Below, piece after piece: positions 1 through 64,000 of a DNA stretch of 64,000 nt; within the stretch, counting starts at the first letter, position 1, and each line of letters opens with the position of its first letter. This DNA is from Chloroflexota bacterium. Lineage in GTDB: Bacteria > Chloroflexota > Dormibacteria > Dormibacterales > Dormibacteraceae. The notes under the pieces are model-generated. The model searched no databases. It was given only the letters and a program-made list of their open reading frames with translations, and was not told where the DNA came from. The DNA lies in assembly GCA_005889135.1 (NCBI GenBank), contig VBEK01000138.1:1-64000 (forward strand), written 5' to 3'. The position numbers and the translations under genes were made by a program.

Positions 1-2187
1 GACGCCGCCCGCGCCCGCGAGCCACGGCTGCACCGGCCCCGCGCCGCCAAACGCCGTTTGCACCCCCCAGAGCGCGGACGCCGCGATCAGGCTCAGCAGG
101 GCGGGAAGTCCCAGCAGGAAGAACGCCGCGAAGCTGATCACGACCATCGCGAGCATCAGCGCGAGCGTCGCCACGATGCCGGCCAGGCCGGCCGCGGCGA
201 CGGTGACGCCCGGCTCCGAGGCTTCGGATCGGTACGCCGGCGCCGACGCGACCGGCGTCGGATCGGGCTGGCGGCCGGCGACCGCTGCGCGGACGTCCGC
301 CCAGCTGTGCCAGTTCGCGCTCGCGCTGACCGCGCCCGCGAGTCCCGCCGACGCCGCCGCGACCAGAACCCCGGCCGCGATCGCGGCCGCGTTGCGGCGG
401 ACGACGCCGAGCTGGAACCAGACGCGCCTTCGCCTGCGCCCGACGCCGGTCTCCATCAGGCGCTCGCGGTCGAAGGTCGAGCCGCAGATCAGGGTCAGGG
501 CCAGGCACGCCCCGAGCGGAAGCACCAACGACGCGGGCGCCAGCGGGGAACGAAAGACGAACAGCGCCAGCGGCAGGTCGGCGACCGCGGCCGAGACCGG
601 CGACAGCAGGAACGACCAGGCGCCGCCGGCTGCGCCCTCGCGCGGGAACAGCATGAAACCGAGCATCCGGCCCATCGCCGCCCAGTAGGCGGTCACGGCG
701 GCGACGAACGCAAACGCGGGCAGCAGGTCCCAGGGCGCCGGCTGGCCGAAGAAGCTGAGCAGCGCCATGCCCGCCGCCATCCAGCCGGTCACCCAGACGA
801 CGCTGACGGCGGCGCCGGGCAGGACCTCGAGCCAGATGAGCGCGGGGTCGTTCAGCGGCGCGTAGAGCAGAACCTCGAGCGAGCCCTGCGCCTTCTCCCA
901 CCAGATGCCGATGGACGTCTTGATCGACTCGAGCAGCGCGAAGGACATAAAGAACAGGGGCAGGAGCAGCCCCGCCTGGAGCGCGGCCGTGCCCGCGAAG
1001 CGGCTCGCCACCTGGCCTGCCGGTCCCGGCAGCTGGCCGAACAGCGAGGTCGCGGCCACGAGCAAGAGCACGAACGCGTTCAGGTACAAGACCCAGCTCA
1101 GGTCGCCGCGCCGCCACCACGAGCTCACATAGAAAGGAAGGACGTGGCGCAGCAGCGCGCCCTGGGAAAGGATCGAGGCGAACATGCGCCGAGGGGCGAT
1201 GCCAGAGGCTGCCCTTGCCGCCCTTGGAGGCGGCGCTTGCATCGGGATCGCCTCTTCCATGGCCGCCAGGTAGACCGACTCGAGGCTCGTCTCTTGCTCC
1301 TCGAGCTGATGGAAGGGCGCGTCCTGCGCGGTGAGCTGCGACTGCAGGCCGGCCGCGAACTCAGCTCGTTCGCGCACCGATGCGTCCCAGGGGAGCGTGT
1401 AGCTCAAACGCTCGCCTTCGAGCTCGTGACCCATCGCGTGCCGATCGAGCCACGAATCGAGGCGCGAAAGGTCAGTCGGGGCGGCGGCGAGCCGAGCGAC
1501 GAAGCGACGTCCCGCGCCCGACTCGCGCCGGAGGTCATCGAGCGTGCCGGCCTTGACGATGACGCCCCGGCGCATGATGGCGACCCGGTCGGCGATCAGC
1601 TCCGCCTCGCCAAGCATGTGGGTGGTCACGATCAGCGCCGCGCCGCGGTCGCGCTGCTCGCCGAGGTACGCCCGCATGTCGGCCGCCGCGACCGGATCGA
1701 GGCCCGCCGTGGGCTCGTCGCAAAAGATCCAGTCCGGCTCGTGCAGCGTCGCGCGGATGAGCGCGATCTTCTGCCCCATGCCGCGCGAGTACGCGGCGAG
1801 GATCATCTCTGCGCGGTCGGCGAGCTCGAACCGTTCGAGCAAGCGTGTGATCCGCTCCCGTCGCGTCGCGGCCGCGACGCCGTAGAGGTAGCCGAAGTGG
1901 TCGAGGTACTCGGTCGCAGTGTTGCGCCCATAGAGCCGCGCCTGGTCCGGTACGACGCCGAGGCGTCGGCGGATGGCGTCCAGGCGATCGGGTATGCGCA
2001 GGCCGTCGAGCTCGATCAGGCCCGCGTCGGCGCGGAGGATGCCGCCGAGGCAGCGCAGCGTGGTCGACTTGCCGGCGCCGTTCTGGCCGAGCAGGACCAG
2101 GATCTCGCCGCGCTCCACTTGCAGGTCCACGCCCGCCACGGCGCGCACGTCGGCGAAGCTCTTGTGCAGGCCCTCGACCCGGATCAC
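1..2187 (-). CDS. ABC transporter, ATPase fused to ABC-2 type permease (3' end cut by window)
   Basis: One uninterrupted reading frame carries both halves of an exporter. The GTG start lies 10 bases after the tmk stop, with AGGA just upstream. The ATPase half shows Walker A GQNGAGKST (about residues 34-42), a signature-like YSRGMGQK (about 131-138), Walker B with CDEPTAGLDP (about 154-163) and an H-loop TTHM. A linker rich in Pro and Ala near residue 310 leads into a hydrophobic permease half with several membrane segments. I followed the frame codon by codon through the linker and found no stop; it still runs open at base 1. Substrate unknown. ATPase and permease are usually separate genes in NatAB/ABC-2 exporters, so the fusion is uncommon. 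It is probably cotranscribed with tmk. Confidence 0.8.
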   Translation of the reverse strand, partial: MIRVEGLHKSFADVRAVAGVDLQVERGEILVLLGQNGAGKSTTLRCLGGILRADAGLIELDGLRIPDRLDAIRRRLGVVPDQARLYGRNTATEYLDHFGYLYGVAAATRRERITRLLERFELADRAEMILAAYSRGMGQKIALIRATLHEPDWIFCDEPTAGLDPVAAADMRAYLGEQRDRGAALIVTTHMLGEAELIADRVAIMRRGVIVKAGTLDDLRRESGAGRRFVARLAAAPTDLSRLDSWLDRHAMGHELEGERLSYTLPWDASVRERAEFAAGLQSQLTAQDAPFHQLEEQETSLESVYLAAMEEAIPMQAPPPRAARAASGIAPRRMFASILSQGALLRHVLPFYVSSWWRRGDLSWVLYLNAFVLLLVAATSLFGQLPGPAGQVASRFAGTAALQAGLLLPLFFMSFALLESIKTSIGIWWEKAQGSLEVLLYAPLNDPALIWLEVLPGAAVSVVWVTGWMAAGMALLSFFGQPAPWDLLPAFAFVAAVTAYWAAMGRMLGFMLFPREGAAGGAWSFLLSPVSAAVADLPLALFVFRSPLAPASLVLPLGACLALTLICGSTFDRERLMETGVGRRRRRVWFQLGVVRRNAAAIAAGVLVAAASAGLAGAVSASANWHSWADVRAAVAGRQPDPTPVASAPAYRSEASEPGVTVAAAGLAGIVATLALMLAMVVISFAAFFLLGLPALLSLIAASALWGVQTAFGGAGPVQPWLAGAGGV

Positions 2188-2197
2188 CTGAAGGGTC

Positions 2198-2806
2198 CTA
2201 TTCGGCCCCGTCGAGCAGCGGCTTCACGTGGTCGCGGACCTCGAACTGGATCTTGTCGCGCGAGCCGGTGGCGTCGAGGCGGACGAAGCGCTGCGGCTCG
2301 GCGGCAGCCAGCCGCTCGTAGGCCTCGGCGACCTTGCGGTGGAACTCGAGCGACTCCTGTTCCATGCGGTCCTTCCTCTTACCCGCCGCCTCGTGGCGGC
2401 CGAGGCCGGCCTCGACGTCGCCTACGAGCAGGAACGTGATGTCCGGACGCGGGAAACTCGGTGGCCACGTCGTCGCCAGCCCGCGCGCACCGCCCTGGTA
2501 GGCGAGCGTGGAGTCGTGGTAGCGGTCGGCGATCACGATCTGCGCCGCCGCCAGCGCAGGCGCGATGACCTCGGCGACCAACTGCCGGCGCGAGGCCATG
2601 AAGAGGTACATCTCGGCCTCGGGGTCGATCTCGAGGCCCCTGTAGAGGAGGGTGTCGCGGATCTGCTCGCTCAGCTCCGTGCCGCCGGGCTCGCGGACGA
2701 GCACCGGGTTGCGCTTCTCCAGCCACTCGGCGAGCAGCTCGGCCTGGGTGGTCTTACCCGAGCCCTCCGTGCCCTCGAACGTAATGAAGAACCCCTGCTT
2801 CGCCAC
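2198..2806 (-). CDS. tmk: Thymidylate kinase
   Basis: 202 residues, the usual length. It phosphorylates dTMP to dTDP for DNA synthesis in the cytoplasm. The P-loop FEGTEGSGKTT is at about residues 9-19, the REPGGT motif follows near 39-44, and DRYHDSTLAYQG near 93-104 is the dTMP-binding/lid region. The gene lies 14 bases after the R3H ATPase stop and 10 bases before the ABC exporter start, so it probably belongs to the same minus-strand transcript. Confidence 0.95.
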   Translation of the reverse strand: MAKQGFFITFEGTEGSGKTTQAELLAEWLEKRNPVLVREPGGTELSEQIRDTLLYRGLEIDPEAEMYLFMASRRQLVAEVIAPALAAAQIVIADRYHDSTLAYQGGARGLATTWPPSFPRPDITFLLVGDVEAGLGRHEAAGKRKDRMEQESLEFHRKVAEAYERLAAAEPQRFVRLDATGSRDKIQFEVRDHVKPLLDGAE

Positions 2807-2820
2807 GAGCGCGAAGGGTA

Positions 2821-4377
2821 CTAGGCGGGCACCTCCGGCGCGGGGGTTATGCGCAGCCGGCGCTGGGGCTCCTTGCCGGTGCTGCGCGCCGAGAGGTCGT
2901 TCTCGGCCACGAGCTGGTGCTGGAGGCGCCGCAGATACGCGTTCTGAGGCGATATCTCGACCGGCCGCAGCGTCGACTTGACCTGCCGGATCGCCGCCGC
3001 CGCCTCGGCCAGGGCGCGCGTCGTGGCCTCGTCCTGCTTCTCCACGCCGTAGATGCGCGTGAGCGCGTCGCGCACCTGGCCGACCGAGTTGCTCTTGAGG
3101 ATGTGGATCGGCAGGCCGCGGCTCTCCGCCTGGCGCAGGCTGTCGGGCCGGCGGCGGTAGTGGTTCTTCAGCGTCAGCACCGCGCCCGCGCCGTCGAGGT
3201 TGAACAACACTCGCACCGGCAGGTCGAGCTCCCGGATCGACTGCTCGACGTGGTGCCGGCTCACGCCATAGGGAAAGATGCCCAGAGGCTTGCTCGCCGA
3301 CACCGGCGCCGGTGCGGCTTCGGACTGCACCACCACCGGCACGTCGACGTTGGAGATGACGCGGCCCTCGCGCGTGCGGACGCGAATCTTCGGCGTCTGC
3401 ATCGGCCCGCGCAGCGCGGTGTCGACAACGTCGGCTAGGGGCACGTGGATGGCGACGCGGTCGCGGTCCTGGATCTCGACCAGGACGTCGAACGTCGGCG
3501 GGGCCTTGCGCTCCAGCACGGACTTCTGGGTGCCTCGACGGCGCGCCTCCTCGTCGGACAGGGTCACGCTCTGGATGCCCCCGAGCAGGTCGTTGAGGGT
3601 CGGGTTGACGAGCAGGTTCTCGAGCGTCTGCCCGTGGGCGGTGGCGATGAGCTGCACCCCGCGCTCGGCGATGGTGCGTGCGGCGGCGGCCTCGAGCTCG
3701 GTCCCGATCTCGTCGATGACGATGACCTCGGGCATGTGGTTCTCGACGGCCTCGATCATCACCGCGTGCTGCAGGAGCGGGGTCTTGACCTGCATCCGCC
3801 GCGCGCGGCCGATGCCAGGGTGCGGGATGTCACCGTCGCCTCCGATCTCGTTCGACGTGTCGACGATCACGACGCGCTTGCGCAGCTCGTCGGCCAGAAG
3901 CCGCGCGCACTCGCGCAGCATCGTCGTCTTGCCGATCCCGGGCCGGCCGAGCAGAAGGATGCTCTGGCCGCTGATGACGATGTCGCGAATGATCTCCCCG
4001 GTGCCGGTGACCGCGCGGCCGACACGCATGGTCAGGCCGACGATGCGGCCCGAGCGGTTGCGAATCGCGGAGACCCGGTGCAGCGTGCGCTCGATGCCGG
4101 CCCGGTTGTCATCGCTGAACTGACCGATGTTGTTCGCCACGTGCTCGAGGTCGGACGCCGACACCGGATGGTCCGCGAGCAGCACCTCACGGCCGGGCAC
4201 GCGGGCCTCGGGTTCCCGCCCCAGGTCGAGCACGATCTCGAGCAGCTCGCCCGGGTCGATCCGGTCGTGCAGGGCGCGGGCGAGGTCGGGCGGCAGGGCG
4301 CGGGCGAGCAGCTCGATCTCCTCGTCCCACCGAGGTCCGCGCGAATGATCGGGGGTCGGTTCTCTCTGCGCGCTCAT
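2821..4377 (-). CDS. AAA ATPase with C-terminal R3H domain (Ycf45/SpoIIIAA-like)
   Basis: 518 residues. Walker A GRPGIGKT is at about 144-151 and Walker B EVIVIDEIG at about 217-225, in the arrangement of the Ycf45 family related to SpoIIIAA and secretion ATPases. The last ~60 residues (around QNAYLRRLQHQLV) resemble an R3H single-stranded nucleic-acid-binding domain. The family is widespread in Cyanobacteria and Gram-positive-like phyla; its cellular role is not established. The start ATG overlaps the stop of the upstream GNAT gene (ATGA), which indicates translational coupling. Confidence 0.85.
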   Translation of the reverse strand: MSAQREPTPDHSRGPRWDEEIELLARALPPDLARALHDRIDPGELLEIVLDLGREPEARVPGREVLLADHPVSASDLEHVANNIGQFSDDNRAGIERTLHRVSAIRNRSGRIVGLTMRVGRAVTGTGEIIRDIVISGQSILLLGRPGIGKTTMLRECARLLADELRKRVVIVDTSNEIGGDGDIPHPGIGRARRMQVKTPLLQHAVMIEAVENHMPEVIVIDEIGTELEAAAARTIAERGVQLIATAHGQTLENLLVNPTLNDLLGGIQSVTLSDEEARRRGTQKSVLERKAPPTFDVLVEIQDRDRVAIHVPLADVVDTALRGPMQTPKIRVRTREGRVISNVDVPVVVQSEAAPAPVSASKPLGIFPYGVSRHHVEQSIRELDLPVRVLFNLDGAGAVLTLKNHYRRRPDSLRQAESRGLPIHILKSNSVGQVRDALTRIYGVEKQDEATTRALAEAAAAIRQVKSTLRPVEISPQNAYLRRLQHQLVAENDLSARSTGKEPQRRLRITPAPEVPA

Positions 4378-5321
4378 CCGAAGGACGGCACCAGTCCTTT
4401 TTCGCGGACCGGTTTCGGGACCCGGACGGCCAGCTCCTTGACCAACAGCAGCTGCGTCAGCAGGATGGTGAACCCACGCCCGCGAAGGGCGTCGATCATG
4501 TGCGAATCATAGTGACGCAGGCTCGACCAGGCCGGCGTCTCAGAGTCTCCGAGGAGCGAGATCCCATAGTCGGCGAGCTCGGCCGGTAAGGGGTGCTCGG
4601 GGAGGGCCATGAGCTGCAGGGTGTCGGGCCGCGCGGCGCCGCCACGCTGCACGCGGACGAAGCCCACGACCTCGATCCGGTCGACCACATGCCCGCCCGC
4701 GGCGTCGCCGGCGTGTAGGCCTCTCCAGTCGCGAAACGTCGGCGCCTCGAGCTGGGAGACACCCTGCGGGGTGACCTTGCGGTACAGCTGGTAGAGCCGG
4801 CGGTCGTCTCCCCGCCTGGTCGGGCGGATGCCGAGCGGATATTCGTCGGAGCGCTGGCGCGGTTTCTCGCTGTACAGGACCTGCTCGGTCGCGTACTGGC
4901 GAAAGCCGGCGAGCCGGAACGCGGGCAGCAGCGCGTCACGGTCCGGCAGACGCACGAACAGACGCATCGCGCCGCGCTCGAGAGCCTGGTTGCAGAGGTG
5001 CTGCACAAGCGCGGGCGCGACCTCGTCGGCGTCGACCTCGTCGGCGACCTGGAGGTTGAGGACCTGAAGGACGCGCGCCCGCCGCAGGTCGAGCGCGAGC
5101 GGCTGGCCGGAGGCCTGGATGTAGCCGACGACCTTGCCCTTCTCCTCGGCGACGTAGATCAAGGTGTCTTGAGCCAGCGGCAGCAGGGCGGAAAGCGTCG
5201 AGCTCAGCAGCGACCACAGGCGCGCGGCCGGCGGCTCGGCCTCGCTCAGCTTCACATCGGACGAGCGGTGCATCTCCTCGATGCGCGAGAGGTCGAGCAG
5301 GCCCGCGGAACGGATCTTCAT
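4374..5321 (-). CDS. GNAT-family N-acetyltransferase-like protein
   Basis: 315 residues. The N-terminal ~150 residues have GNAT character: an IYVAEEKGKVVGYIQASG strand pair near 55-73, then a LVQHLCNQALERGAMRLFV helix-strand and an FRLAGF motif. The C-terminal half is less clear and may be a second degenerate GNAT lobe. Substrate unknown. Its ATG overlaps the pdxT stop by 4 bases, and its own stop overlaps the R3H ATPase start by 4 bases. Confidence 0.7.
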   Translation of the reverse strand: MKIRSAGLLDLSRIEEMHRSSDVKLSEAEPPAARLWSLLSSTLSALLPLAQDTLIYVAEEKGKVVGYIQASGQPLALDLRRARVLQVLNLQVADEVDADEVAPALVQHLCNQALERGAMRLFVRLPDRDALLPAFRLAGFRQYATEQVLYSEKPRQRSDEYPLGIRPTRRGDDRRLYQLYRKVTPQGVSQLEAPTFRDWRGLHAGDAAGGHVVDRIEVVGFVRVQRGGAARPDTLQLMALPEHPLPAELADYGISLLGDSETPAWSSLRHYDSHMIDALRGRGFTILLTQLLLVKELAVRVPKPVREKGLVPSFG

Positions 5322-5909
5322 CTCTGGCCCGCCGCCAGGCGCACGAATTCCCGGTGCAGGCGCAGGTCGCCGCTCAGCTCGGGGTGGAAGCCGAGCGCGG
5401 TGATTCGTCCGTGACGCACGGCCACCGGGTGGCCGTCGTGGCGCGCGATCACCTCGACGTCGCCGGTCCGCTCGACCAGGGGCGCGCGGATGAACACGCC
5501 GGGAAAGGTCTTGCCGTCGAGACCGTCGATCTGCAGCGGTGCCTCGAAGCTGTCGACCTGGCGTCCGTAGCCGTTGCGCCGCACGGCGATGTCGAGGAGA
5601 TCGAGGCCCTTCTGGTCCGCCATTCCGTCCGTGATCTCGCGCGCTAGGACGATCATGCCCGCGCAGGTGGCGAGCGTCGGCAGGCCTCGCTCGATGGCCT
5701 GCCGCAGCGGCGCGAGCATGCCCACGCGCTCCATCAGCATCGTCATGGTTGTGCTCTCGCCGCCGGGGAGCACAATTCCGTCCAGGCCGTCGAGGTCCTC
5801 GCGGCTGCGCACGAGCCGGGTGCGTGCCCCGGCGGCCTCCAGCGCCTTGATGTGCTCCGCGAAGGCTCCCTGCATCGCGAGGACCCCGACGAGGGGTGGC
5901 TTGCGGGAG

Positions 5910-5926
<17 letters not shown>
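5318..5926 (-). CDS. pdxT: Pyridoxal 5'-phosphate synthase glutaminase subunit
   Basis: Releases ammonia from glutamine and passes it to PdxS for pyridoxal phosphate synthesis. The body shows [12 protein letters not shown], the glutamine-site GGESTTM, the nucleophile in TCAGMI, and the C-terminal [10 protein letters not shown] with the catalytic His and Glu. The frame stays open upstream, but the only ATG upstream (6055) lies 145 bases inside pdxS and would add a low-complexity tail. No ATG, GTG or TTG occurs near the expected start. The ATG at residue 18 of this call (5875) would remove the first strand. A CTG at 5926, about 9 bases after a GGAAG, gives 202 residues, the usual length. The end overlaps the GNAT start (ATGA). 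Confidence 0.9.
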
Positions 5927-6848
<922 letters not shown>

Positions 6849-6872
6849 GGTTCGCCCAGCCTCCCTTAGGCG

Positions 6873-6930
6873 GATAGTCCGGACTAACCGGCCCTTCGGG
6901 GCGCGCCCAACGGCGATAGTCCGGACTATC
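6873..6930 (+). repeat. 42-bp palindromic array A (two units, CCGG variant)
   Basis: Two near-palindromic 16-mers, at 6873-6888 and 6915-6930, start exactly 42 bases apart. They read GATAGTCCGGACTAAC and GATAGTCCGGACTATC. Compared with the other four arrays, the two central bases are exchanged symmetrically (CCGG in place of CGCG), so the palindrome is kept. The second unit ends in ACTATC and is a perfect 16-base palindrome, as in the last units of array B and (with one change) array C. The array lies just upstream of pdxS. Confidence 0.85.
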
Positions 6931-6965
6931 CGCTCGGCCGACCCGCCCTGGGTCCGAGTAGCTCC

Positions 6966-7039
6966 CTACACGCAGGTTTTTGCGCACAACGCGCCCATCC
7001 AGGGCGGTATATACACGCCCTTTGCGCAAAAAGCGTGTA
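6966..7039. repeat. Large imperfect inverted repeat (stem about 17 bp)
   Basis: TACACGC (6967-6973) pairs with GCGTGTA (7033-7039), and TTTTTGCGCA (6977-6986) pairs with TGCGCAAAAA (7023-7032). A three-base bulge lies on one side, and inner GGGCG/CGCCC pairs can fold as well. It begins about 12 bases after the stop of the DUF6982-like gene on the minus strand, so it may end that transcript. There is no following T-run as in a classical intrinsic terminator, and a remnant of a small mobile repeat is possible too. Confidence 0.5.
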
Positions 7040-7050
7040 AGGGCGGCGGG

Positions 7051-7608
7051 TTAGAGCCTTTCCAGGACCAGCGTCCGCTTCGAGGCGTACTCCGTGTCGG
7101 ACAGGAGCCCGTCGCGGTGCAACCGCGTGAGCATGTCCATCTCCTCGAGCACGTCGAGCAGCGGCGCCATCGTCCGGCGCGCGAGGTACGCATCCGATGC
7201 GGTGCCGGCCTCCTCGCCGCGCGCGTCGAACTCGCGCACGAAGAAGAGCGCTTTGACCGCTGAGAACGGAATCCCCAGCTTGCGGATCGGGCTGTCGCTG
7301 TGCTCGGCGTGGAGGTGCAAGACCACGCCGTAGCGATGCCTTTCCAGTGTGCCGTCGAGGTGGCCGCGAAGGACTTCGCCGTCGAGGAAGCGGATCGCGA
7401 CCTTACGCGTGGGCGTGTCGGCGAGCTCCTTGTCGCGCTGGAGCTCGACCCATTTGACAGCCGTGAGCGGGATCCAGGCGGTCTCGTTGTTCTCGAGGCC
7501 CCCTGCGTCGTCGACCTCGACAAGGAAGTCGGGCTCGTCGAAATCGAGGTCGCGGGCGGTGCCCTCGACCGTCTCGTCGTCGAAAAAGCGCACGACTATC
7601 CTGGCCAT
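7051..7608 (-). CDS. DUF6982-like protein with SHOCT-like C-terminus
   Basis: 185 residues, not recognised as an enzyme. Two related beta-rich segments (VRFFDDETVEGTARDL near 6-21 and IRFLDGEVLRGHLDG near 72-86) look like an internal duplication of the DUF6982 type, seen in PilZ-like regulators. The last ~35 residues (LLDVLEEMDMLTRLHRDGLL onward) resemble a SHOCT oligomerisation helix pair. It follows the ECF sigma factor by 15 bases and is probably cotranscribed. Function unknown. Confidence 0.65.
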   Translation of the reverse strand: MARIVVRFFDDETVEGTARDLDFDEPDFLVEVDDAGGLENNETAWIPLTAVKWVELQRDKELADTPTRKVAIRFLDGEVLRGHLDGTLERHRYGVVLHLHAEHSDSPIRKLGIPFSAVKALFFVREFDARGEEAGTASDAYLARRTMAPLLDVLEEMDMLTRLHRDGLLSDTEYASKRTLVLERL

Positions 7609-7623
7609 TTCATACCTACTCTA

Positions 7624-8412
7624 CTAACCCGCATCGTGCTTCACTCCTGCGCTGGTCTTTAGCCTCCTGCGCCCGATCTTGCGCGTGCACTTGGCGCACG
7701 TGGCGATGTGGTCCCGAACGGCCTCGGCCTGCGGCCGGCGCAGCTTCCCGGCGAGGTAAGGCGCGAGCAGCGGCAGCGCCTCCTCGTGGCTCAGTTGCCC
7801 CTCGCGCTGCGACGCGAGGTACTCCTCCTTGAATCGCAGTCGCGCACGGTAGAGGAGCGTCTCGACGGCGCTCTCCGACATCTTCAAGGTGCGCGCGATC
7901 TGGCGGTAGCTCATGTCCTGGAGCTCACGCAAGGTCAGCACCAGCCGGTACTTCTCGGGCAGGCGCTGCGCCACGATCCAGACCTGACGTCGCGTCTCGT
8001 TGGACTCCTGCACGAGCACCGGGTCGAACCCCTTCGACGTTGAAGGCAGGTTCGCCATGAGCTCGTCGTCCTCCTCCTCGGTCGTGCCGTCGGCGCGGAG
8101 GTCGCGCTGGCGGCGGCGAAGCTCGTCGAAGCACAGGTTGCGCGCCACGGTGTGCACCCAGCCGCCGAAGTTGAACGATTCGTCGACCTTGTCCATCATC
8201 CGCAGCGCCTTCATGAAGGTCTCCTGGGCGATGTCCTCGGCCAGCAAGGCGTCGCCGAGCTTGCGCCGGACCAGGCGATAGATGGAAGCGACGTAGCGGC
8301 GATGGAGCTCTTCAAAGGCGTGGACGTCGCCATTGCGGTAGGCGCGAACGAGCTCGACGTCGGTCGGCTCGGCCTGGTCCCTGGCGGCCGGCTGGTCCTC
8401 TAGCTCGCCCAT
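7624..8412 (-). CDS. ECF-type RNA polymerase sigma factor with C-terminal zinc-finger-like tail
   Basis: 262 residues. Region 2 is clear (ELHRRYVASIYRLVRRKLG, then AEDIAQETFMKAL and NLCFDELRRRQ), as is region 4 (RLPEKYRLVLTLRELQ, MSYRQIARTL, SAVETLLYRAR). After region 4 comes an extra ~60 residues with ATCAKCTRKI, preceded by His, which resembles the zinc-binding anti-sigma fold (zf-HC2/ZAS) fused to its sigma factor. The ATG overlaps the end of the glycerate kinase gene by 13 bases. Target promoters unknown. Confidence 0.85.
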   Translation of the reverse strand: MGELEDQPAARDQAEPTDVELVRAYRNGDVHAFEELHRRYVASIYRLVRRKLGDALLAEDIAQETFMKALRMMDKVDESFNFGGWVHTVARNLCFDELRRRQRDLRADGTTEEEDDELMANLPSTSKGFDPVLVQESNETRRQVWIVAQRLPEKYRLVLTLRELQDMSYRQIARTLKMSESAVETLLYRARLRFKEEYLASQREGQLSHEEALPLLAPYLAGKLRRPQAEAVRDHIATCAKCTRKIGRRRLKTSAGVKHDAG

Positions 8413-9515
8413 GAATGCCTGCGGCAGGCTACTACGGTGGCCCGCGTCAGCATCCCTTCTGGGTCACTTAGGGCCTGCTGCAGCGTGATTCCTTCCTCCG
8501 TGAGCGCCACCACCGCGGAGACGCCCAGCTCGTTCAGCGCCTCCCAGCCGGCGCCCTTGCTGCCGGCCAGCAGCAGGACCGGTATGCCTGCATTGCGCGC
8601 CCGCCGGGCCACCTCGCCCGGAGCCTTGCCAAAGGCGGTCTGCTCGTCCGCCTGCCCCTCGCCGGTGATGACCAGGCCCGCCCCCTGGAGCCTGGCGTCG
8701 AGGCCCGTGGCCTCGACGACGAGAGGGGCGCCCGGCTCGAGGGTGGCGTGGAGGAAGGCGACCAACCCGGCGCCGGTCCCGCCCGCGGCCCCCGCTCCGG
8801 GCAGGTCGTCGACCCCGACCACCTCGCCGAAGCGCTTCAGCGCGCGGTCCAGCTCCTCGACCATCGTGGGGTCGGCGCCCTTCTGCGGCCCGTACACGTG
8901 ACTGGCGCCGTTCGGCCCGGTCAGGGGGTTCGTGACGTCGCAGGCCACGCGCACCTTGACGACACGCCACCCCGGATCCAGCGCGGAGGTGTCGACCTGG
9001 GCGAGGTTGATGAGGGCCGCGCCACCGCGAGGCAGGTCACGGCCGCCGGCGTCGAGCAGCCGGCATCCGAGGGCCTGGGCCATCCCGGCGCCACCGTCGT
9101 TGGTCGCGGAGCCTCCGATGCCCGCGATGATCGTCGACACGCCGTCGCGTCGCGCCGCATCCAGCAGCTGCCCAAAGCCGTAGGTCGAGGTCTTGCGCGG
9201 GTCGCGCCGCTCCGGCGGGATGAGTGTGAGCCCGCTCGCCGCGGCCATCTCCACGACCGCCGTCCGTCCGGAATCGATCAATCCATAGCGCGCGTCGACG
9301 GGGTCACCGAGAGGACCTTCGGCCCGGACGTCGCGGTACTCGCCGCGTTTTGCCGAGACCAGCGCCTCAACGGTTCCGTCGCCACCATCGGCGACCGGGA
9401 CCTCGATGACGTCCGCGTCGGGGAACACCTCGCGCACGCCGCGCGCGATCGCGCGAGCAGCCTCTTCGGCCGTCATGGTGCCCTTGAACGCGTTCGGCGC
9501 GACGACAACTTTCAC
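8400..9515 (-). CDS. glxK: Glycerate kinase (GK1 family)
   Basis: Phosphorylates glycerate with ATP. Family signs are KVVVAPNAFKGTMTA at the N-terminus, PVADGGDGT, and the GIGGSATNDGGAGMAQALG motif, followed by the ITGEGQADEQT region. The GTG at 9515 starts exactly at the conserved N-terminus; an ATG at 9560 would add 15 unconserved residues. 371 residues, the usual length. The GTG lies inside a perfect 11-bp hairpin (9513-9538), so translation may be controlled. It overlaps the ECF sigma start. Confidence 0.9.
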   Translation of the reverse strand: MKVVVAPNAFKGTMTAEEAARAIARGVREVFPDADVIEVPVADGGDGTVEALVSAKRGEYRDVRAEGPLGDPVDARYGLIDSGRTAVVEMAAASGLTLIPPERRDPRKTSTYGFGQLLDAARRDGVSTIIAGIGGSATNDGGAGMAQALGCRLLDAGGRDLPRGGAALINLAQVDTSALDPGWRVVKVRVACDVTNPLTGPNGASHVYGPQKGADPTMVEELDRALKRFGEVVGVDDLPGAGAAGGTGAGLVAFLHATLEPGAPLVVEATGLDARLQGAGLVITGEGQADEQTAFGKAPGEVARRARNAGIPVLLLAGSKGAGWEALNELGVSAVVALTEEGITLQQALSDPEGMLTRATVVACRRHSWAS

Positions 9516-9538
9516 GGGGGAGGCAGGCCTCCCCCGTG
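9513..9538 (-). promoter_or_regulatory. Hairpin enclosing ribosome site and GTG start of glycerate kinase
   Basis: CACGGGGGAGG (9513-9523) and CCTCCCCCGTG (9528-9538) are a perfect 11-bp inverted repeat with a 4-base loop. Read on the minus strand, the 5' arm contains GGGGGAGG, a good ribosome-binding sequence, and the 3' arm ends in the GTG start codon. Both would be buried in the folded RNA. This is seen directly; a regulatory role is inferred. Confidence 0.5.
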
Positions 9539-9596
9539 GAGCCCCCTCCGTTGCACACATCGCCTGGATGCGTTTAGACAGATCACGCCTGGTGAC

Positions 9597-9615
9597 GGCC
9601 GGAGTGAATCCGGCC
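9597..9615 (-). terminator. Short hairpin after ilvE
   Basis: GGCCGGA (9597-9603) and TCCGGCC (9609-9615) form a perfect 7-bp stem with a 5-base loop, 17 bases after the ilvE stop. There is no T-run behind it, so it could be a weak or Rho-assisted end, or an RNA-stabilising hairpin. Confidence 0.35.
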
Positions 9616-9631
9616 TACAGCCCCACCTCGT

Positions 9632-10597
9632 CTAGTAAACGGGGATCGTCCAGTCCTTGTACTTCGGCAGCTCGCCGCGGACGGCGCCGAAGTAGATGTT
9701 CTGGAGCTCCTGCGTGAACTCCCCCACCTTGCCGTTGCCGACCGGCCTCCGGTCGACCTCGATGACCGGAGAGATCTGCGCGCCCGTGCCGCACAGAAGC
9801 AGCTCGTCGCACGTGTAGAGCTCGGTGCGGTCGATGCTCCGCTCCTGCACCTCGATGTTGAGCTCGTCGCCGATCACCTTCATCAGCAGCTGCCGGGTCA
9901 CGCCCTCGAGGATGTCGTCGGTCACCGGCGGGGTGACGAAGACGCCGTCCTTGAGCATGAAGACGTTCTCCGCCGAGCCTTCCGACACGTGGCCGTCGAT
10001 CGACATCACGATCGCCTCGTCGAAGCCGCCCTCCACGGCCTCCGATTTCGCGAGCGCCGCCTGCGCGTACGAGCCTGTGATCTTCGCCCGCGCCGGCAGC
10101 GCCTGGTCGGGGACACGCCGCCAGCTGCTCACCATGCAGCGGATGCCGGCCTCGACCTCCACGTACTTGCCGAACGGCACCGCGTAGATGAAGAAGTTGC
10201 GGTCGAGATTGTGGAGGCGGACGCCGATCTCCTCACTCGACGTGTAGAGCAGCGGCCGCACATAAACGTCGGATTTGAACTCGTTGCGGCGCAGCAGCTC
10301 GAGTGTGAAGTTGACGAGCTCCTCGGTCGAGTACGGCAGCTTCATGCGCATGACATTGGCCGAGCGGTGCATGCGGTCGTAGTGCGCCGCCGCCGCCAGG
10401 AGGTAGAGCTGACCCTTCTTCTGGTTCCAGTAGGCACGGATACCCTCGAAGACCGCCGTCCCGTAGTGCAGCGCGTGCGTCATCAGGCCGAGCTTCACAT
10501 CGTGATAGCGCGCGAAGTCGCCGTCGAAGAAGACCCACGTGTTGGGATGGACCGCCGGCTTCTTCGCCGCGGTCTTGGCTTTCGTATCCACACCCAT
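9632..10597 (-). CDS. ilvE: Branched-chain amino acid aminotransferase
   Basis: About 321 residues, PLP-dependent fold type IV (class IV aminotransferase). Last step of Leu/Ile/Val synthesis. Motifs include GLMTHALHYGTAVFEGIRAY, the KITGSYAQAALAK segment carrying the PLP lysine, EAIVMSIDGHVSEGSAENVF, and the C-terminal LLCGTGAQISPV. The ATG at 10597 is preferred; a TTG two codons upstream (10603) is possible. The extreme N-terminus is Lys/Ala-rich and not part of the fold. Confidence 0.93.
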   Translation of the reverse strand: MGVDTKAKTAAKKPAVHPNTWVFFDGDFARYHDVKLGLMTHALHYGTAVFEGIRAYWNQKKGQLYLLAAAAHYDRMHRSANVMRMKLPYSTEELVNFTLELLRRNEFKSDVYVRPLLYTSSEEIGVRLHNLDRNFFIYAVPFGKYVEVEAGIRCMVSSWRRVPDQALPARAKITGSYAQAALAKSEAVEGGFDEAIVMSIDGHVSEGSAENVFMLKDGVFVTPPVTDDILEGVTRQLLMKVIGDELNIEVQERSIDRTELYTCDELLLCGTGAQISPVIEVDRRPVGNGKVGEFTQELQNIYFGAVRGELPKYKDWTIPVY

Positions 10598-10660
10598 GCT
10601 CAAGTAAGTGTATTGCCCGGCGGGGTACTTACCTTTCCCGGGCGGTTACGATTTCCGAAC

Positions 10661-11035
10661 GTGAGCCTCTACGGCATCATCGCCGACCTGCGCCGCGAGC
10701 ACCCGACGACGGCTGCGACGCAGACGCTGGACCTGGTCGTTGCCGAGCTGGGCAAGACGCGCGACAACCTGAAGGAGGCCGTCGCCAACCTTGAGAGCAA
10801 GGCGCTGCCGTCGGGCGGCAAGCCCGTGGTCGACCAGCTCGTCCAGCGGGCGCGGACCGACGGCCTTTACGACGTCGACTACGGGCCCGACCCCTACGAC
10901 AAGCCGCCGCCGGAGCCTCTGGACGAAGGCACTGCCGGCATCGGCGCCCTGCTGGCCATCTCTTCGCTGGTGGGCGTGGCCCTCGCGGTCGTCGCGGTGA
11001 TCGTCGGGCTGAACGCGATCGCAAGCGGTGGCTGA
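10661..11035 (+). CDS. Small single-pass membrane protein, unknown
   Basis: 124 residues from a GTG start, not recognised. The N-terminal ~75 residues are predicted helical and charged (LRREHPTTAATQTLDLV, KTRDNLKEAVANLESKALP). A Pro/Asp-rich stretch (YGPDPYDKPPPEP) follows, and a single hydrophobic helix (GALLAISSLVGVALAVVAVI) sits near the C-terminus, suggesting a tail-anchored protein. It overlaps yajQ by 8 bases and is divergent from ilvE. Confidence 0.6.
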   Translation: MSLYGIIADLRREHPTTAATQTLDLVVAELGKTRDNLKEAVANLESKALPSGGKPVVDQLVQRARTDGLYDVDYGPDPYDKPPPEPLDEGTAGIGALLAISSLVGVALAVVAVIVGLNAIASGG

Positions 11036-11519
11036 GTTCTCGTTCGACGTCGTGTCCGAGTTCAACCCCGCCGAGCTGACCAACACCCTCGACCAGGCGC
11101 GCCGTGAGGTGGGCACCCGCTTCGACTTCAAGGACACCGCGACCAGCTACGAGCAGCGCGGCGACGTCATCGTCATCGAGTCATCGACCGAGGACCGGGC
11201 GCGGGCCGCGCTGCAGGTGCTGCGCGAGAAGGCCGCCCGGCGCCAGCTCTCGCCCAAGCTGTTCAAGGCCGGCGACCCGAAGACGGTGGGCAAGGGCCGC
11301 GGCCAGATCGAGGTCCAGCTGAACGCGGGCATCAACGACGACCTGGCGCGCGACCTCCGCAAGCGCATCCAGAACGTCTCCAGCAAGCTCCAGGTCCGCA
11401 TCCAGGGCGACCAGCTCCGGGTCGTGAGCAAGGACAAGGACACGCTCCAGCTGGTCATCAAGTCGCTTCGTGACGCCGAGGACATCCCGGTGCCGCTGCA
11501 GTTCACGAACTACCGCTAG
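11028..11519 (+). CDS. yajQ: YajQ family nucleotide-binding protein
   Basis: 163 residues, full length. Starts at GTG with AEFSFDVVSEFNPAEL, and carries the family pattern RFDFKDT and KLFKAGDPKTVGKGRGQ, ending in PVPLQFTNYR. YajQ proteins bind nucleotides (cyclic di-GMP in Xanthomonas) and have been linked to RNA binding; the role here is not known. It is 10 bases upstream of hisA. Confidence 0.92.
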   Translation: MAEFSFDVVSEFNPAELTNTLDQARREVGTRFDFKDTATSYEQRGDVIVIESSTEDRARAALQVLREKAARRQLSPKLFKAGDPKTVGKGRGQIEVQLNAGINDDLARDLRKRIQNVSSKLQVRIQGDQLRVVSKDKDTLQLVIKSLRDAEDIPVPLQFTNYR

Positions 11520-11529
11520 GCCGAGGGTC

Positions 11530-12234
11530 ATGGTCGTCATTCCAGCGATCGACATCCTCGGAGGGCGCTGCGTGCGCCTGACCCAGGGCAAGTACGAGCA
11601 GCCGACCGTCTATGCGGAGGATCCGGTGACGATGGCGCAGCGGTTCGCCGCCGCCGGCGCGCAGCTGATCCACGTCGTCGACCTCGACGCCGCGCGAGGT
11701 TCCGCCAGCAACCGGACGGTGATCGCACAGATGCTCGAGCAGTCGAAGGTCGAGATGCAAGTGGCTGGCGGCGTGCGCACCGAGGATGCGGTGAAAGCGC
11801 TGCTGGACAGCGGGGCTCACGCCGTGGTCATGGCGACTACCGCCGTGCGCGACCCGCACCTTTTCGAGCGCTGTGCGTTCGGGCATCCGGGCAAGGTGAT
11901 GGCTGCACTCGACGTCCGCGACAACAAGGCCGCCGTCGGCGGGTGGCTGGACACCGACCCCGTCGTGCTCAAGGCGCTTGTCGGACGCTGGGCCGACTTG
12001 CCGCTCGCGGGCGTCATCCTCACGTGCATCGACCGCGACGGCACGATGAGCGGCCCCGACCTGGACACCCTGGCAAAGGTGCGGAAGATGACCCGGCTGG
12101 AGCTGCAGTACTCGGGCGGCGTCTCCTCGCTTGACGACATCCGCCGGATCAACGCCACGGGCGCGCACGGCGTGATCCTCGGCAAAGCGCTCTACGAGGG
12201 GCGACTGAGGCTGGAGGAAGCGCTGGCCCTGTGA
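11530..12234 (+). CDS. hisA: ProFAR isomerase of histidine synthesis (HisA)
   Basis: 234 residues. Isomerises ProFAR to PRFAR, the fourth step of histidine synthesis, on a beta/alpha barrel. MVVIPAIDILGGRCVRLTQG contains the catalytic Asp; VAGGVRTEDAV, the TCIDRDGTMSGPD motif and SGGVSSLDDI complete the phosphate sites. The ATG at 11530 gives the conserved N-terminus. No other his gene is in the window. The stop overlaps the GTG of the next gene (GTGA). Confidence 0.93.
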   Translation: MVVIPAIDILGGRCVRLTQGKYEQPTVYAEDPVTMAQRFAAAGAQLIHVVDLDAARGSASNRTVIAQMLEQSKVEMQVAGGVRTEDAVKALLDSGAHAVVMATTAVRDPHLFERCAFGHPGKVMAALDVRDNKAAVGGWLDTDPVVLKALVGRWADLPLAGVILTCIDRDGTMSGPDLDTLAKVRKMTRLELQYSGGVSSLDDIRRINATGAHGVILGKALYEGRLRLEEALAL

Positions 12235-12623
12235 AAGCCGCCGCGATCGTCGCGGCCGCACTCGTGCTCCTCGCCTGCGGCGGGCGTGAGACCGCCGACG
12301 ACCAGGCCCTGCACAACGACATTCAGAACAGCTCGGACGGCGCCGAGGTGACGTTCGACGCGACTGTCATCACAGACCCGGTCGAGAGCGGCGGCCATGA
12401 GAGGTTCGAGGTGCGCACGACCACAGGTGAGCTGCTCGAGGTGGACCACAACACATCGCTTGCGCAAGCGGTGCCCGTGCACAAGGGCGACGCCGTGATC
12501 ATCCACGGGCGGCTGTTCATCGACCCGGGGCCGCGCTACGGCGTGCACTGCACACACGCGACGACTTCCACAGGCTGCCCTGACCCGGGATGGATCGAGT
12601 ACAACAGCAACTATTACGAATGA
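12231..12623 (+). CDS. DUF3465-like lipoprotein
   Basis: 130 residues from GTG. A short signal sequence ends in a lipobox (VLLACGG), so the mature protein should be lipid-anchored at Cys16. The rest resembles DUF3465, a small OB-like domain: RFEVRTTTGELLEVDHN, VPVHKGDAVIIHGRLFIDPG and CTHATTSTGCPDPGWIEYN. Function unknown. It is linked to hisA by GTGA and to the next microprotein by ATGA. Confidence 0.7.
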   Translation: MKAAAIVAAALVLLACGGRETADDQALHNDIQNSSDGAEVTFDATVITDPVESGGHERFEVRTTTGELLEVDHNTSLAQAVPVHKGDAVIIHGRLFIDPGPRYGVHCTHATTSTGCPDPGWIEYNSNYYE

Positions 12624-12763
12624 GCGGTCCATCGACGTTCCTTCGCAACCTCGTCGCCGGCAACCTGAGTCCGGCGGAGCGCATGCGCCGCGTGCTCACC
12701 AACCTGGGCCGCCGTACCGGCGGCAGTGGGTGCTGCGGTCACTACGGGGACCCCGGGTGTTGA
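12620..12763 (+). CDS. 47-residue Cys-rich microprotein (CCGxYGxPGC tail)
   Basis: Starts at an ATG that overlaps the preceding lipoprotein stop (ATGA) and ends in TGA at 12763. The N-terminal 30 residues are an amphipathic basic segment (NLSPAERMRRVLTNLGRR). The tail is GCCGHYGDPGC with three cysteines, a pattern that may bind metal or be redox active. I recall similar short tails in other high-GC bacteria but cannot name a family. The coupling and the clear motif argue that it is real. Array B begins about 60 bases downstream. Confidence 0.55.
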   Translation: MSGPSTFLRNLVAGNLSPAERMRRVLTNLGRRTGGSGCCGHYGDPGC

Positions 12764-12793
12764 ATGACGAAAGACGAGGCCCGTGCGGCCGGC

Positions 12794-13052
12794 CTGATCA
12801 AATGACGAAGGACAAGCAGACGGATAGTCGCGACTAACCCCGGTCTTGCGACACGAGGTTCGTGCATAGTCGCGACTAACGCGGGAGTTGGCGCACGAGG
12901 TACCCGGATAGTCGCGACTAACGCGGGTTTTGAAACACGAGGTGAACGGATACGCGCGACGAACTGCACTTTTGGAGCACGAGATGCGCGGATAGTCGCG
13001 ACTATCCGCGTCGAGAGACCACCGCACCCAGCCCGTTCTGATCAAATGACGA
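12794..13052 (+). repeat. 42-bp palindromic array B (five units) with flanking direct repeats
   Basis: Five units start at 12823, 12865, 12907, 12949 and 12991, each exactly 42 bases apart. Three read GATAGTCGCGACTAAC or differ only in the first base. The fourth is degenerate (GATACGCGCGACGAAC), and the last is the perfect palindrome GATAGTCGCGACTATC. The 26-base gaps also resemble one another (CGGG-TT-TG then CACGAGGT). A 15-base direct repeat, CTGATCAAATGACGA, flanks the array at 12794-12808 and 13038-13052; the right copy ends one base before the quinone reductase ATG. No other gene is seen between 12764 and 13053. Confidence 0.9.
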
Positions 13053-13053
13053 G

Positions 13054-13989
13054 ATGAGGGCAGTTGCCTTCGAACGCAACGGGGGACCCGAAGTCCTCGA
13101 GTTCAAGGAAGTGCCTGACCCTTCGCCACGCGCCGGTCAGGTGCTGGTCGACATCGAGACGGTGGGAGTCAACTTCCGCGACGTGTACGAGCGCGAGGGC
13201 GGCGGATACGGCTCGGCTCCTCCCGCGATCATCGGCGTCGAAGGCTCCGGCAGGACGGCGGACGGCAGGCGGGTGGCGTGGGTCGACGTTCCCAACAGCT
13301 ACGCCGAGCGCGTGGCCGCCAACCCGGACAAGCTCGTGCCCATCCCCGACCAGGTGCCCACCGAGATCGCCGCGGCCGCGCTGCTGCAGGGCATCACCGC
13401 TCTGTACCTCGCCCACGAGTCGTACCCGATCCAGAATGGCGACGCGGTGCTAATCCACGCCGGCGCGGGTGGAGTCGGGTTGCTGCTCACGCAGATCGCG
13501 AAGTCGCTGGGCGCACGCGTCATCGCCACGACCTCTTCGGCGGAGAAGGCGAAGCTTGCTAGAGAGGCGGGCGCCGACGATGTGATCGATTACGCCGGCT
13601 TCGCCAAGAAGGCGCGCGAGATCACCGGCGGCGAGGGGGTTGCCGCGGTGTACGACGGCGTCGGCAAGGCGACGTTCTACGAGGGCCTGGAGGCGATCCG
13701 GCCGTTCGGACGGATGATCCTCTACGGCGCGGCCAGCGGGCAGCCTGATCCCTTGCCTGTGGCGAAGCTCGCTCCGCTCGGATCTCTGTATGTGCAGCGG
13801 CCGACGCTGCACACCTACACCCGCACCGCCGGGATGCTGCGCGACCGTGCGCGCCAGGTCTTCGACCTCATCGCGAGGGGCGAGCTGAAGGTTCACATCG
13901 GCGCCCGCTACCCGCTGGAGGCGGCGCGGCAGGCCCACATCGACCTTCAGGCCCGCAAGACGACCGGGAAGATCCTTCTCCTTCCCTAG
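13054..13989 (+). CDS. Zinc-free medium-chain quinone oxidoreductase (Qor-like)
   Basis: 311 residues. An MDR-family enzyme, probably NADPH:quinone reductase or enoyl reductase. MRAVAFERNGGPEVLEF is the typical start; the nucleotide site is AGAGGVGLLLTQIAKSLGA near 145-163, followed by TTSSAEKAKLAREAGADDVI. Zinc ligands are absent, as in Qor. There is little Shine-Dalgarno sequence, and the base before the ATG is the end of the array-B flanking repeat. Its stop overlaps that of the convergent SDR gene by 4 bases. Confidence 0.88.
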   Translation: MRAVAFERNGGPEVLEFKEVPDPSPRAGQVLVDIETVGVNFRDVYEREGGGYGSAPPAIIGVEGSGRTADGRRVAWVDVPNSYAERVAANPDKLVPIPDQVPTEIAAAALLQGITALYLAHESYPIQNGDAVLIHAGAGGVGLLLTQIAKSLGARVIATTSSAEKAKLAREAGADDVIDYAGFAKKAREITGGEGVAAVYDGVGKATFYEGLEAIRPFGRMILYGAASGQPDPLPVAKLAPLGSLYVQRPTLHTYTRTAGMLRDRARQVFDLIARGELKVHIGARYPLEAARQAHIDLQARKTTGKILLLP

Positions 13990-14741
13990 CTCTTGGCTTT
14001 CGGTGCCTTGCGCGCGACTGTCGTCACGTTGGCCTGCGCCACCGGCCGCACGACCATCTCATCGATGTCGACGTGCGGCGGACGGGTGACGGCGAACACG
14101 ACGCAGTCGGCGATGTCCTCGGCGGTGAGCGGCTTGAGTCCCTCGTAGACGGCCTTTGCCGCCTTACGGTCGCCGTGGAAACGAACGACGCTGAACTCCG
14201 TCTCCACCAGCCCGGGCGCGATCTCGGTGATCCGGATCGGCTCGCCGTTGAGCTCGATGCGCAGCGTCTTTGTGATCGCGCGCACCGCGTGCTTGGCCGC
14301 GGTGTAGCCGGCCCCTCCCTTGTAGGTCTCGAAGCCCGCGATCGAGCCGATGTTGACGATGTGCCCGTGCCTCGCCTTGCGCAGAAGCGGCAGGCACGCC
14401 CGGGTCATCCACATCAGGCCCAGGACGTTGGTCTTCCACATCCCGATCCACTCGTCGTCCTTCGCCTCGGCGATGGGGTTGAGCCCAAGCGCGCCGCCGG
14501 CGTTGTTCACGAGCACGTCGATGCGGCCGAATCTCTTGCCCACCTCGCGGACGAACTCGTCGACGCTCTGCTCGTCTGTCACGTCGAGGCGAAGGGCGAG
14601 CCCTTCCTCGCCCGCGACCTGGCCCAGCCGCTCCACGCGACGCGCCCCGGCGACGATCCGGAAGCCCTGGCGGCCGAGCGCGACCGCCGTGGCCGCGCCG
14701 ATGCCGGAAGAAGCACCTGTGATGACGGCGACAGGAGTCAA
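13986..14741 (-). CDS. Short-chain dehydrogenase/reductase (YdfG-like)
   Basis: 251 residues from TTG. Classical SDR: TGASSGIGAATA near 9-20, NNAGG near 88, a catalytic Ser in VNIGSIAGFETYKGG and YTAAKHAVRA with the Tyr-x3-Lys pair. The EIAPGLVETEFS motif and length fit the YdfG/serine-dehydrogenase-like group, which oxidises 3-hydroxy acids; substrate not certain. A GGGGA lies upstream of the TTG. Confidence 0.85.
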   Translation of the reverse strand: MTPVAVITGASSGIGAATAVALGRQGFRIVAGARRVERLGQVAGEEGLALRLDVTDEQSVDEFVREVGKRFGRIDVLVNNAGGALGLNPIAEAKDDEWIGMWKTNVLGLMWMTRACLPLLRKARHGHIVNIGSIAGFETYKGGAGYTAAKHAVRAITKTLRIELNGEPIRITEIAPGLVETEFSVVRFHGDRKAAKAVYEGLKPLTAEDIADCVVFAVTRPPHVDIDEMVVRPVAQANVTTVARKAPKAKS

Positions 14742-14805
14742 GCTTTCGGTCCCCTCAGGTAAAGGCTTACAAATCCAGCCTCGCCCAAGCGTAACCTAGG
14801 GAAAA

Positions 14806-15267
14806 ATGCTGGACGCGGTTGTGGCCCTCGTCGTGCTCTTCCTGATCGCGTCAGGTGTGCTCGTCATGATCGGCCCGGGCACACTGACCCGCAGGCTCCG
14901 ATCCGTGATCCGTCGGCCCCGTGGCATCGCCGCCCTCTTCGAGCCTCGCCCACTCCGCGAGGCCGTGACCCCGGTGCAGAACCCGAAGACACAGCGCGTC
15001 ATGGTCGCTGCCGGCCGGCTCGCCAACTGGCTGCGCGCCCACGGCCAGGACGACGCCGCGCGGGAGATCCGCAGCGCGGCCGCGCGGCTGACCGGCAACG
15101 AACCGGCGGGTCTGTACGCGCTGCAGACGACGCTGCGCCGGATCCGCGTGGTCAACGTCACCGACAGCGCGGCGCAGGAACGCTTGAAGGCGCTGGTCGC
15201 CGAGCTCCGGACCGCCGTCCAGGATCGCTTCGAGCAGCTCGAGCTGCTTCCGTTCCGACGCCCCTGA
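14806..15267 (+). CDS. Small membrane-anchored protein, unknown
   Basis: 153 residues. A hydrophobic N-terminal helix (VVALVVLFLIASGVLVMIG) acts as an anchor. A soluble basic, helical domain follows (VAAGRLANWLRAHGQDDAAR, then LYALQTTLRRIRVVNVTD). Not recognised. It starts 13 bases after an AGGGA-like site, and its TGA stop overlaps the CTG start inferred for the RidA-like gene. Confidence 0.6.
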   Translation: MLDAVVALVVLFLIASGVLVMIGPGTLTRRLRSVIRRPRGIAALFEPRPLREAVTPVQNPKTQRVMVAAGRLANWLRAHGQDDAAREIRSAAARLTGNEPAGLYALQTTLRRIRVVNVTDSAAQERLKALVAELRTAVQDRFEQLELLPFRRP

Positions 15268-15647
15268 CCGAGCGGCGGCGCGTCAGCTCCGGGTCACCGT
15301 TCGAGAAGACGCTCGGGTTTTGTCGTGCCATGCGCGCCGGCGACCGCGTCGAGGTCGCAGGCACGGCCCCGATCTGGCCCGACGGCCACGTCGATCCCGA
15401 CCCCTACGTCCAGGCCCGGCGCTGTCTGGAGATCATCGCCGCCGCGCTGGGCGAGCTCGGGGCCTCCGTGGACCAGGTCGTGCGGACGCGGATGTTCGTC
15501 ACCGACGCCGCGTTCAGCGAGCCGGTGGGCAGGGCTCACGGCGAGGTGATGAAGGACGCCCGCCCGGTGTCGACGATGGTGGTGGTCAAGGGCTTGCTCG
15601 ACGAGCGCTGGAAGGTCGAGATCGAGGCCGAGGCCGTCACCTCTTGA
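15264..15647 (+). CDS. RidA/YjgF family protein
   Basis: 127 residues if it starts at CTG 15264. RidA-type proteins deaminate reactive enamines/imines; this branch (starting T-E-R-R-R-V-S-S-G-S) is less characterised. Conserved parts are VRTRMFVTD near residue 75 and the C-terminal KVEIEAEA. The first ATG (15330) would cut off the conserved RRRVSSGSPFEKTLGF strand, and no GTG or TTG is available. The CTG forms a CTGA overlap with the upstream stop. Its 3' end runs 11 bases into the convergent SRPBCC gene. Confidence 0.75.
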   Translation: MTERRRVSSGSPFEKTLGFCRAMRAGDRVEVAGTAPIWPDGHVDPDPYVQARRCLEIIAAALGELGASVDQVVRTRMFVTDAAFSEPVGRAHGEVMKDARPVSTMVVVKGLLDERWKVEIEAEAVTS

Positions 15648-16098
15648 CGCTCGGCCTGGGGCCCTTGCCGGACTCGACGTACTTCTTCAGCGACTGCATG
15701 TTCTTGCGGATCCCGGCCGCGTACTGGGGGCCGAGCACGCCGGTCGCGAACCGGAGCAGGCCACCGAGCTGGTAGTCCATCTCGTAGACCAGGCGCGTGG
15801 AGCCGTCCTTGCGGGCCGTGTAGGTATACGACCACGTTCCGTTCAGCGGACCTTTGATGAACCGGCCCGCGCACCTCTTCGGCTTGCTCCACACGTCCTG
15901 TTCGACCTCGAGCCGGACCTTCTGGCCGCCGATGTCGAGGTGGTAGCGATAGCGCGTGCCCTTGCCGGGCGGACCGCCGTCGAGAGTCTCCACCCGGTCG
16001 AGGTTGGTCGTCCACTTCGGCGCGTTCTTCACGTCCTCGGCCACGACCGCCCACACCCGTTCGGGGGGCGCCTCGATGTCGACCACCTCGCGGACCAT
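15637..16098 (-). CDS. SRPBCC (START/polyketide cyclase-like) family protein
   Basis: 153 residues. Begins VREVVDIEAPPERVWAVVAED, the standard entry of the SRPBCC helix-grip fold, and contains KWTTNLDRVETLDGGPPGKG and LVYEMDYQLGG. Such proteins bind hydrophobic ligands in a deep pocket; no ligand can be assigned. An ATG at 16182 would overlap the divergent MFS gene and is unlikely; the ATG at 16098 fits the family. Confidence 0.8.
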   Translation of the reverse strand: MVREVVDIEAPPERVWAVVAEDVKNAPKWTTNLDRVETLDGGPPGKGTRYRYHLDIGGQKVRLEVEQDVWSKPKRCAGRFIKGPLNGTWSYTYTARKDGSTRLVYEMDYQLGGLLRFATGVLGPQYAAGIRKNMQSLKKYVESGKGPRPSVKR

Positions 16099-16126
16099 GG
16101 CCACGCCCCGATGATCGCACCGCGCC

Positions 16127-17422
16127 GTGAGTGAGGTCGTTCCGGCTCCGAGCCGGATGCTGGGCGCGCTGCGCCACCGCAACTACCGCTTTTTCCTGGT
16201 GGGCCAGATCGTCTCCACCGTCGGCACGTGGATGCAGACCGTCGCGCTCCCATGGCTTGCCCTCGAGCTGACACACAACGGCTTCCTCGTCGGTCTTGCC
16301 CTTGCGGCGCAGTTCTTGCCCGTCCTGGTCCTCAGTCCGCTCGCCGGCGAGATCGCCGACCGCTACCGCAAGCGCCGGGTCTTGCTCGTGACGCAAAGCT
16401 CGTTCGTCGTCCCGCCCCTCGCCCTGTTCGTGCTCACGGCCACCGGCCATGCGCAGTACTGGGAGGTCGTCGTCGCGGCGCTTGTCACCGGGACGATCAA
16501 CGCCCTCGACGTCCCGTGTCGGCAGGCGTTCCAGGTCGAGCTTGTCGGCAAGCAGGACTTGCTGAACGCCATCGCCCTCAACTCCTCGGTCTTCAACGCC
16601 TCGGCCGTGATCGGACCTTCGATCGCAGGTGTGCTGATCGCCGTCGTCGGCGTGCCCATCTGCTTCCTCTTGAACTCCGTGAGCTATCTGGCGGCCATCG
16701 CGGCGCTGCTGCTGATGCGCGACCTCCCCACGGTGGAGCACCACCACGAGGAAGAGCCGCTGCGCGCGCGCCTGGCGCGCGGCGCGGCCTACGCTCGGGG
16801 CGAGCCGGTCGTCGGCCTGCTCCTGGTCGTCGTCGCCGTCTTCTCGCTGTTCGCGATGAACCGCACGACGCTTCTGCCGCTCTTCGCCGACCAGGTGCTG
16901 CACGTCGGCGCGCACGGGTTCGGGTTCCTGCTCGCCTCGATGGGCCTTGGGTCGTTGATCGGCGCGCTGACGCTGGCGTTCTTCCCTCGGCTCGGCGCCG
17001 ACCCGCGCCGCCAGCTCTGGATGGCGGGGATCTGGATCGCCGCCCTCCTCGAGTTCTCGCTGTCGCGCGTGTTCGCCGTCTCCCTGGTGACGCTCTTCGT
17101 CGCGGGCTACTGCCAGATCTCGTTCATCGCGGCCGCCAACAGCCGCATCCAGACCCTGACGCCCGACCGCCTTCGCGGCCGCGTCATGGCGCTCTACGCG
17201 GAGGCGCTGATCGGCGTCGGCCCGATCGGCGCGACGCAGGCGGGCGCGCTGGCGACGCTGTTCGGCGCGCCGTGGGCGCTCGCCATCGGGGCCACGATCG
17301 CCGGCGCGGTGGTGCTCGGTGTGCGGCTGTTAAAGCCTGAAGTCTTTGGTCAGCCGAGCAAGACTTCGAGCACCGAGGCCACCGCGAGCGCCGGCACGAG
17401 CCAGCGCAGCGCGCGCACGTAG
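16127..17422 (+). CDS. MFS exporter (EntS/MFS_3 type)
   Basis: 431 residues from GTG, with about 12 membrane segments. LRHRNYRFFLVGQIVSTVGTW is the typical first segment; the RYRKRRVLLVT loop and the late loop motif DRLRGRVMAL are typical of the EntS-like group. It probably exports a small molecule such as a siderophore or drug; substrate unknown. The last 73 bases overlap the 3' end of the convergent ABC permease gene. Confidence 0.85.
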   Translation: MSEVVPAPSRMLGALRHRNYRFFLVGQIVSTVGTWMQTVALPWLALELTHNGFLVGLALAAQFLPVLVLSPLAGEIADRYRKRRVLLVTQSSFVVPPLALFVLTATGHAQYWEVVVAALVTGTINALDVPCRQAFQVELVGKQDLLNAIALNSSVFNASAVIGPSIAGVLIAVVGVPICFLLNSVSYLAAIAALLLMRDLPTVEHHHEEEPLRARLARGAAYARGEPVVGLLLVVVAVFSLFAMNRTTLLPLFADQVLHVGAHGFGFLLASMGLGSLIGALTLAFFPRLGADPRRQLWMAGIWIAALLEFSLSRVFAVSLVTLFVAGYCQISFIAAANSRIQTLTPDRLRGRVMALYAEALIGVGPIGATQAGALATLFGAPWALAIGATIAGAVVLGVRLLKPEVFGQPSKTSSTEATASAGTSQRSART

Positions 17423-18681
17423 TCGGCGAACGCGGCCAGCACGCGTGCCGTCCAGCCTCCGCTCGGGTCCATGTGGATCGCCGCGGCCCCGATCTGGATG
17501 GCCAATCCTCCGGCGATGATCGCGGCCGGGATCTCGACGAACCCGTTGGGCACGATGCCGCTGAGCGCGAACGTCCAGGATGTGAGTGCCGCCGCGAAGC
17601 CGAGGATGAACCCGGGCGCGAATGTGAGCAGGAACCCGCTCAGCCCCGCCGTGAGGATGGCCAGAGCTGCGACCAGGACGAACGCGAGCACGTTGTGGCT
17701 GAAGATGAGCAGAGCCTCGTCGATCGCGCCGCTCGCGTTCGTCGTGCGCACGAGGCTTGTCAGCACCGGCCGCACGACGTTGGCCGGGATGACGTTGGTT
17801 GCGCCCGCCAGGTAGCCGGCTACGGCGCCGATCGGAAACCCGGCCGCGGCGATGAGCATCGGCGTACGGCGCATCCACACGAGCCGGAGCAGGCCGGGAC
17901 GCCCCTCGAAGCTCCCGCGCACGGCGTTGACCGCCCTGCGCCAAGGATTACGCAGGCCCACATCCCGCGCCAGCAGAGCCTCGCGCGAGAAGCCGTTGAA
18001 GCCCATGCGCAGAAAGACCACCGCGACCACCAGCATCAGGAGCGCAAAAGCCCACAGGTACTCGGCCCGTCCGATGAGGATCAGCGCCGCCTCCGCCTGG
18101 AGCGCGATCGACATCGGCAGGATGATGAACGAGGCCATCACGTTGGCCGCGCGCATCGTGCGCGCGTTGAGGCTGATGATCACCGCGCCCGCGACCATCG
18201 CCGCGACCTGGCAGATGGTCGACAGCGCCAGCGCGAGCAGGATCGCGAGCGGGAAGTAGCCAAGCCCGGGAAACGTGACCAGGCAGTAGACGAGCAGGCC
18301 GCCGTAGCAGAGGGTCAGCGACACCGCGAGCACGGCGGCGACCTTGCCCGCGTAGATCTCGGCTTCGCGCAGCGGCGTCGAGAGCAGCACCTCGAGCGTC
18401 GTGCGCTCGCGCTCGCCGACGAACGACTCCAGCGCCAGCACGAGGGAGAAGCTCGCGGGGATGAAGACGACGAAGAAAGCGCCCACGAGCGCGAGCCGGT
18501 TGACGACCGCGGTGCCGCCGCCGAACGCGGCCAGCGCGCGCACGCCCGAGCCGGACGCGAGCGGGATCGCCAGGGTCAGGGCGACCATGGCGGCGATCAG
18601 GCGCAGTTCGCTCGTCGCGTCCCGTAGATCGCGCCGGGCCACGATGGCGGCTTTACGCCGATCGAGTCTCGGCCAGCTCAT
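17350..18681 (-). CDS. ABC-2 type transporter permease (NatB/CPBP-exporter like)
   Basis: 443 residues with many membrane segments. Features of the NatB group are ARRDLRDATSEL at the N-terminus and the large loop with GERERTTLEVLLSTPLRE near 90-107, a conserved motif of ABC-2 permeases (compare GERERKTLESLL in the second copy at 30 kb). It pairs with the ATPase that ends 29 bases inside its start. Substrate unknown. Its 3' end overlaps the MFS gene on the other strand. Confidence 0.82.
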   Translation of the reverse strand: MSWPRLDRRKAAIVARRDLRDATSELRLIAAMVALTLAIPLASGSGVRALAAFGGGTAVVNRLALVGAFFVVFIPASFSLVLALESFVGERERTTLEVLLSTPLREAEIYAGKVAAVLAVSLTLCYGGLLVYCLVTFPGLGYFPLAILLALALSTICQVAAMVAGAVIISLNARTMRAANVMASFIILPMSIALQAEAALILIGRAEYLWAFALLMLVVAVVFLRMGFNGFSREALLARDVGLRNPWRRAVNAVRGSFEGRPGLLRLVWMRRTPMLIAAAGFPIGAVAGYLAGATNVIPANVVRPVLTSLVRTTNASGAIDEALLIFSHNVLAFVLVAALAILTAGLSGFLLTFAPGFILGFAAALTSWTFALSGIVPNGFVEIPAAIIAGGLAIQIGAAAIHMDPSGGWTARVLAAFADYVRALRWLVPALAVASVLEVLLG

Positions 18682-19435
18682 GCTCAGCGGCTCCGTTGCC
18701 GACGATGGCGAGGTAGATGTCCTGAAGGGAGGGCAGCTCGCGGACCTCCTGATGGGTCTTGAGCCCGGAGCGGCGGCGCAGCTCGACGATGCTCCCCACC
18801 GCCAGCGCGCGACCGGCGGACATGATCCCGATGTCCCCCGCGAGGTTTTCGGCCTCCTCCATGCTGTGGGTGCAGATGACGAGCGCGCAGCCGTCCTTCT
18901 GCAGGTCCTTCAGGTAGTTCCACGCGCGCCTGGCGCTGTCGGGGTCGAGCGCGGAAGTTGGCTCGTCGGCGAGCACCAGGCGGGGCCGGTGGAGCGTGGC
19001 GCGGATGAGCGCCACCTTCTGCCGCATGCCCTTGGAGTACGTGCCCAGCCAGCGGTCCCCGGCGTCCGCGAGCTCGAAGAGCTCCAGCAGCTCGCCGATG
19101 CGCCGCGTCCGGAGCGACGGCTCGAGGTCGTAGATCGCGCCGAAGTGGTCGAGGTAGGACCGGGCGGACATGCGCTCGTACAGCCCTGGCACCTCCGGCA
19201 TCAGGCCGACCAGCGCCCGCACCGCCGCCGGGTCGTCGGCGGCGTCGATCCCGTCGACCTTCACGTTCCCGGCCGAGGGCAGCAGCACCCCCGCCATGCA
19301 CCGGAGGGCGGTGGTCTTGCCGGCCCCGTTGCGGCCGAGCAGCACCAGGCACTCGCCCTCGTCGACGCGCACGCTCAGGTCGCGGAGGGCAAGCACCTCC
19401 CCATAGCGTTTCGCAAGACCGTCGACCTCGAGCAC
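18653..19435 (-). CDS. ABC transporter ATP-binding protein (NatA-like)
   Basis: 260 residues from GTG. Walker A GRNGAGKTTALR near 34-45, signature-like TYSKGMRQK near 135, Walker B VLADEPTSALDP near 158, H-loop THSMEE. The signature and C-terminus match the NatA/CcmA export group. It overlaps the permease gene, so the two are certainly one unit. Substrate unknown. Confidence 0.88.
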   Translation of the reverse strand: MLEVDGLAKRYGEVLALRDLSVRVDEGECLVLLGRNGAGKTTALRCMAGVLLPSAGNVKVDGIDAADDPAAVRALVGLMPEVPGLYERMSARSYLDHFGAIYDLEPSLRTRRIGELLELFELADAGDRWLGTYSKGMRQKVALIRATLHRPRLVLADEPTSALDPDSARRAWNYLKDLQKDGCALVICTHSMEEAENLAGDIGIMSAGRALAVGSIVELRRRSGLKTHQEVRELPSLQDIYLAIVGNGAAEHELAETRSA

Positions 19436-19467
19436 GGCTAGAGGATTGTGACTGCTGACCCGCCGAT

Positions 19468-20178
19468 CTATTGCTCTTTGGCCGGCTCTTCGGAAGGGAA
19501 TCGCGAAGTGTGGGCGGCGTAAAACTTGGAGAAGCCGCGGGCGCCCAACGCCCCGATCAGGGCGCCTGTCAGAACGAAACCGGCGATGGCCGCCCCGACC
19601 ATGACGCCGGTCGGCGCGCCGAAAGCACGCGCCACCAGTGCGCCCAGGGCGCCGGCGACGACCCCTACAAGTACGGCCACCACGCCTGGCAGGGTCTGAA
19701 GCGCATGGGCGATTTCGCCAGGGCCGCCCCTGGGCGTCGACTCGAAGCCCATCGTGATCGACACACCTCGGAAATCGTCGTGATGTGTGGTCACCAAGTA
19801 AGGTTCCGCCTCGGGGTGGAGGTCGAGGTAACCGTGCCGTATGCGGTTCATGCCCTTGACCCAGCGGATGTCATCCCGGTTGAGGACCTCCAGTCGAACT
19901 ACCGTGGTGAGCCCGACGAAGAGGACGACGGTGAGGATCAGGATGGCCACCAGGACGAAGGTCTGGCCGAAGTGGTCGGCTTGGGCGACCAGCGCCAGGG
20001 CGATCACCGCACCCGAGAGCACGGAGAGGAACATGCTCACGCGGCTGAGCGACTCGTTGTAGGTCAGCGACCGCGTCGCCAGCAAGCTCCAGTGCTCGTT
20101 AGCGAGCACCTGGAGGACACCGGGGTCTGAAGGACGGACCGGCTGCTTTTCGTCGGCTGGCGGCCCCGACTCCATCAT
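19468..20178 (-). CDS. Membrane protein, paralogue 2 of a tandem pair
   Basis: 236 residues with four predicted membrane segments, not recognised. It shares with its upstream neighbour EHWSLLATR-LTY-ESL-RVSMF-S-LSG--IALAL-AQADHFG, NRDD--WV-GMNR-RH-YL-LHPE-EP, and a Gly/Ala-rich C-terminal membrane pair. ATG at 20178 or 20175. It sits 31 bases after the paralogue, so the pair arose by tandem duplication and may act as a heteromer. The longer ORF reaching 20394 runs back into the paralogue and is not the real start. Confidence 0.65.
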   Translation of the reverse strand: MMESGPPADEKQPVRPSDPGVLQVLANEHWSLLATRSLTYNESLSRVSMFLSVLSGAVIALALVAQADHFGQTFVLVAILILTVVLFVGLTTVVRLEVLNRDDIRWVKGMNRIRHGYLDLHPEAEPYLVTTHHDDFRGVSITMGFESTPRGGPGEIAHALQTLPGVVAVLVGVVAGALGALVARAFGAPTGVMVGAAIAGFVLTGALIGALGARGFSKFYAAHTSRFPSEEPAKEQ

Positions 20179-20209
20179 CGGTGCCGCGATTGTGACGGTT
20201 ATCCGGGGA

Positions 20210-20896
20210 CTAGGTCGATGATTTCGGCGGGGTCGGGAACCGCGGCTCGACGTCAGGGCCGTACCGCCGGAAGGAGCGGTTCGCAGACCGGAGAATGCCC
20301 CCGAGCGAGACAGCAAACGCGAGCCCACCGACAAGCAGGACGGCATACACGGGAGCGCCAAAGCCCGCGGTAGCCAAGCCCGCGATGGCGCCACCGACCG
20401 AGGCGACGATCACGCCAAGCATGCCCGGCAGCGTGACGAAGCCGTGAAACACAGTGCCCAACATCGGCGCGCTCACCGGATCGAGACCGAGGGTCTGCAG
20501 AGCACCCGGCAGGTCGTCGTGCGGGCTGGTGACGAAATTCGGCTCGAGCTCAGGGTGAAGACCCAGATACGCGTGGCGGAGGCGATTCATGCCGATCACC
20601 CATTTGAAGTCGTCGCGGTTGAGCATCATCAGGCGCCGGATGGTGGCGACGCCTGTGAAGAACACCACGGTCAGCATGAAGATGGCGACCACGATGAAGG
20701 TGCGCCCGAAGTGGTCCGCCTGGGCGATCAGCGCCAGGGCGATGACCGAACCCGAAAGGATCGACATGAACATGCTCACGCGGCCGAGCGACTCCTGGTA
20801 GGTCAGGGCCCGGGTCGCGAGCAGGCTCCAGTGCTCGGTGGCCAGGATCTGGACGGCCTCCGAATCGCGTCGCTGTGGGGGTAGCTCGGTCGACAC
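20210..20896 (-). CDS. Membrane protein, paralogue 1 of a tandem pair
   Basis: 228 residues, with the same layout as the next gene downstream. The cytoplasmic N-terminus has LATEHWSLLATRALTYQESL, followed by two membrane helices (MFMSILSGSVIALALIAQ; TFIVVAIFMLTVVFFTGVA), a basic loop with NRDDFKWVIGMNRLRHAYLG, and two more helices near the end. No catalytic motif seen and the function is unknown. Array C lies directly upstream. Confidence 0.65.
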   Translation of the reverse strand: MSTELPPQRRDSEAVQILATEHWSLLATRALTYQESLGRVSMFMSILSGSVIALALIAQADHFGRTFIVVAIFMLTVVFFTGVATIRRLMMLNRDDFKWVIGMNRLRHAYLGLHPELEPNFVTSPHDDLPGALQTLGLDPVSAPMLGTVFHGFVTLPGMLGVIVASVGGAIAGLATAGFGAPVYAVLLVGGLAFAVSLGGILRSANRSFRRYGPDVEPRFPTPPKSST

Positions 20897-20931
20897 CGCT
20901 CAGGTATTTTCGTCGCTGGAGCACAACCCCG

Positions 20932-21030
20932 GATAGTCGCGACTAACCGCACTTCTTCTCGCGCAACACCCGCGATAGTCGCGACTAACCAGGATTTCGG
21001 GCGCGAGATGCATGGATCGTCGCGACTATC
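20932..21030 (+). repeat. 42-bp palindromic array C (three units)
   Basis: Units at 20932-20947 and 20974-20989 read GATAGTCGCGACTAAC and are 42 bases apart. A third at 21015-21030 (GATCGTCGCGACTATC) follows after 41 bases, with one base changed in the left arm and the symmetric ACTATC end. The spacing sequence again contains a GCGCGAGATGC-type stretch like array B. The array fills the gap between the end of pyrD and the start of the paired membrane-protein genes; nothing else is seen there. Confidence 0.88.
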
Positions 21031-21063
21031 CGGCAATGCCGGGGCCGCAATGCGCGCGCGGCG

Positions 21064-21978
21064 TCAGTCCCGGGGCAGGTACCTCGGAAGATCGGCCAGC
21101 GAGCCAAAGCCCTTCGCCTGGAGGTGCGCGGCGATGCCGTCGTGCACCTCCTCGATGGCCTTTGGGTTGACGAAGGTCGCGGTTCCGACCTGCACGGCGG
21201 CGCAGCCCGCGACCAGAAACTCGAGCGCGTCCTCGGCCCGCGCGATCCCCCCGATGCCGATCACCGGGATCCGCACCGCGCGCGCGGCCTGGTGGGCAAG
21301 ATGCACCGCGAGCGGCCTGATCGCCGGCCCGGACAGGCCGCCGGTGCGAAACGACAGGCGCGGCCGGTACGAGCTCAGGTCGATCGACATGCCGACGAAA
21401 GTGTTGATCGCGCACAGCGCGTCGGCGCCCGCACCTTCGACTGCGCGGGCGATCACGCCGATGTCACCGACCATGGGCGTGAGCTTCACCCAGACGGGGA
21501 GCTTCGTCCGCCGGCGCACCGCCTCGGTCACGGCGGCCGCGGCGCGAGGATCGTTGCCGAAGTAGAGGCCGCCCTGCTCGACGTTGGGGCAGGAGATGTT
21601 GATCTCGAAGCCTGCGACTCCGGGCACGCCGTCGAGCCGTGCCGCCAGCTCCCCGTACTCGTTCGCGGACTCGCCGTTGATGTTGACGAGCACCGGGAAG
21701 TCCCACGCGGCCCACTTCGGCGCGTAATCGCTGATCAGGACCTCGACGCCGGGGCCCTGCAGGCCGATCGCGTTGAGCATCCCACCCGGCGTCTCCACGA
21801 TGCGCGGAGGCGGTGTGCCCTCGCGCGGACGCAGGAAGATGCCCTTCGACACCACGCCGGCGAGGGCCCTGCGCTCGAGCAGGGGAACCTCGGTCCCGTA
21901 GCCGAACGTCCCCGAGGCGGCCAGCACCGGCCCCCGAAGGCGCAGGCTGCCGACCTCGACCGAGAGGTCGGGCTTCAC
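21064..21978 (-). CDS. pyrD: Dihydroorotate dehydrogenase, class 1B catalytic subunit
   Basis: 304 residues from GTG 21978, which overlaps the pyrK stop (GTGA). Oxidises dihydroorotate to orotate with FMN. Typical parts: GPVLAASGTFGYG, MLNAIGLQGPGVE, NINGESANEYGELAARL, the active-site Cys in EINISCPNVEQGG as in class 1B, and IGIGGIARAEDALEFL for FMN phosphate. The pyrK subunit is present, which confirms the NAD-linked 1B type. The long ORF extension upstream is shadow sequence inside pyrK. Confidence 0.95.
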   Translation of the reverse strand: MKPDLSVEVGSLRLRGPVLAASGTFGYGTEVPLLERRALAGVVSKGIFLRPREGTPPPRIVETPGGMLNAIGLQGPGVEVLISDYAPKWAAWDFPVLVNINGESANEYGELAARLDGVPGVAGFEINISCPNVEQGGLYFGNDPRAAAAVTEAVRRRTKLPVWVKLTPMVGDIGVIARAVEGAGADALCAINTFVGMSIDLSSYRPRLSFRTGGLSGPAIRPLAVHLAHQAARAVRIPVIGIGGIARAEDALEFLVAGCAAVQVGTATFVNPKAIEEVHDGIAAHLQAKGFGSLADLPRYLPRD

Positions 21979-22727
21979 GCGCCCACCGCGTAGTGCAGGT
22001 GTGACGGCAGCGCGCTCCAGTCGACGTCCCCGGCGCGGTAGACCGGTCCCTCCGTGCACGCGCGGTCGTAGCCGCCGCGGTGGAGCGGCACGGCGCAGCC
22101 GAGGCAGACGCCGGTGCCGCAGCCCATGTAGGTCTCCACCGCCACCTGGGCATGAGGCCAGCGCTCGGCCGCGGCCGCGAGCATGGGGTTCGGACCGCAT
22201 GCCAGGACGAGGTCGGCGTCGGGCGCGGCCACCACCGCCGTGCCGTGAAACCCCTGGGAGCCGTCGTCTGTCGCCCAGATCACGCGGTCGCCATCGGCCT
22301 CGGCGCAGAGGTCGGCCGCGGTCCGCGCGCCGTGCACCCACGTCACCTCCATACCCGCCGCCCTGGCGTCACGCACGGCGAGGGGCATCGGCGCGACTCC
22401 GAGGCCGCCGCTGACGAGGACGACGCCGGAGCCCGTCATCTCGAACCCGCGGCCCAGCGGCCCTAGACAGCTGACCCGGTGGCCGATCTGCATCGCCAGC
22501 AGCTGCTCGGTACCCACGCCGACCGCCTTGAGCACCACCTCGATGTGCGAGTCCTCCGCCCGGTAGACCGAGAACGGCCGGCGGAGCAGCGGGCCCGGTG
22601 TCCACCCGATGTTGACGAACTGGCCCGCACGGACCGAATTCGCAATCTCCGGCGCGTGGAAGCCGAGGACGAACATCCCGCGGGCGACCTGGCGCCGGCC
22701 GGTCACGGGCGCGTCAACGAGGAACAA
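21975..22727 (-). CDS. pyrK: Dihydroorotate dehydrogenase electron-transfer subunit
   Basis: 250 residues. Passes electrons from PyrD to NAD+ through FAD and a [2Fe-2S] cluster. The FAD site is RRPFSVYR near 49-56, the NAD site [16 protein letters not shown] near 106-121, and the cluster is held by [11 protein letters not shown] plus a Cys in DRACTEGPV near the C-terminus. It overlaps the end of carAB by 14 bases and pyrD by 4. Confidence 0.93.
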
Positions 22728-25700
22728 ATGCGCCTCGCCACTCGTCGATGGTCCTGACCTCCATCTGCTCGCGCGCGTAGACCGCGGACTCGAGCAGCGC
22801 GCTCGCGGTGTCGAGGGACGTCAGGCACGGGATGCGCCGCTCGACCGCGGCACGCCTGATCTCGAAGCCGTCCTTGATCACGGGGTTGCCGTCGCCGGCG
22901 TCCTCATAGATGTTCGACATCGTGTTGATCACGAGCTGCACCTCGCCTCCCACGATGGCGTCGACGACGGTCGGTCCCTCCTCGCCGATCTTGGCCACCA
23001 CCCGCGGCGAGAAGCCGGCCGCGCGCAGCGCGCGAGCGGTGCCGTCGGTGGCCACCAGCTTGCACCCAAGCTGCACCAGCCGGGAGGCGATCGGGAAGAG
23101 CTCGGGCTTGTCCGCGTCGGCGATGGTCAGCAAGGCGGCGGAGCCGCGCTCCAGGTGCATGCCCGACGCGAGGAAGGCTTTGCGCAGCGCCTCGTTGAGC
23201 GTTCGCGCGATGCCGATCGCCTCGCCGGTCGACTTCATCTCCGGACCGAGGTAGGAGTCGACCTTGGCCAGCTTGTTCATGGAGAAGACCGGGGCCTTGA
23301 CCGCCACCAGGTCCTGTCGCGGCACCAGCCCCGTCGACCAGCCGAGGTCGGCGAGCGTGCGGCCGAGCATGACGTTTGTCGCCAGCCGCACCATCGGCAC
23401 TCCGGTCACCTTGGAGAGGAAGGGCACGGTCCGCGACGCACGTGGGTTGACCTCGAGCACATAGACGCGTCCGCGATGGACGACGTACTGGACGTTGACC
23501 AGGCCGCGCAGGCGCAGGTGCCGAGCGATCCGGACCGTGTAGTCGACGATCAGGTCGATCTCTCCGCGCTCGAGACCTGGGGCGGGATAGACCGCGTAGG
23601 AATCACCCGAATGCACTCCGGCGCGCTCCACGTGCTGCATCACGCCGGGGATCACGACGGTGTCGCCGTCCGCGATCGCGTCCACCTCGACCTCGACGCC
23701 CTGGAGGTACTTGTCGACCAGGACCTGGCCCCGCGGCATGGCGCCAACCGCCGACACCATGTAGCGGCGGAGCTCCTCGCGGTTGCGCACGATCTCCATG
23801 GCCCGGCCCCCGAGAACGTAGGACGGACGCACGAGCACCGGGTAGCCGCACCGCTCGGCGATGGCCTCGGCCTCCTCGACGGTCGTGGTCGTGCCGCCCA
23901 TCGGCTGCGGGATGCCGATCGCGTCCAGGGAGCGCGCGAAGGCGCGCCGGTCCTCGGCGAGGTCGATCGCCTCCACGCTCGAACCCAGGATCGCGACCTG
24001 GTGCTCGTCGAGCGGCTGGGCGAGGTTGATCGCGGTCTGGCCGCCGAACTGGACGAGCGCGCCGCTGGCCTCTTCCGCGCGCACCACGTGCAGCGCCCCG
24101 TCGAGGTCGAGCGGCTCGAAGTAGAGGCGGTCAGACGTATCGAAGTCCGTGGAGACGGTCTCGGGGTTGGAGTTCACCATCACCGCGCGGACGCCGGCCT
24201 CGCGGAGCGCCCAGGCTGCGTGGACGGAGCAGTAGTCGAACTCGATCCCCTGGCCGATGCGGATCGGTCCGGAACCGATGACCGCGACGGTGCGTTGAAT
24301 CGCGACTTCACCGTTCACGGGAAGGTGGCCGTCGGGCGGGACAGCCTCGTCCTCCTCCTCCCAGCAGGAGTAGTAGTAAGGCGTTGCGGCCTCGAACTCT
24401 CCGGCGCAGGTGTCGACCAGCTTGTAGGTGGGATGAGCCGGCTCGACGCTCTCGCCCCGCAGCGCGGCGATCATCGCGTCCGAGAAACCCGCGCGTCGCA
24501 GCTCCCGCACGTCGCCGTCCGACTCGACCTGGGCGATGCTGGCCAGCCGGTCGATAAACCAGCGGTCGATGCCGCTCCGATCGGCGAGCGAGCCCGCATC
24601 GGCGCCGTGGCGGAGCGCATCGAGAAGCGCGAACAGGCGCCGGTCGTTGGGCTCGTCGATGGTGTCGGCGGACATCTCCCAGGTCGCCGGAGGTTTCTGC
24701 TCCAGCGAGCGCATCGCCTTGACCAGGGCGGCTTCGAAGGTCCGCTCCACGGCCATGACCTCACCGGTGGACGCCATCTGAGTGCCCAGGCGACGATCGC
24801 CGGCCGGGAACTTGTCGAACGGCCAGCGCGGAATCTTGACCACGCAGTAGTCGACGGCGGGCTCGAAGGCGGCGAACGTGCGGCCGGTGATCTCGTTGCG
24901 GATCTCCTCGAGGCGCCGGCCGACCGCGACCTTCGCTGCGACGCGCGCGATCGGGTAGCCGGTCGCCTTCGACGCCAGCGCGGACGAGCGGCTGACCCGC
25001 GGGTTCACCTCGATCACGAAGTACTGCGAGCTCCGGGGATCGAGCGCGAACTGGACGTTGCACCCTCCCTCGATGCCCAGGGCGCGGATGATGCGGATGG
25101 CCGACGAGCGGAGCATCTGGTGGTCGCGGTCCGAGAGGGTCTGCGCCGGCGCGACGACGATCGAGTCGCCCGTGTGCACCCCCATCGGGTCCAGGTTCTC
25201 CATGTTGCAGACCGTGATGCAGGTGTCCGCGCCGTCGCGCATGACCTCGTACTCGATCTCCTTCCAACCCCACAGCGAGCGCTCGATCAGGACCTGGTGG
25301 ATCGGCGACGCCGCGAGCCCGCGCGCCGCGATGCGCTCGAGGTCGGCCTCGGTGGTGACGAATCCACCGCCGGTGCCGCCCAGCGTGTAGGCGGGCCTGA
25401 TGACGAGAGGCAGCCCCGCCTCGGCCGCGAACTCCTTGACGGCATCCAGCGACTGGCACACGCGTGAAAGCGGGACGGGCTCGCCGATGTCCTCGAGCGT
25501 CTGCTTGAAGGCCTGGCGGTCCTCGGCCCTGCGGATGGTGTCGATCGAGGCGCCCAGGAGACGCACCTTGTGCCGCTCGAGCACGCCGGCGTTGGCCAGG
25601 TCGGTGGCTAGGTTCAGGCCGGTCTGGCCACCAAGCGTGGGCAGCAGCGCGTCGGGCCGCTCGCGCTCGATGACCTTCTCCACAGCCTCGACGGTCAGCG

Positions 25701-27069
25701 GCTCGAGGTAGACGCGGTCGGCCACCTCCTCGTCGGTCATGATCGTCGCCGGGTTGGAGTTGACGAGGACGGTCTCGATCCCCTCCTCCCGCAGCGCCTT
25801 GCACGCCTGCGTCCCCGCATAGTCGAACTCGGCGGCCTGGCCGATCACGATCGGCCCCGAGCCGAGGATGAGGACCTTGCGCGGACGCGGCTCATCTTTC
25901 ATTCCCGAAACCGCGCGGACGAGCGGGGCGCGCTCCCGGACCATGTCCAGGAACCGGTCGTACAGGTACTGGTTGTCCTGCGGCCCGGGGCAGCCCTCGG
26001 GGTGGTACTGGACGCTGAAGGCCGGCAGCGCGCGGTGGCCGAGACCCTCGACGGAGCCGTCGTTGAGGTTGCGCTGCGAGACGTAGAAGTCGCCGTGCGG
26101 AATCGACGCCGCGTCGACCTGGAACTCGTGGTTCTGGCTGGTGATGTGCACGCGGCCGGTGTCGAAGTCCTTGACCGGGTGGTTGGCCCCGTGGTGTCCA
26201 TACGGCAGCCGCGACGTCGTGGCGCCGGCCGCGCGGCCGAGGATCTGGTGGCCGAGGCAGATGCCGAACATTGGCATCTGGCCCAGCGCCTGGCGCGCCA
26301 GCTCGACAGGCCCTTCGAGCACGGCCGGGTCACCCGGCCCGTTCGAGAGCACCAGGCCGTCCGCGCCCGCGGCCTGGACGTCCGCCCAAGTGGCCGTGTG
26401 GGGAAGCACGACCACCCGGCACCCCCGCTCCCGGAGCGAGCGCAGGATGTTGGCCTTCACGCCGTAGTCGACGACCGCGATGACGAGTCCCCGGCCGTCG
26501 GCGCGGGGCCCTGTCCTGAGCTCCGGCGGCAGCGGCTCGAGCCACTCCTCGCGCTGCGTGCGTGAGGTCTCGGCCACCAGGTCCTGCTCGCCGAGCGGGG
26601 TCACACGCCGGGCCGAAGCGGTCAGCTCCGCCAGGCGGGCCGCCCCGATCGGCCCGGCCTCGTGCACCAGCACCGCGCGAAGGGCGCCGTGTGTGCGGAT
26701 GTGGCGCGTCAGCGCCCGGGTGTCGATCTCGGCGATCGCGGGCACGTTCCAGCGGCGAAGGTACTCGTCGAGCGAGGCCTCGCTCGAGTGATGGCTGGGC
26801 GCCGGGCAGGCCCAACGGACGATCAGGGCGCGAGCCCACGGCCGAGCGGACTCGGCGTCCGCATCACGCACGCCGTAGTTGCCCTGCAGCGGGTAGGTCA
26901 TGCACACCATCTGGCCGGCGTAGGAGGGGTCCGTGAGGACCTCCTGGTAGCCGGTCATGGCGGTGTTGAAGACGACCTCGCCCTCGCCGACCACGTCTGC
27001 GCCGAGCGGCGCCCCGACGAAGGCGCGACCGTCCTCGAGCACCAGCGCGGCTTGTGCTTTAGCCGGCAA
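22714..27069 (-). CDS. carAB: Carbamoyl-phosphate synthase, small and large subunits fused in one chain
   Basis: 1451 residues with no stop between the two parts. Residues 1 to about 375 are CarA: the GATase nucleophile in [12 protein letters not shown], and QYHPEG at its end. A ~10-residue linker ([10 protein letters not shown]) leads into [17 protein letters not shown], the usual start of CarB, which I checked is in frame. CarB has two ATP-grasp halves ([11 protein letters not shown] in the first) and an allosteric MGS domain ([16 protein letters not shown]). Total length equals CarA plus CarB, so nothing is lost. TTG start, overlapping pyrR by 11 bases. Such a fusion is usual in eukaryotic CPS but rare in bacteria. 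Confidence 0.93.
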
Positions 27070-27598
27070 CGATGACCGCCTGGTCGAGACCGTCCTCCTC
27101 GGCCACCAACACCTCGATGCGCTCCGAGTCAGCGGTCGGGACGTTCTTGCCGACGTAGTCGGGACGGATCGGGAGCTCGCGATGGCCGCGGTCGACGAGC
27201 ACGGCCAGCTGGATGGCGCGCGGCCGGCCGAAGTCCATGAGAGCGTCCATGGCCGCGCGCGCCGTGCGCCCGTGATGGATGACGTCGTCGACGAGGACGA
27301 CGACCCTGCCGTCGATCTCGGGGATCTCGCTGGCCGGCCTCCGGCCCTCGCGCGGCCGCAGGTGAAGGTCGTCGCGGTGGCTGGTGACGTCGAGTCTCCC
27401 GAACCGCACCTCGGTCTCCTCGAGCTGGCTCAGCGTCGCCGCAAGCCGGCGCGCGAGCACGTCGCCCTTGCTGACGATGCCCACCAGCACCACGCCGTCC
27501 ACGCCGCGGTTGCGCTCGACGATCTCGTGGGCGATGCGTGAGAGCGAGCGCCGGATCTGGTCGGCGTCCATGACCGTGGCCTTGAGGGTGACGCTCAC
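27059..27598 (-). CDS. pyrR: PyrR bifunctional pyr operon regulator / uracil phosphoribosyltransferase
   Basis: 179 residues from GTG 27598. Binds pyr leader RNA in a UMP-dependent way and has weak UPRT activity. Shows [17 protein letters not shown], the PRPP loop [21 protein letters not shown], and [20 protein letters not shown], the hallmark PyrR motif. The GTG overlaps the stop of a 60-codon ORF (GTGA). The ORF extension to 27739 is not supported by the family. A matching RNA target lies in the pyrB leader. Confidence 0.93.
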
Positions 27599-27777
27599 GT
27601 CATGACCGACCTGCTGGCGGCACCGAGAGATTCGGTGCACATGCGGCCCAGATGGGAGGAGACGACGAGCACCGCAGCGAGCGCATCCGTGATGCGTGAG
27701 CGAGGAGCGCAGGAGTTCGACGATGCAGATGGGCTGCATGGGCGCCGAAGATCCGGTGACGTCGGCGGGGCGGTCAT
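27595..27777 (-). CDS. Possible 60-residue ORF bridging pyrB and pyrR
   Basis: Starts at an ATG overlapping the pyrB stop (ATGA) and ends in a TGA overlapping the pyrR GTG (GTGA). The product is Ser/Ala/Pro/Arg-rich with three Cys and one hydrophobic stretch (ALAAVLVVSSHLG). No family is recognised. The exact 4-base overlaps at both ends suggest it may be translated to couple pyrB to pyrR, but composition alone could be chance. pyrC, often in this position in pyr operons, is absent. Confidence 0.3.
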   Translation of the reverse strand: MTAPPTSPDLRRPCSPSASSNSCAPRSRITDALAAVLVVSSHLGRMCTESLGAASRSVMT

Positions 27778-28700
27778 GTAAGCAACTTCTCCAGGAGGGC
27801 CATGCGGACCTGGAGTCCGTTGCGCGCCTGCCGGAAGTACGCGGCCCGCGGGTCGTCGTCGACGTCGGGCGTGATCTCGTCGACGCGCGGGAGCGGGTGC
27901 ATCAAGACCGCGTACTTGCGCATGCGCGCGAGCGCGTCCTTGTCAATCCGGTAGACGCCCCTCACCTTGTCGTACGTCTCGAGGTCGGTGAAGCGCTCCT
28001 TCTGGATGCGTGTCATGTAGACCACGTCGACCTCGGGAAGCACCCCAGCGAGGTCCTCCGTCTCCAGCCACGGCACGTGGTGCTCGTCGAGGTGCGCCTT
28101 CAGGTCTTCCCGCATCGCGACCTCGGGCGGGGCGACGAACCACACCTTGACGTCCTTGAACTTGCTCAGCAGGTAGGTCAGCGAGCGCACGGTCCGGCCG
28201 TTAGCCAGATCGCCGACCATGGCCACCCGCACGCCGTCGACCTTGCCGAGCTCGGCGCGAACGGTGTACAGGTCGAGAAGAGCCTGCGTCGGATGCTGGC
28301 CGGGACCGTCACCGGCGTTGATGACCGGCACCGTGCTCACGGCGGCGGCGCGCCTGGCGGCCCCCTCCTCCTTGTGGCGCAGGACGATCACGTCCGCGTA
28401 CCCGCTGACGATGCGGATCGTGTCCTCCAGCGTCTCGCCTTTGGCGGCGGAGGAGAACTCGCGCGCGTTGTCGGTGCCCATCGTCTGGCCGCCGAGGCGC
28501 AGCATCGCCGCCTCGAACGACAGCCGCGTACGCGTCGAAGGCTCGTAGAACAGCGCTGCCATCACCTGGCCGGCCAGGCGGCCGATGAAGCGATGAGGCT
28601 CGCGCTTGATCTCGTCCGCGCGCGTGAACAGCTCCTCGAGAAGGGCACGGGAGAACTGCTGACTTTCGACCACGTGGCTCAGCCGCGAAGCGACGGCCAT
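27774..28700 (-). CDS. pyrB: Aspartate carbamoyltransferase catalytic subunit
   Basis: 308 residues. Makes carbamoyl aspartate. Carbamoyl-phosphate loop FYEPSTRTRLSFEAA near 51-65, GDGPGQHPTQALLDL near 133-147, and PLPRVDEI near the C-terminus are all intact. First gene of the pyr operon, with AAGGAGA 7 bases before the ATG and a PyrR-type hairpin just upstream. No regulatory pyrI subunit is seen, as in Gram-positive-type enzymes. Confidence 0.95.
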   Translation of the reverse strand: MAVASRLSHVVESQQFSRALLEELFTRADEIKREPHRFIGRLAGQVMAALFYEPSTRTRLSFEAAMLRLGGQTMGTDNAREFSSAAKGETLEDTIRIVSGYADVIVLRHKEEGAARRAAAVSTVPVINAGDGPGQHPTQALLDLYTVRAELGKVDGVRVAMVGDLANGRTVRSLTYLLSKFKDVKVWFVAPPEVAMREDLKAHLDEHHVPWLETEDLAGVLPEVDVVYMTRIQKERFTDLETYDKVRGVYRIDKDALARMRKYAVLMHPLPRVDEITPDVDDDPRAAYFRQARNGLQVRMALLEKLLT

Positions 28701-28707
28701 AAAAGAA

Positions 28708-28733
28708 TCTCCTTCCCTGGCTCTCTGGCCAGG
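28708..28733 (-). promoter_or_regulatory. PyrR-binding-like RNA hairpin next to pyrB ribosome site
   Basis: On the minus strand CCTGGC (28733-28728), loop CAGAGA (28727-28722) and GCCAGG (28721-28716) form a perfect 6-bp stem with a hexaloop. One base further comes the AAGGAGA ribosome site (28714-28708). The loop fits the CNGNGA hexaloop of known PyrR-binding RNAs, and the following purine run matches the usual GAAGGA context. PyrR bound here would cover the ribosome site, as proposed for actinobacterial pyr leaders. Sequence seen; function inferred. Confidence 0.7.
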
Positions 28734-28785
28734 ACTTAAAGGCGAGCTCGCGACAGTCTATCACCACCCGGTAACCTAGCCAGCC

Positions 28786-29162
28786 GTGAACAGGCGGCCC
28801 GGACACGTCGACGTCACCACCGAGGTCGGTTTCTGCAACTTCTGCAACCGCACCCGGAACCTGCGCCGCGAACAGCATCACCTCGGCGCGCTGGTGCGCA
28901 CCATTGTCAGCTGCGAGACGTGCCATCGAACACTGTCCAGCTCGGTGGGTGTGGCGTCGACGGAGCCAGAGCCGGCGGCCGCACCCGCGTCGCAGCCTGA
29001 GCCGGCCAAGGCCGAGGTCGCGGCGGAGGAGAAGGCAAAGCCCAAGCGCGCGCCCGCCAAACCCGCGCCGGCGAAGCGCGCGACCAAACCCAAGGCGACT
29101 GGTAAGGCGAAGGTCCCAGCCAAACCGCGATCGACGGCGACGAGGCGAACGTCCAGGAACAA

Positions 29163-29166
<4 letters not shown>
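28786..29166 (+). CDS. Zinc-ribbon protein with histone H1-like Lys/Ala/Pro tail
   Basis: 126 residues from GTG, divergent from pyrB. The N-terminal ~50 residues hold CNFC and CETC knuckles about 22 residues apart, a likely zinc ribbon. Residues ~60-126 are Ala/Pro/Lys repeats (KPKRAPAKPAPAKRATKPK) like bacterial histone H1/HU-tail proteins, so nucleic-acid binding is likely. No family recognised. Its stop overlaps the start of the following ABC ATPase (GTGA). Confidence 0.55.
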
Positions 29167-29800
<634 letters not shown>

Positions 29801-29832
29801 AGCTGCGCGAGATCCTGCGCGACCGCCGGACG

Positions 29833-30903
29833 ATGATCGCCATCGGTCTCGCCGCGCTGGCGACACCGATCGTTCTTTACGTGATCTCCCAGGTCACGGT
29901 GCGCTCGGCGACGCAGACCTACACCGTCGGTTACAAGGGCGAGATGCCGGCGGGCCTGGACATCCTCTTCAACGCGACCAGCCTGAAGCTCGAGCAGGTG
30001 GCGGATCCGGTGGAGGCGGCCAAGGCGCAGGTCGACGTCGGCCTGGTCTTCACGCCTCAAGGCGTCGACGAGTACTACGACCCGACCCGGCAGAGCGCGC
30101 AGATCACCGACATCCGGATCCAGACCGTGGTGAGCCGGTACGACGCGGCCAAGATCGCGGCGACGCTGCAGGAGAGGGGAGTCGACCCATCGGTCCTCAA
30201 CCCGCTGCCCGTGACGCAGCACCCCCTGACCTCGCCCGAGCAGGCCGCCCAGAACGCGTTCCTCAGTTTCTTCCTGCCCTACATGCTGATCACGATGACC
30301 CTCACCGGAGGCCTGTCCGCCGCGCTGGACACGTCGGCGGGGGAGCGCGAGCGCAAGACACTGGAGAGCCTGCTGCTCACCCCCGCGCCGCGCAGCCAGG
30401 TTCTGGTTGGGAAGATCCTTGCGGTCAGCGTCGTCGGCCTTGCGGGCGCGATGGTGGCGATCGTCTCCATGCTCGTCGCGCTCAGCCAGATCAAGTTCGG
30501 CGCCCAGGGGCAGCCGACCCACATCGTCCTCACGCCCCTCGCCGCGAGCGTGATGGTGTGGCTGGCGGTCCTGCTCGCCGGCGCGTTCGCGTCGATCACG
30601 ATCACGCTCGGCACGCTGGCGAGGAACTTTCGCCAGGGCCAGGCCTACGCGACGCCGCTGTACTTCGTGACGATCTTCCCCGCCTCGCTCGTGCTGTTCA
30701 TCCCCGACTTCAACCCCAGCCTCGGCTACTACCTGATCCCGATCCTGAACGCGGTGCTCGTGCTCAGGGACGCCATCGTCCACAACTCGGTGGCGCCGGC
30801 GGCGCTGGCGGTGACCTCGCTCAGCCTCTTCGTCACGGGTGCGCTGTGCTTCTACGCCGCCCTGAGGCTCTTCACGCGGGAGGCGCTTCTGGTTCGCTCC
30901 TGA
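29833..30903 (+). CDS. ABC-2 permease (NatB-like), N-terminus uncertain
   Basis: 356 residues from the first ATG. First membrane helix IAIGLAALATPIVLYVIS, an extracellular domain to about residue 130, then a GERERKTLESLLLTPAPRSQ loop and five more membrane helices, the NatB layout. The cytoplasmic lead AELREILRDRRT lies just upstream in the same frame (29797-29832) without an in-frame ATG or GTG, so the true start seems lost with the end of the ATPase gene. Probably part of a sodium or drug exporter with that ATPase. Confidence 0.75.
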   Translation: MIAIGLAALATPIVLYVISQVTVRSATQTYTVGYKGEMPAGLDILFNATSLKLEQVADPVEAAKAQVDVGLVFTPQGVDEYYDPTRQSAQITDIRIQTVVSRYDAAKIAATLQERGVDPSVLNPLPVTQHPLTSPEQAAQNAFLSFFLPYMLITMTLTGGLSAALDTSAGERERKTLESLLLTPAPRSQVLVGKILAVSVVGLAGAMVAIVSMLVALSQIKFGAQGQPTHIVLTPLAASVMVWLAVLLAGAFASITITLGTLARNFRQGQAYATPLYFVTIFPASLVLFIPDFNPSLGYYLIPILNAVLVLRDAIVHNSVAPAALAVTSLSLFVTGALCFYAALRLFTREALLVRS

Positions 30904-30989
30904 GCCGGCCGCGGTGGCAAACTGTTTCCAGAGCAGCCATGCGCCGGCGACTGGAGCTAAGGGACCTACGGAGCCTCGAGCGGAGGAGC

Positions 30990-31244
30990 ATGTACTCGAT
31001 CTTTCACCCGCTCGACGTCAACGAGCGCCTGCCCCGGGAGCTGATCATCGAGGGCCGCCGCTACCGCTGGCTCGACCGGCGCATGTTCGACATCGTCGGC
31101 TTCCTGTACCTGCCGGCGTTGATCCTGGCGATCGTGGTCATGGGCTCGGCCAACCTGAGCCTTCTGCTGGCGTTCGCCCTCGCCGGGCTCGCGTTCATCG
31201 GAGTCTTCGCCTATATCGTCTCCGTCTCCGTCCGAGATCAGTAA
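30990..31244 (+). CDS. Small two-helix membrane protein, unknown
   Basis: 84 residues. GGAGGAG lies directly before the ATG at 30990. The N-terminus is soluble (MYSIFHPLDVNERLPRELII, RRYRWLDRRM), followed by two membrane helices (IVGFLYLPALILAIVVMG; LSLLLAFALAGLAFIGVFA). Not recognised. An ATG at 30939 would add 17 charged residues and lacks a ribosome site. It lies between the NatB-like gene and thiolase. Confidence 0.6.
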   Translation: MYSIFHPLDVNERLPRELIIEGRRYRWLDRRMFDIVGFLYLPALILAIVVMGSANLSLLLAFALAGLAFIGVFAYIVSVSVRDQ

Positions 31245-31261
31245 CGGCGTATAACCGTCCC

Positions 31262-32425
31262 ATGACCGAAGCAGTGATCGTCGCGTATGGCCGCTCGCCG
31301 ATCGGGCGCGCGCGCAAAGGCTCCCTCGTCGACGTCCGGCCGGACGACCTGGCGGCACATGTCGTGACCAAGGTCCTGGACAAGGTCCCGCAGCTCGACC
31401 CGACGCAGATCGAGGACCTCATCTGCGGCTGCGGCCTGCCCGGAGGGGAGCAAGGCCACAACATCGGCCGCGTGGTGTCGATCCTTGCCCGTCTCGACGT
31501 GCCCGGAGTCACCGTCAACCGCTACTGCTCGTCCTCTCTGATGACCACGCGCATGGCTGCGCACGCCATCGAGGCAGGCGAGGGCGACGCATTTCTATCC
31601 GTCGGCGTCGAGTGCGTGTCCCGCTACGGCAGCGGCTACCCCGACGCTCCGGACACCTACAACCCGAAGCTCGTCCCCGGCAACACCGAGGAGTATCCCG
31701 ACATCTACATCGCGATGGGCCAGACGGCGGAGAACGTGGCTGCGCGGGAGAAGATCACGCGCGAGGAGCAGGACCGCTACGCGGTCAAGAGCCAGGCCGC
31801 CGCGGTCAAGGCGCGAGACGACGGCTTCTTCGACCGCGAGATCATCCCCGTCCCCCTGCCCAACGGCCAGACCTTCACCAAGGACGACGGCCCGCGGCCC
31901 GGGACGACCATGGAGGTCCTGGCCACGCTGCAGCCCGCATTCCGAGAGAACGGCACGGTCACAGCCGGCAACGCCTGCCCGCTGAACGACGGCGCGGCCG
32001 CTGTGGTGGTGATGTCAGACCGGCGCGCGAAGGAGCTCGGCATCAAACCCATCGCGCGGGTGGTGGCCACCGGGCTGTCGGCCCTGGAGCCGGAGTTCAT
32101 GGGCCTCGGGCCGATCGACGCGTCCAGGCAGGCGCTCAAGCGCGCGAAGATGAGCATCGACGACATCGACATCGTCGAGATCAACGAGGCGTTCGCCGCC
32201 CAGGTCATCCCCTCGGCGCGAGGCATCGGCGTCGACCCGTTCGGTGACAAGCTCAACCCGCACGGCGGGGCGATCGCGCTGGGCCATCCTTTCGGCATGA
32301 CCGGCGCCCGCATCCTCTGCACGCTGCTCAACGGCCTCCGGGAGAGGGACAAGACCTTTGGCCTGGAGACGATGTGCGTCGGCGGCGGTCAGGGAATGGC
32401 GATGATCGTCGAGCGCTTGAACTAG
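31262..32425 (+). CDS. Thiolase (acetyl-CoA acyltransferase)
   Basis: 387 residues. Condenses or cleaves acyl-CoA units. The acyl-accepting Cys is in VNRYCSSSL (about residue 89), the His in GAIALGHPFGMTGAR and the second Cys in MCVGGGQGMA near the C-terminus, all complete. Without neighbours of a fatty-acid or polyester pathway, biosynthetic and degradative roles cannot be separated. It overlaps the convergent lipoprotein gene by 4 bases. Confidence 0.9.
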   Translation: MTEAVIVAYGRSPIGRARKGSLVDVRPDDLAAHVVTKVLDKVPQLDPTQIEDLICGCGLPGGEQGHNIGRVVSILARLDVPGVTVNRYCSSSLMTTRMAAHAIEAGEGDAFLSVGVECVSRYGSGYPDAPDTYNPKLVPGNTEEYPDIYIAMGQTAENVAAREKITREEQDRYAVKSQAAAVKARDDGFFDREIIPVPLPNGQTFTKDDGPRPGTTMEVLATLQPAFRENGTVTAGNACPLNDGAAAVVVMSDRRAKELGIKPIARVVATGLSALEPEFMGLGPIDASRQALKRAKMSIDDIDIVEINEAFAAQVIPSARGIGVDPFGDKLNPHGGAIALGHPFGMTGARILCTLLNGLRERDKTFGLETMCVGGGQGMAMIVERLN

Positions 32426-33135
32426 GAAGCGCCCAGGTCCTTCAGGTCGGCGTAGCCGGTTGGGGCCGTGATGTGGAAGGTCGCGCCGTACTGCGACCAG
32501 GTGATCATCTGGCTCCTCGCCGTCGCATCGGTGGCGCAGCCGTGGGAAGTCCGGAACACCACACGCAGGTAGTTGTGAGGCGCAGCAATCTGAATGTAAA
32601 ACTGACTCCGCGCCGGGTCGTCAAGCTCAACTGCCTCCTGACCGGAGATGGTCGAGGCTCCCTTCTTGCTGACGCCGGACAGGCGCTTGAGGCATGAGCT
32701 CATCTTCCGGAAATCGAGGGCTGTGCTGAAGCCTGTCTTCCACATCTCGGGTGGAACCAGCACCCACGTGTCGTGCGCCCTGGAGTTGACCACGTCGCCG
32801 AGTCGCGGGTTGACGAGGTACAGGACCTGAGCGAGGTCTGACCCATAGACGAACGTCTGGTCGTTGACGTGCGCGATCCTCGTCCTGATACCGCTTTCGA
32901 TGATCTTGCCGTTTACGTTGCCGTTCTCGACATCCACCTCAGCGCTGGCCGGACCGCTTTCGGCCGTCTCGTCGATGCTGACGTGGTAGGAACGGCTCGA
33001 GATCGTCGCCAGGTCGGCGTCGGCGAGGATCTGCGAGGCGGAATGGGTCTGCTCATAGCTCGCCGATCCGCCTGAGCCGCAGGCGGTGATCAGCGCCACG
33101 GCCACCACGCGAGGAACGAAGCCTCGCACCCCCAC
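32422..33135 (-). CDS. Putative lipoprotein (LppX/LprG-like fold possible)
   Basis: 237 residues. Signal peptide with lipobox ALITACGSG near residue 19, then a secreted beta-rich domain. ISSRSYHVSIDETAESGPAS, VNGKIIESGIRTRIAHVND and ISGQEAVELDD follow the pattern of the LppX/LprAFG family of lipid-binding lipoproteins. That assignment rests on pattern only. Two Cys (CLKRL and HGCATD) could form a disulfide. Confidence 0.6.
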   Translation of the reverse strand: MGVRGFVPRVVAVALITACGSGGSASYEQTHSASQILADADLATISSRSYHVSIDETAESGPASAEVDVENGNVNGKIIESGIRTRIAHVNDQTFVYGSDLAQVLYLVNPRLGDVVNSRAHDTWVLVPPEMWKTGFSTALDFRKMSSCLKRLSGVSKKGASTISGQEAVELDDPARSQFYIQIAAPHNYLRVVFRTSHGCATDATARSQMITWSQYGATFHITAPTGYADLKDLGAS

Positions 33136-33182
33136 GCCACCGATTTAATCAGACGTCGCCGCGGCCCGCAGGCCGCCTGGAA

Positions 33183-33632
33183 TCAGTTTCGCGAGGCCGG
33201 CGTCGCGGAAAGTCCGCTGAGGACCCGATCCAGAAGCCGCCGGAGCGTGGCGCGCTCCTCGGCCGAGAGGTCCTTGAGCACCTCGTCCTCGAGGCTTTCC
33301 CGCGCCTTGTCCGCGCGCTCCAGAGCCCGCTTGCCGGCCGCGGTGATCTCGACGATGTGACGCCGCCGGTCGCTTGGGTCGCGTCGGCGCACGGAGAACT
33401 GGGCCGCCTCGAGCTCGTTCAGGATCAAGACCACGCTGTTGGCGTCCATGAACAGGGCGCTCTCGATCTCCTGCTGGGTGATGCCGGGGTGGTCGCGGAT
33501 GAAGCCGAGCGTCATGTAGGGCTTGAACCGCATCCCCAGCAGCTCCTCGCCGGTGCGCCGGTTGAGGGCTTTGTGAACCTGGGTCAGAAGCGAGATGAAC
33601 CCGCCGTCCTTCACGTTCATCGATTCTATCAT
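33183..33632 (-). CDS. MarR-family transcriptional regulator
   Basis: 149 residues. Winged helix: ITQQEIESALFMDANSVV is the recognition region, then RRDPSDRRRHIVEITAAG is the wing, the MarR hallmark. The start MIESMNV at 33632 is preferred; the ORF extends to 33710 but that would run through the operator. It is divergent from the MFS gene, which it probably represses in the absence of ligand. Closest in type to regulators of multidrug or phenolic-acid efflux. Confidence 0.85.
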   Translation of the reverse strand: MIESMNVKDGGFISLLTQVHKALNRRTGEELLGMRFKPYMTLGFIRDHPGITQQEIESALFMDANSVVLILNELEAAQFSVRRRDPSDRRRHIVEITAAGKRALERADKARESLEDEVLKDLSAEERATLRRLLDRVLSGLSATPASRN

Positions 33633-33680
33633 CGAATACAAATATTCCCGACTCCGAGATAATCCATGCAATAAGGATCG

Positions 33681-33706
33681 GGATGATCCTATTATAGTGA
33701 TCATCC
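33681..33706. promoter_or_regulatory. Operator-like dyad between MarR and MFS genes
   Basis: GGATGATC (33681-33688) and GATCATCC (33699-33706) are a perfect 8-base dyad with a 10-base centre that contains TATTAT, a likely -10 element. The surrounding 33611-33725 stretch is the most AT-rich in the area. A dimeric MarR protein bound here would cover the promoter of the MFS gene, which starts 31 bases downstream. Confidence 0.65.
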
Positions 33707-33737
33707 TCACATCGGTTCGGTTGTCTTGGAGGCGGTT

Positions 33738-35144
33738 ATGAACTCGAATCTACGGCGTTGGGCGGCCCTGGTCGTCGTCTGCCTGGGGCAGCTGATGATC
33801 GTGCTCGACTCGACCATCGTCAACGTGGCGCTGCCGTTCATGCAGCGCGACCTTGGTTTTTCTCAGTCCAGCCTGACGTGGGTGGTCAACGCCTACCTCA
33901 TCGCCTACGGGAGCTTCCTGCTGGTCGCCGGCAGGCTCGGCGACCTGATCGGGCGCCGCAAGGTCTTCCTGGCGGGCGTGTTCCTGTTCACCGTCGCCTC
34001 GGTGGGAAGCGGGTTCGCCACGAGCGCCGACCACCTGATCGCAGGCCGCTTCCTGCAGGGCCTCGGGGGCTCGCTGTCGGCGGGCGTGATCATCGCCATC
34101 ATCGTCACCGAGTTCCAGAAGCCGGCCGAGCGCGCCCAGGCGATGAGCGTGTTCACGCTCGTGATCGCGGGCGGCGGCTCCCTCGGACTGCTTGCGGGCG
34201 GCGCCCTGGCGCAGTGGGCCAGCTGGCACTGGATCTTCTTCATCAACGTGCCGATCGGCGTCGCGACGATGGCGCTCGGCGCCTGGCTGATCCGCGAGAA
34301 CGAGGGCCTGGGCCTGCGTCATGGGGTCGACATCTCCGGGGCTGTGCTCATCACCGCTGCGCTGATGCTCGGCGTCTACGGGATCGTGACCGCGGCCGAT
34401 TTCGGCTGGACCTCCACCCACACCCTCGGCTTCGAAGGCGCCGCCGTCTCCCTGCTGATCGCCTTCGTCCTCCTCGAGTCGCGGCTCCGCAACCCTCTGG
34501 TCCCGCTGCGCATCTTCTCCATCCGCTCGCTCGTGGGCGCGACCGCGGCGCGCGGGCTGCTGTTCGCCGGGATGTTCACGAACTTCTTCGTCGGCGCCCT
34601 CTTCCTGCAGAACGTGCATGGCTACACCGCGTTCGCGACCGGCCTGGCGTTTCTCCCCACCACGCTCACGATCGGGGTCATGTCGGCGGGGCTGGCGGCG
34701 CGAATCATGGCCCGTATCGGCCCGCGCAACCTTCTCCTCGCTGGTCTCGCGGTGATCATCACCGCGCTGGCGATCCTGTCCGGGGTCGACGGGGGCACCG
34801 GCTACATGCCGACCCTGCTGGCGGCGTACGTGCTGCTGGGCGCCGGGGCGGGGATGTCTTTTCTTCCCCTGCTCGTGATCTCGATGTCCGAGGTGCCGCT
34901 GGCTGACGCCGGCCTCGGGTCAGGCTTCAGCAACGTGGTGATGCAGGTCGGCGGCGCGCTGGGTCTGGCGTCGATCACGTCGATCTCGACGTCCAGCGCC
35001 GAGGGCACCGGCACCTTCCAGCTGGCCTACGTCCTGGCCGCGATCGCCGTCGCAGCCGCGCTGGCCGTCACCGTGGCGGTGCTGCGCAGCGCGCCGGCCG
35101 TGCAACCGGCGCACGAGAGCGTGCATCTCGAGGAGGCGGCCTAG
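33738..35144 (+). CDS. MFS drug exporter, DHA2 (EmrB/QacA) type
   Basis: 468 residues, about 14 membrane segments. Motif C-like LGQLMIVLDSTIVNVALPFM at the start, motif A GRLGDLIGRRKVFL near 70, and a GRFLQGLGGSLSAGVI segment. GGAGG lies 5 bases before the ATG at 33738. Divergently placed from a MarR regulator with a dyad operator between them, the classic arrangement of an inducible multidrug pump. Confidence 0.9.
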   Translation: MNSNLRRWAALVVVCLGQLMIVLDSTIVNVALPFMQRDLGFSQSSLTWVVNAYLIAYGSFLLVAGRLGDLIGRRKVFLAGVFLFTVASVGSGFATSADHLIAGRFLQGLGGSLSAGVIIAIIVTEFQKPAERAQAMSVFTLVIAGGGSLGLLAGGALAQWASWHWIFFINVPIGVATMALGAWLIRENEGLGLRHGVDISGAVLITAALMLGVYGIVTAADFGWTSTHTLGFEGAAVSLLIAFVLLESRLRNPLVPLRIFSIRSLVGATAARGLLFAGMFTNFFVGALFLQNVHGYTAFATGLAFLPTTLTIGVMSAGLAARIMARIGPRNLLLAGLAVIITALAILSGVDGGTGYMPTLLAAYVLLGAGAGMSFLPLLVISMSEVPLADAGLGSGFSNVVMQVGGALGLASITSISTSSAEGTGTFQLAYVLAAIAVAAALAVTVAVLRSAPAVQPAHESVHLEEAA

Positions 35145-35169
35145 GCACAGGGGGGTAACCTCAGAGCCA

Positions 35170-35733
35170 ATGGGCCAGGACAGCCGGCGCCTTTGGGAGG
35201 AGTGGGTGGCGGCCAACATCGGTGGCGACGATGTGCGCCGCCGCAATGCCCTCGATGCCGCCCTCCAGTCGCTGGCCGTGGGCAAGAGTTCCACCGAGGC
35301 CGCGGACGCAGCCCGGCGAGCGGTCGGCGCTGCTGCCGCCGGTGCCCTTCGGTGCCGCTTCTGCGGCTCGACGCCGGCCGTCGCGATGACCATCTTCGAG
35401 CACAACGGCTACATCTTGGTGTTCACGGCGAAGAACCTGAAGGGCCCGTTCTGCCGCAGCTGTGGTCTTCACGCCTGGCGCAAGATGACGGATGCGACGC
35501 TGCTGCGAGGGTGGCTGGGCCTGCTCTCGTTTGTGGTCGCCCCGTTGACCGTCCTGGCCAATTTCGTCAATCGCCGGAAGCTCGCGACACTGGCCGCACC
35601 CGAGGCCGGCACAGGCGTTCAGGCCCCGGCCGACCCAGGACGCAGCCTTTTCGAGCGGCCAGGCTTATACGTGTACGCGGCAATGATCGCCGCCGTGTTC
35701 GTCTTCTACGTGCTGCCTCTCGTACGCGGCTGA
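35170..35733 (+). CDS. Membrane protein with cytoplasmic zinc-ribbon, unknown
   Basis: 187 residues. Helical N-terminus, then CRFC (about residue 62) and CRSC (about 95), a likely zinc ribbon of the DUF/TM2-like sort. Two hydrophobic segments follow: GWLGLLSFVVAPLTVLANFV near 113 and YVYAAMIAAVFVFYVLPLV at the C-terminus. Not recognised. It ends 16 bases from the convergent PLP-enzyme gene. Confidence 0.6.
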   Translation: MGQDSRRLWEEWVAANIGGDDVRRRNALDAALQSLAVGKSSTEAADAARRAVGAAAAGALRCRFCGSTPAVAMTIFEHNGYILVFTAKNLKGPFCRSCGLHAWRKMTDATLLRGWLGLLSFVVAPLTVLANFVNRRKLATLAAPEAGTGVQAPADPGRSLFERPGLYVYAAMIAAVFVFYVLPLVRG

Positions 35734-35749
35734 CGGGCGAGGAAGCCGC

Positions 35750-36811
35750 CTAAGCCCCGTCCTGTAGAGAGGCGACGAGACGGGCGATGTCCGTCTCGTC
35801 GTTCCACCAGCCGACCGATGCCCGAAGCCAGCCATCGGGTAGGTTGCGGATGACCACCCCTGCGGCTTCGGCCTGCTTGACCGCGTCGGCGGGCTCGCCG
35901 GCCGTCCGGAACGAGACGAGCGTTCCCTGACCGGGCTCGGTCCGGACCTCGACTCCGGCTTCGAGGAGCGCCGCACGGCACTTCGCCACCATGTCCGCGG
36001 CGCGGCTGGGCCCCCATTCCGGCACCTCCTCGAGCGCGGCCAGCATCCCGGCCACCATGGGGGGCGCCAGGTGCGTCATCGCGAGGCGGAGGGGGCCCTG
36101 CTCGAACGTCGAAGCCGCTGAGCCCTGCATCTGCGGGCGGAGCGTCGTGTCATCCCCGACGTAGAGGGCGCCCGTCGTCTCGGGACCGCACAGCCACTTC
36201 TGTCCCGAGACGGTGTACCAGTCGGCCACGCTCGCGTCCACCGCGATGGCGCCGACGGACTGCGCCCCGTCGACGAGCAGGGGCAGGCCTGTCTCGCGCT
36301 TGATGTCGGCCAGCGGCAGGACGTGGCCGTTGAGCCACAGCACGTGCGAGAGGGCGACCAATTTCGTCCTCGGAGTTACCTCGTCGAGCACGGCCCCGAG
36401 GGCCTCGGAGGCCGGGCGCTCCATGACCCGCGACTTGCGCAGATGCGCGCCGGACGCCAGCAACGGCATCAGCAGACCAGGATGCTCGGCGTCGGTGGTG
36501 ATCACCTCGTCGTCGGGAGTGAGACGCAACCCGGTCACGACGATGTTGCAGCCCTCGGTGGTCGAGGTCGTGAGGATGACCCTGTCGGCCGGCACATGGA
36601 TGAGCGCGGCCACGCGCTCCCTCGCGGCGGTCGCGGTTGCGGAAGCCTTCTCCCACACGCTTGCCGTGCCTCGCCCCCGCGTCAGGGCGGCCGCCTCCTC
36701 AGCCTGCATCGTCTCGAACGTGCGCCGGGAGAGCGGCCCAACCGAGCCGGCGTTCATGTAGGCGGTCCGCTCGAAGACCGGGAACTGCGCCCGAGCCTCG
36801 GCGGGGGTCAC
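35750..36811 (-). CDS. Class V aminotransferase-fold PLP enzyme (kynureninase/cysteine-desulfurase-like)
   Basis: 353 residues from GTG 36811, which overlaps the stop of the small Cys protein (GTGA). Fold-type I PLP enzyme: STTEGCNIVVTGL near 75, EHPGLLMPLL, LLVDGAQSVGAIAVD with the PLP-pyridine Asp, and the PLP lysine in VSGQKWLCGPETTG. The best neighbours in kind are isopenicillin-N-epimerase-like and kynureninase-like enzymes. Its place after tryptophan 2,3-dioxygenase favours kynureninase or a related tryptophan-catabolic step, but this is not proven. Confidence 0.75.
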   Translation of the reverse strand: MTPAEARAQFPVFERTAYMNAGSVGPLSRRTFETMQAEEAAALTRGRGTASVWEKASATATAARERVAALIHVPADRVILTTSTTEGCNIVVTGLRLTPDDEVITTDAEHPGLLMPLLASGAHLRKSRVMERPASEALGAVLDEVTPRTKLVALSHVLWLNGHVLPLADIKRETGLPLLVDGAQSVGAIAVDASVADWYTVSGQKWLCGPETTGALYVGDDTTLRPQMQGSAASTFEQGPLRLAMTHLAPPMVAGMLAALEEVPEWGPSRAADMVAKCRAALLEAGVEVRTEPGQGTLVSFRTAGEPADAVKQAEAAGVVIRNLPDGWLRASVGWWNDETDIARLVASLQDGA

Positions 36812-36951
36812 CGTGGGATACGGGTGTAGAAGCGGCACGGCGGTGATTCTGCGGTGGTGTGAAAGTTCCAGTGCCGGCACCATGCGGTGCCGTCGAACTT
36901 GCGACAGGTTCCGCAGGTGACCTTCGGCGCCTCCACGCGCGTCTTCTTCAT
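36808..36951 (-). CDS. 47-residue Cys4 microprotein
   Basis: Contains TCGTCRKF, then AWCRHWNFHTTAE and PPCRFYTRIPR, so four cysteines and two histidines in 47 residues, likely a small zinc site. The ATG at 36951 begins KKTRVEAPKV; an upstream ATG at 37041 would overlap tryptophan dioxygenase. The stop TGA overlaps the GTG of the PLP enzyme. No family named. The motif and the coupling support a real gene. Confidence 0.6.
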   Translation of the reverse strand: MKKTRVEAPKVTCGTCRKFDGTAWCRHWNFHTTAESPPCRFYTRIPR

Positions 36952-37016
36952 GTGGTGCTCGGGCCGCTCGCCCGGAAACAGAGGCTCGTCCGAGAAAGGC
37001 CTCGACGGATCTCGAC

Positions 37017-37763
37017 TCACAGCTGCGAACGCACGTCCCACAGCTCAGGGAAGAACCGCTTGCCCAGCGTCCCCCGCAGGTACTGCGCCCCTGAGCTGCC
37101 CCCGGTGCCGGTCTTGCTCCCGATCTGGCGCTCGACCATCAGCACGTGCCGCGCGCGCCAGTGGGCGAAAGCCTCGTCATGGTCGAGGAGCGCCTCGCAC
37201 AGGTCGAAGAGATCGCCGTAGCGCTCGCGGTCGCGGAAGATCTCGAGCAGCGAGGGCGATCCCCGACGCTTGACGAGCGCCTGGAACGCGTCGTCTACCG
37301 ACGGCTCCTCCAGGCGCTTGCGCAGGCGGCCCATCTCCTCGTCGCTCACCTCGAGGCGGGCGATGTACTTCGGCTCCTTCAGCCCCGACAGAAACTCGAT
37401 CTCCCGGAACTGCACCGACTGAAATCCGCTGGCGGGCGCGAGCTTGGAGCGAAAGGCGAGGAAGTCCTGGGGCGACATGGTCTCCAGGACCTCGATCTGC
37501 TCGACCAGGAGCCTCTCGATGACGTTTACCCGGCGCAGGTGGTGGCGGGCGAAGAAGACGTCGTCGGCGGCGATCCGATCGCGCGCCGCCTCGAGCTCGA
37601 AGAGGATGACCTTGAACCACAGCTCGTAGACCTGGTGGGCGACGATGAAGAGAAGCTCGTCGTGCTCCTGGCTGAGGCCCCGCTGGAGGGACAGCAGCTC
37701 CGGCACTTTCAGGTAGGTGCCGTAGGAAAGCTCGCGGCCCTCCTCACCGAATCGGCGCGACAT
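37017..37763 (-). CDS. kynA: Tryptophan 2,3-dioxygenase
   Basis: 248 residues. Heme enzyme that opens the tryptophan indole ring to N-formylkynurenine. Family motifs: FIVAHQVYELWFKVILFELE near 44-63, FLAFRSKLAPASGFQSVQFR near 105-124, and the C-terminal GSKTGTGGSSGAQYL that closes over substrate. It begins 3 bases after the purH stop, so it is likely cotranscribed with the purine operon. Formamidase is not seen in the window. Confidence 0.93.
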   Translation of the reverse strand: MSRRFGEEGRELSYGTYLKVPELLSLQRGLSQEHDELLFIVAHQVYELWFKVILFELEAARDRIAADDVFFARHHLRRVNVIERLLVEQIEVLETMSPQDFLAFRSKLAPASGFQSVQFREIEFLSGLKEPKYIARLEVSDEEMGRLRKRLEEPSVDDAFQALVKRRGSPSLLEIFRDRERYGDLFDLCEALLDHDEAFAHWRARHVLMVERQIGSKTGTGGSSGAQYLRGTLGKRFFPELWDVRSQL

Positions 37764-37766
37764 GCC

Positions 37767-39267
<1,501 letters not shown>

Positions 39268-39293
<26 letters not shown>

Positions 39294-39840
39294 GTCGCGC
39301 CTCCATCAACCTGATCCCCTGGGGCAGGATCCGGTACTCGGCCTCGTGCACCCGCTGGCGCAGAGTCTCCACCGTATCGCCTTCGAGGATCGGGACGGCC
39401 TCCTGGACGAGGATCGGCCCGGCGTCGAGCTCGGCAGTCACGACGTGCACGGTCGCGCCAGTGCGCCGGGTGCCGCTCGCCAGGGCCTGCTCGACGGCGT
39501 CCATCCCGCCCGCGAACTCGGGCAGGAGCGAGGGGTGGACGTTGATGATCCGGTCGGCGAACGCCTCGAGGAATGGCTGAGTGTGGATGCGGTCGTAGCC
39601 GGCGTCGACCACGAGCTCGACTCCGTGCCCCAGAAGGAAATCGCGCATGGCCACGTCGCGCTCCTCGGCCGACGCGAACGACCTCTGACTCAGCTCGGCG
39701 AGCGGGATCCCGCGCTCGCGGGCAAATGTTGCTCCGCCGCTGGACGGACGGTTGGTCGCCACAGCCACGACGTCAAAGCCGAGGCGCACGAGGTTGTGGA
39801 GGTTCGTCCCCTCGCCGGAGACGCAAACCCCCAGCCTCAG
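39268..39840 (-). CDS. purN: Phosphoribosylglycinamide formyltransferase
   Basis: 190 residues if begun at CTG 39840, which overlaps the purM stop as CTGA. Formylates GAR with 10-formyl-THF. LGVCVSGEGTNLHNL is the conserved N-terminal loop; INVHPSLLPEFAGG holds the catalytic Asn/His, and TGATVHVVTAELDAGPILVQ the Asp. No ATG, GTG or TTG lies between the purM stop and this loop. The next GTG would remove it, and an ATG at 39963 lies deep inside purM. So CTG initiation is the most economical explanation. Confidence 0.9.
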
Positions 39841-40790
39841 CTGATCGTCACCCGTTCTGGACCGCGCGCTGCTACTACCTCGCCGACGACGGTCGCGTCC
39901 TGCGGCAGGTGCTCCTGGCCGACCACGAGGATCATGCCCAGGCCCATGTTGAAGGTTCCCCACATCTCGTCGTCAGAGAGGCGGCCGCGCCTGCGGATCT
40001 TCCCGAAGATCGGCGGCTCGTGCCACGCACGCCTGCGCAATCGCGCGCCAAGTCCCTCGGGCAGGCAGCGGGGTAGGTTGCCCAGGATGCCGCCACCGGT
40101 GATGTGGGCGGCTCCCTTCCATCGGATGTTCTGCAGGTCGCGAAGGTAGGACGTGTGCGGCGCGAGCAGCTCGCCGGCGAGCGCGTCATCGAGCGGCGCG
40201 CCCTCGAAGACCTTGCGTGCCAGCGAGTAGCCGTTGGTGTGCAGCCCACTCGACGGAAGGCCGATCAGCAGGTCGCCAGCGACGATCGGCTCCCGGCGCG
40301 CCTTCTCGTCGACCAGGCCGACGATGAACCCCGCCAGGTCGTAGTCGCCGAGGGCGTAGACGCCGGGCATCTCCGCCGTCTCGCCCCCGAGCAACGCGCA
40401 GCTCGCGTCCCTGCACGCCTCGGACATGCCGTCGACGAGCTGGGTGAAGACGTTGGGGTCGAGCTTGCCGGTGGCGAAGTAGTCGAGGAAGAACAACGGC
40501 CGCGCCCCCAGGCAGGCGATGTCGTTGACGCAGTGGTTGACGATGTCGATACCGATCCCTCGGTGCCTGGCCGCGGCGATCGCGACCTTGATCTTGGTGC
40601 CCACGCCGTCTGCGCTGGCTGCAAGCTGACCGCCCCCCGGCAGCGCGAAGAGGCCGGCGAACGGACCCACGCCCGCAACCACCTCCTTGCCGTGGGTGGC
40701 GGCGATCAGCGGCTTGACCCGCTCGAGCGCGCGCTCGTAAGCCTCGATGTCGACGCCGGCCGCGGCGTACGACAGTCCTTCCTGGCTCAC
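39837..40790 (-). CDS. purM: Phosphoribosylformylglycinamidine cyclo-ligase (AIR synthetase)
   Basis: 317 residues from GTG 40790, overlapping the purF stop (GTGA). Closes the imidazole ring to AIR. SYAAAGVDIEAYERALE at the start, SADGVGTKIKVA, HCVNDIACLGARPLFFLDY and LLGGETAEMPGVY are typical PurM motifs, ending with the ITGGGILGNLPRCLP loop. The much longer ORF extending over purF and purL in this frame is shadow sequence. Confidence 0.95.
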   Translation of the reverse strand: MSQEGLSYAAAGVDIEAYERALERVKPLIAATHGKEVVAGVGPFAGLFALPGGGQLAASADGVGTKIKVAIAAARHRGIGIDIVNHCVNDIACLGARPLFFLDYFATGKLDPNVFTQLVDGMSEACRDASCALLGGETAEMPGVYALGDYDLAGFIVGLVDEKARREPIVAGDLLIGLPSSGLHTNGYSLARKVFEGAPLDDALAGELLAPHTSYLRDLQNIRWKGAAHITGGGILGNLPRCLPEGLGARLRRRAWHEPPIFGKIRRRGRLSDDEMWGTFNMGLGMILVVGQEHLPQDATVVGEVVAARGPERVTIS

Positions 40791-42220
40791 ACCTTCGCGA
40801 GTTGGGGTGAAGGCGAAGGCTCGAACTGCATCTTGTCCATCTCGAGCTGCTGCGGCACCGGCACCGGGTAGGAGCCGTCGAAGCACGCCCGGCAGAACTC
40901 CTGCGCCGTACCGCGGCCGATGGCCCTGACCAACCCGGGGATCGACAGATAGTGCAGCGAGTCGGCGCCGATCCGCTGCCGGACCTCGTCCACCGAACGC
41001 CCCGACGCGATCAGCTCCTTGGTCGATCCGATGTCCACGCCCATGAAGCACGGGTAGCGCATCGGCGGGCTCGAGATCCGCATGTGGATCTCCTTCGCGC
41101 CCGCGGCACGGAGCCGCTCGATGGTGCGCCTGGTCGTGGTGCCGCGGACGATCGAGTCGTCGACTGCGATCAACCGCTTGCCTTTGATCGACCGCGGCAG
41201 CGGGTTGAGCTTGAGCATCACCCCGGCCTCGCGCAGCGATTGGTCCGGCTGGATGAACGTGCGGTTGATGTAGCGACTCTTCATCAAAGCCTCGCGGAAG
41301 GGGATGCCGGCGGCTTCCGCGTAGCCGATCGCCGCCGGCGTGCCCGAGTCGGGGAACGCGACGACCATGTCCGCCTCGACCGGAGCTTCCTTGGCCAGCT
41401 CGTGGCCCATGCGGATGCGCGCGTCCTCGAGCTCGCAGTTCTTGAGGATCGAGTCGGGGCGAGCGAAGTAGATGAACTCGAAGATGCACATCGCATGCTT
41501 GCTCGACGCCTGGAAGCCGACGCTGTGCACGCCGTGCTCGTCCATGACCACCATCTCGCCCGGCTGGACCTCGCGCACGAACGTCGCACGCACGGTGTCG
41601 AGGGCGCACGTCTCGGATGCGACCACGTGCGCGGGCTGGCCCGCGAGCGGGATGTAGCCGATGCACAGCGGCCGGAAGCCGTACGGGTCGCGCAGCGCGA
41701 TCAGCTGGTTGGGAGTGATGATGCCGCACGAGTACGCGCCAACGATGCGCGCGAACGTGCGCCGGATGACGTCCTCCCAGCTCTTGCCGTGCGTGCTCTC
41801 GATCAGCCGCGCCATGACCTCGGTGTCCAGCGCCGTCTCGAATATCACGCCCCGCTCCGCGAGCTGCGCGCGCAGAGACTCGGCGTTGAGCAGGTTGCCG
41901 TTGTGGGCGATGGCCCCCGGCCCGAGCGTCGGGTGGTGGAACGGCACCGGGTGCGCGTTCTCCGCGCGGCTGGAGCCGGTCGTCGAGTAACGCGTGTGGC
42001 CGAGGGCGATCGTCGAGCCCTCGCCGAGCTCTTTGATGGTGGCCGGGGAGAAGACCTGCGCGACCAATCCCATGTCGCGGTGGACGCGGACGGCTGCGCC
42101 GTCGGAGACGGCGATCCCGGCCGACTCCTGGCCGCGGTGCTGGAGCGCGAAGATGCCGAAGTACGTCAGGTTGGCAACGTCGACTCCCTGCTTGGCGCAG
42201 ATGCCGAACACTCCGCACAT
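40787..42220 (-). CDS. purF: Amidophosphoribosyltransferase
   Basis: 477 residues. Commits PRPP to purines. MCGVFGI starts with the nucleophilic Cys2 of the Ntn glutaminase with no propeptide, so no maturation is needed, unlike the B. subtilis enzyme. The HRGQESAGIAV motif, GHTRYSTTG, and the PRPP loop IAVDDSIVRGTTTRRTI are present. A Cys-rich Fe-S pattern typical of Bacillus PurF may be partly kept (CFDGSYPVP at the C-terminus). ATG, starting right after the purL stop. Confidence 0.95.
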   Translation of the reverse strand: MCGVFGICAKQGVDVANLTYFGIFALQHRGQESAGIAVSDGAAVRVHRDMGLVAQVFSPATIKELGEGSTIALGHTRYSTTGSSRAENAHPVPFHHPTLGPGAIAHNGNLLNAESLRAQLAERGVIFETALDTEVMARLIESTHGKSWEDVIRRTFARIVGAYSCGIITPNQLIALRDPYGFRPLCIGYIPLAGQPAHVVASETCALDTVRATFVREVQPGEMVVMDEHGVHSVGFQASSKHAMCIFEFIYFARPDSILKNCELEDARIRMGHELAKEAPVEADMVVAFPDSGTPAAIGYAEAAGIPFREALMKSRYINRTFIQPDQSLREAGVMLKLNPLPRSIKGKRLIAVDDSIVRGTTTRRTIERLRAAGAKEIHMRISSPPMRYPCFMGVDIGSTKELIASGRSVDEVRQRIGADSLHYLSIPGLVRAIGRGTAQEFCRACFDGSYPVPVPQQLEMDKMQFEPSPSPQLAKV

Positions 42221-44410
42221 CTAGGTGACCATCACCTCCCAGGCCGCGCGGAGCTCCGCCAGCGAAACCTTGAGCTGGCCCTCGAACTCGACGAAGCCGC
42301 CTCCCGCAAGCCCGAGCATCGACAGCTCGACGTTGTGGCGACGCGCGAGCGACTGCATCTCCGGCATCGCGCGCGACGGTACGCTCACGATGTAGCGGCT
42401 CGGCGACTCGCCGAAGAACGCGGCGTCGAGACGCAGCGGAGGCTCCGGCCTGATCGCCGGGCAGCGCACGCCGATCCCACCCAACAGGCAGCATTCCGCC
42501 AGCGCGATTAGCATTCCGCCGTCGGCGCAGTCGTGCGCCGAGTGCAGGTATCCGCTCTGGGCAGCGCTCAGGATCAGGCGGTTGACCGCCTTCTCGCGCG
42601 TCAGGTCCAGGGCCGGCGGCCTGCCCGCGACGTGGCCGTGCTCGACCTTCAGGTACTCGCTGCCGCCGAGGTCGTTGTGGCTCGAGCCGATGAGGAGGAC
42701 GAAGTCTCCCTCGGCGCGCAGAGCGGCGCCCAGGCGCCTCTGGTAGTCGTCGATCACGCCGACCATACCGACGACCGGCGTCGGGTAGATCGCGGACTCC
42801 CCGTTGGAGTCGTTGTACAGGCTCACGTTGCCGCTCACGATCGGCACGTCCAGGGCGCGGCACGCGTACGCGAGCCCGGCGATCGCCTCCTCCAGCTCCC
42901 AGTACACCTCGGGGCGGTCGGGGTTGGCGAAGTTCAGGCAGTCGGTGACCGCCAGCGGCCTGGCGCCGGTGGCGACGATGTTGCGCGCCGCCTCCGCGAC
43001 GGCCAGTTGCGCGCCTAGGTGCGGGTCGAGGTGGACGTAGCGCGCGTTGCAGTCGGTCGTGACCGCGATCCCCAGTCGCGTGCCCTTGACGCGCAGCATG
43101 GCGGCGTCGCCGCCGGGGGTGATGACGGTGGAGTCGCCGACCATGTGGTCGTACCGGCGGAAGATCCCGCGCCGGCTGGCGAGATTCGGGCTGGCGAGCA
43201 TCCGCAGCAGGGTCGCGCCGGCGTCGACGAGCGGGGGCAGAGCGTCGACCTGGAGGCCGTAGGGCGGCTCGGGCGGAAATCCCATCAGCCTGCGCATGGG
43301 TGCGCCGTCGGTCAGGAGCTTCACCGGCACGCGCGCCACGTGGTCGCGGCCGTCGACGACCGTCAGCTGGCCGTCGTCGGTCACCTCCCCGATGACGGCC
43401 GAGGTCAGGTCCCAGGCGTGGAAGATCGTCTCCACCTCGCGCTCTCGCCCGCGGCGGACGACGACCAGCATCCGCTCCTGCGACTCGCTGAGCATCACGT
43501 CGTAGGGCGTCATCCCCCTCTCGCGCCGGGGCACGAGCGAGACGTCGATGCGGGCGCCGGCGCCTTCGACCCGGCCTGCGCACTCGGCCACCGCCGACGT
43601 CAGGCCGGCCGCGCCAAGGTCCTGGATCGCGACCACCGCGTCGGTGTGCGCGAGGTCCATGCACGCCTCGAGCAGGCATTTCTCCAGGAAGGGGTTGCCA
43701 ACCTGGACCGCGGGACGGCGCTCGGAGCTGCTCTCGTCGAGCTCGAGCGAGGCGAAGGAGGCGCCGTGGATCCCGTCCCGTCCCGTGTCCGCGCCGACGA
43801 GCAGGATGCTGTTGCCTGTGCCCTCGGCGCGCGCGCGCATGAGCTCTTCGGTGCGCACGAGCCCGACGCACATCGCATTGACCAGCGGATTGTTGGCGTA
43901 GCACTCCTCGAAGTAGACCTCGCCACCGACGGTGGGGATGCCGATGCAGTTGCCGTAACCACCGATGCCGGCGACCACGCCCTCGAAGTGATGGCTCGAG
44001 GCGGGGAGCGGACCGAACCGCAGGGAGTCGAGGAGCGCGATGGGCCGGGCTCCCATGGCGATGACGTCGCGGATGATGCCGCCGACTCCCGTCGCCGCGC
44101 CCTGGTAGGGCTCGATCGCGGACGGGTGGTTGTGGGACTCGACCTTGAAGACGACCGACCAACCCTCGCCTACCTCCACCGCCCCCGCGTTCTCGCCCGG
44201 GCCCTGGACGACGCCGGGCCCCGTGGTGGGCAGGCGCCGCAGGAGCGCCTTCGAGCTCTTGTAGGAGCAGTGCTCAGACCACAGCACGCCGAGCATGCCG
44301 AGCTCGACCTCGTTGGGTGCTCGCTTGAGCTGCTCGACGATGGCCCTGTACTCATCTGGGGTGAGGGCGACTTCGCGAAGTCGTCTCTCGTCCACAGACT
44401 TGATGCTCAA
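42221..44410 (-). CDS. purL: FGAM synthase, large subunit (small-PurL type)
   Basis: 729 residues from TTG 44410, overlapping the purQ stop (TTGA). Uses ammonia from PurQ and ATP to make FGAM, with PurS as bridge. [16 protein letters not shown] near 41-56, [24 protein letters not shown] near 90-113, [14 protein letters not shown], and a second half with [16 protein letters not shown]. Length fits the three-subunit PurSQL type, not the long proteobacterial enzyme. The ORF to 44836 overlaps purQ and is not the start. Confidence 0.95.
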
Positions 44411-45111
44411 GACACCAGCACCTTCAACGCGCCCTCCGCCACCGAGCGGAAGAGCTTGAGGCCGTCCGTGCCGCCGAGCTCGGCCTCGGAGCATCTCTCC
44501 GGGTGCGGCATCATGCCGAGCACATTGCCGCGGGCGTTGACGATGCCCGCGATGTTGTGGAGCGAGCCGTTCGGGTTGGACGCCGGGGTGACGCGGCCGT
44601 CGGCGTCGCAGTAGCGGAGCACGACCTGGCCTCGCTGCTCGAGGCGCGAGAGGGTCGCCGGGTCGGCGAAGTAGCTGCCCTCGCCGTGCGCGATCGGCAT
44701 GCGCAGCACCTCGCGCTCCTCGCACCGCGACGTGAAGGGCAGGTCCGTGCGCTCGACGAGCAGGTTCGTCCACTCGCATCGGAACTGGAGCGAGGAGTTG
44801 CGGATGAGCGCGCCGGGCAGCAGCCCGGCCTCGCACAGGACCTGGAAGCCGTTGCAGATGCCCCAGACCAGGCCGCCCCGGTCGGCGAACTCGCCGACCT
44901 GCTCCATCACGGGCGCGAAGCGCGCGATCGCCCCCGTGCGCAGGTAGTCACCGTAGGCGAAGCCGCCGGGGAGGATCACGCAGTCGCAGCCCTTCAGGTC
45001 GGTGTCCTTGTGCCAGAGGTAGACGAGCTCCTGGCCGAGCACCTGGTCGACGACCCAGCCACAGTCGCGGTCGGACCAGGTACCCGGGAACACCACGACC
45101 CCGAACTTCAC
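44407..45111 (-). CDS. purQ: FGAM synthase, glutaminase subunit
   Basis: 234 residues from GTG 45111, overlapping the purS stop (GTGA). Class I glutamine amidotransferase: [28 protein letters not shown], the nucleophile in [11 protein letters not shown] and the His-Glu pair in MMPHPER. The long ATG-started ORF upstream runs back into purS. Works with PurL and PurS. Confidence 0.95.
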
Positions 45112-45365
45112 CGCCGCGAGTGCTCCCGCTCGATCTCGAAGTGGAAGTCCTCGATCACGTGGTTGGCGAGGAGCTGGCGGCACATCTCCTCCACCCGCTG
45201 CCGGGCCTCATGCTCGCTCGTGCCCTCGAGCTGGATCTCGATGTACTTGCCGACACGGACGTCGGCGACCTCGCTGAAGCCCAGCGACGCGAGCCCCTGC
45301 TTGACGGTCAGGCCCTGGGGGTCGTTGACCACCGGCTTGGGCATGACGGTCACGCGAGCCCTCAT
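45108..45365 (-). CDS. purS: FGAM synthase, PurS subunit
   Basis: 85 residues. ATG 45365 overlaps the purC stop (ATGA). [20 protein letters not shown] at the start, then [21 protein letters not shown] and [19 protein letters not shown], all canonical. PurS dimers link PurQ and PurL for ammonia transfer. Confidence 0.93.
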
Positions 45366-46282
45366 CGTTCGTACCTCGGCTTCTTGGGGAAGAGCTCCTT
45401 GCCGACCAGCCGTTGGTAGGCCGTCAGATACCGAAGCCGGGTCTGCGTGACCACGTCCGGCGGCAGCGCCGGCGGCTCGGACGCCTTGTCCCAGCCCGAC
45501 CGCGACAGCCAATCGCGCACGAACTGCTTGTCGTATGACTCGGGCGCGGTGCCGACCGCGTATGTCTGCGCCTCCCAGTAGCGCGAGCTGTCGGGTGTTA
45601 GCGCCTCGTCGATGAGGATGACCTCGTCGCGGATGGTCCCGAACTCGAACTTGGTGTCGGCGAGGATGAGGCCGCGGCGCGCCGAGAACTCCGACGCGTA
45701 GTTGTAGAGCTCGAGGCTGGCGGCGCGGAGCTTCATCGCCAGGTCGTCGCCCAGCTCCTTCTTCATCTGTTCGAAGGTGATGTTCTCGTCGTGGCCCGAC
45801 TCCGCCTTGGTCGCAGGCGAGAAGATCGGCGCGGCGAGCTTCTCGCTCTGGCGCAGCCCCGGAGGCATCTTCTCTCCCGCCAGCGTCTGCGACTCCTCGT
45901 ACTCCTTCCAGGCGCTCCCGGCGAGGTAGCCGCGGACCACGCACTCGAAGTCGATGCGCTTGGCCTTGCGCACGATCATGAACCGCCCCGCCAGCTCCTC
46001 GCGAAAGTTCTTCAGCACCGCCGGCAGGTCCGGGACCATGCCGGAGATCAGGTGGTTGGGCTGGAACGTGTCGGTCTGCGAGAACCAGAAGATGGAGAGC
46101 TGCGTCAGCACCTTGCCCCGGTCCGGGATCGCGTTCGGGAGCACATGGTCGAACGCGGAGATGCGGTCCGTGGCCACCATCAGCAGCTGGTCGTCGGTCA
46201 GCTCGTAGGTGTCGCGGACCTTGCCGCGGGCGAAGAGCTTGAGCGGCAGCTCGGTGTCGGTCAGCGCCGGCCCCGCGATCAC
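45362..46282 (-). CDS. purC: SAICAR synthase
   Basis: 306 residues from GTG, which overlaps the purB stop (GTGA). Adds aspartate to CAIR. FARGKVRDTYEL near 18-29, ATDRISAFDHVLPNAIPDRG near 37-56, RGYLAGSAWKEY, and LADTKFEFG with IDEALTPDSSRYW. Length fits the yeast-like (ADE1-type) longer PurC. Confidence 0.94.
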   Translation of the reverse strand: MIAGPALTDTELPLKLFARGKVRDTYELTDDQLLMVATDRISAFDHVLPNAIPDRGKVLTQLSIFWFSQTDTFQPNHLISGMVPDLPAVLKNFREELAGRFMIVRKAKRIDFECVVRGYLAGSAWKEYEESQTLAGEKMPPGLRQSEKLAAPIFSPATKAESGHDENITFEQMKKELGDDLAMKLRAASLELYNYASEFSARRGLILADTKFEFGTIRDEVILIDEALTPDSSRYWEAQTYAVGTAPESYDKQFVRDWLSRSGWDKASEPPALPPDVVTQTRLRYLTAYQRLVGKELFPKKPRYER

Positions 46283-47586
46283 GGTGCGGCCACTCCCAAT
46301 CCGAGGCGTTCATAAACCAGGTCGGTGTGCTCGAGGCCGGCCCAGGGGTCGAAGACCTTGTCCATCCTCGCGCCAATGCGCCTCTGCACCCCGTCATTCT
46401 TCTCCAGCAGGTCGCGGAAGCCCGCCTCCCGGTCGTCCATCGCCTGCATCGCCGCCTTCTGGACGATCAGGTAGGCGTCCTCGCGCGACATCCCGCTCTC
46501 GACCAGGGCGAGGAGCACGCGCTGTGAGTACACGACGCCTCCGGCGAACTGCAGGTTGGCGAGCATACGGTCAGGCCGGACCTCAAGGCCGCGCAGCACC
46601 TTGTTCATCTCGATGGCCATGTAGTCGACGGCCGCGCATGCGTCGGGAAAGACGACGCGCTCCGCGGACGAGTGGCTGATGTCGCGCTCGTGCCACAGCG
46701 CGGTGTTCTCGAACGCCGTGACCATGTGCCCGCGCACCACCCTCGCAAGACCGCAAACGCGCTCCGTCAGCACCGGGTTTCGCTTGTGAGGCATCGCCGA
46801 GCTGCCCTTCTGCTCCTTGCCGAAGGGCTCGAACGCCTCGCCCACCTCGCTGCGCTGCAGGTGGCGGATCTCGGTCGCGATCCTCTCGAGCGTCCCGGCG
46901 ACGGCCGCCAGCGCGGCCATGAAGCCGGCGTGGCGGTCGCGTGCGACGACCTGGGTGGAGACGATATCGACCTTGAGCCCGAGCTCGCCGCAGACGTGCT
47001 CCTCGACGCGTGGGTCGACGGTCGCGTGCGTGCCGACCGCACCGCTGACGCGACCGACGCCGGCGTCCTCGGCGGCGGCCTCGAGGCGGGCGATGGACCG
47101 ATCGAGCTCAGCCACCCAGCCCGCGACCTTGAAGCCGAAGGTGATGGGCTCGGCGACGATGCCGTGCGTGCGTCCCGCCATCAGCGTCCGCCGGTGCTTG
47201 ATCGCCAGCTCGGCGGCGGCCTCCCGGACTGCGTGAAGGTCGCGTCCGATCAACCGCGCTGACTCCACCATCTGCACCGCCATGGCGGTGTCGTTGAGGT
47301 CCTGGCTCGTCATGCCGAGGTGGACGTAGCGCGCCTCGGGCTGGCCGATGGACTCACCCAGGACGGTCAGGAAGGCGATCACATCGTGGCCGACGCGTGA
47401 CTCGAGCTCGGCGATCTTCGTGGCGTCGAACGTGCCCTTCCGGATCCTGGTCAGCGCCGCCTCCGGGATCCGGCCCAGCGACGCCCACGCCTCGCAGGCC
47501 AGGATCTCGATCCGGAGCCACAGCTCGAACTTGTGTTGGTCGGACCAGACCGCCCGCATGGCGGGCGGCGTGTATCGCTCGATCAA
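46279..47586 (-). CDS. purB: Adenylosuccinate lyase
   Basis: 435 residues from TTG 47586, first gene of the purine operon. Cleaves SAICAR and adenylosuccinate. TSQDLNDTAMAVQM near 93, the catalytic His region AGRTHGIVAEPITFG near 136, and the fumarase-superfamily signature GSSAMPHKRNPV near 265. A TATAAT lies about 38 bases upstream. Confidence 0.95.
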   Translation of the reverse strand: MIERYTPPAMRAVWSDQHKFELWLRIEILACEAWASLGRIPEAALTRIRKGTFDATKIAELESRVGHDVIAFLTVLGESIGQPEARYVHLGMTSQDLNDTAMAVQMVESARLIGRDLHAVREAAAELAIKHRRTLMAGRTHGIVAEPITFGFKVAGWVAELDRSIARLEAAAEDAGVGRVSGAVGTHATVDPRVEEHVCGELGLKVDIVSTQVVARDRHAGFMAALAAVAGTLERIATEIRHLQRSEVGEAFEPFGKEQKGSSAMPHKRNPVLTERVCGLARVVRGHMVTAFENTALWHERDISHSSAERVVFPDACAAVDYMAIEMNKVLRGLEVRPDRMLANLQFAGGVVYSQRVLLALVESGMSREDAYLIVQKAAMQAMDDREAGFRDLLEKNDGVQRRIGARMDKVFDPWAGLEHTDLVYERLGLGVAAP

Positions 47587-47623
47587 GTCGGATGGGTCCC
47601 GCTCAGCACTGGGCGACGGTCGA

Positions 47624-47629
47624 ATTATA
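47624..47629 (-). promoter_or_regulatory. -10 element of the purine operon
   Basis: On the minus strand the sequence GATATAATTCG holds a perfect TATAAT, 38 bases upstream of the purB start, in otherwise GC-rich DNA. No good -35 TTGACA is seen at 16-18 bases. The same TATAATTCG occurs before guaB3 at 59.0 kb. Confidence 0.6.
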
Positions 47630-47810
47630 TCGGCGACCGGCTGATCAAGATCTTGTTACCATGCCTTCGCCAGCCCCAAGATGTCGTGCCCATGGGCTTG
47701 CGTCCGCGCGCGTTAAGCGGGCGCCTTGATAATCGAGGACTGCCCGATGCTGCGCTCTCGTAACCACCTCGAAAGGCGTCCCGTTTGAAGCGGCACAGGC
47801 TGAATCGCCG

Positions 47811-48368
47811 GTGAGCGACTCGTCCCGTGACGAGGAGCGAGACCTCGTCGACAGCGCCAAGCGGGACCCCCGGCAGTTCGGGGCGCTCTACGACCGGCAC
47901 TTTCAGCAGATCTACAGGTTCGTCTATTCAAGAGTGAGGGAGCAAACCGCGGCAGAGGACGTCACTTCGGAAGTCTTCATGAAGGCTCTGAAGGCAATGC
48001 CCCGCTACCAGGACACGGGGCGGCCGTTTGCTGCCTGGCTTTACCAGATCGCGGTCAACGCGATCGCCGACCGCTACCGGACGCTGCGCACCGCCCAGCC
48101 GCTGGACGACTTCCACGACCTGTCGGTCGCGGGGCCGGCGCTCGAGGACCTGGCCGCTCATCGGGACGAGCTGCGCCGCATCTGGACCCTCGTCGAGCAG
48201 CTGCCCCACCAGCAGCGCACGGCCCTCGTCCTGAAGTTTCAGGAGGACATGAAGATCGAGGACATAGCGGTCGCCATGGGCAAGACGTCCGGCGCCGTCA
48301 AGCTCCTGATCCATCGCGGCGTCACCAAGCTCCGCGACGAGGCGGCGACGCTGAGGCCGGTGGAATGA
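47811..48368 (+). CDS. ECF-type RNA polymerase sigma factor
   Basis: 185 residues from GTG. Region 2: LYDRHFQQIYRFVYSRVRE, AEDVTSEVFMKALKAM and WLYQIAVNAIADRYR. Region 4: QLPHQQRTALVLKFQEDMKI, EDIAVAMGKTSGAVKLLIHR. It is joined to the next gene by ATGA, the usual sigma/anti-sigma arrangement. Divergent from purB; the 47587-47810 gap holds both promoters. Confidence 0.9.
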   Translation: MSDSSRDEERDLVDSAKRDPRQFGALYDRHFQQIYRFVYSRVREQTAAEDVTSEVFMKALKAMPRYQDTGRPFAAWLYQIAVNAIADRYRTLRTAQPLDDFHDLSVAGPALEDLAAHRDELRRIWTLVEQLPHQQRTALVLKFQEDMKIEDIAVAMGKTSGAVKLLIHRGVTKLRDEAATLRPVE

Positions 48369-50536
48369 ACTCGTACCACGACCCCGAGCTCGACGACGTC
48401 CTGCAGGACGACGAGCTGCGTCGGATCGCCCGCGTGCTGAGCTCCGCGACCATCCCTGAGCCGCCGCTGGACGAGGCGTTCCGCACCGGGCTGCGCCGCC
48501 AGCTGATGAACCAGGCATGGGGCATGAGCGAGCGCCGCGACTCCTGGTGGCGCCGCGCGTTCGCCCCGCCCGGCCTGGCCTGGGCCGGCGCGGCCGCCGG
48601 ACTCACGCTCATCGTCGCGGTCGCCGTCTTCAACAACCTGCAGCAGCCGGGCGGCTTCAACACCGTCGTGATCAACAGCCCGGTCGACGGCGAGCGCAGC
48701 GTCGCCCTGCAGCAGCCCATCCTCGTCTCCTTCAACCAGCCGATGGACCACCCGTCCACCGAGCGCGCCGTGCAGATCACTCCCGCCACCAACGTCACCT
48801 TCTCCTGGAAGGCCAACACGCTAGCCGTGCAGCCCTCAGGCGGCAACCTTGCGCCAAACACGCAGTACAAGGTGACCATCGGCCCGACCGCCAAGACCGC
48901 GACCGGCAAGCCACTCTCGAGCGCGCAGACCATCACCTTCGTCACCCAGCCGCCGCCCACGCCGGCGCCGGCGCCCACCCCCCGCCCGACCCCGTCGAAC
49001 CCCCTGTCGGAGCACTACGTCGCGGCCCTTGCAGGCGCGACGGGGCTGTCGGCGCAGTGGTCGTCCGACTCCTCGTCGGTGTACTTCATCGACGGCAAGG
49101 GCGCGCTGAAGGTGGCGGCGGTCAATGGCGGCACACCCGCCGTGATCGCGACCGACAGCGCCTCGTCGCCCGCCGTCTCGCTGACGGGCGACCGCCTTGC
49201 CTACATCCGCGACGGCAAGATCTTCGTCCTGACGTTCGCGACCGGGAAGACCGACGAGTTCGCAGTCGGGCCGGTCCCGACGCTGGTCGGCTGGGGCAAG
49301 GACAAGTTCATCTGGGCGGGCGACGGCGGCCTGTACACACAGGCCGCGGACGGGTCTACCCAGCAGCTCGCGGCGCTGCCGGCGACGGGGACCCCGGCCG
49401 TCGTCTCGATCGCACCCGACGGCGCCCACGCCGTCTACCGGCAGGACAATGACCTGTTCCTGCTCGACCTTGCGACGGGCAAGAGCGTGCAGCTGGGCAA
49501 AGGCGCGGCCACGTTCCAGGCCTGGTCGCCCGGCGGGACGGAGCTGCTTTACGCCACCGCGGACAACGTGGTCGTGGCGGACATTCAGGGCACCACGCAG
49601 TCGACCTTGCCCGCGGGCGACGCGAGCTGGTCGAGCCAGGACGCGATCCTCATCGGCGGCGACACAGACGTCGTCCAGACCCGCCCTGACGGCTCGAACC
49701 TCGGGCGAATCGCGACAGGAACGTTCCGCTCCCCGGTCTGGGCGCCGAATGGCACGACCTTCATGTTCGTGCGCGGCGGCAACCTCTGGGCCGCGACCGC
49801 GCCCGCGCTGCCGCCGGAGCCGACTCCGCTGGACGACGCGGGAAAGGTGGTCAACAACTTCATGCAGGCGAGGCTCAACGGCCTCAGCGACCAGGCGGGC
49901 ACCTACCTCGACGCGAGCGGCAAGGCCGCCTACACCTCTGGCGGCCTCAACCTGACCATCTCCGGCGACCCGAAGTTCACGCGCTACTACGTGCTCACCT
50001 CGGAGATCGTGGGCACGCAGCCCGACACGGCGAGGTTCGTGGTCCGGCTCGTGCTCACGCACGGCAAGCTCGACGTCGGCAACTACGAGGAGACGCTGAC
50101 CCTGGTCCGCGACGCCACCACGAGCAAGCAGTTCCTGATCGACCAGGCGACCGCCGGCTCACACCGCGACCTGGGCAAGGGCGCGGAGGTCGTCGGCGTG
50201 GACGTGGATCTTGACACGGTCAAGGTGACCTTCGACAGCGACCTAGACCCGGCGACCGTCACCGACGGCATCAAGATCGTCGACGCGAAAGGCAAGCAGG
50301 TTGAAGCGACGGCTTCCTACGCCAACCGCACCGTGACCCTGAGCGGCCTCAACCTCAAGGGCGGCGCACAGTACACCCTGGTGGTGCAGACGTCGTTGCG
50401 CGACGTGCTCGGCCAGAACGTCGCCGCCGAGTACGACCTGACCTTCCTCGGCCCCGCGGGCAAGAAGCATCCGACGCACCGGGATGCGCCTGGGTCCGGG
50501 CCGTCAACGTCTCCGTCGCCGGCCGGCTCCGACTAG
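48365..50536 (+). CDS. Membrane-anchored sigma-partner protein with Ig-like and beta-propeller domains
   Basis: 723 residues. The N-terminal ~75 residues are cytoplasmic and acidic (DPELDDVLQDDELRRIARVL), then one membrane helix (WAGAAAGLTLIVAVAVFNNL). Outside: a Big_5-type Ig domain near 100-190 (SVALQQPILVSFNQPMDHPS), a Pro-rich hinge (PPPTPAPAPTPRPTPS), a WD40/TolB-like propeller near 215-480, and a second Ig-like domain near 590-690 with DVDLDTVKVTFDSDLDPATV. The arrangement suggests an anti-sigma factor that senses an outside signal; direct binding to the sigma factor is inferred from coupling only. Confidence 0.7.
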   Translation: MNSYHDPELDDVLQDDELRRIARVLSSATIPEPPLDEAFRTGLRRQLMNQAWGMSERRDSWWRRAFAPPGLAWAGAAAGLTLIVAVAVFNNLQQPGGFNTVVINSPVDGERSVALQQPILVSFNQPMDHPSTERAVQITPATNVTFSWKANTLAVQPSGGNLAPNTQYKVTIGPTAKTATGKPLSSAQTITFVTQPPPTPAPAPTPRPTPSNPLSEHYVAALAGATGLSAQWSSDSSSVYFIDGKGALKVAAVNGGTPAVIATDSASSPAVSLTGDRLAYIRDGKIFVLTFATGKTDEFAVGPVPTLVGWGKDKFIWAGDGGLYTQAADGSTQQLAALPATGTPAVVSIAPDGAHAVYRQDNDLFLLDLATGKSVQLGKGAATFQAWSPGGTELLYATADNVVVADIQGTTQSTLPAGDASWSSQDAILIGGDTDVVQTRPDGSNLGRIATGTFRSPVWAPNGTTFMFVRGGNLWAATAPALPPEPTPLDDAGKVVNNFMQARLNGLSDQAGTYLDASGKAAYTSGGLNLTISGDPKFTRYYVLTSEIVGTQPDTARFVVRLVLTHGKLDVGNYEETLTLVRDATTSKQFLIDQATAGSHRDLGKGAEVVGVDVDLDTVKVTFDSDLDPATVTDGIKIVDAKGKQVEATASYANRTVTLSGLNLKGGAQYTLVVQTSLRDVLGQNVAAEYDLTFLGPAGKKHPTHRDAPGSGPSTSPSPAGSD

Positions 50537-50560
50537 GAGCGAACCACTCCCGGCTCGGAA

Positions 50561-51124
50561 CTACAAGATCGTGAGGGCGCGTGCGGCGCGGCACAGGGCG
50601 GTGATCGAGCCCGAGTGCATGATCTCGCCTTCGAGGGCCGCGTCCAGGGCTTCGCGGAACGGCAGGCGCATGACCTCCATGTCCTGCTCGTAGCGCTCGG
50701 GACTGCGGTTCGACTCGGTGAGCTCCTCGGCGAGGTAGAGGTGCGCGGGGCCGGTGAGGATCGCCGCCCCACGGACGATGCCCAGCGAGCGGTAGCGAGC
50801 GGCTACGAGACCGGTCTCCTCGGCAAGCTCGCGCCGGGCGCACTCGAGCGGATCCTCGCCCGGGTCGGTCGTTCCCGCGGGCACCTCCCACGACGATGTG
50901 TCCCACGCGTGCCGCCACTGGCGGACGAGCATCGTGTCGCCGTTCTCGAAGTAAGGCACGACGAACGCCGAGCCTGGGTTGGTGATCACCGTGTAAAGGG
51001 CCTGCGCGCCGTCTGGGAACTCGATCAGGTCGTCGCGCAGCTCGAACAGCCCGGACTTGCCGCGCGACGTGGTGCCGGCGACGGTGAACGGCCGGCCGCT
51101 CTTGGGGTGGGCGAGCCTGGCTAT
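50561..51124 (-). CDS. NUDIX hydrolase (ADP-ribose pyrophosphatase-like)
   Basis: The Nudix box is complete: G-x5-E-x7-REL-x-EE-x-G around GTTDPGEDPLECARRELAEE. The layout (IEFPDGAQALYTVITNPGSA, then VLVRQWRHAWDTSSWEVPAG) is that of ADP-ribose/NDP-sugar hydrolases. The start is unclear: the conserved frame reaches back to the accC stop, but has no ATG, GTG or TTG there. An ATA overlapping the accC TAG (51124) or a CTG at 51049 are the possible first codons. It is read downstream of accC. Confidence 0.8.
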   Translation of the reverse strand: MARLAHPKSGRPFTVAGTTSRGKSGLFELRDDLIEFPDGAQALYTVITNPGSAFVVPYFENGDTMLVRQWRHAWDTSSWEVPAGTTDPGEDPLECARRELAEETGLVAARYRSLGIVRGAAILTGPAHLYLAEELTESNRSPERYEQDMEVMRLPFREALDAALEGEIMHSGSITALCRAARALTIL

Positions 51125-52575
51125 CGGCGCACCACAGCGGCGACGGCCGCGGCCGCCGCGGCCACGTGCCGCGGATCGGGCCCGTAATCGAACGGCGACT
51201 GCTCCTCGGCCAGTTTGCGGGCCTGGTCGATGAGCGCCGGATGCTCCTCGATGAACCGCGTGCTCAGGTTGCCCGCGCGAAAGTCGGGGTTGTCGAGGAT
51301 CGCGCGGTGATAAGGGATGGTCGTCGCGGGGCCGACGACGACGAACTCGCGGAGCGCACGCCCGGCGCGGGCGATCGCATCGGCGCGGTCGCTCCCCAGG
51401 ACGATCAGCTTCGCCACGAGCGAGTCGTAGTTGGGCGGGACGTCGGAGCCGGGGCCGAAGCCCGAGTCGACCCGCACGCCCGGTCCCGCCGGCGCGACCC
51501 ACCGCACGATGCGCTTCGGGTTGGGGATGAACTTGCGCAGCGGATCCTCGGCGTTGATGCGCATCTCGATGGCGTGGCCCTTCGACTCCACGTCCGTTTG
51601 CTCGAAGCTCAGCTCGAGGCCGGCCGCGACGCGGATCTGCTCCTTGACCAGGTCGATGCCCGTCACCGCCTCGGTGATGGGGTGCTCGACCTGCAGCCGG
51701 GCGTTGACCTCGAGGAAGTAGAACTCGCCGTCGCTGAAGATGAACTCGACGGTGCCGGCGTTGACGTAGCCGGCGGCCTTCGCCGCGCGGATGGCCGCGT
51801 CGCCCATGGCTGCGCGGATCTCCGGCGTCAGGGCGGGCGAAGGGGTCTCCTCCATGATCTTCTGGTGGCGGCGCTGGATCGAGCACTCGCGCTCGCCGAG
51901 GTGCACAGCGTGGCCGTGCCGGTCGCAGATCACCTGGATCTCGATGTGCCGCGGGTTGCGGATGTAGCGCTCGAAGTACACCGTCGCGTCTCCGAACGCC
52001 GATCGCGCTGCCTGGGCGGTGCTCTCGATCGCGGCCGCGAGGTCTTTCTCCGACTCGACCACCCTCATGCCGATGCCCCCACCGCCGCCTGACGGCTTCA
52101 GCATCACGGGGAACCCGACCTGGCGCGCCGCCTCGAGGGCGTTCGACGCGTCGACCGCGCCGCTGCCCGGTGTCACGGGAACGCCGTTCTTCGCCGCCAG
52201 CTCGCGCGCCGCGAGCTTCGAGCCCAGCGCGCGCATCGCCGAGGCGGGAGGGCCGATGAACGTGACGCCCGCCTCCTCGCACGCCTCGGGGAAGCGCGGC
52301 TTCTCGGCCAGGAAACCGTAGCCGGGGTGGATCGCGTCCGCGCCGCAGTCGCGGGCGACCTTGACGATGCGCTCCAGCTGCAGGTACGACTCGGTCGGCG
52401 CGGCGCCGCCGATGTGGTGCGCCTCGTCCGCGTAGCGAACGTGGATGGCGGTGCGGTCGGCGTCGGAGTAGACGGCCGCGGTCGCGATGCCGAGCTCGCG
52501 GCACGCGCGCATGACGCGGATCGCGATCTCGCCGCGGTTTGCGACGAGGATCTTGCTGAAGAGCTTCTTCTTCAC
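51121..52575 (-). CDS. accC: Biotin carboxylase subunit
   Basis: 484 residues. Carboxylates biotin with bicarbonate and ATP. FSKILVANRGEIAIRVMRAC at the start, the glycine-rich ATP loop KPSGGGGGIGMRVV near 160, EMRINAEDP and NARLQVEHPITE with catalytic residues. Its ATG overlaps the stop of the carboxyltransferase gene (ATGA), so the two form a two-gene acyl/pyruvate carboxylase. Confidence 0.94.
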   Translation of the reverse strand: MKKKLFSKILVANRGEIAIRVMRACRELGIATAAVYSDADRTAIHVRYADEAHHIGGAAPTESYLQLERIVKVARDCGADAIHPGYGFLAEKPRFPEACEEAGVTFIGPPASAMRALGSKLAARELAAKNGVPVTPGSGAVDASNALEAARQVGFPVMLKPSGGGGGIGMRVVESEKDLAAAIESTAQAARSAFGDATVYFERYIRNPRHIEIQVICDRHGHAVHLGERECSIQRRHQKIMEETPSPALTPEIRAAMGDAAIRAAKAAGYVNAGTVEFIFSDGEFYFLEVNARLQVEHPITEAVTGIDLVKEQIRVAAGLELSFEQTDVESKGHAIEMRINAEDPLRKFIPNPKRIVRWVAPAGPGVRVDSGFGPGSDVPPNYDSLVAKLIVLGSDRADAIARAGRALREFVVVGPATTIPYHRAILDNPDFRAGNLSTRFIEEHPALIDQARKLAEEQSPFDYGPDPRHVAAAAAAVAAVVRR

Positions 52576-54365
52576 CCGATGTCCAGCAGCGGCTGGTTCG
52601 GCGTCACGACCTCGCCTTCCTTGGCATAGACCGCGCGGACCTTGCCGGCGACGGTGGTGACGATGTCGTTCTGCATCTTCATGGCCTCGAGCACGGCCAC
52701 CACGTCGCCGAGCTTCACATCGTCGCCGGGCTTGACCGGGACCTTGACGATCAGTCCCTGCATCGGCGCGATCACCGTGCCCTCGCCGATCTTCGGCGGC
52801 GCCGCGTTCGCCGGCGCGCTGGCGGCGACGCCGGTGGCGACGACGGCGAGCCCTCCGCCGCTCACGCGCACCTTGAAGACCTCGCCCTCGACCTCGACGT
52901 CGAACTCGGCTGTCTGCGCCGGTGCGGCCGCGGGGACGGCGACGGGCTCAGGCTCGGATGGCGGCGCGGGAGGCGCTTCGACCGGAGCCGTCTTGGGTCG
53001 TTGCCCGTCCTGCTTCTCGGGCTGCGGCCCTCGCGCGTAGGCCGGCGCCAGGCTCGGGAACATCAGGTGGATCAGGACCACGTCGTCGCTGGGCTCGAAG
53101 CCGAGCTTGCGCACCTGCAGGCGCGCGGCTTCGACCTGCGGCTCGAGGAGGTCGGCCGGCCGGAGGGTGATGGGCTCCTCGCGGCCGATGACGAGCCGGC
53201 GCAGCTCGGGGTCCACTGGCGCGGGCGGCCGGCCATACAGACCTTGCAGGTAATCCTTCAGCTCCTGGGTCACGGTCGCGTACCTGTCGCCGCCCAGCAC
53301 GTTGTGGACCGCCTGGGTCGCGATCATCTGCCGGATCGGCGCGACCAGCGGTGGATATCCGATGTGCCGGCGCACGTGGTTCGCCTCGTCCATGACGTCG
53401 TTCAGGCGCTCGGTCGCGTTGCGCGCCCCGAGCTGGTGGTAGATGTCGTCGATCATCAAGCCGGGCATGTGATAGCGCAGGATGCTTGCGTCGACCCGGT
53501 CGGCGACCGGGCTCAGGTGCTCGATGTGCCTGCGCTTCAGCTCTTCGACGTCGCGCTGCGCGTTCCACATCCGGCCCAGGTCGAGGCCGGTGTCATATTC
53601 GCCGCCTTCCAGGGCCGCGACCACGCTCTCCGCCGCGGGCTGCGAAGCGCCCCACGCCAGCGGCGACATCGCCACGTCGAGAACGTCGGCGCCCGCTTCG
53701 ACCGCGGCCATGTAGGCCATCGGCGCCATCCCGCTCGAGCAGTGCGAGTGGACGTCGATCGGCACCTTCACCATTTGCTTGAGCGCGGTGACAAGCTCCC
53801 ATGTGGCCTGCGGGCTCAGCAGGCCGGAGGTGTCCTTGATCACGATCTCGTGGCAGCCCATGTTGACCAGGCCTTTGGCCAGCGAGCCCCACAGCTCGAG
53901 GTTGTGGGCCGGCGAGATCGCGTAGCACAGCGCTCCCTGCACCTTCTTCTTCGCCTTCAGCGCGGCCGCGATCGAGGCCTCCATGTTGCGCAGGTCGTTG
54001 AGTGGGTCGAAGACGCGGAACACGTCGACGCCGCATTTCGCGGCGTGCCTGATGAACAGCTCGACGACATCGTCGGCGAAGTTGCGTTTCGAGACGAGGT
54101 TCTGGCCGCGGATCAAGGCCTGGATGGGTGTGTTGGGGGTGGACCTGTTGAGCTTGCGCAGGAACTCCCATGGGTCTTCATGGATCAGCAGCTGCGTTTC
54201 GAACGTGGCGCCGCCGAACGCCTCCATCGCGGTGAAGCCGATGGAGTCCATCTCCGCGGCGATGGGCAGGATCTCTTCCGTCCTCAGATACCCGCCGAGC
54301 AAGGCCTGCTGCGCGTCGCGGAAGGTGGTGTCGACGAGCCGGACGCGGGCTTTCTTCTTCGCCAC
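52572..54365 (-). CDS. Pyruvate/oxaloacetate carboxylase carboxyltransferase subunit with biotin-carrier domain
   Basis: 597 residues from GTG 54365. Residues ~5-290 are the HMGL-like barrel: VDTTFRDAQQALL near 11, VFRVFDPLNDLRN near 115, IKDTSGLLSP near 170, and VHSHCSSGMA with metal-binding His. A PYC_OADA domain follows to about 440, a Pro/Ala/Glu linker, and a C-terminal biotinyl domain with VLEAMKMQ. With AccC it makes a two-subunit pyruvate carboxylase (anaplerotic) like those of Aquifex and methanogens, but oxaloacetate decarboxylase or another substrate cannot be excluded. No membrane subunits are seen, favouring carboxylase. Confidence 0.88.
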   Translation of the reverse strand: MAKKKARVRLVDTTFRDAQQALLGGYLRTEEILPIAAEMDSIGFTAMEAFGGATFETQLLIHEDPWEFLRKLNRSTPNTPIQALIRGQNLVSKRNFADDVVELFIRHAAKCGVDVFRVFDPLNDLRNMEASIAAALKAKKKVQGALCYAISPAHNLELWGSLAKGLVNMGCHEIVIKDTSGLLSPQATWELVTALKQMVKVPIDVHSHCSSGMAPMAYMAAVEAGADVLDVAMSPLAWGASQPAAESVVAALEGGEYDTGLDLGRMWNAQRDVEELKRRHIEHLSPVADRVDASILRYHMPGLMIDDIYHQLGARNATERLNDVMDEANHVRRHIGYPPLVAPIRQMIATQAVHNVLGGDRYATVTQELKDYLQGLYGRPPAPVDPELRRLVIGREEPITLRPADLLEPQVEAARLQVRKLGFEPSDDVVLIHLMFPSLAPAYARGPQPEKQDGQRPKTAPVEAPPAPPSEPEPVAVPAAAPAQTAEFDVEVEGEVFKVRVSGGGLAVVATGVAASAPANAAPPKIGEGTVIAPMQGLIVKVPVKPGDDVKLGDVVAVLEAMKMQNDIVTTVAGKVRAVYAKEGEVVTPNQPLLDIG

Positions 54366-54820
54366 TAGGCCAGCGCCGCGCGCTTCTCGCCGTGGCGCTT
54401 CTCGACTTCGCCGTCCTGCAGGCCGATGATCCGCGCCGCCAGCCAGGCCGCGTTCTTCGCCCCGGCCTCGCCGATGGCGACGGTGGCCACCGGAACGCCC
54501 GCCGGCATCTGCACGATCGAGTAAAGGGAGTCGACGCCGCCCAGGTGCTGTGTCGGCACGGGGACGCCGATCACCGGCAGGTCCGTCCACGCCGCGACCA
54601 CTCCGGGAAGGTGGGCCGCGCCGCCGGCAGCGGCGATGACGACCTTGAGCCCGCGCTCACGTGCGGTCGTCGCCCACTCCATCACACCTCGCGGGTTGCG
54701 GTGCGCCGAGCACACCTTCATCTCGTGCGTCAAACCGAGGTCCTCGAGCACTTTGACGCAGGACTCCATCAGCGGGAGATCTGACCTGGAGCCGAGGATG
54801 ACTCCGACGACTGGCTGCAA
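54365..54820 (-). CDS. purE: N5-carboxyaminoimidazole ribonucleotide mutase
   Basis: 151 residues from TTG directly after the purD stop. Class I Pur[17 protein letters not shown] near 7, [14 protein letters not shown] near 38, [20 protein letters not shown] near 62, and [20 protein letters not shown]. purK, its usual partner, is not in the window. One base overlap with the carboxyltransferase start (TAGTG). Confidence 0.94.
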
Positions 54821-56092
54821 CTACTCGGCCTCCTGAGCTATGTCTGACCGATAAAAGGCCCCTTCGAATCGTACCTTCCGAGCGCCGGCCAACGCCGTGC
54901 GGCGGGCGTCGGCCACGGTGTCCCCCAACCCGACCGACGTTACGACCCGACCTCCGTCAGTGACCAGACCGACGCCAGGCTCGAACCGCGTGCCGGCGTG
55001 GAAGATGAGGACGCCGGACGGCATCTCGGCCAGGCCCCCGATCTTGAGGCCGAGCTTCATCGCCGCGTCGTCCGGGTATTGCCCGGAGGCGACGACGACC
55101 CCCACGCAGGCCCGCTCGCTCCAGCGCAGGTCCGGATGCGCGGCCAGGCCGCCTCTGGCGGCGGCCAGCGCGAGGGCGACGAAGTCGCTCTGCAGGCGTG
55201 GCAGGACCACCTGGGCCTCGGGGTCGCCGAAGCGGGCGTTGAACTCGAGCACATGCACACCCTTGTCAGTGAGCATCAGGCCGGCGTACAGGACGCCGCG
55301 GAACTCGTCGCCGGACGCCGCCAGCTCCGCCACAGCAGGTCGCATGACGCGCTCGACGACGTCCTTCACGAGCGCGTCATCGACGCCCTGGGGCGGCGAG
55401 TAGGCGCCCATGCCGCCGGTGTTGTCGCCCCGGTCGCCGTCGAGTGCGCGTTTGTAGTCTCGCGCCGGCGCGAGGGCGACGACGTCGGTGCCGTCGGTGA
55501 CCGCCAGCAGCGACAGCTCCGCGCCCTCGAGCCGCTCCTCGACCACGATCTTCTTGCCGCTCTTGCCGAAACGCTCCTCGACGAGCATGGCGTCGATCGC
55601 CCTTTCCGCCTCCACGACGCCGGAGCAGACCATGACGCCCTTGCCGCGGGCGAGGCCGTCCGCCTTGACCGCGACGTGCCCGCCTCGTTGTCGCGCCCAG
55701 TCCTTGGCGGGAACTGGCGCGGTGAACGTCTGGTAGTCGGCCGTGGGGATGCCGGCGCGGCGCATCAATTCCTTGGCGAACGACTTGCTCGACTCGATGC
55801 GGCCGGCGCCGCGGTCGGGGCCGAAGACGGGGAAGCCCGCGTGCCGGAGGGCGTCGCCCACGCCGGCGTCGACGGCCGCCTCAGGCCCGAGGACGACCAG
55901 CCCCAGCTTCTCGCGCTTGGCGAAATCGACAAGACGGACCACGTCGGCCGCGCCGATCGGGACGTTGCGCCCCATGCCGCCGGTGCCGCCGTTGCCGGGT
56001 GCGCAGTAGACGCGCTCGACGAGGTCCGACTGCACGCACTTCCAGACCAGCGCGTGCTCGCGCGCGCCGGAGCCGACCACGAGGACCTTCAC
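54821..56092 (-). CDS. purD: Phosphoribosylamine-glycine ligase
   Basis: 423 residues. Joins phosphoribosylamine and glycine. MKVLVVGSGAREHALVWKC at the start, CAPGNGGTGG, the ATP-grasp loop VAVKADGLARGKGVMVC, GDNTGGMGAYSP and EFNARFGDPEAQVVLPRL. It is outside the main purine operon, as first gene after array D on the minus strand. Confidence 0.95.
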   Translation of the reverse strand: MKVLVVGSGAREHALVWKCVQSDLVERVYCAPGNGGTGGMGRNVPIGAADVVRLVDFAKREKLGLVVLGPEAAVDAGVGDALRHAGFPVFGPDRGAGRIESSKSFAKELMRRAGIPTADYQTFTAPVPAKDWARQRGGHVAVKADGLARGKGVMVCSGVVEAERAIDAMLVEERFGKSGKKIVVEERLEGAELSLLAVTDGTDVVALAPARDYKRALDGDRGDNTGGMGAYSPPQGVDDALVKDVVERVMRPAVAELAASGDEFRGVLYAGLMLTDKGVHVLEFNARFGDPEAQVVLPRLQSDFVALALAAARGGLAAHPDLRWSERACVGVVVASGQYPDDAAMKLGLKIGGLAEMPSGVLIFHAGTRFEPGVGLVTDGGRVVTSVGLGDTVADARRTALAGARKVRFEGAFYRSDIAQEAE

Positions 56093-56138
56093 CTTGGGTG
56101 GTCCGAGCTCACCGCGTCGGCCGGCATCTGAACCCCGG

Positions 56139-56280
56139 GATAGTCGCGACTAACGAGGGTTCTGGAGGCGCAACCACACGGATAGTCGCGACTAACGAGG
56201 GTTCTGGAGGCGCAACCACACGGATAGTCGCGACTAACCATGACGGTCGGCATCTGCAACCGCGGATGCGCCGGACTAAC
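56139..56280 (+). repeat. 42-bp palindromic array D (four units)
   Basis: Units at 56139, 56181, 56223 and 56265, each 42 bases on from the last. The first three read GATAGTCGCGACTAAC; the fourth is degenerate (GATGCGCCGGACTAAC). 56139-56180 and 56181-56222 are identical over all 42 bases, a recent exact duplication. A CGGCATCTG-AACC stretch flanks the array at both ends (from about 56121 and 56249). It lies between the purD start and the guaA stop; nothing else is seen there. Confidence 0.9.
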
Positions 56281-56292
56281 CGGAGTTATCGC

Positions 56293-57840
56293 CTACTCCC
56301 ACTCGATCGTGCCCGGGGGTTTCGACGTGATGTCGAACACCACCCGGTTGACGCCCTTCACCTCGTTGACGATCCGGTTGCTGATCCGCGCGAGCACCTC
56401 GTAGGGCACGCGCGCCCAGTCGGCGGTCATGGCGTCCTCGCTCGTCACCACTCGCACGGCGACCAGGTTCGCGTACGTCCGGTAGTCGCCCATCACGCCG
56501 ACCGTCTCCAGCGGGGTCAGGACCGCGAACGACTGCCACACCTGGCGGTACAGCCCGTTGCGCTTGATCTCGTCGACGACGACCCAGTCAGCGTTGCGAA
56601 GTATCTCCAGGCGCTCCGCGGTCACCTCGCCGAGGCAGCGAATCGACAGCCCCGGCCCGGGGAACGGCTGTCGGTACACCATCTCCTCGGGCATGCCGAG
56701 CTGCAGACCCACCGCTCGCACCTCGTCCTTGAAGAGATAGCGCAGCGGCTCGATGAGCTGGAACCGGAGCCCCGGCGGCAGACCGCCGACGTTGTGGTGG
56801 GTCTTGATCTTCGACGCCGTCGCCGCCACGTCGGGCGCGGTCGACTCGATCACGTCCGGATATAGGGTGCCCTGGGCGAGGAAGTCGATGCGACCGAGGC
56901 TCGCCGCCTCGGCCTCGAAGACGGAGATGAACTCGCGGCCGACGATGCGCCGCTTCTCCTCCGGGTCGAGGACGCCGCGCAGCGCAGCGAGGAACCGCTC
57001 GGTCGCGTCGACGTAGCGGATGTTCATGTCGAGGTTGCCGTGCATCACGTCGAGCACGCGCTCGGGCTCCTCCTTGCGCAGGAGCCCGTTGTTGACGAAG
57101 ACGCAGGTGAGCTGGTCGCCGAGCGCGCGATGGACGAGGGTCGCGGCCACGGCTGAGTCGACTCCCCCTGACAGCGCGCAGATCACCCGACCTGCCCCGA
57201 CCTGGGCGCGGATGCTCTCGGTCGCCTCGGCGATAAAGGAGCCCGCCGTCCACGACGGCGTGCAGTGGCAGACGCCGAACAGGAAGTTGCGCAGCACCTC
57301 GCGGCCGCTCGGCGTGTGCACGACCTCGGGATGGAACTGGATGCCGAAGATCCCCTTGCCGTCGGTGAAGGCCGCGTACGGCGAGTTGCCGCTGGTCGCC
57401 AGGAGCTGAAAGCCGGGCGGCATCTCGCTCACGTGGTCGCCGTGACTCATCCACACAGGCAGCTCGCCCTGCATGCCCCGAAAGAGACCGTTAGGCTCAC
57501 GCACCGAGAGGAGCGCCGGCCCGTACTCGCGGGCGCGGCCGGGGTCGACCTTGCCGCCGAGGTGGTGGGCGATGAGCTGCATGCCGTAGCAGATTCCGAG
57601 CACAGGGACGCCCGCTCGCAGCGCCGCCGGGTCCACCTGCGGGGCTCCGGCGTCGTAGACGCTCGCCGGCCCGCCGCTCAGGATCAGGCCGGCCGGGTGT
57701 CGCTTCTCCAGCTCCGGCCAGGGCGTCGAGCCGGGCACGAGCTCGCAGTAGACGTTGGCCTCGCGCACGCGTCGCGCGATCAGCTGGCTGAACTGCGAGC
57801 CGAAATCGAGGACGAGGATCGCCTGCTCGCGCGCGGTCAA
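56293..57840 (-). CDS. guaA: GMP synthase (glutamine-hydrolysing)
   Basis: 515 residues from TTG 57840. GATase domain: [20 protein letters not shown], nucleophile in [20 protein letters not shown]. The synthetase P-loop [15 protein letters not shown] is at about residue 220, and the dimer domain ends KPPGTIEWE. An alternative CTG at 57882 overlaps the guaB3 stop as CTGA and would add 14 residues, but the TTG already gives the normal N-terminal length. Confidence 0.94.
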
Positions 57841-57878
57841 CCGGGTTGGTGCTTCCCGCCGAGCTGCGGCGGTGCTGC

Positions 57879-58956
57879 TCAGGACTTGCCCATCCCTACG
57901 TGCTGGGCCTGCTGGAACACCTTGCCCTCGGAGACGATCGCGGGCGCGATCACCATCTCCACGTGCTGGAACTCGGCGATGTCCCTCGCCCCGCAAACGC
58001 CCAGCGCCGAGCGGAGCGCGCCGGCGAAGTTCTGCGACCCGTCGTCGACGCGGGCAGGCCCGAGCAGGATCTCGCGAAGCGTCGCCTTCGTGCCGACATG
58101 GATGCGGGTCCCGCGCGGCAGGTTCGGGTCTGGCGTCGCCATGCCCCAGTTGAAGCCCTTCGACGCCGACTCCTCGGCGCCGGCGAGCGGCGTCCCGATC
58201 ATGACCGCGTCGGCGCCGGCGGCAAATGCCTTGCACACGTCCGCGCCGATACGCATGCCGCCGTCGGTGATGACGGCCACCCGCATGCCGCCGCGGCGCA
58301 TGTGCTCGTCGCGGGCGGCCGCGACGTCCGCGGTCGCCGTCACCTGCGGCACGCCGACGCCCAGCACACCCCGCGTCGTGCACGCCGCGCCCGGACCGAC
58401 GCCGACCAGGATGCCGGCGATGCCGGTCTCCATCAGCTCCAGCGCCGTGTCGTACTGGACGCAGTTGCCGACCACGACGGGAATGTCGCACGCGCGCACG
58501 AGCTCGTCGAAGGCCAGCTGGTGGTATGATCGCCTTGATGCGCTCGGCGATGAGGTTCGGCTTGACGGGCTCGCGGTAAGCCTCTTTGAGGACGGCGTTC
58601 ACCGTCGCCTTGTCCGCCTCGGCGATCTTGCGGATCACGGGCGCCGAGTCCTCGTATCGAGTGTGCACGCCGTCGAGGTTCAGCACCGCGACGCCGCCCA
58701 GCCTTCCCATCGCGATGGCGAAGTCGACGTCGACGACGCCGTCCATCGCCGAGCCCCAGAACGGCAGGGGCAGCGAGAACCTCGCGCCCATGCTGAAGCC
58801 GATGTCCACCTCGTCAGGGTTGAGCGTCACGCCGCCAGGGACCAGGGCGACCTCGTCGAAGCCGTAGGCGCGGCGGGCCCGCCTTCCGATCCCTATCTCG
58901 AGGCCGTACTGCTCCCCGGAGATCTCTTCCCGGGTCTGCAGCCTGGTCTCTGTCAG
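57879..58956 (-). pseudogene. guaB3: IMP dehydrogenase-like protein GuaB3, internally broken
   Basis: The N-terminal part ([20 protein letters not shown], then [20 protein letters not shown]) runs in one frame to AERIKAI near 58530. The C-terminal part ([20 protein letters not shown], then [16 protein letters not shown] and [19 protein letters not shown]) is in another frame from about 58529. Besides the frame change, the barrel segment that should hold a VIQ-type strand (about 45 residues) is missing. Total 359 codons against a usual ~380-390 after allowing for an 18-codon N-terminal extension. Start taken as CTG 58956, 10 bases after GGAG. Assembly error or real loss are both possible. Confidence 0.7.
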
Positions 58957-58993
58957 GGTGTGTTTACTCCAATGAATGGGGCGGGTTCGGCGA

Positions 58994-58999
58994 ATTATA
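58994..58999 (-). promoter_or_regulatory. -10 element before guaB3
   Basis: Minus strand GCTATAATTCGCC carries a perfect TATAAT 38 bases before the proposed guaB3 CTG. It repeats the TATAATTCG context of the purB promoter at the same distance from the start codon. No clear -35 element is seen. Confidence 0.55.
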
Positions 59000-59022
59000 G
59001 CCGAGCCCTATCCTTTCCCTCG

Positions 59023-59445
59023 GTGTACCGCACCCTCGAGTACCTGCCCGGAATCTCGGACGAGGACGTGCGGCGACTTCGGACGGTGGGGATCCACCAT
59101 ACCAACCAACTGCTGCACCGCGCGTCGCTCGACATCGACCGCAAGCGCTTGGCGAAGAAGACCGGCATCACGCGGGAGCGTTTGCTCGAGTTCGTCCACC
59201 AGTGCACGCTGCTGGAGGTGTCGGGGATGGAGCGCTGGATTCCGCTGACGCGCCGGCTCGGCATCAGCTCCATGCCCGATCTGCGCGCCCAGGACGCGAA
59301 GGTTCTTCACGCGCGACTGCTCGAGGCGATCGGGCTCGCGGGCGCGCCAACCATCAGCGACGTCCAGTACTGGATCAGCCAGGCGACCGGCCTCGACATC
59401 GTCGAGCCGCCCGAGCCGGAGAAGGTACTCCCGGTCATCGACTGA
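59023..59445 (+). CDS. DUF4332-like helix-hairpin-helix protein
   Basis: 140 residues from GTG 59023; an ATG at 58972 is possible but would run through the guaB3 promoter. LEYLPGISDEDVRRLRTVGI at the start is a helix-hairpin-helix, and a second one follows (LTRRLGISSMPDLRAQ). The pattern fits DUF4332, a DNA-binding-type fold of unknown function. The C-terminal ~30 residues are acidic and Pro-rich. Confidence 0.6.
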   Translation: MYRTLEYLPGISDEDVRRLRTVGIHHTNQLLHRASLDIDRKRLAKKTGITRERLLEFVHQCTLLEVSGMERWIPLTRRLGISSMPDLRAQDAKVLHARLLEAIGLAGAPTISDVQYWISQATGLDIVEPPEPEKVLPVID

Positions 59446-59449
59446 GAAG

Positions 59450-59477
59450 AAGGGCGGGCGTCTGGCCGCCCGCCCTT
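59450..59477. terminator. Bidirectional intrinsic-type terminator
   Basis: AAGGGCGGGCG (59450-59460) and CGCCCGCCCTT (59467-59477) are a perfect 11-bp stem with a 6-base loop. It lies between the convergent DUF4332-like and ASP-box genes, 4 bases after one stop and 8 bases before the other. Only short T-runs follow. Confidence 0.75.
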
Positions 59478-59485
59478 GATTACGC

Positions 59486-61051
59486 CTAAGTGAAAGTCGC
59501 GCTGAAGACGTCTGTCGGATTCGTGTTGCTGGTTGCCGTTACGTTGCTGCTCGCCGGAGCGCACAGCGGATTGCTCGCCGGGTAAGGAGCGTCGCAGTTG
59601 GTCTTGACGAAGACCGCCATGAAGCCCGACCCGCTCGGCTGCAGGCCCTCGTAGTCGCCGAGGAAGAATCCGCGGGCGACCGGCGCGGTTCGCAGGTCGA
59701 ATGAGCCTGCGAGGTGCTGCTCGGCCCCCCACGACGCGCCTCCGTCGTTCGAGATCACGCCGAAGAAGTCCGTCGGCCAGTGGGCGGTGTCGCCCGGCGC
59801 CAGGTTGCGTGTGTCGTAGTAGGTAACCGCCACCTTGCCCCCGTTGACCGCGACGGTTGGCGTGAACGTCGGCAAGCCAGAGGCGAGCTTGTGCACAACT
59901 GAGGGCGTCGTCCACGTGGCGCCGCCATCGCTCGAGCTCGTGAGGAGGATCTCGTCATCCCACGCTCCGCTCGACTGCTTCAGCTGCTTCTGGAAATTCG
60001 TCGAGCTTTCGTAAACGACATACAGCTTGCCGTTGGAGGGGTCGATAGCGACCTCTTCGAGTCCATCGCCGACGCGGGCACGTTGACCGGTGTTCGGGTC
60101 GATCACGCCAAGGCTGTTGAAGGGCGCGATGACCTGCGGCTGTGTCCAGGTGTCGCCACCGTCGGTCGATTTGACGAATGCCAGCAGCGCGTTGCTGCGG
60201 GTGCCTCGGAACGGGGTGTTCGGCGACTCGATCAGATCGGTGAAGTCATAGAGGGTCCCGTTGCGCGGATCGACCACGATGATGTTGCCGATCGTCTGAT
60301 TCCGGTTCCCCGTGTCGATGATGACTTTGGCCTGGCTCCAGGTCTGCCCGCCGTCGGTCGTCTTGGAGAAATACGCCGGCCCGCTGTAAGCCTGTGCATG
60401 CGGGTTGTCGTCAGGGTTGTCGGTCGGCAGGATCAGCGTGTCCCAGACCGTATAGGCAAATCCCGCCTTCACCGGATCCGCGGTGGTGGCGTTCTTGTCA
60501 GTGCTCTGGTCGTTGGTGTCAAAGAACCCGCCGGGAATGCGCTGGATGTGGTCCCAGGTCATGCCTCCGTCCACGGAACGGGCGGCCACCACGGCATTGG
60601 CCCCGTTGGGCACCTGGATGTTGAAGGACAGCGCCGAGAAGTAGGCGGTGCCGTCGGGCCCAAACGACACCCATGGGTCAGAGGCCCTGAAGTAGCCGGC
60701 AAGCGACGGATCGACGGTACCGGGCCCGCAGGCATTCAAAGTGATGGTGGTAGAGGTCCAGCTGGCACCGCCGTTTGTCGAAAAGCCAACGCCGATCCCG
60801 TGCGCGCCGCCGTTCGACTTGCGGTCCTGGTGAAACACCGCGATCGCGCTGCTGCCGTGCACGGCCACCTGCGGTTCGACCTCCGCGTTGTTGAAAGTCC
60901 TTCCGGTCAACAGGTTGTCGCTGGCCGGAGGGCAAGCCGCCTGATAGGCCGTCGTTGCAGGGATGGGCGTGATGGCGGCCACCGCGCTCGAGGATGTGAC
61001 CAACACCACTCCGCTCGCGAGCGCAGCGGCCCATAGAGTTTTCCTCAGCAA
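59486..61051 (-). CDS. Secreted ASP-box (BNR/sialidase-like) beta-propeller protein
   Basis: 521 residues from TTG 61051, with GGGGGAG upstream. Signal peptide TLWAAALASGVVLVTSSSAVA, then a propeller with six ASP boxes (S-x-D/N-G-G-x-S/T-W): STNGGASW, SVDGGMTW, TTDGGQTW, STDGGDTW, SSDGGATW, SNDGGASW. No sialidase Arg triad or FRIP motif was recognised, so it is probably not an active sialidase. No anchor at the C-terminus; exported or bound outside the cell. Function unknown. Confidence 0.75.
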   Translation of the reverse strand: MLRKTLWAAALASGVVLVTSSSAVAAITPIPATTAYQAACPPASDNLLTGRTFNNAEVEPQVAVHGSSAIAVFHQDRKSNGGAHGIGVGFSTNGGASWTSTTITLNACGPGTVDPSLAGYFRASDPWVSFGPDGTAYFSALSFNIQVPNGANAVVAARSVDGGMTWDHIQRIPGGFFDTNDQSTDKNATTADPVKAGFAYTVWDTLILPTDNPDDNPHAQAYSGPAYFSKTTDGGQTWSQAKVIIDTGNRNQTIGNIIVVDPRNGTLYDFTDLIESPNTPFRGTRSNALLAFVKSTDGGDTWTQPQVIAPFNSLGVIDPNTGQRARVGDGLEEVAIDPSNGKLYVVYESSTNFQKQLKQSSGAWDDEILLTSSSDGGATWTTPSVVHKLASGLPTFTPTVAVNGGKVAVTYYDTRNLAPGDTAHWPTDFFGVISNDGGASWGAEQHLAGSFDLRTAPVARGFFLGDYEGLQPSGSGFMAVFVKTNCDAPYPASNPLCAPASSNVTATSNTNPTDVFSATFT

Positions 61052-61114
61052 TTCATCTCCCCCCTTTGTGCGCTCCCCGCGCACAACACGCCCCACCGAG
61101 ATCTTCAGATGACC

Positions 61115-61246
61115 TTAATCCCAGCCCATGCGGTGGCGCAACCAGGCCGCTGCCAGCCCTCCGCACCTGGAGCGCTCATCGAGCGCCCACAGGCGCTGCA
61201 GCGCGATCGCCGCCAGCGCCTGTCCGTCGGCCCTAGAGGAAGACAC
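61115..61246 (-). CDS. Possible 43-residue amphipathic microprotein
   Basis: GTG 61246 lies 14 bases inside the end of the acyltransferase gene, in another frame, and the ORF ends in TAA. The product has an orderly helix pattern: ADGQALAAIALQRLWALDE, then GGLAAAWLRHRMGWD with three Trp. That is more regular than the usual shadow frames here. No family recognised. The rest of 61052-61114 is the leader of the ASP-box gene. Confidence 0.35.
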   Translation of the reverse strand: MSSSRADGQALAAIALQRLWALDERSRCGGLAAAWLRHRMGWD

Positions 61247-62264
61247 CCCTTCGCAGCTTCAGGTTGTGGTAGATCCCGCGCTGGATCGTGTCCCTGACCT
61301 CGTCGGCGAGCGCCATCACCAGGTGCTGGTCCTCCGCCGCGTGGACGGGCAGCTCGCGCACGTCGACCGGCGGGTGGAACTGGATGCGCCACTTGCTCGG
61401 CAGAGGGATCATGCCCAACGGCCCGAGCCACGGCCAGAACGGCGTCACCGGAAAGTAGGGCAGGCCGAAGAGCTTGGCGACCGGGCCCAGGTCGCCGAGC
61501 ATGGGATAGATCTCCTCCGATCCGACCACCGAGACGGGGATGATCGGCGCCTGCGCCCGGATGGCGGTGGCGACGAATCCGCCCCGGCCGAAGCGGGTGA
61601 GCCGGTAGCGGTTCTTGAAGCTCTTGCCGGTGCCGCGCGTGCCCTCGGGGAAGACGAGCACGAGCTCGTCCCTGGCGAGGAGCCGCCGCGTGTCGTCGGG
61701 ATGGCCGACCGCCTGGCCCGTGCGACGCAGAAACCAGCTCATCACCGGCATGCCCATGAACTGGCTCGCGACTAGCGCCCGCACGTGGCGCGGATGGGGA
61801 TGCTCGGCGAAGACGGCCGTCTTGATCATGGTCCCGTCCCACGGCAGCACGCCGGCGTGGTTGGCCACGAGCAGCGCGCGCCCCGACGAGGGGACATGCT
61901 CCACGCCGGTCGTCTCCACCCGCCAGTAGTCGCGGTAGAGCACCTTGAAAGCGATGAGGAACGACTCCGTCCACTGCGGGTCGAAGCCGAAGTCGTCGAC
62001 CGCGTAGTGGGGGCCGCGCCGCGCCAGCTCACGCTGCTGATAGATGAACTGGACGACCTCCATGACCTTGCCGACGTCGATGACCTCGCGGCCTGTCAGC
62101 TCGCGCAGTCGCGTGGACAGCGCGCTGAGACCCTGCACCGCGTACATCGGCGCGTTGCGCCGCAGTCGCCGGATCGGCCTGGGCAGGCGGAGCCCCTGGC
62201 GGGGAGCGACGATCTCGGCCTTCTGGCTCTTGGTGCGTCTCTCGCGCGCGGTCGTCTCGATCAA
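61233..62264 (-). CDS. Lysophospholipid/1-acylglycerol-3-phosphate acyltransferase-like protein
   Basis: 343 residues from TTG 62264, which overlaps the stop of the epimerase gene (TTGA). PlsC-type: NHAGVLPWD near 138 is the HX4D catalytic box, VFPEGTRGTGKS near 210 the glycerol-phosphate motif, and APIIPVSVVG follows. An N-terminal helical extension of ~90 residues is typical of the longer hemolysin/DUF-type acyltransferases. Coupling with the NAD-dependent epimerase suggests a shared role in lipid or envelope synthesis. Confidence 0.82.
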   Translation of the reverse strand: MIETTARERRTKSQKAEIVAPRQGLRLPRPIRRLRRNAPMYAVQGLSALSTRLRELTGREVIDVGKVMEVVQFIYQQRELARRGPHYAVDDFGFDPQWTESFLIAFKVLYRDYWRVETTGVEHVPSSGRALLVANHAGVLPWDGTMIKTAVFAEHPHPRHVRALVASQFMGMPVMSWFLRRTGQAVGHPDDTRRLLARDELVLVFPEGTRGTGKSFKNRYRLTRFGRGGFVATAIRAQAPIIPVSVVGSEEIYPMLGDLGPVAKLFGLPYFPVTPFWPWLGPLGMIPLPSKWRIQFHPPVDVRELPVHAAEDQHLVMALADEVRDTIQRGIYHNLKLRRGVFL

Positions 62265-63301
62265 TTGCTCAACCTCAGGGCGCGGCGGCGGCGCTGCTGC
62301 AGGTAGACCTGGAGCTCGTACTCCTGCCGCGGCGAAGGCGCCTCTATGAGCTCGACGTTCTTGCCGGCCGCCAGCGCGTCCATGGCCTGGCGCGAGCTGT
62401 AGGCGGGCTTCCACTCGAACTCCGCCGCGAGCCGCGCGCAGTCCATGACCGAGCCGAAGGCGAGCATGTCGGCGAGGTAGGCGGGCAGCTCGATCCGCGC
62501 CAGCGCCCTCAGCCCGAGCCGGGAGAGCCAGCGTCCGAAGGGCGGGAGGACCGGCGTCGACCGGCCGCCCATGATGTCGATCGCCTGGCTCAGCAGCACG
62601 ACCCCATCGCCGGCCACGTTGAACGCGCCCTGGTGGTCGTCGACCACCGCCCGCACGATCGCCTCGGCTGCGTCGTCCTCGTGGAGGAGCTGAAGCCGGG
62701 GGTCGAAGCCGGCGAACACCGGCACGATCGGCAGCGAGAGGTAGCGCGCCAGCGAGGTGTCCTCGCTGACACGAAACCCAAGGCGCAGCACCGTGACGCC
62801 GCAAGCGTCGGTGCGCAGCGAGAACTCGCTCACGAGCTGCTCCATCTCGAGGAGGTCGCGCGTGATGCCCGACGCGGGCCGGTCCCAGTTGACCATCTCT
62901 TCGGTGAAGAAGGACGGGTCGTGAGCTCCGGCGCCGTAGATCGCCTGGCTGGACTTCACGACCAGGCGGCGCACCGGGCTCGCCGGCCCTGAGCACCCGA
63001 CGAGCACGTTCATGGTCCCGATGACGTCGGTCTCGTGGATCGAGCGCTCGTCGTGCGGCGAGTCGACCATGACCGCGAGGTGGACGACGGTGTCGATGCG
63101 CAGCTGGCGGACGAGCTTGCCGATCACGGAGAGGCGCGTGTCGGCGTGCACGAAGTCCATCTCTTCGAGCGCGCTCACGGGGTCGGCGACGTCGCAGCCG
63201 AAGAGCTGAGGCACCTGCGGCGCGAGCCGGCGCGCGACCTCGGCGCCGAGCGGGTTGGAGACGCCGGTGATGAGGACGCGACGAGGTCTGTGGGGGGTCA
63301 T
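62261..63301 (-). CDS. NAD-dependent epimerase/dehydratase (extended SDR)
   Basis: 346 residues from ATG 63301 with GGGGGAG just upstream (a TTG four codons earlier is possible). Rossmann start RVLITGVSNPLGAEVARRLA, VVHLAVMVD near 75. The catalytic Tyr is unclear: the usual YxxxK is replaced by SSQAIYGAGAHD and a later segment, so activity on sugar is uncertain. Often found beside PlsC-type acyltransferases. Array E lies upstream. Confidence 0.78.
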   Translation of the reverse strand: MTPHRPRRVLITGVSNPLGAEVARRLAPQVPQLFGCDVADPVSALEEMDFVHADTRLSVIGKLVRQLRIDTVVHLAVMVDSPHDERSIHETDVIGTMNVLVGCSGPASPVRRLVVKSSQAIYGAGAHDPSFFTEEMVNWDRPASGITRDLLEMEQLVSEFSLRTDACGVTVLRLGFRVSEDTSLARYLSLPIVPVFAGFDPRLQLLHEDDAAEAIVRAVVDDHQGAFNVAGDGVVLLSQAIDIMGGRSTPVLPPFGRWLSRLGLRALARIELPAYLADMLAFGSVMDCARLAAEFEWKPAYSSRQAMDALAAGKNVELIEAPSPRQEYELQVYLQQRRRRALRLSN

Positions 63302-63348
63302 GGTCTCCCCCAATCTAAATGAGTCGAGCCTGTAGCCCGGATTTACCC

Positions 63349-63539
63349 GATAGTGCGACTAACAACGGGTCCGAGTCTCCAACGCCTCGGGACCATCGAT
63401 AGTCGCGACTAACGAGGGTATTCGGCGTCGAAACCGCGCGATAGTCGCGACTAACGAGGGTATTGGCCGTCGATACCGCGCGATAGTCGCGACTAACGTG
63501 GGATCCGGGGCTCCAATACCTCGGATAGTCGCGACTAAC
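63349..63539 (+). repeat. 42-bp palindromic array E (five units)
   Basis: Units start at 63349, 63398, 63440, 63482 and 63524. The last four are GATAGTCGCGACTAAC, exactly 42 bases apart. The first lacks one base (GATAGTGCGACTAAC) and is 49 bases from the second. Gaps share GAGGGTATT-GGCGTCGA-ACCGCGC. The array lies between the epimerase start and the end of glutamate dehydrogenase; no gene was seen in 63302-63592. Confidence 0.9.
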
Positions 63540-63592
63540 GAGAGATCCGGGCTACTGGCGGCCCATGACGCGATCAGTCGGAAGGGGCGCTC

Positions 63593-64000
63593 TTAGGGAT
63601 AGATGCCCCGAACGGTGGTCGCGTTGGCCACCCGCTGCACGGCGAGCGCATACGCCGCAGCGCGCATGTCGATGCGCTTGTTCACGGAGGTGTGCAGGAT
63701 CTCGTAGAAGGCGCGCGTGATCACGTGGTGCAGCTTGGTGTTGATCTCCTCCTCCTCCCAGAAGAAGGCCTGCAGGTCCTGCACCCACTCGAAGTAGGAC
63801 ACGATCACGCCGCCGGCGTTGGCGATGATGTCGGGGACGAGGAAGATCCCGCGCTCGTGCAGGATCGGGTCCGCCTCCGGAGCCACCGCCGCGTTGGCGC
63901 CCTCGGTGATGAGCCTGGCCCGGACTCGACCGGCGTTCTTCTCCGTGACCACGTCCTGCACGGCCGCCGGCACGAGCACCGTCACCGGCAGCTCGAGCAG
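63593..64000 (-). CDS. Glu/Leu/Phe/Val dehydrogenase, C-terminal part (5' end beyond window)
   Basis: 136 codons of the C-terminus. VLVPAAVQDVVTEKNAGRV, ITEGANAAVAPEADPIL, ERGIFLVPDIIANAGGVIVS and SYFEWVQDLQAFFWEEEE are the NAD-domain and hinge motifs of glutamate dehydrogenase. The spacing and the FEWVQ motif favour glutamate over leucine dehydrogenase. The frame runs out of the window at 64000. Confidence 0.9.
   Translation of the reverse strand: MLELPVTVLVPAAVQDVVTEKNAGRVRARLITEGANAAVAPEADPILHERGIFLVPDIIANAGGVIVSYFEWVQDLQAFFWEEEEINTKLHHVITRAFYEILHTSVNKRIDMRAAAYALAVQRVANATTVRGIYP

What the first reader, a model, noticed from the sequence alone, without database searches (positions are those of the whole stretch)
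6873..63539. A family of five intergenic arrays built on GATAGTCGCGACTAAC at 42-bp steps
Arrays A-E (6873, 12823, 20932, 56139, 63349) together hold 19 units. Nearly all steps within an array are exactly 42 bases, with gaps of 26 bases that also share a consensus (CGGG-TT-GG-GCAC-A-). They sit only between genes, and five sets in 64 kb implies many per genome. 42 bp equals four turns of B-DNA, so dyad sites face one side of the helix. A palindrome without a loop is poor as an RNA hairpin but well suited to a dimeric DNA-binding protein. I infer binding arrays for a nucleoid, partition or silencing protein, or a new class of dispersed iteron-like repeat.
Basis: partly seen in the sequence, partly recalled or inferred. 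Interest (0 to 1): 0.8.

Follow-up and report, generated by a model that had tools for sequence, protein, structure and literature searches.

The report
Palindrome satellites of a homing-like nuclease
The repeated palindromes in this soil Chloroflexota genome appear to be gene-less offshoots of an unrecognised kind of small mobile DNA element, whose full copies carry one gene for a DNA-binding, DNA-cutting protein between the same palindromes, and which also occurs in Actinomycetota.

Summary
In detail: five intergenic arrays of a 16-bp near-palindrome lie in the window at 42-bp steps. The genome holds 164 forward and 155 reverse copies (control 0). What the comparison shows is different. The arrays are ORF-less forms of a ~1.1-kb element: palindrome doublet, one ~300-aa ORF, inverted palindrome doublet. 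A full copy sits in this genome (contig C200) and in at least six sister species. The protein is an AbiEi-type DNA-binding module joined to a DUF559 nuclease domain that resembles homing endonuclease I-Bth0305I.

ORFs flanked by this palindrome form one clade (100/100). Those flanked by the CGCG-centred variant form a subclade. Other AbiEi-DUF559 ORFs carry unrelated palindromes, again at exactly 42 bp, so the protein probably sets the spacing. A second palindrome family is dispersed as 42-bp pairs too. In Actinomycetota, 8 of 9 such genes examined score above all 50 control genes for terminal inverted repeats, and two of their repeats are dispersed.

It works like REPIN-RAYT, but no Y1 transposase gene reaches threshold in the 16 same-genus genomes searched. 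Shown: linkage, co-phylogeny, presence/absence, geometry. Inferred: that the nuclease binds and spreads the repeats.

The parts
6873..6930 (+). Array A: ORF-less doublet, two palindromes at 42 bp, CCGG centre (the form usual in sister species); between a PdxS gene and a DUF6982 gene
6978..7035 (.). Degenerate doublet of another palindrome family (TTTGCGCAAA), TTGCGC at 6980 and 7022, 42 bp apart, beside array A
   Evidence: same family in other intergenic doublets and upstream of AbiEi-DUF559 ORFs L320/L327
12823..13006 (+). Array B: five units at 42-bp steps (fourth degenerate), last unit the exact palindrome; flanked by a 15-bp direct repeat CTGATCAAATGACGA
   Evidence: absent from the orthologous junction of G003
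20932..21030 (+). Array C: three units (42, 41); part of a ~163-bp insertion between two genes that abut in most relatives
56139..56280 (+). Array D: three exact units plus a degenerate fourth at 56265; first two 42-bp units identical; between PurD and GuaA genes
   Evidence: sister species G008 has a CCGG doublet at this junction
63349..63539 (+). Array E: one unit with a 1-bp deletion, then four exact units at 42-bp steps; between an epimerase and a glutamate dehydrogenase gene
   Evidence: absent from orthologous junctions of G005 and G008

Best explanation
The arrays are non-autonomous, ORF-less copies of the ends of a small mobile element. The full element is about 1.1 kb: a doublet of palindromes at 42 bp, a CTTAACAG-type motif, one ORF of about 300 aa, and an inverted doublet at the other end. 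The ORF encodes an AbiEi-type DNA-binding module (N-terminal) joined to a DUF559/EDxHD-type PD-(D/E)XK nuclease (C-terminal). Proposed mechanism: the protein binds two palindromes four helical turns apart on the duplex, as AbiEi antitoxins bind paired inverted repeats, and cleaves at or near them. Repair of the break copies the element, or only its end, into other sites, including sites that already hold an older copy. Tandem 42-bp gains make arrays. Insertions survive mainly just behind stop codons. Shown: anatomy of full copies, presence and absence between species, co-phylogeny of protein and palindrome, shared 42-bp geometry, conserved active-site residues, fold. Inferred: binding, cleavage, and break-repair copying.
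For: Full copies with the ORF between inverted doublets in G000:C200, G009, G006, G005, G011, G016 and G010. ORF identity: DUF559, AbiEi models down to E 1e-15. Fold (pLDDT 85.7): AbiEi 6y8q E 2.3e-5, Rv2827c 1zel, homing endonuclease I-Bth0305I 3r3p TM 0.78 and DUF559 3hrl TM 0.79 over the target. Catalytic-type residues S202, E205, D238, E249, D251 conserved in 49-50 of 50 proteins. TAGTC-flanked ORFs are one clade, 100/100; CGCG-centred ones a subclade, 100/97. Upstream repeats at lag 42 in 7/7 TAGTC ORFs and in 39 other ORFs with other palindromes (z 8.6 against other lags; control genes 1.7). Second family CGCGASYGCCGGCRSTCGCG dispersed, 16/16 close pairs at 42 bp, full copy in G011:C17. 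Insertions absent from relatives: array C, in-frame array in a glutamate-synthase-like gene. Junction re-use: 20 of 21 sister-species doublets that map to this genome fall on a junction with an array, with spacers no more alike than random and orientation often flipped. Actinomycetota: TIR score 14.5-47.5 in 8 of 9 genes, control maximum 13 in 50 genes; two of their repeats dispersed.
Against: No target-site duplication as a rule: only array B stands out. G008 (95% complete) has 64 CCGG cores but none of its AbiEi-DUF559 ORFs examined is TAGTC-flanked, and several other doublet-bearing genomes likewise, so copies persist without the gene. One junction keeps orthologous doublets in three species (G007, G008, G016), so loss is slow. 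One of nine actinomycete genes (L364) shows no TIR above its shuffles, and L367, whose ends I estimated because the record is unannotated, is only marginally above. Actinomycete repeats are long hairpins and were not shown to share the 42-bp step. No binding, cleavage or movement has been measured.
Confidence: 0.72

Rival explanations
1. The AbiEi-DUF559 protein is a regulator or defence factor, and the dispersed arrays are its working binding sites, kept for gene regulation or chromosome organisation. Spread of the sites is incidental.
For: AbiEi antitoxins bind paired inverted repeats in their own promoter (PMC7319586); doublets lie directly upstream of the ORF as operators would; invariant cores beside divergent spacers in one orthologous trio.
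Against: Doublets lie at both ends of the ORF as inverted repeats; solo copies lie at gene 3-prime ends, rarely in divergent (promoter) regions, 3 of 64; an in-frame copy inside a glutamate-synthase-like gene; patchy copy number, 0 to 158 pairs in one genus.
Confidence: 0.14
2. The arrays are mainly bidirectional transcription terminators or mRNA 3-prime hairpins, repeatedly recruited behind stop codons.
For: 30 of 64 classifiable arrays lie between convergent genes against 103 of 782 junctions; the TAG in the palindrome is the stop codon of 12 genes; T-rich tract 7-10 bases outside each core on both strands; other species carry other hairpins at the same junction.
Against: Spacers and core flanks do not self-pair above shuffles, z -4.0 to +0.5; exact 42-bp step and linkage to a nuclease gene are unexplained.
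Confidence: 0.09
3. REPIN/BIME elements moved by a RAYT (Y1) transposase.
For: Same habit: intergenic palindromic doublets, arrays, one cognate gene (PMC3116915).
Against: No Y1_Tnp match at E 0.001 in the 16 same-genus genomes searched, with 5 of 14 control genomes positive; doublet spacers lack the compensatory changes described for REPINs.
Confidence: 0.02
4. High-affinity DNA gyrase or nucleoid-protein wrapping sites.
For: 10.5-bp A/T phasing over the unit; preference for convergent gene ends, where positive supercoils build up (inference from general knowledge).
Against: Phasing stops after one A/T tract outside the array; does not explain the cognate ORF or the palindrome-protein co-phylogeny.
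Confidence: 0.03

Closest known systems
REPIN / RAYT (REP doublets with Y1 tyrosine transposase)
   Same: Dispersed intergenic palindromic doublets, arrays, a cognate nuclease gene flanked by the same repeat, co-diversification of gene and repeat
   Different: No Y1 gene found; AbiEi-DUF559 protein instead; fixed 42-bp spacing; no compensatory pairing in spacers (single-strand hairpin not supported)
IS elements with MITE derivatives
   Same: One ORF between terminal inverted repeats, plus ORF-less copies
   Different: No known transposase; no consistent target-site duplication; ends are doublets of full palindromes
EDxHD / Vsr-like homing endonucleases (I-Bth0305I)
   Same: Predicted fold and PD-(D/E)XK-type residues of the nuclease domain
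   Different: Not in an intron or intein; carries an AbiEi module; leaves dispersed palindromic satellites
AbiE type IV toxin-antitoxin antitoxin AbiEi / Rv2827c
   Same: Fold and sequence similarity of the N-terminal module; paired inverted repeats upstream of the gene
   Different: No partner toxin gene seen at the full copies inspected; fused nuclease; repeats at both ends and dispersed
Rickettsia palindromic elements
   Same: A palindromic element inserted in frame in a coding gene
   Different: Tandem 42-bp structure and cognate ORF; mostly intergenic

Membership tests
REPIN/RAYT | Y1 (PF01797) RAYT gene in the genome | tested here: not met
   0 matches in 16 same-genus genomes
REPIN/RAYT | Doublet folds as a hairpin with compensatory changes | tested here: not met
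REPIN/RAYT | Repeat flanks its cognate gene and co-diversifies with it | tested here: met
IS/MITE | ORF bounded by terminal inverted repeats, with ORF-less copies | tested here: met
IS/MITE | Target-site duplication | tested here: inconclusive
   Mean 6.68 against 6.19 for mismatched flanks; only array B clear
IS/MITE | Known transposase family | tested here: not met
   Pfam and NCBIfam scans find no transposase, only DUF559, AbiEi-type and weak restriction-endonuclease matches
EDxHD homing endonuclease | Catalytic-domain fold and residues | tested here: met
EDxHD homing endonuclease | Cleavage of a specific long site and copying by repair | not testable with these tools
   needs biochemistry
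AbiEi antitoxin | AbiEi two-domain fold | tested here: met
AbiEi antitoxin | Adjacent AbiEii/DUF1814 toxin gene | tested here: inconclusive
   At full copies in G000, G005, G006, G009 and G011 the neighbours read as host genes; no systematic DUF1814 search was run

The most novel reading that the evidence does not exclude
A class of mobile element, present in Chloroflexota and Actinomycetota, that spreads by an AbiEi-guided homing-type nuclease. The nuclease cuts at palindrome doublets four helical turns apart, and break repair copies either the whole ~1.1-kb element or only its ends, creating families of palindromic satellites that replace one another at the same gene ends.
Probability: 0.55. 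Interest if true: 0.92.

Novelty: categorically new. Interest (0 to 1): 0.85.

Why it matters
Dispersed palindromic repeats are known from many bacterial genomes, and for most families outside REP-RAYT no mobilising enzyme is known. These data tie several unrelated repeat families in two phyla to one gene family, annotated until now as 'DUF559' or 'AbiEi-like', with a spacing rule (42 bp in the Chloroflexota class) that makes the link testable. If right, a common orphan gene family is the engine of a large hidden set of mobile elements.

Tried and rejected
RAYT/Y1 transposase: no match in the genus genomes searched. Rfam: no match in the window. RNA hairpins: symmetric consensus but no self-pairing above shuffles, below them in mid units. 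Simple vertical descent of arrays: rejected, spacers at shared junctions are no more alike than random, 0.52 against 0.50, except one true orthologous trio. Target-site duplication: no general signal. Recurrent gene families beside the arrays: window neighbours are ordinary metabolic genes. The 1.11 Mb sample mixes stretches chosen because they hold arrays with unchosen ones, so array density was judged only on the unchosen part, which here includes the window. Phage collection: no match to the ORF. Literature: no paper in the open library holds both AbiEi and DUF559, and the 14 with DUF559 do not appear, by title and abstract, to concern mobile repeats; subscription papers and preprints were not searched.
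Full report
OBSERVATION. The five arrays exist as described. The unit is GATAGTC-NN-GACTAAC. The last unit of an array is often the exact palindrome GATAGTC-NN-GACTATC, so arrays read P1-P1-...-P2. In the whole genome (2.95 Mb, 221 contigs, 94.7% complete; the window is the first 64 kb of contig C175) there are 164 forward and 155 reverse copies with up to one mismatch, and none of the control pattern. In 1.11 Mb of stretches I found 70 arrays of 1 to 7 units, with steps 42 (147), 43 (8), 41 (3) and one double step.

HOST. Named relatives that carry the same doublet are soil Chloroflexi MAGs. The repeat is confined to one genus: 14 of 17 genomes of the genus, none of 93 other genomes of the class. 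In sister species the core is usually TAGTCCGGACTA, as single doublets; in this genome it is TAGTCGCGACTA, tandemly expanded (158 close pairs against 0 to 19).

GENE CONTEXT. With a codon-usage gene caller, arrays lie between convergent genes in 30 of 64 cases (background 103 of 782 junctions), in tandem junctions in 31 and in divergent ones in 3 (Fisher p 3e-12 for convergent). In 12 of 91 facing gene ends the TAG of the palindrome is the stop codon. One array lies in frame inside a 1,417-codon glutamate-synthase-like gene and is absent from two relatives.

DNA, NOT RNA. Spacers have a symmetric consensus, ACCGGGnTTTTGG...CGAAAACCCCGGA, but individual spacers and core flanks do not self-pair more than shuffled partners; in mid units they pair less (z -4.0). 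A/T content along the unit is dominated by the 10.5-bp harmonic. The pattern fits recognition of duplex DNA by a symmetric protein.

INSERTION AND REPLACEMENT. Array C sits in a ~163-bp insertion at a start/stop junction that is nearly abutting in most of the 11 sister species compared. Yet 20 of 21 sister doublets whose flanks map into the sampled part of this genome fall on a junction that has an array here (two loci fetched because of one junction are left out). Chance at the rate of arrays per junction is 6e-24, or 3e-10 using the convergent rate. Nineteen of the mapped cases fall in stretches that I had chosen because they hold an array, but such a stretch also holds many other junctions; in unchosen stretches it is 3 of 4. 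At these shared junctions the spacers are no more alike than between random loci (0.52 against 0.50), and array orientation is often flipped. So the same sites are re-used by different copies. One trio (G007, G008, G016) is plainly orthologous.

THE FULL ELEMENT. Doublets about 1.0-1.07 kb apart flank one ORF of about 300 codons in G000:C200 (L170:5503-6649), G009, G006, G005 and G011, and in G016 and G010. In several copies the inner cores are mirror variants (TCGTCCGGACTA / TAGTCCGGACGA), making the doublets terminal inverted repeats; in three the ORF's stop codon is the first TAG of the right-hand core. At two junctions some species have the full element and others only a doublet or array.

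THE PROTEIN. Pfam gives DUF559 at the C-terminus; PADLOC AbiEi models match the N-terminal two thirds (E down to 1e-15). AlphaFold2 gives mean pLDDT 85.7. Foldseek finds AbiEi (6y8q, E 2.3e-5) and Rv2827c (1zel), then the catalytic domain of homing endonuclease I-Bth0305I (3r3p, TM 0.78 over the target; E 0.04) and DUF559 protein 3hrl (TM 0.79; E 0.23). S202, E205, D238, E249 and D251 are kept in 49-50 of 50 proteins, including six from Actinomycetota.

PROTEIN TRACKS PALINDROME. TAGTC-flanked ORFs are a single clade (100/100). The two with the CGCG centre, from G000 and G009, are a subclade (100/97), matching the two genomes where the CGCG form is expanded.

THE 42-BP RULE. Related ORFs occur in 42 of 110 genomes of the class, 1 to 16 matches each. 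Upstream of 39 such ORFs with other palindromes, direct repeats peak at lag 42 (z 8.6; control genes 1.7). Palindromes include CCCGCGAGTGCCGGCACTCGCGGG, CCGATTGGTACCAATCGG and CCCCATCCGCCGGCGGACGGGG. Five of these families show a second copy downstream well above shuffles. The family CGCGASYGCCGGCRSTCGCG is itself dispersed: 37, 29, 23 and 18 copies in G000, G006, G009 and G011, against 8-11 for the control pattern; in the part of the listing I read, all 16 close pairs are at exactly 42 bp. Across lags 30-55, non-TAGTC intergenic palindrome doublets in this genome occur almost only at 41-42. A degenerate one lies in the window beside array A (6980/7022). Four-turn spacing thus goes with the protein family, not with one sequence.

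BEYOND THE PHYLUM. Nine AbiEi-DUF559 homologues in Tsukamurella, Arthrobacter and Nonomuraea records were examined. Eight have terminal inverted repeats scoring 14.5-47.5, against a maximum of 13 in 50 control genes. The weakest of these (Nonomuraea, 14.5, shuffle maximum 12) rests on ORF ends I estimated because the record is unannotated. Two of the repeats are found elsewhere in the same genomes, mostly where no gene is annotated or in an unannotated record (20 and 10 strand-wise places).

MECHANISM. AbiEi binds two 23-bp inverted repeats 3 bp apart, cooperatively, and bends DNA (PMC7319586). I infer that the fused protein binds the 42-bp doublet likewise, that its nuclease cuts there, and that repair copies the element or its end into other sites. 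This would account for re-use of sites, flipped orientation, species-wide change of the core, and tandem growth. None of these steps has been measured. AbiEi-only regulation would explain upstream doublets but not inverted doublets at both ends or dispersed copies behind stop codons.

KNOWN OR NEW. In habit this is closest to REPIN-RAYT (PMC3116915, PMC3733652), but the defining Y1 gene is not found and the REPIN hairpin covariation is absent. No paper in the open library holds both AbiEi and DUF559. Subscription literature and preprints could not be searched, so prior description is not excluded. I rate it categorically new because it fails a defining test of each known class considered, while saying plainly that the general habit (a cognate nuclease gene plus palindromic satellites) has a precedent in REPIN-RAYT.

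Noticed in passing
window 6978-7035: Degenerate doublet of a second palindrome family (TTTGCGCAAA), 42 bp step, next to array A.
   Followed up: partly
window 12780-13050: Array B is flanked by a 15-bp direct repeat CTGATCAAATGACGA; most other arrays show no such repeat.
   Followed up: partly
L147:6125-6224 (G000:C90): Array in frame inside a glutamate-synthase-like gene, adding DSRDY-type peptide repeats; G003 lacks it and G008 has a different palindromic insert at the same spot.
   Followed up: partly
L283 (G014), L275 (G012), L281 (G011): At the same convergent junction these species carry another tandem hairpin repeat, CTCCCCATTCATGGGGAG.
   Followed up: no
L220:14656-14739 (G005): Another AbiEi-DUF559 ORF ends in its own 42-bp tandem repeat, read as a 14-aa repeat in the protein tail.
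   Followed up: partly
L362 (Tsukamurella) and upstream of many Chloroflexota ORFs: A shared CTTAACAG-type motif: outer end of the Tsukamurella terminal repeat and just before the ORF in Chloroflexota elements.
   Followed up: no
G000 spacers, mid-unit core flanks: Spacers and mid-unit core flanks self-pair significantly less than shuffled partners (about 4 standard deviations), as if hairpins are avoided.
   Followed up: no
G008: 64 CCGG cores in a 95% complete genome in which no TAGTC-flanked nuclease ORF was seen among those examined.
   Followed up: no
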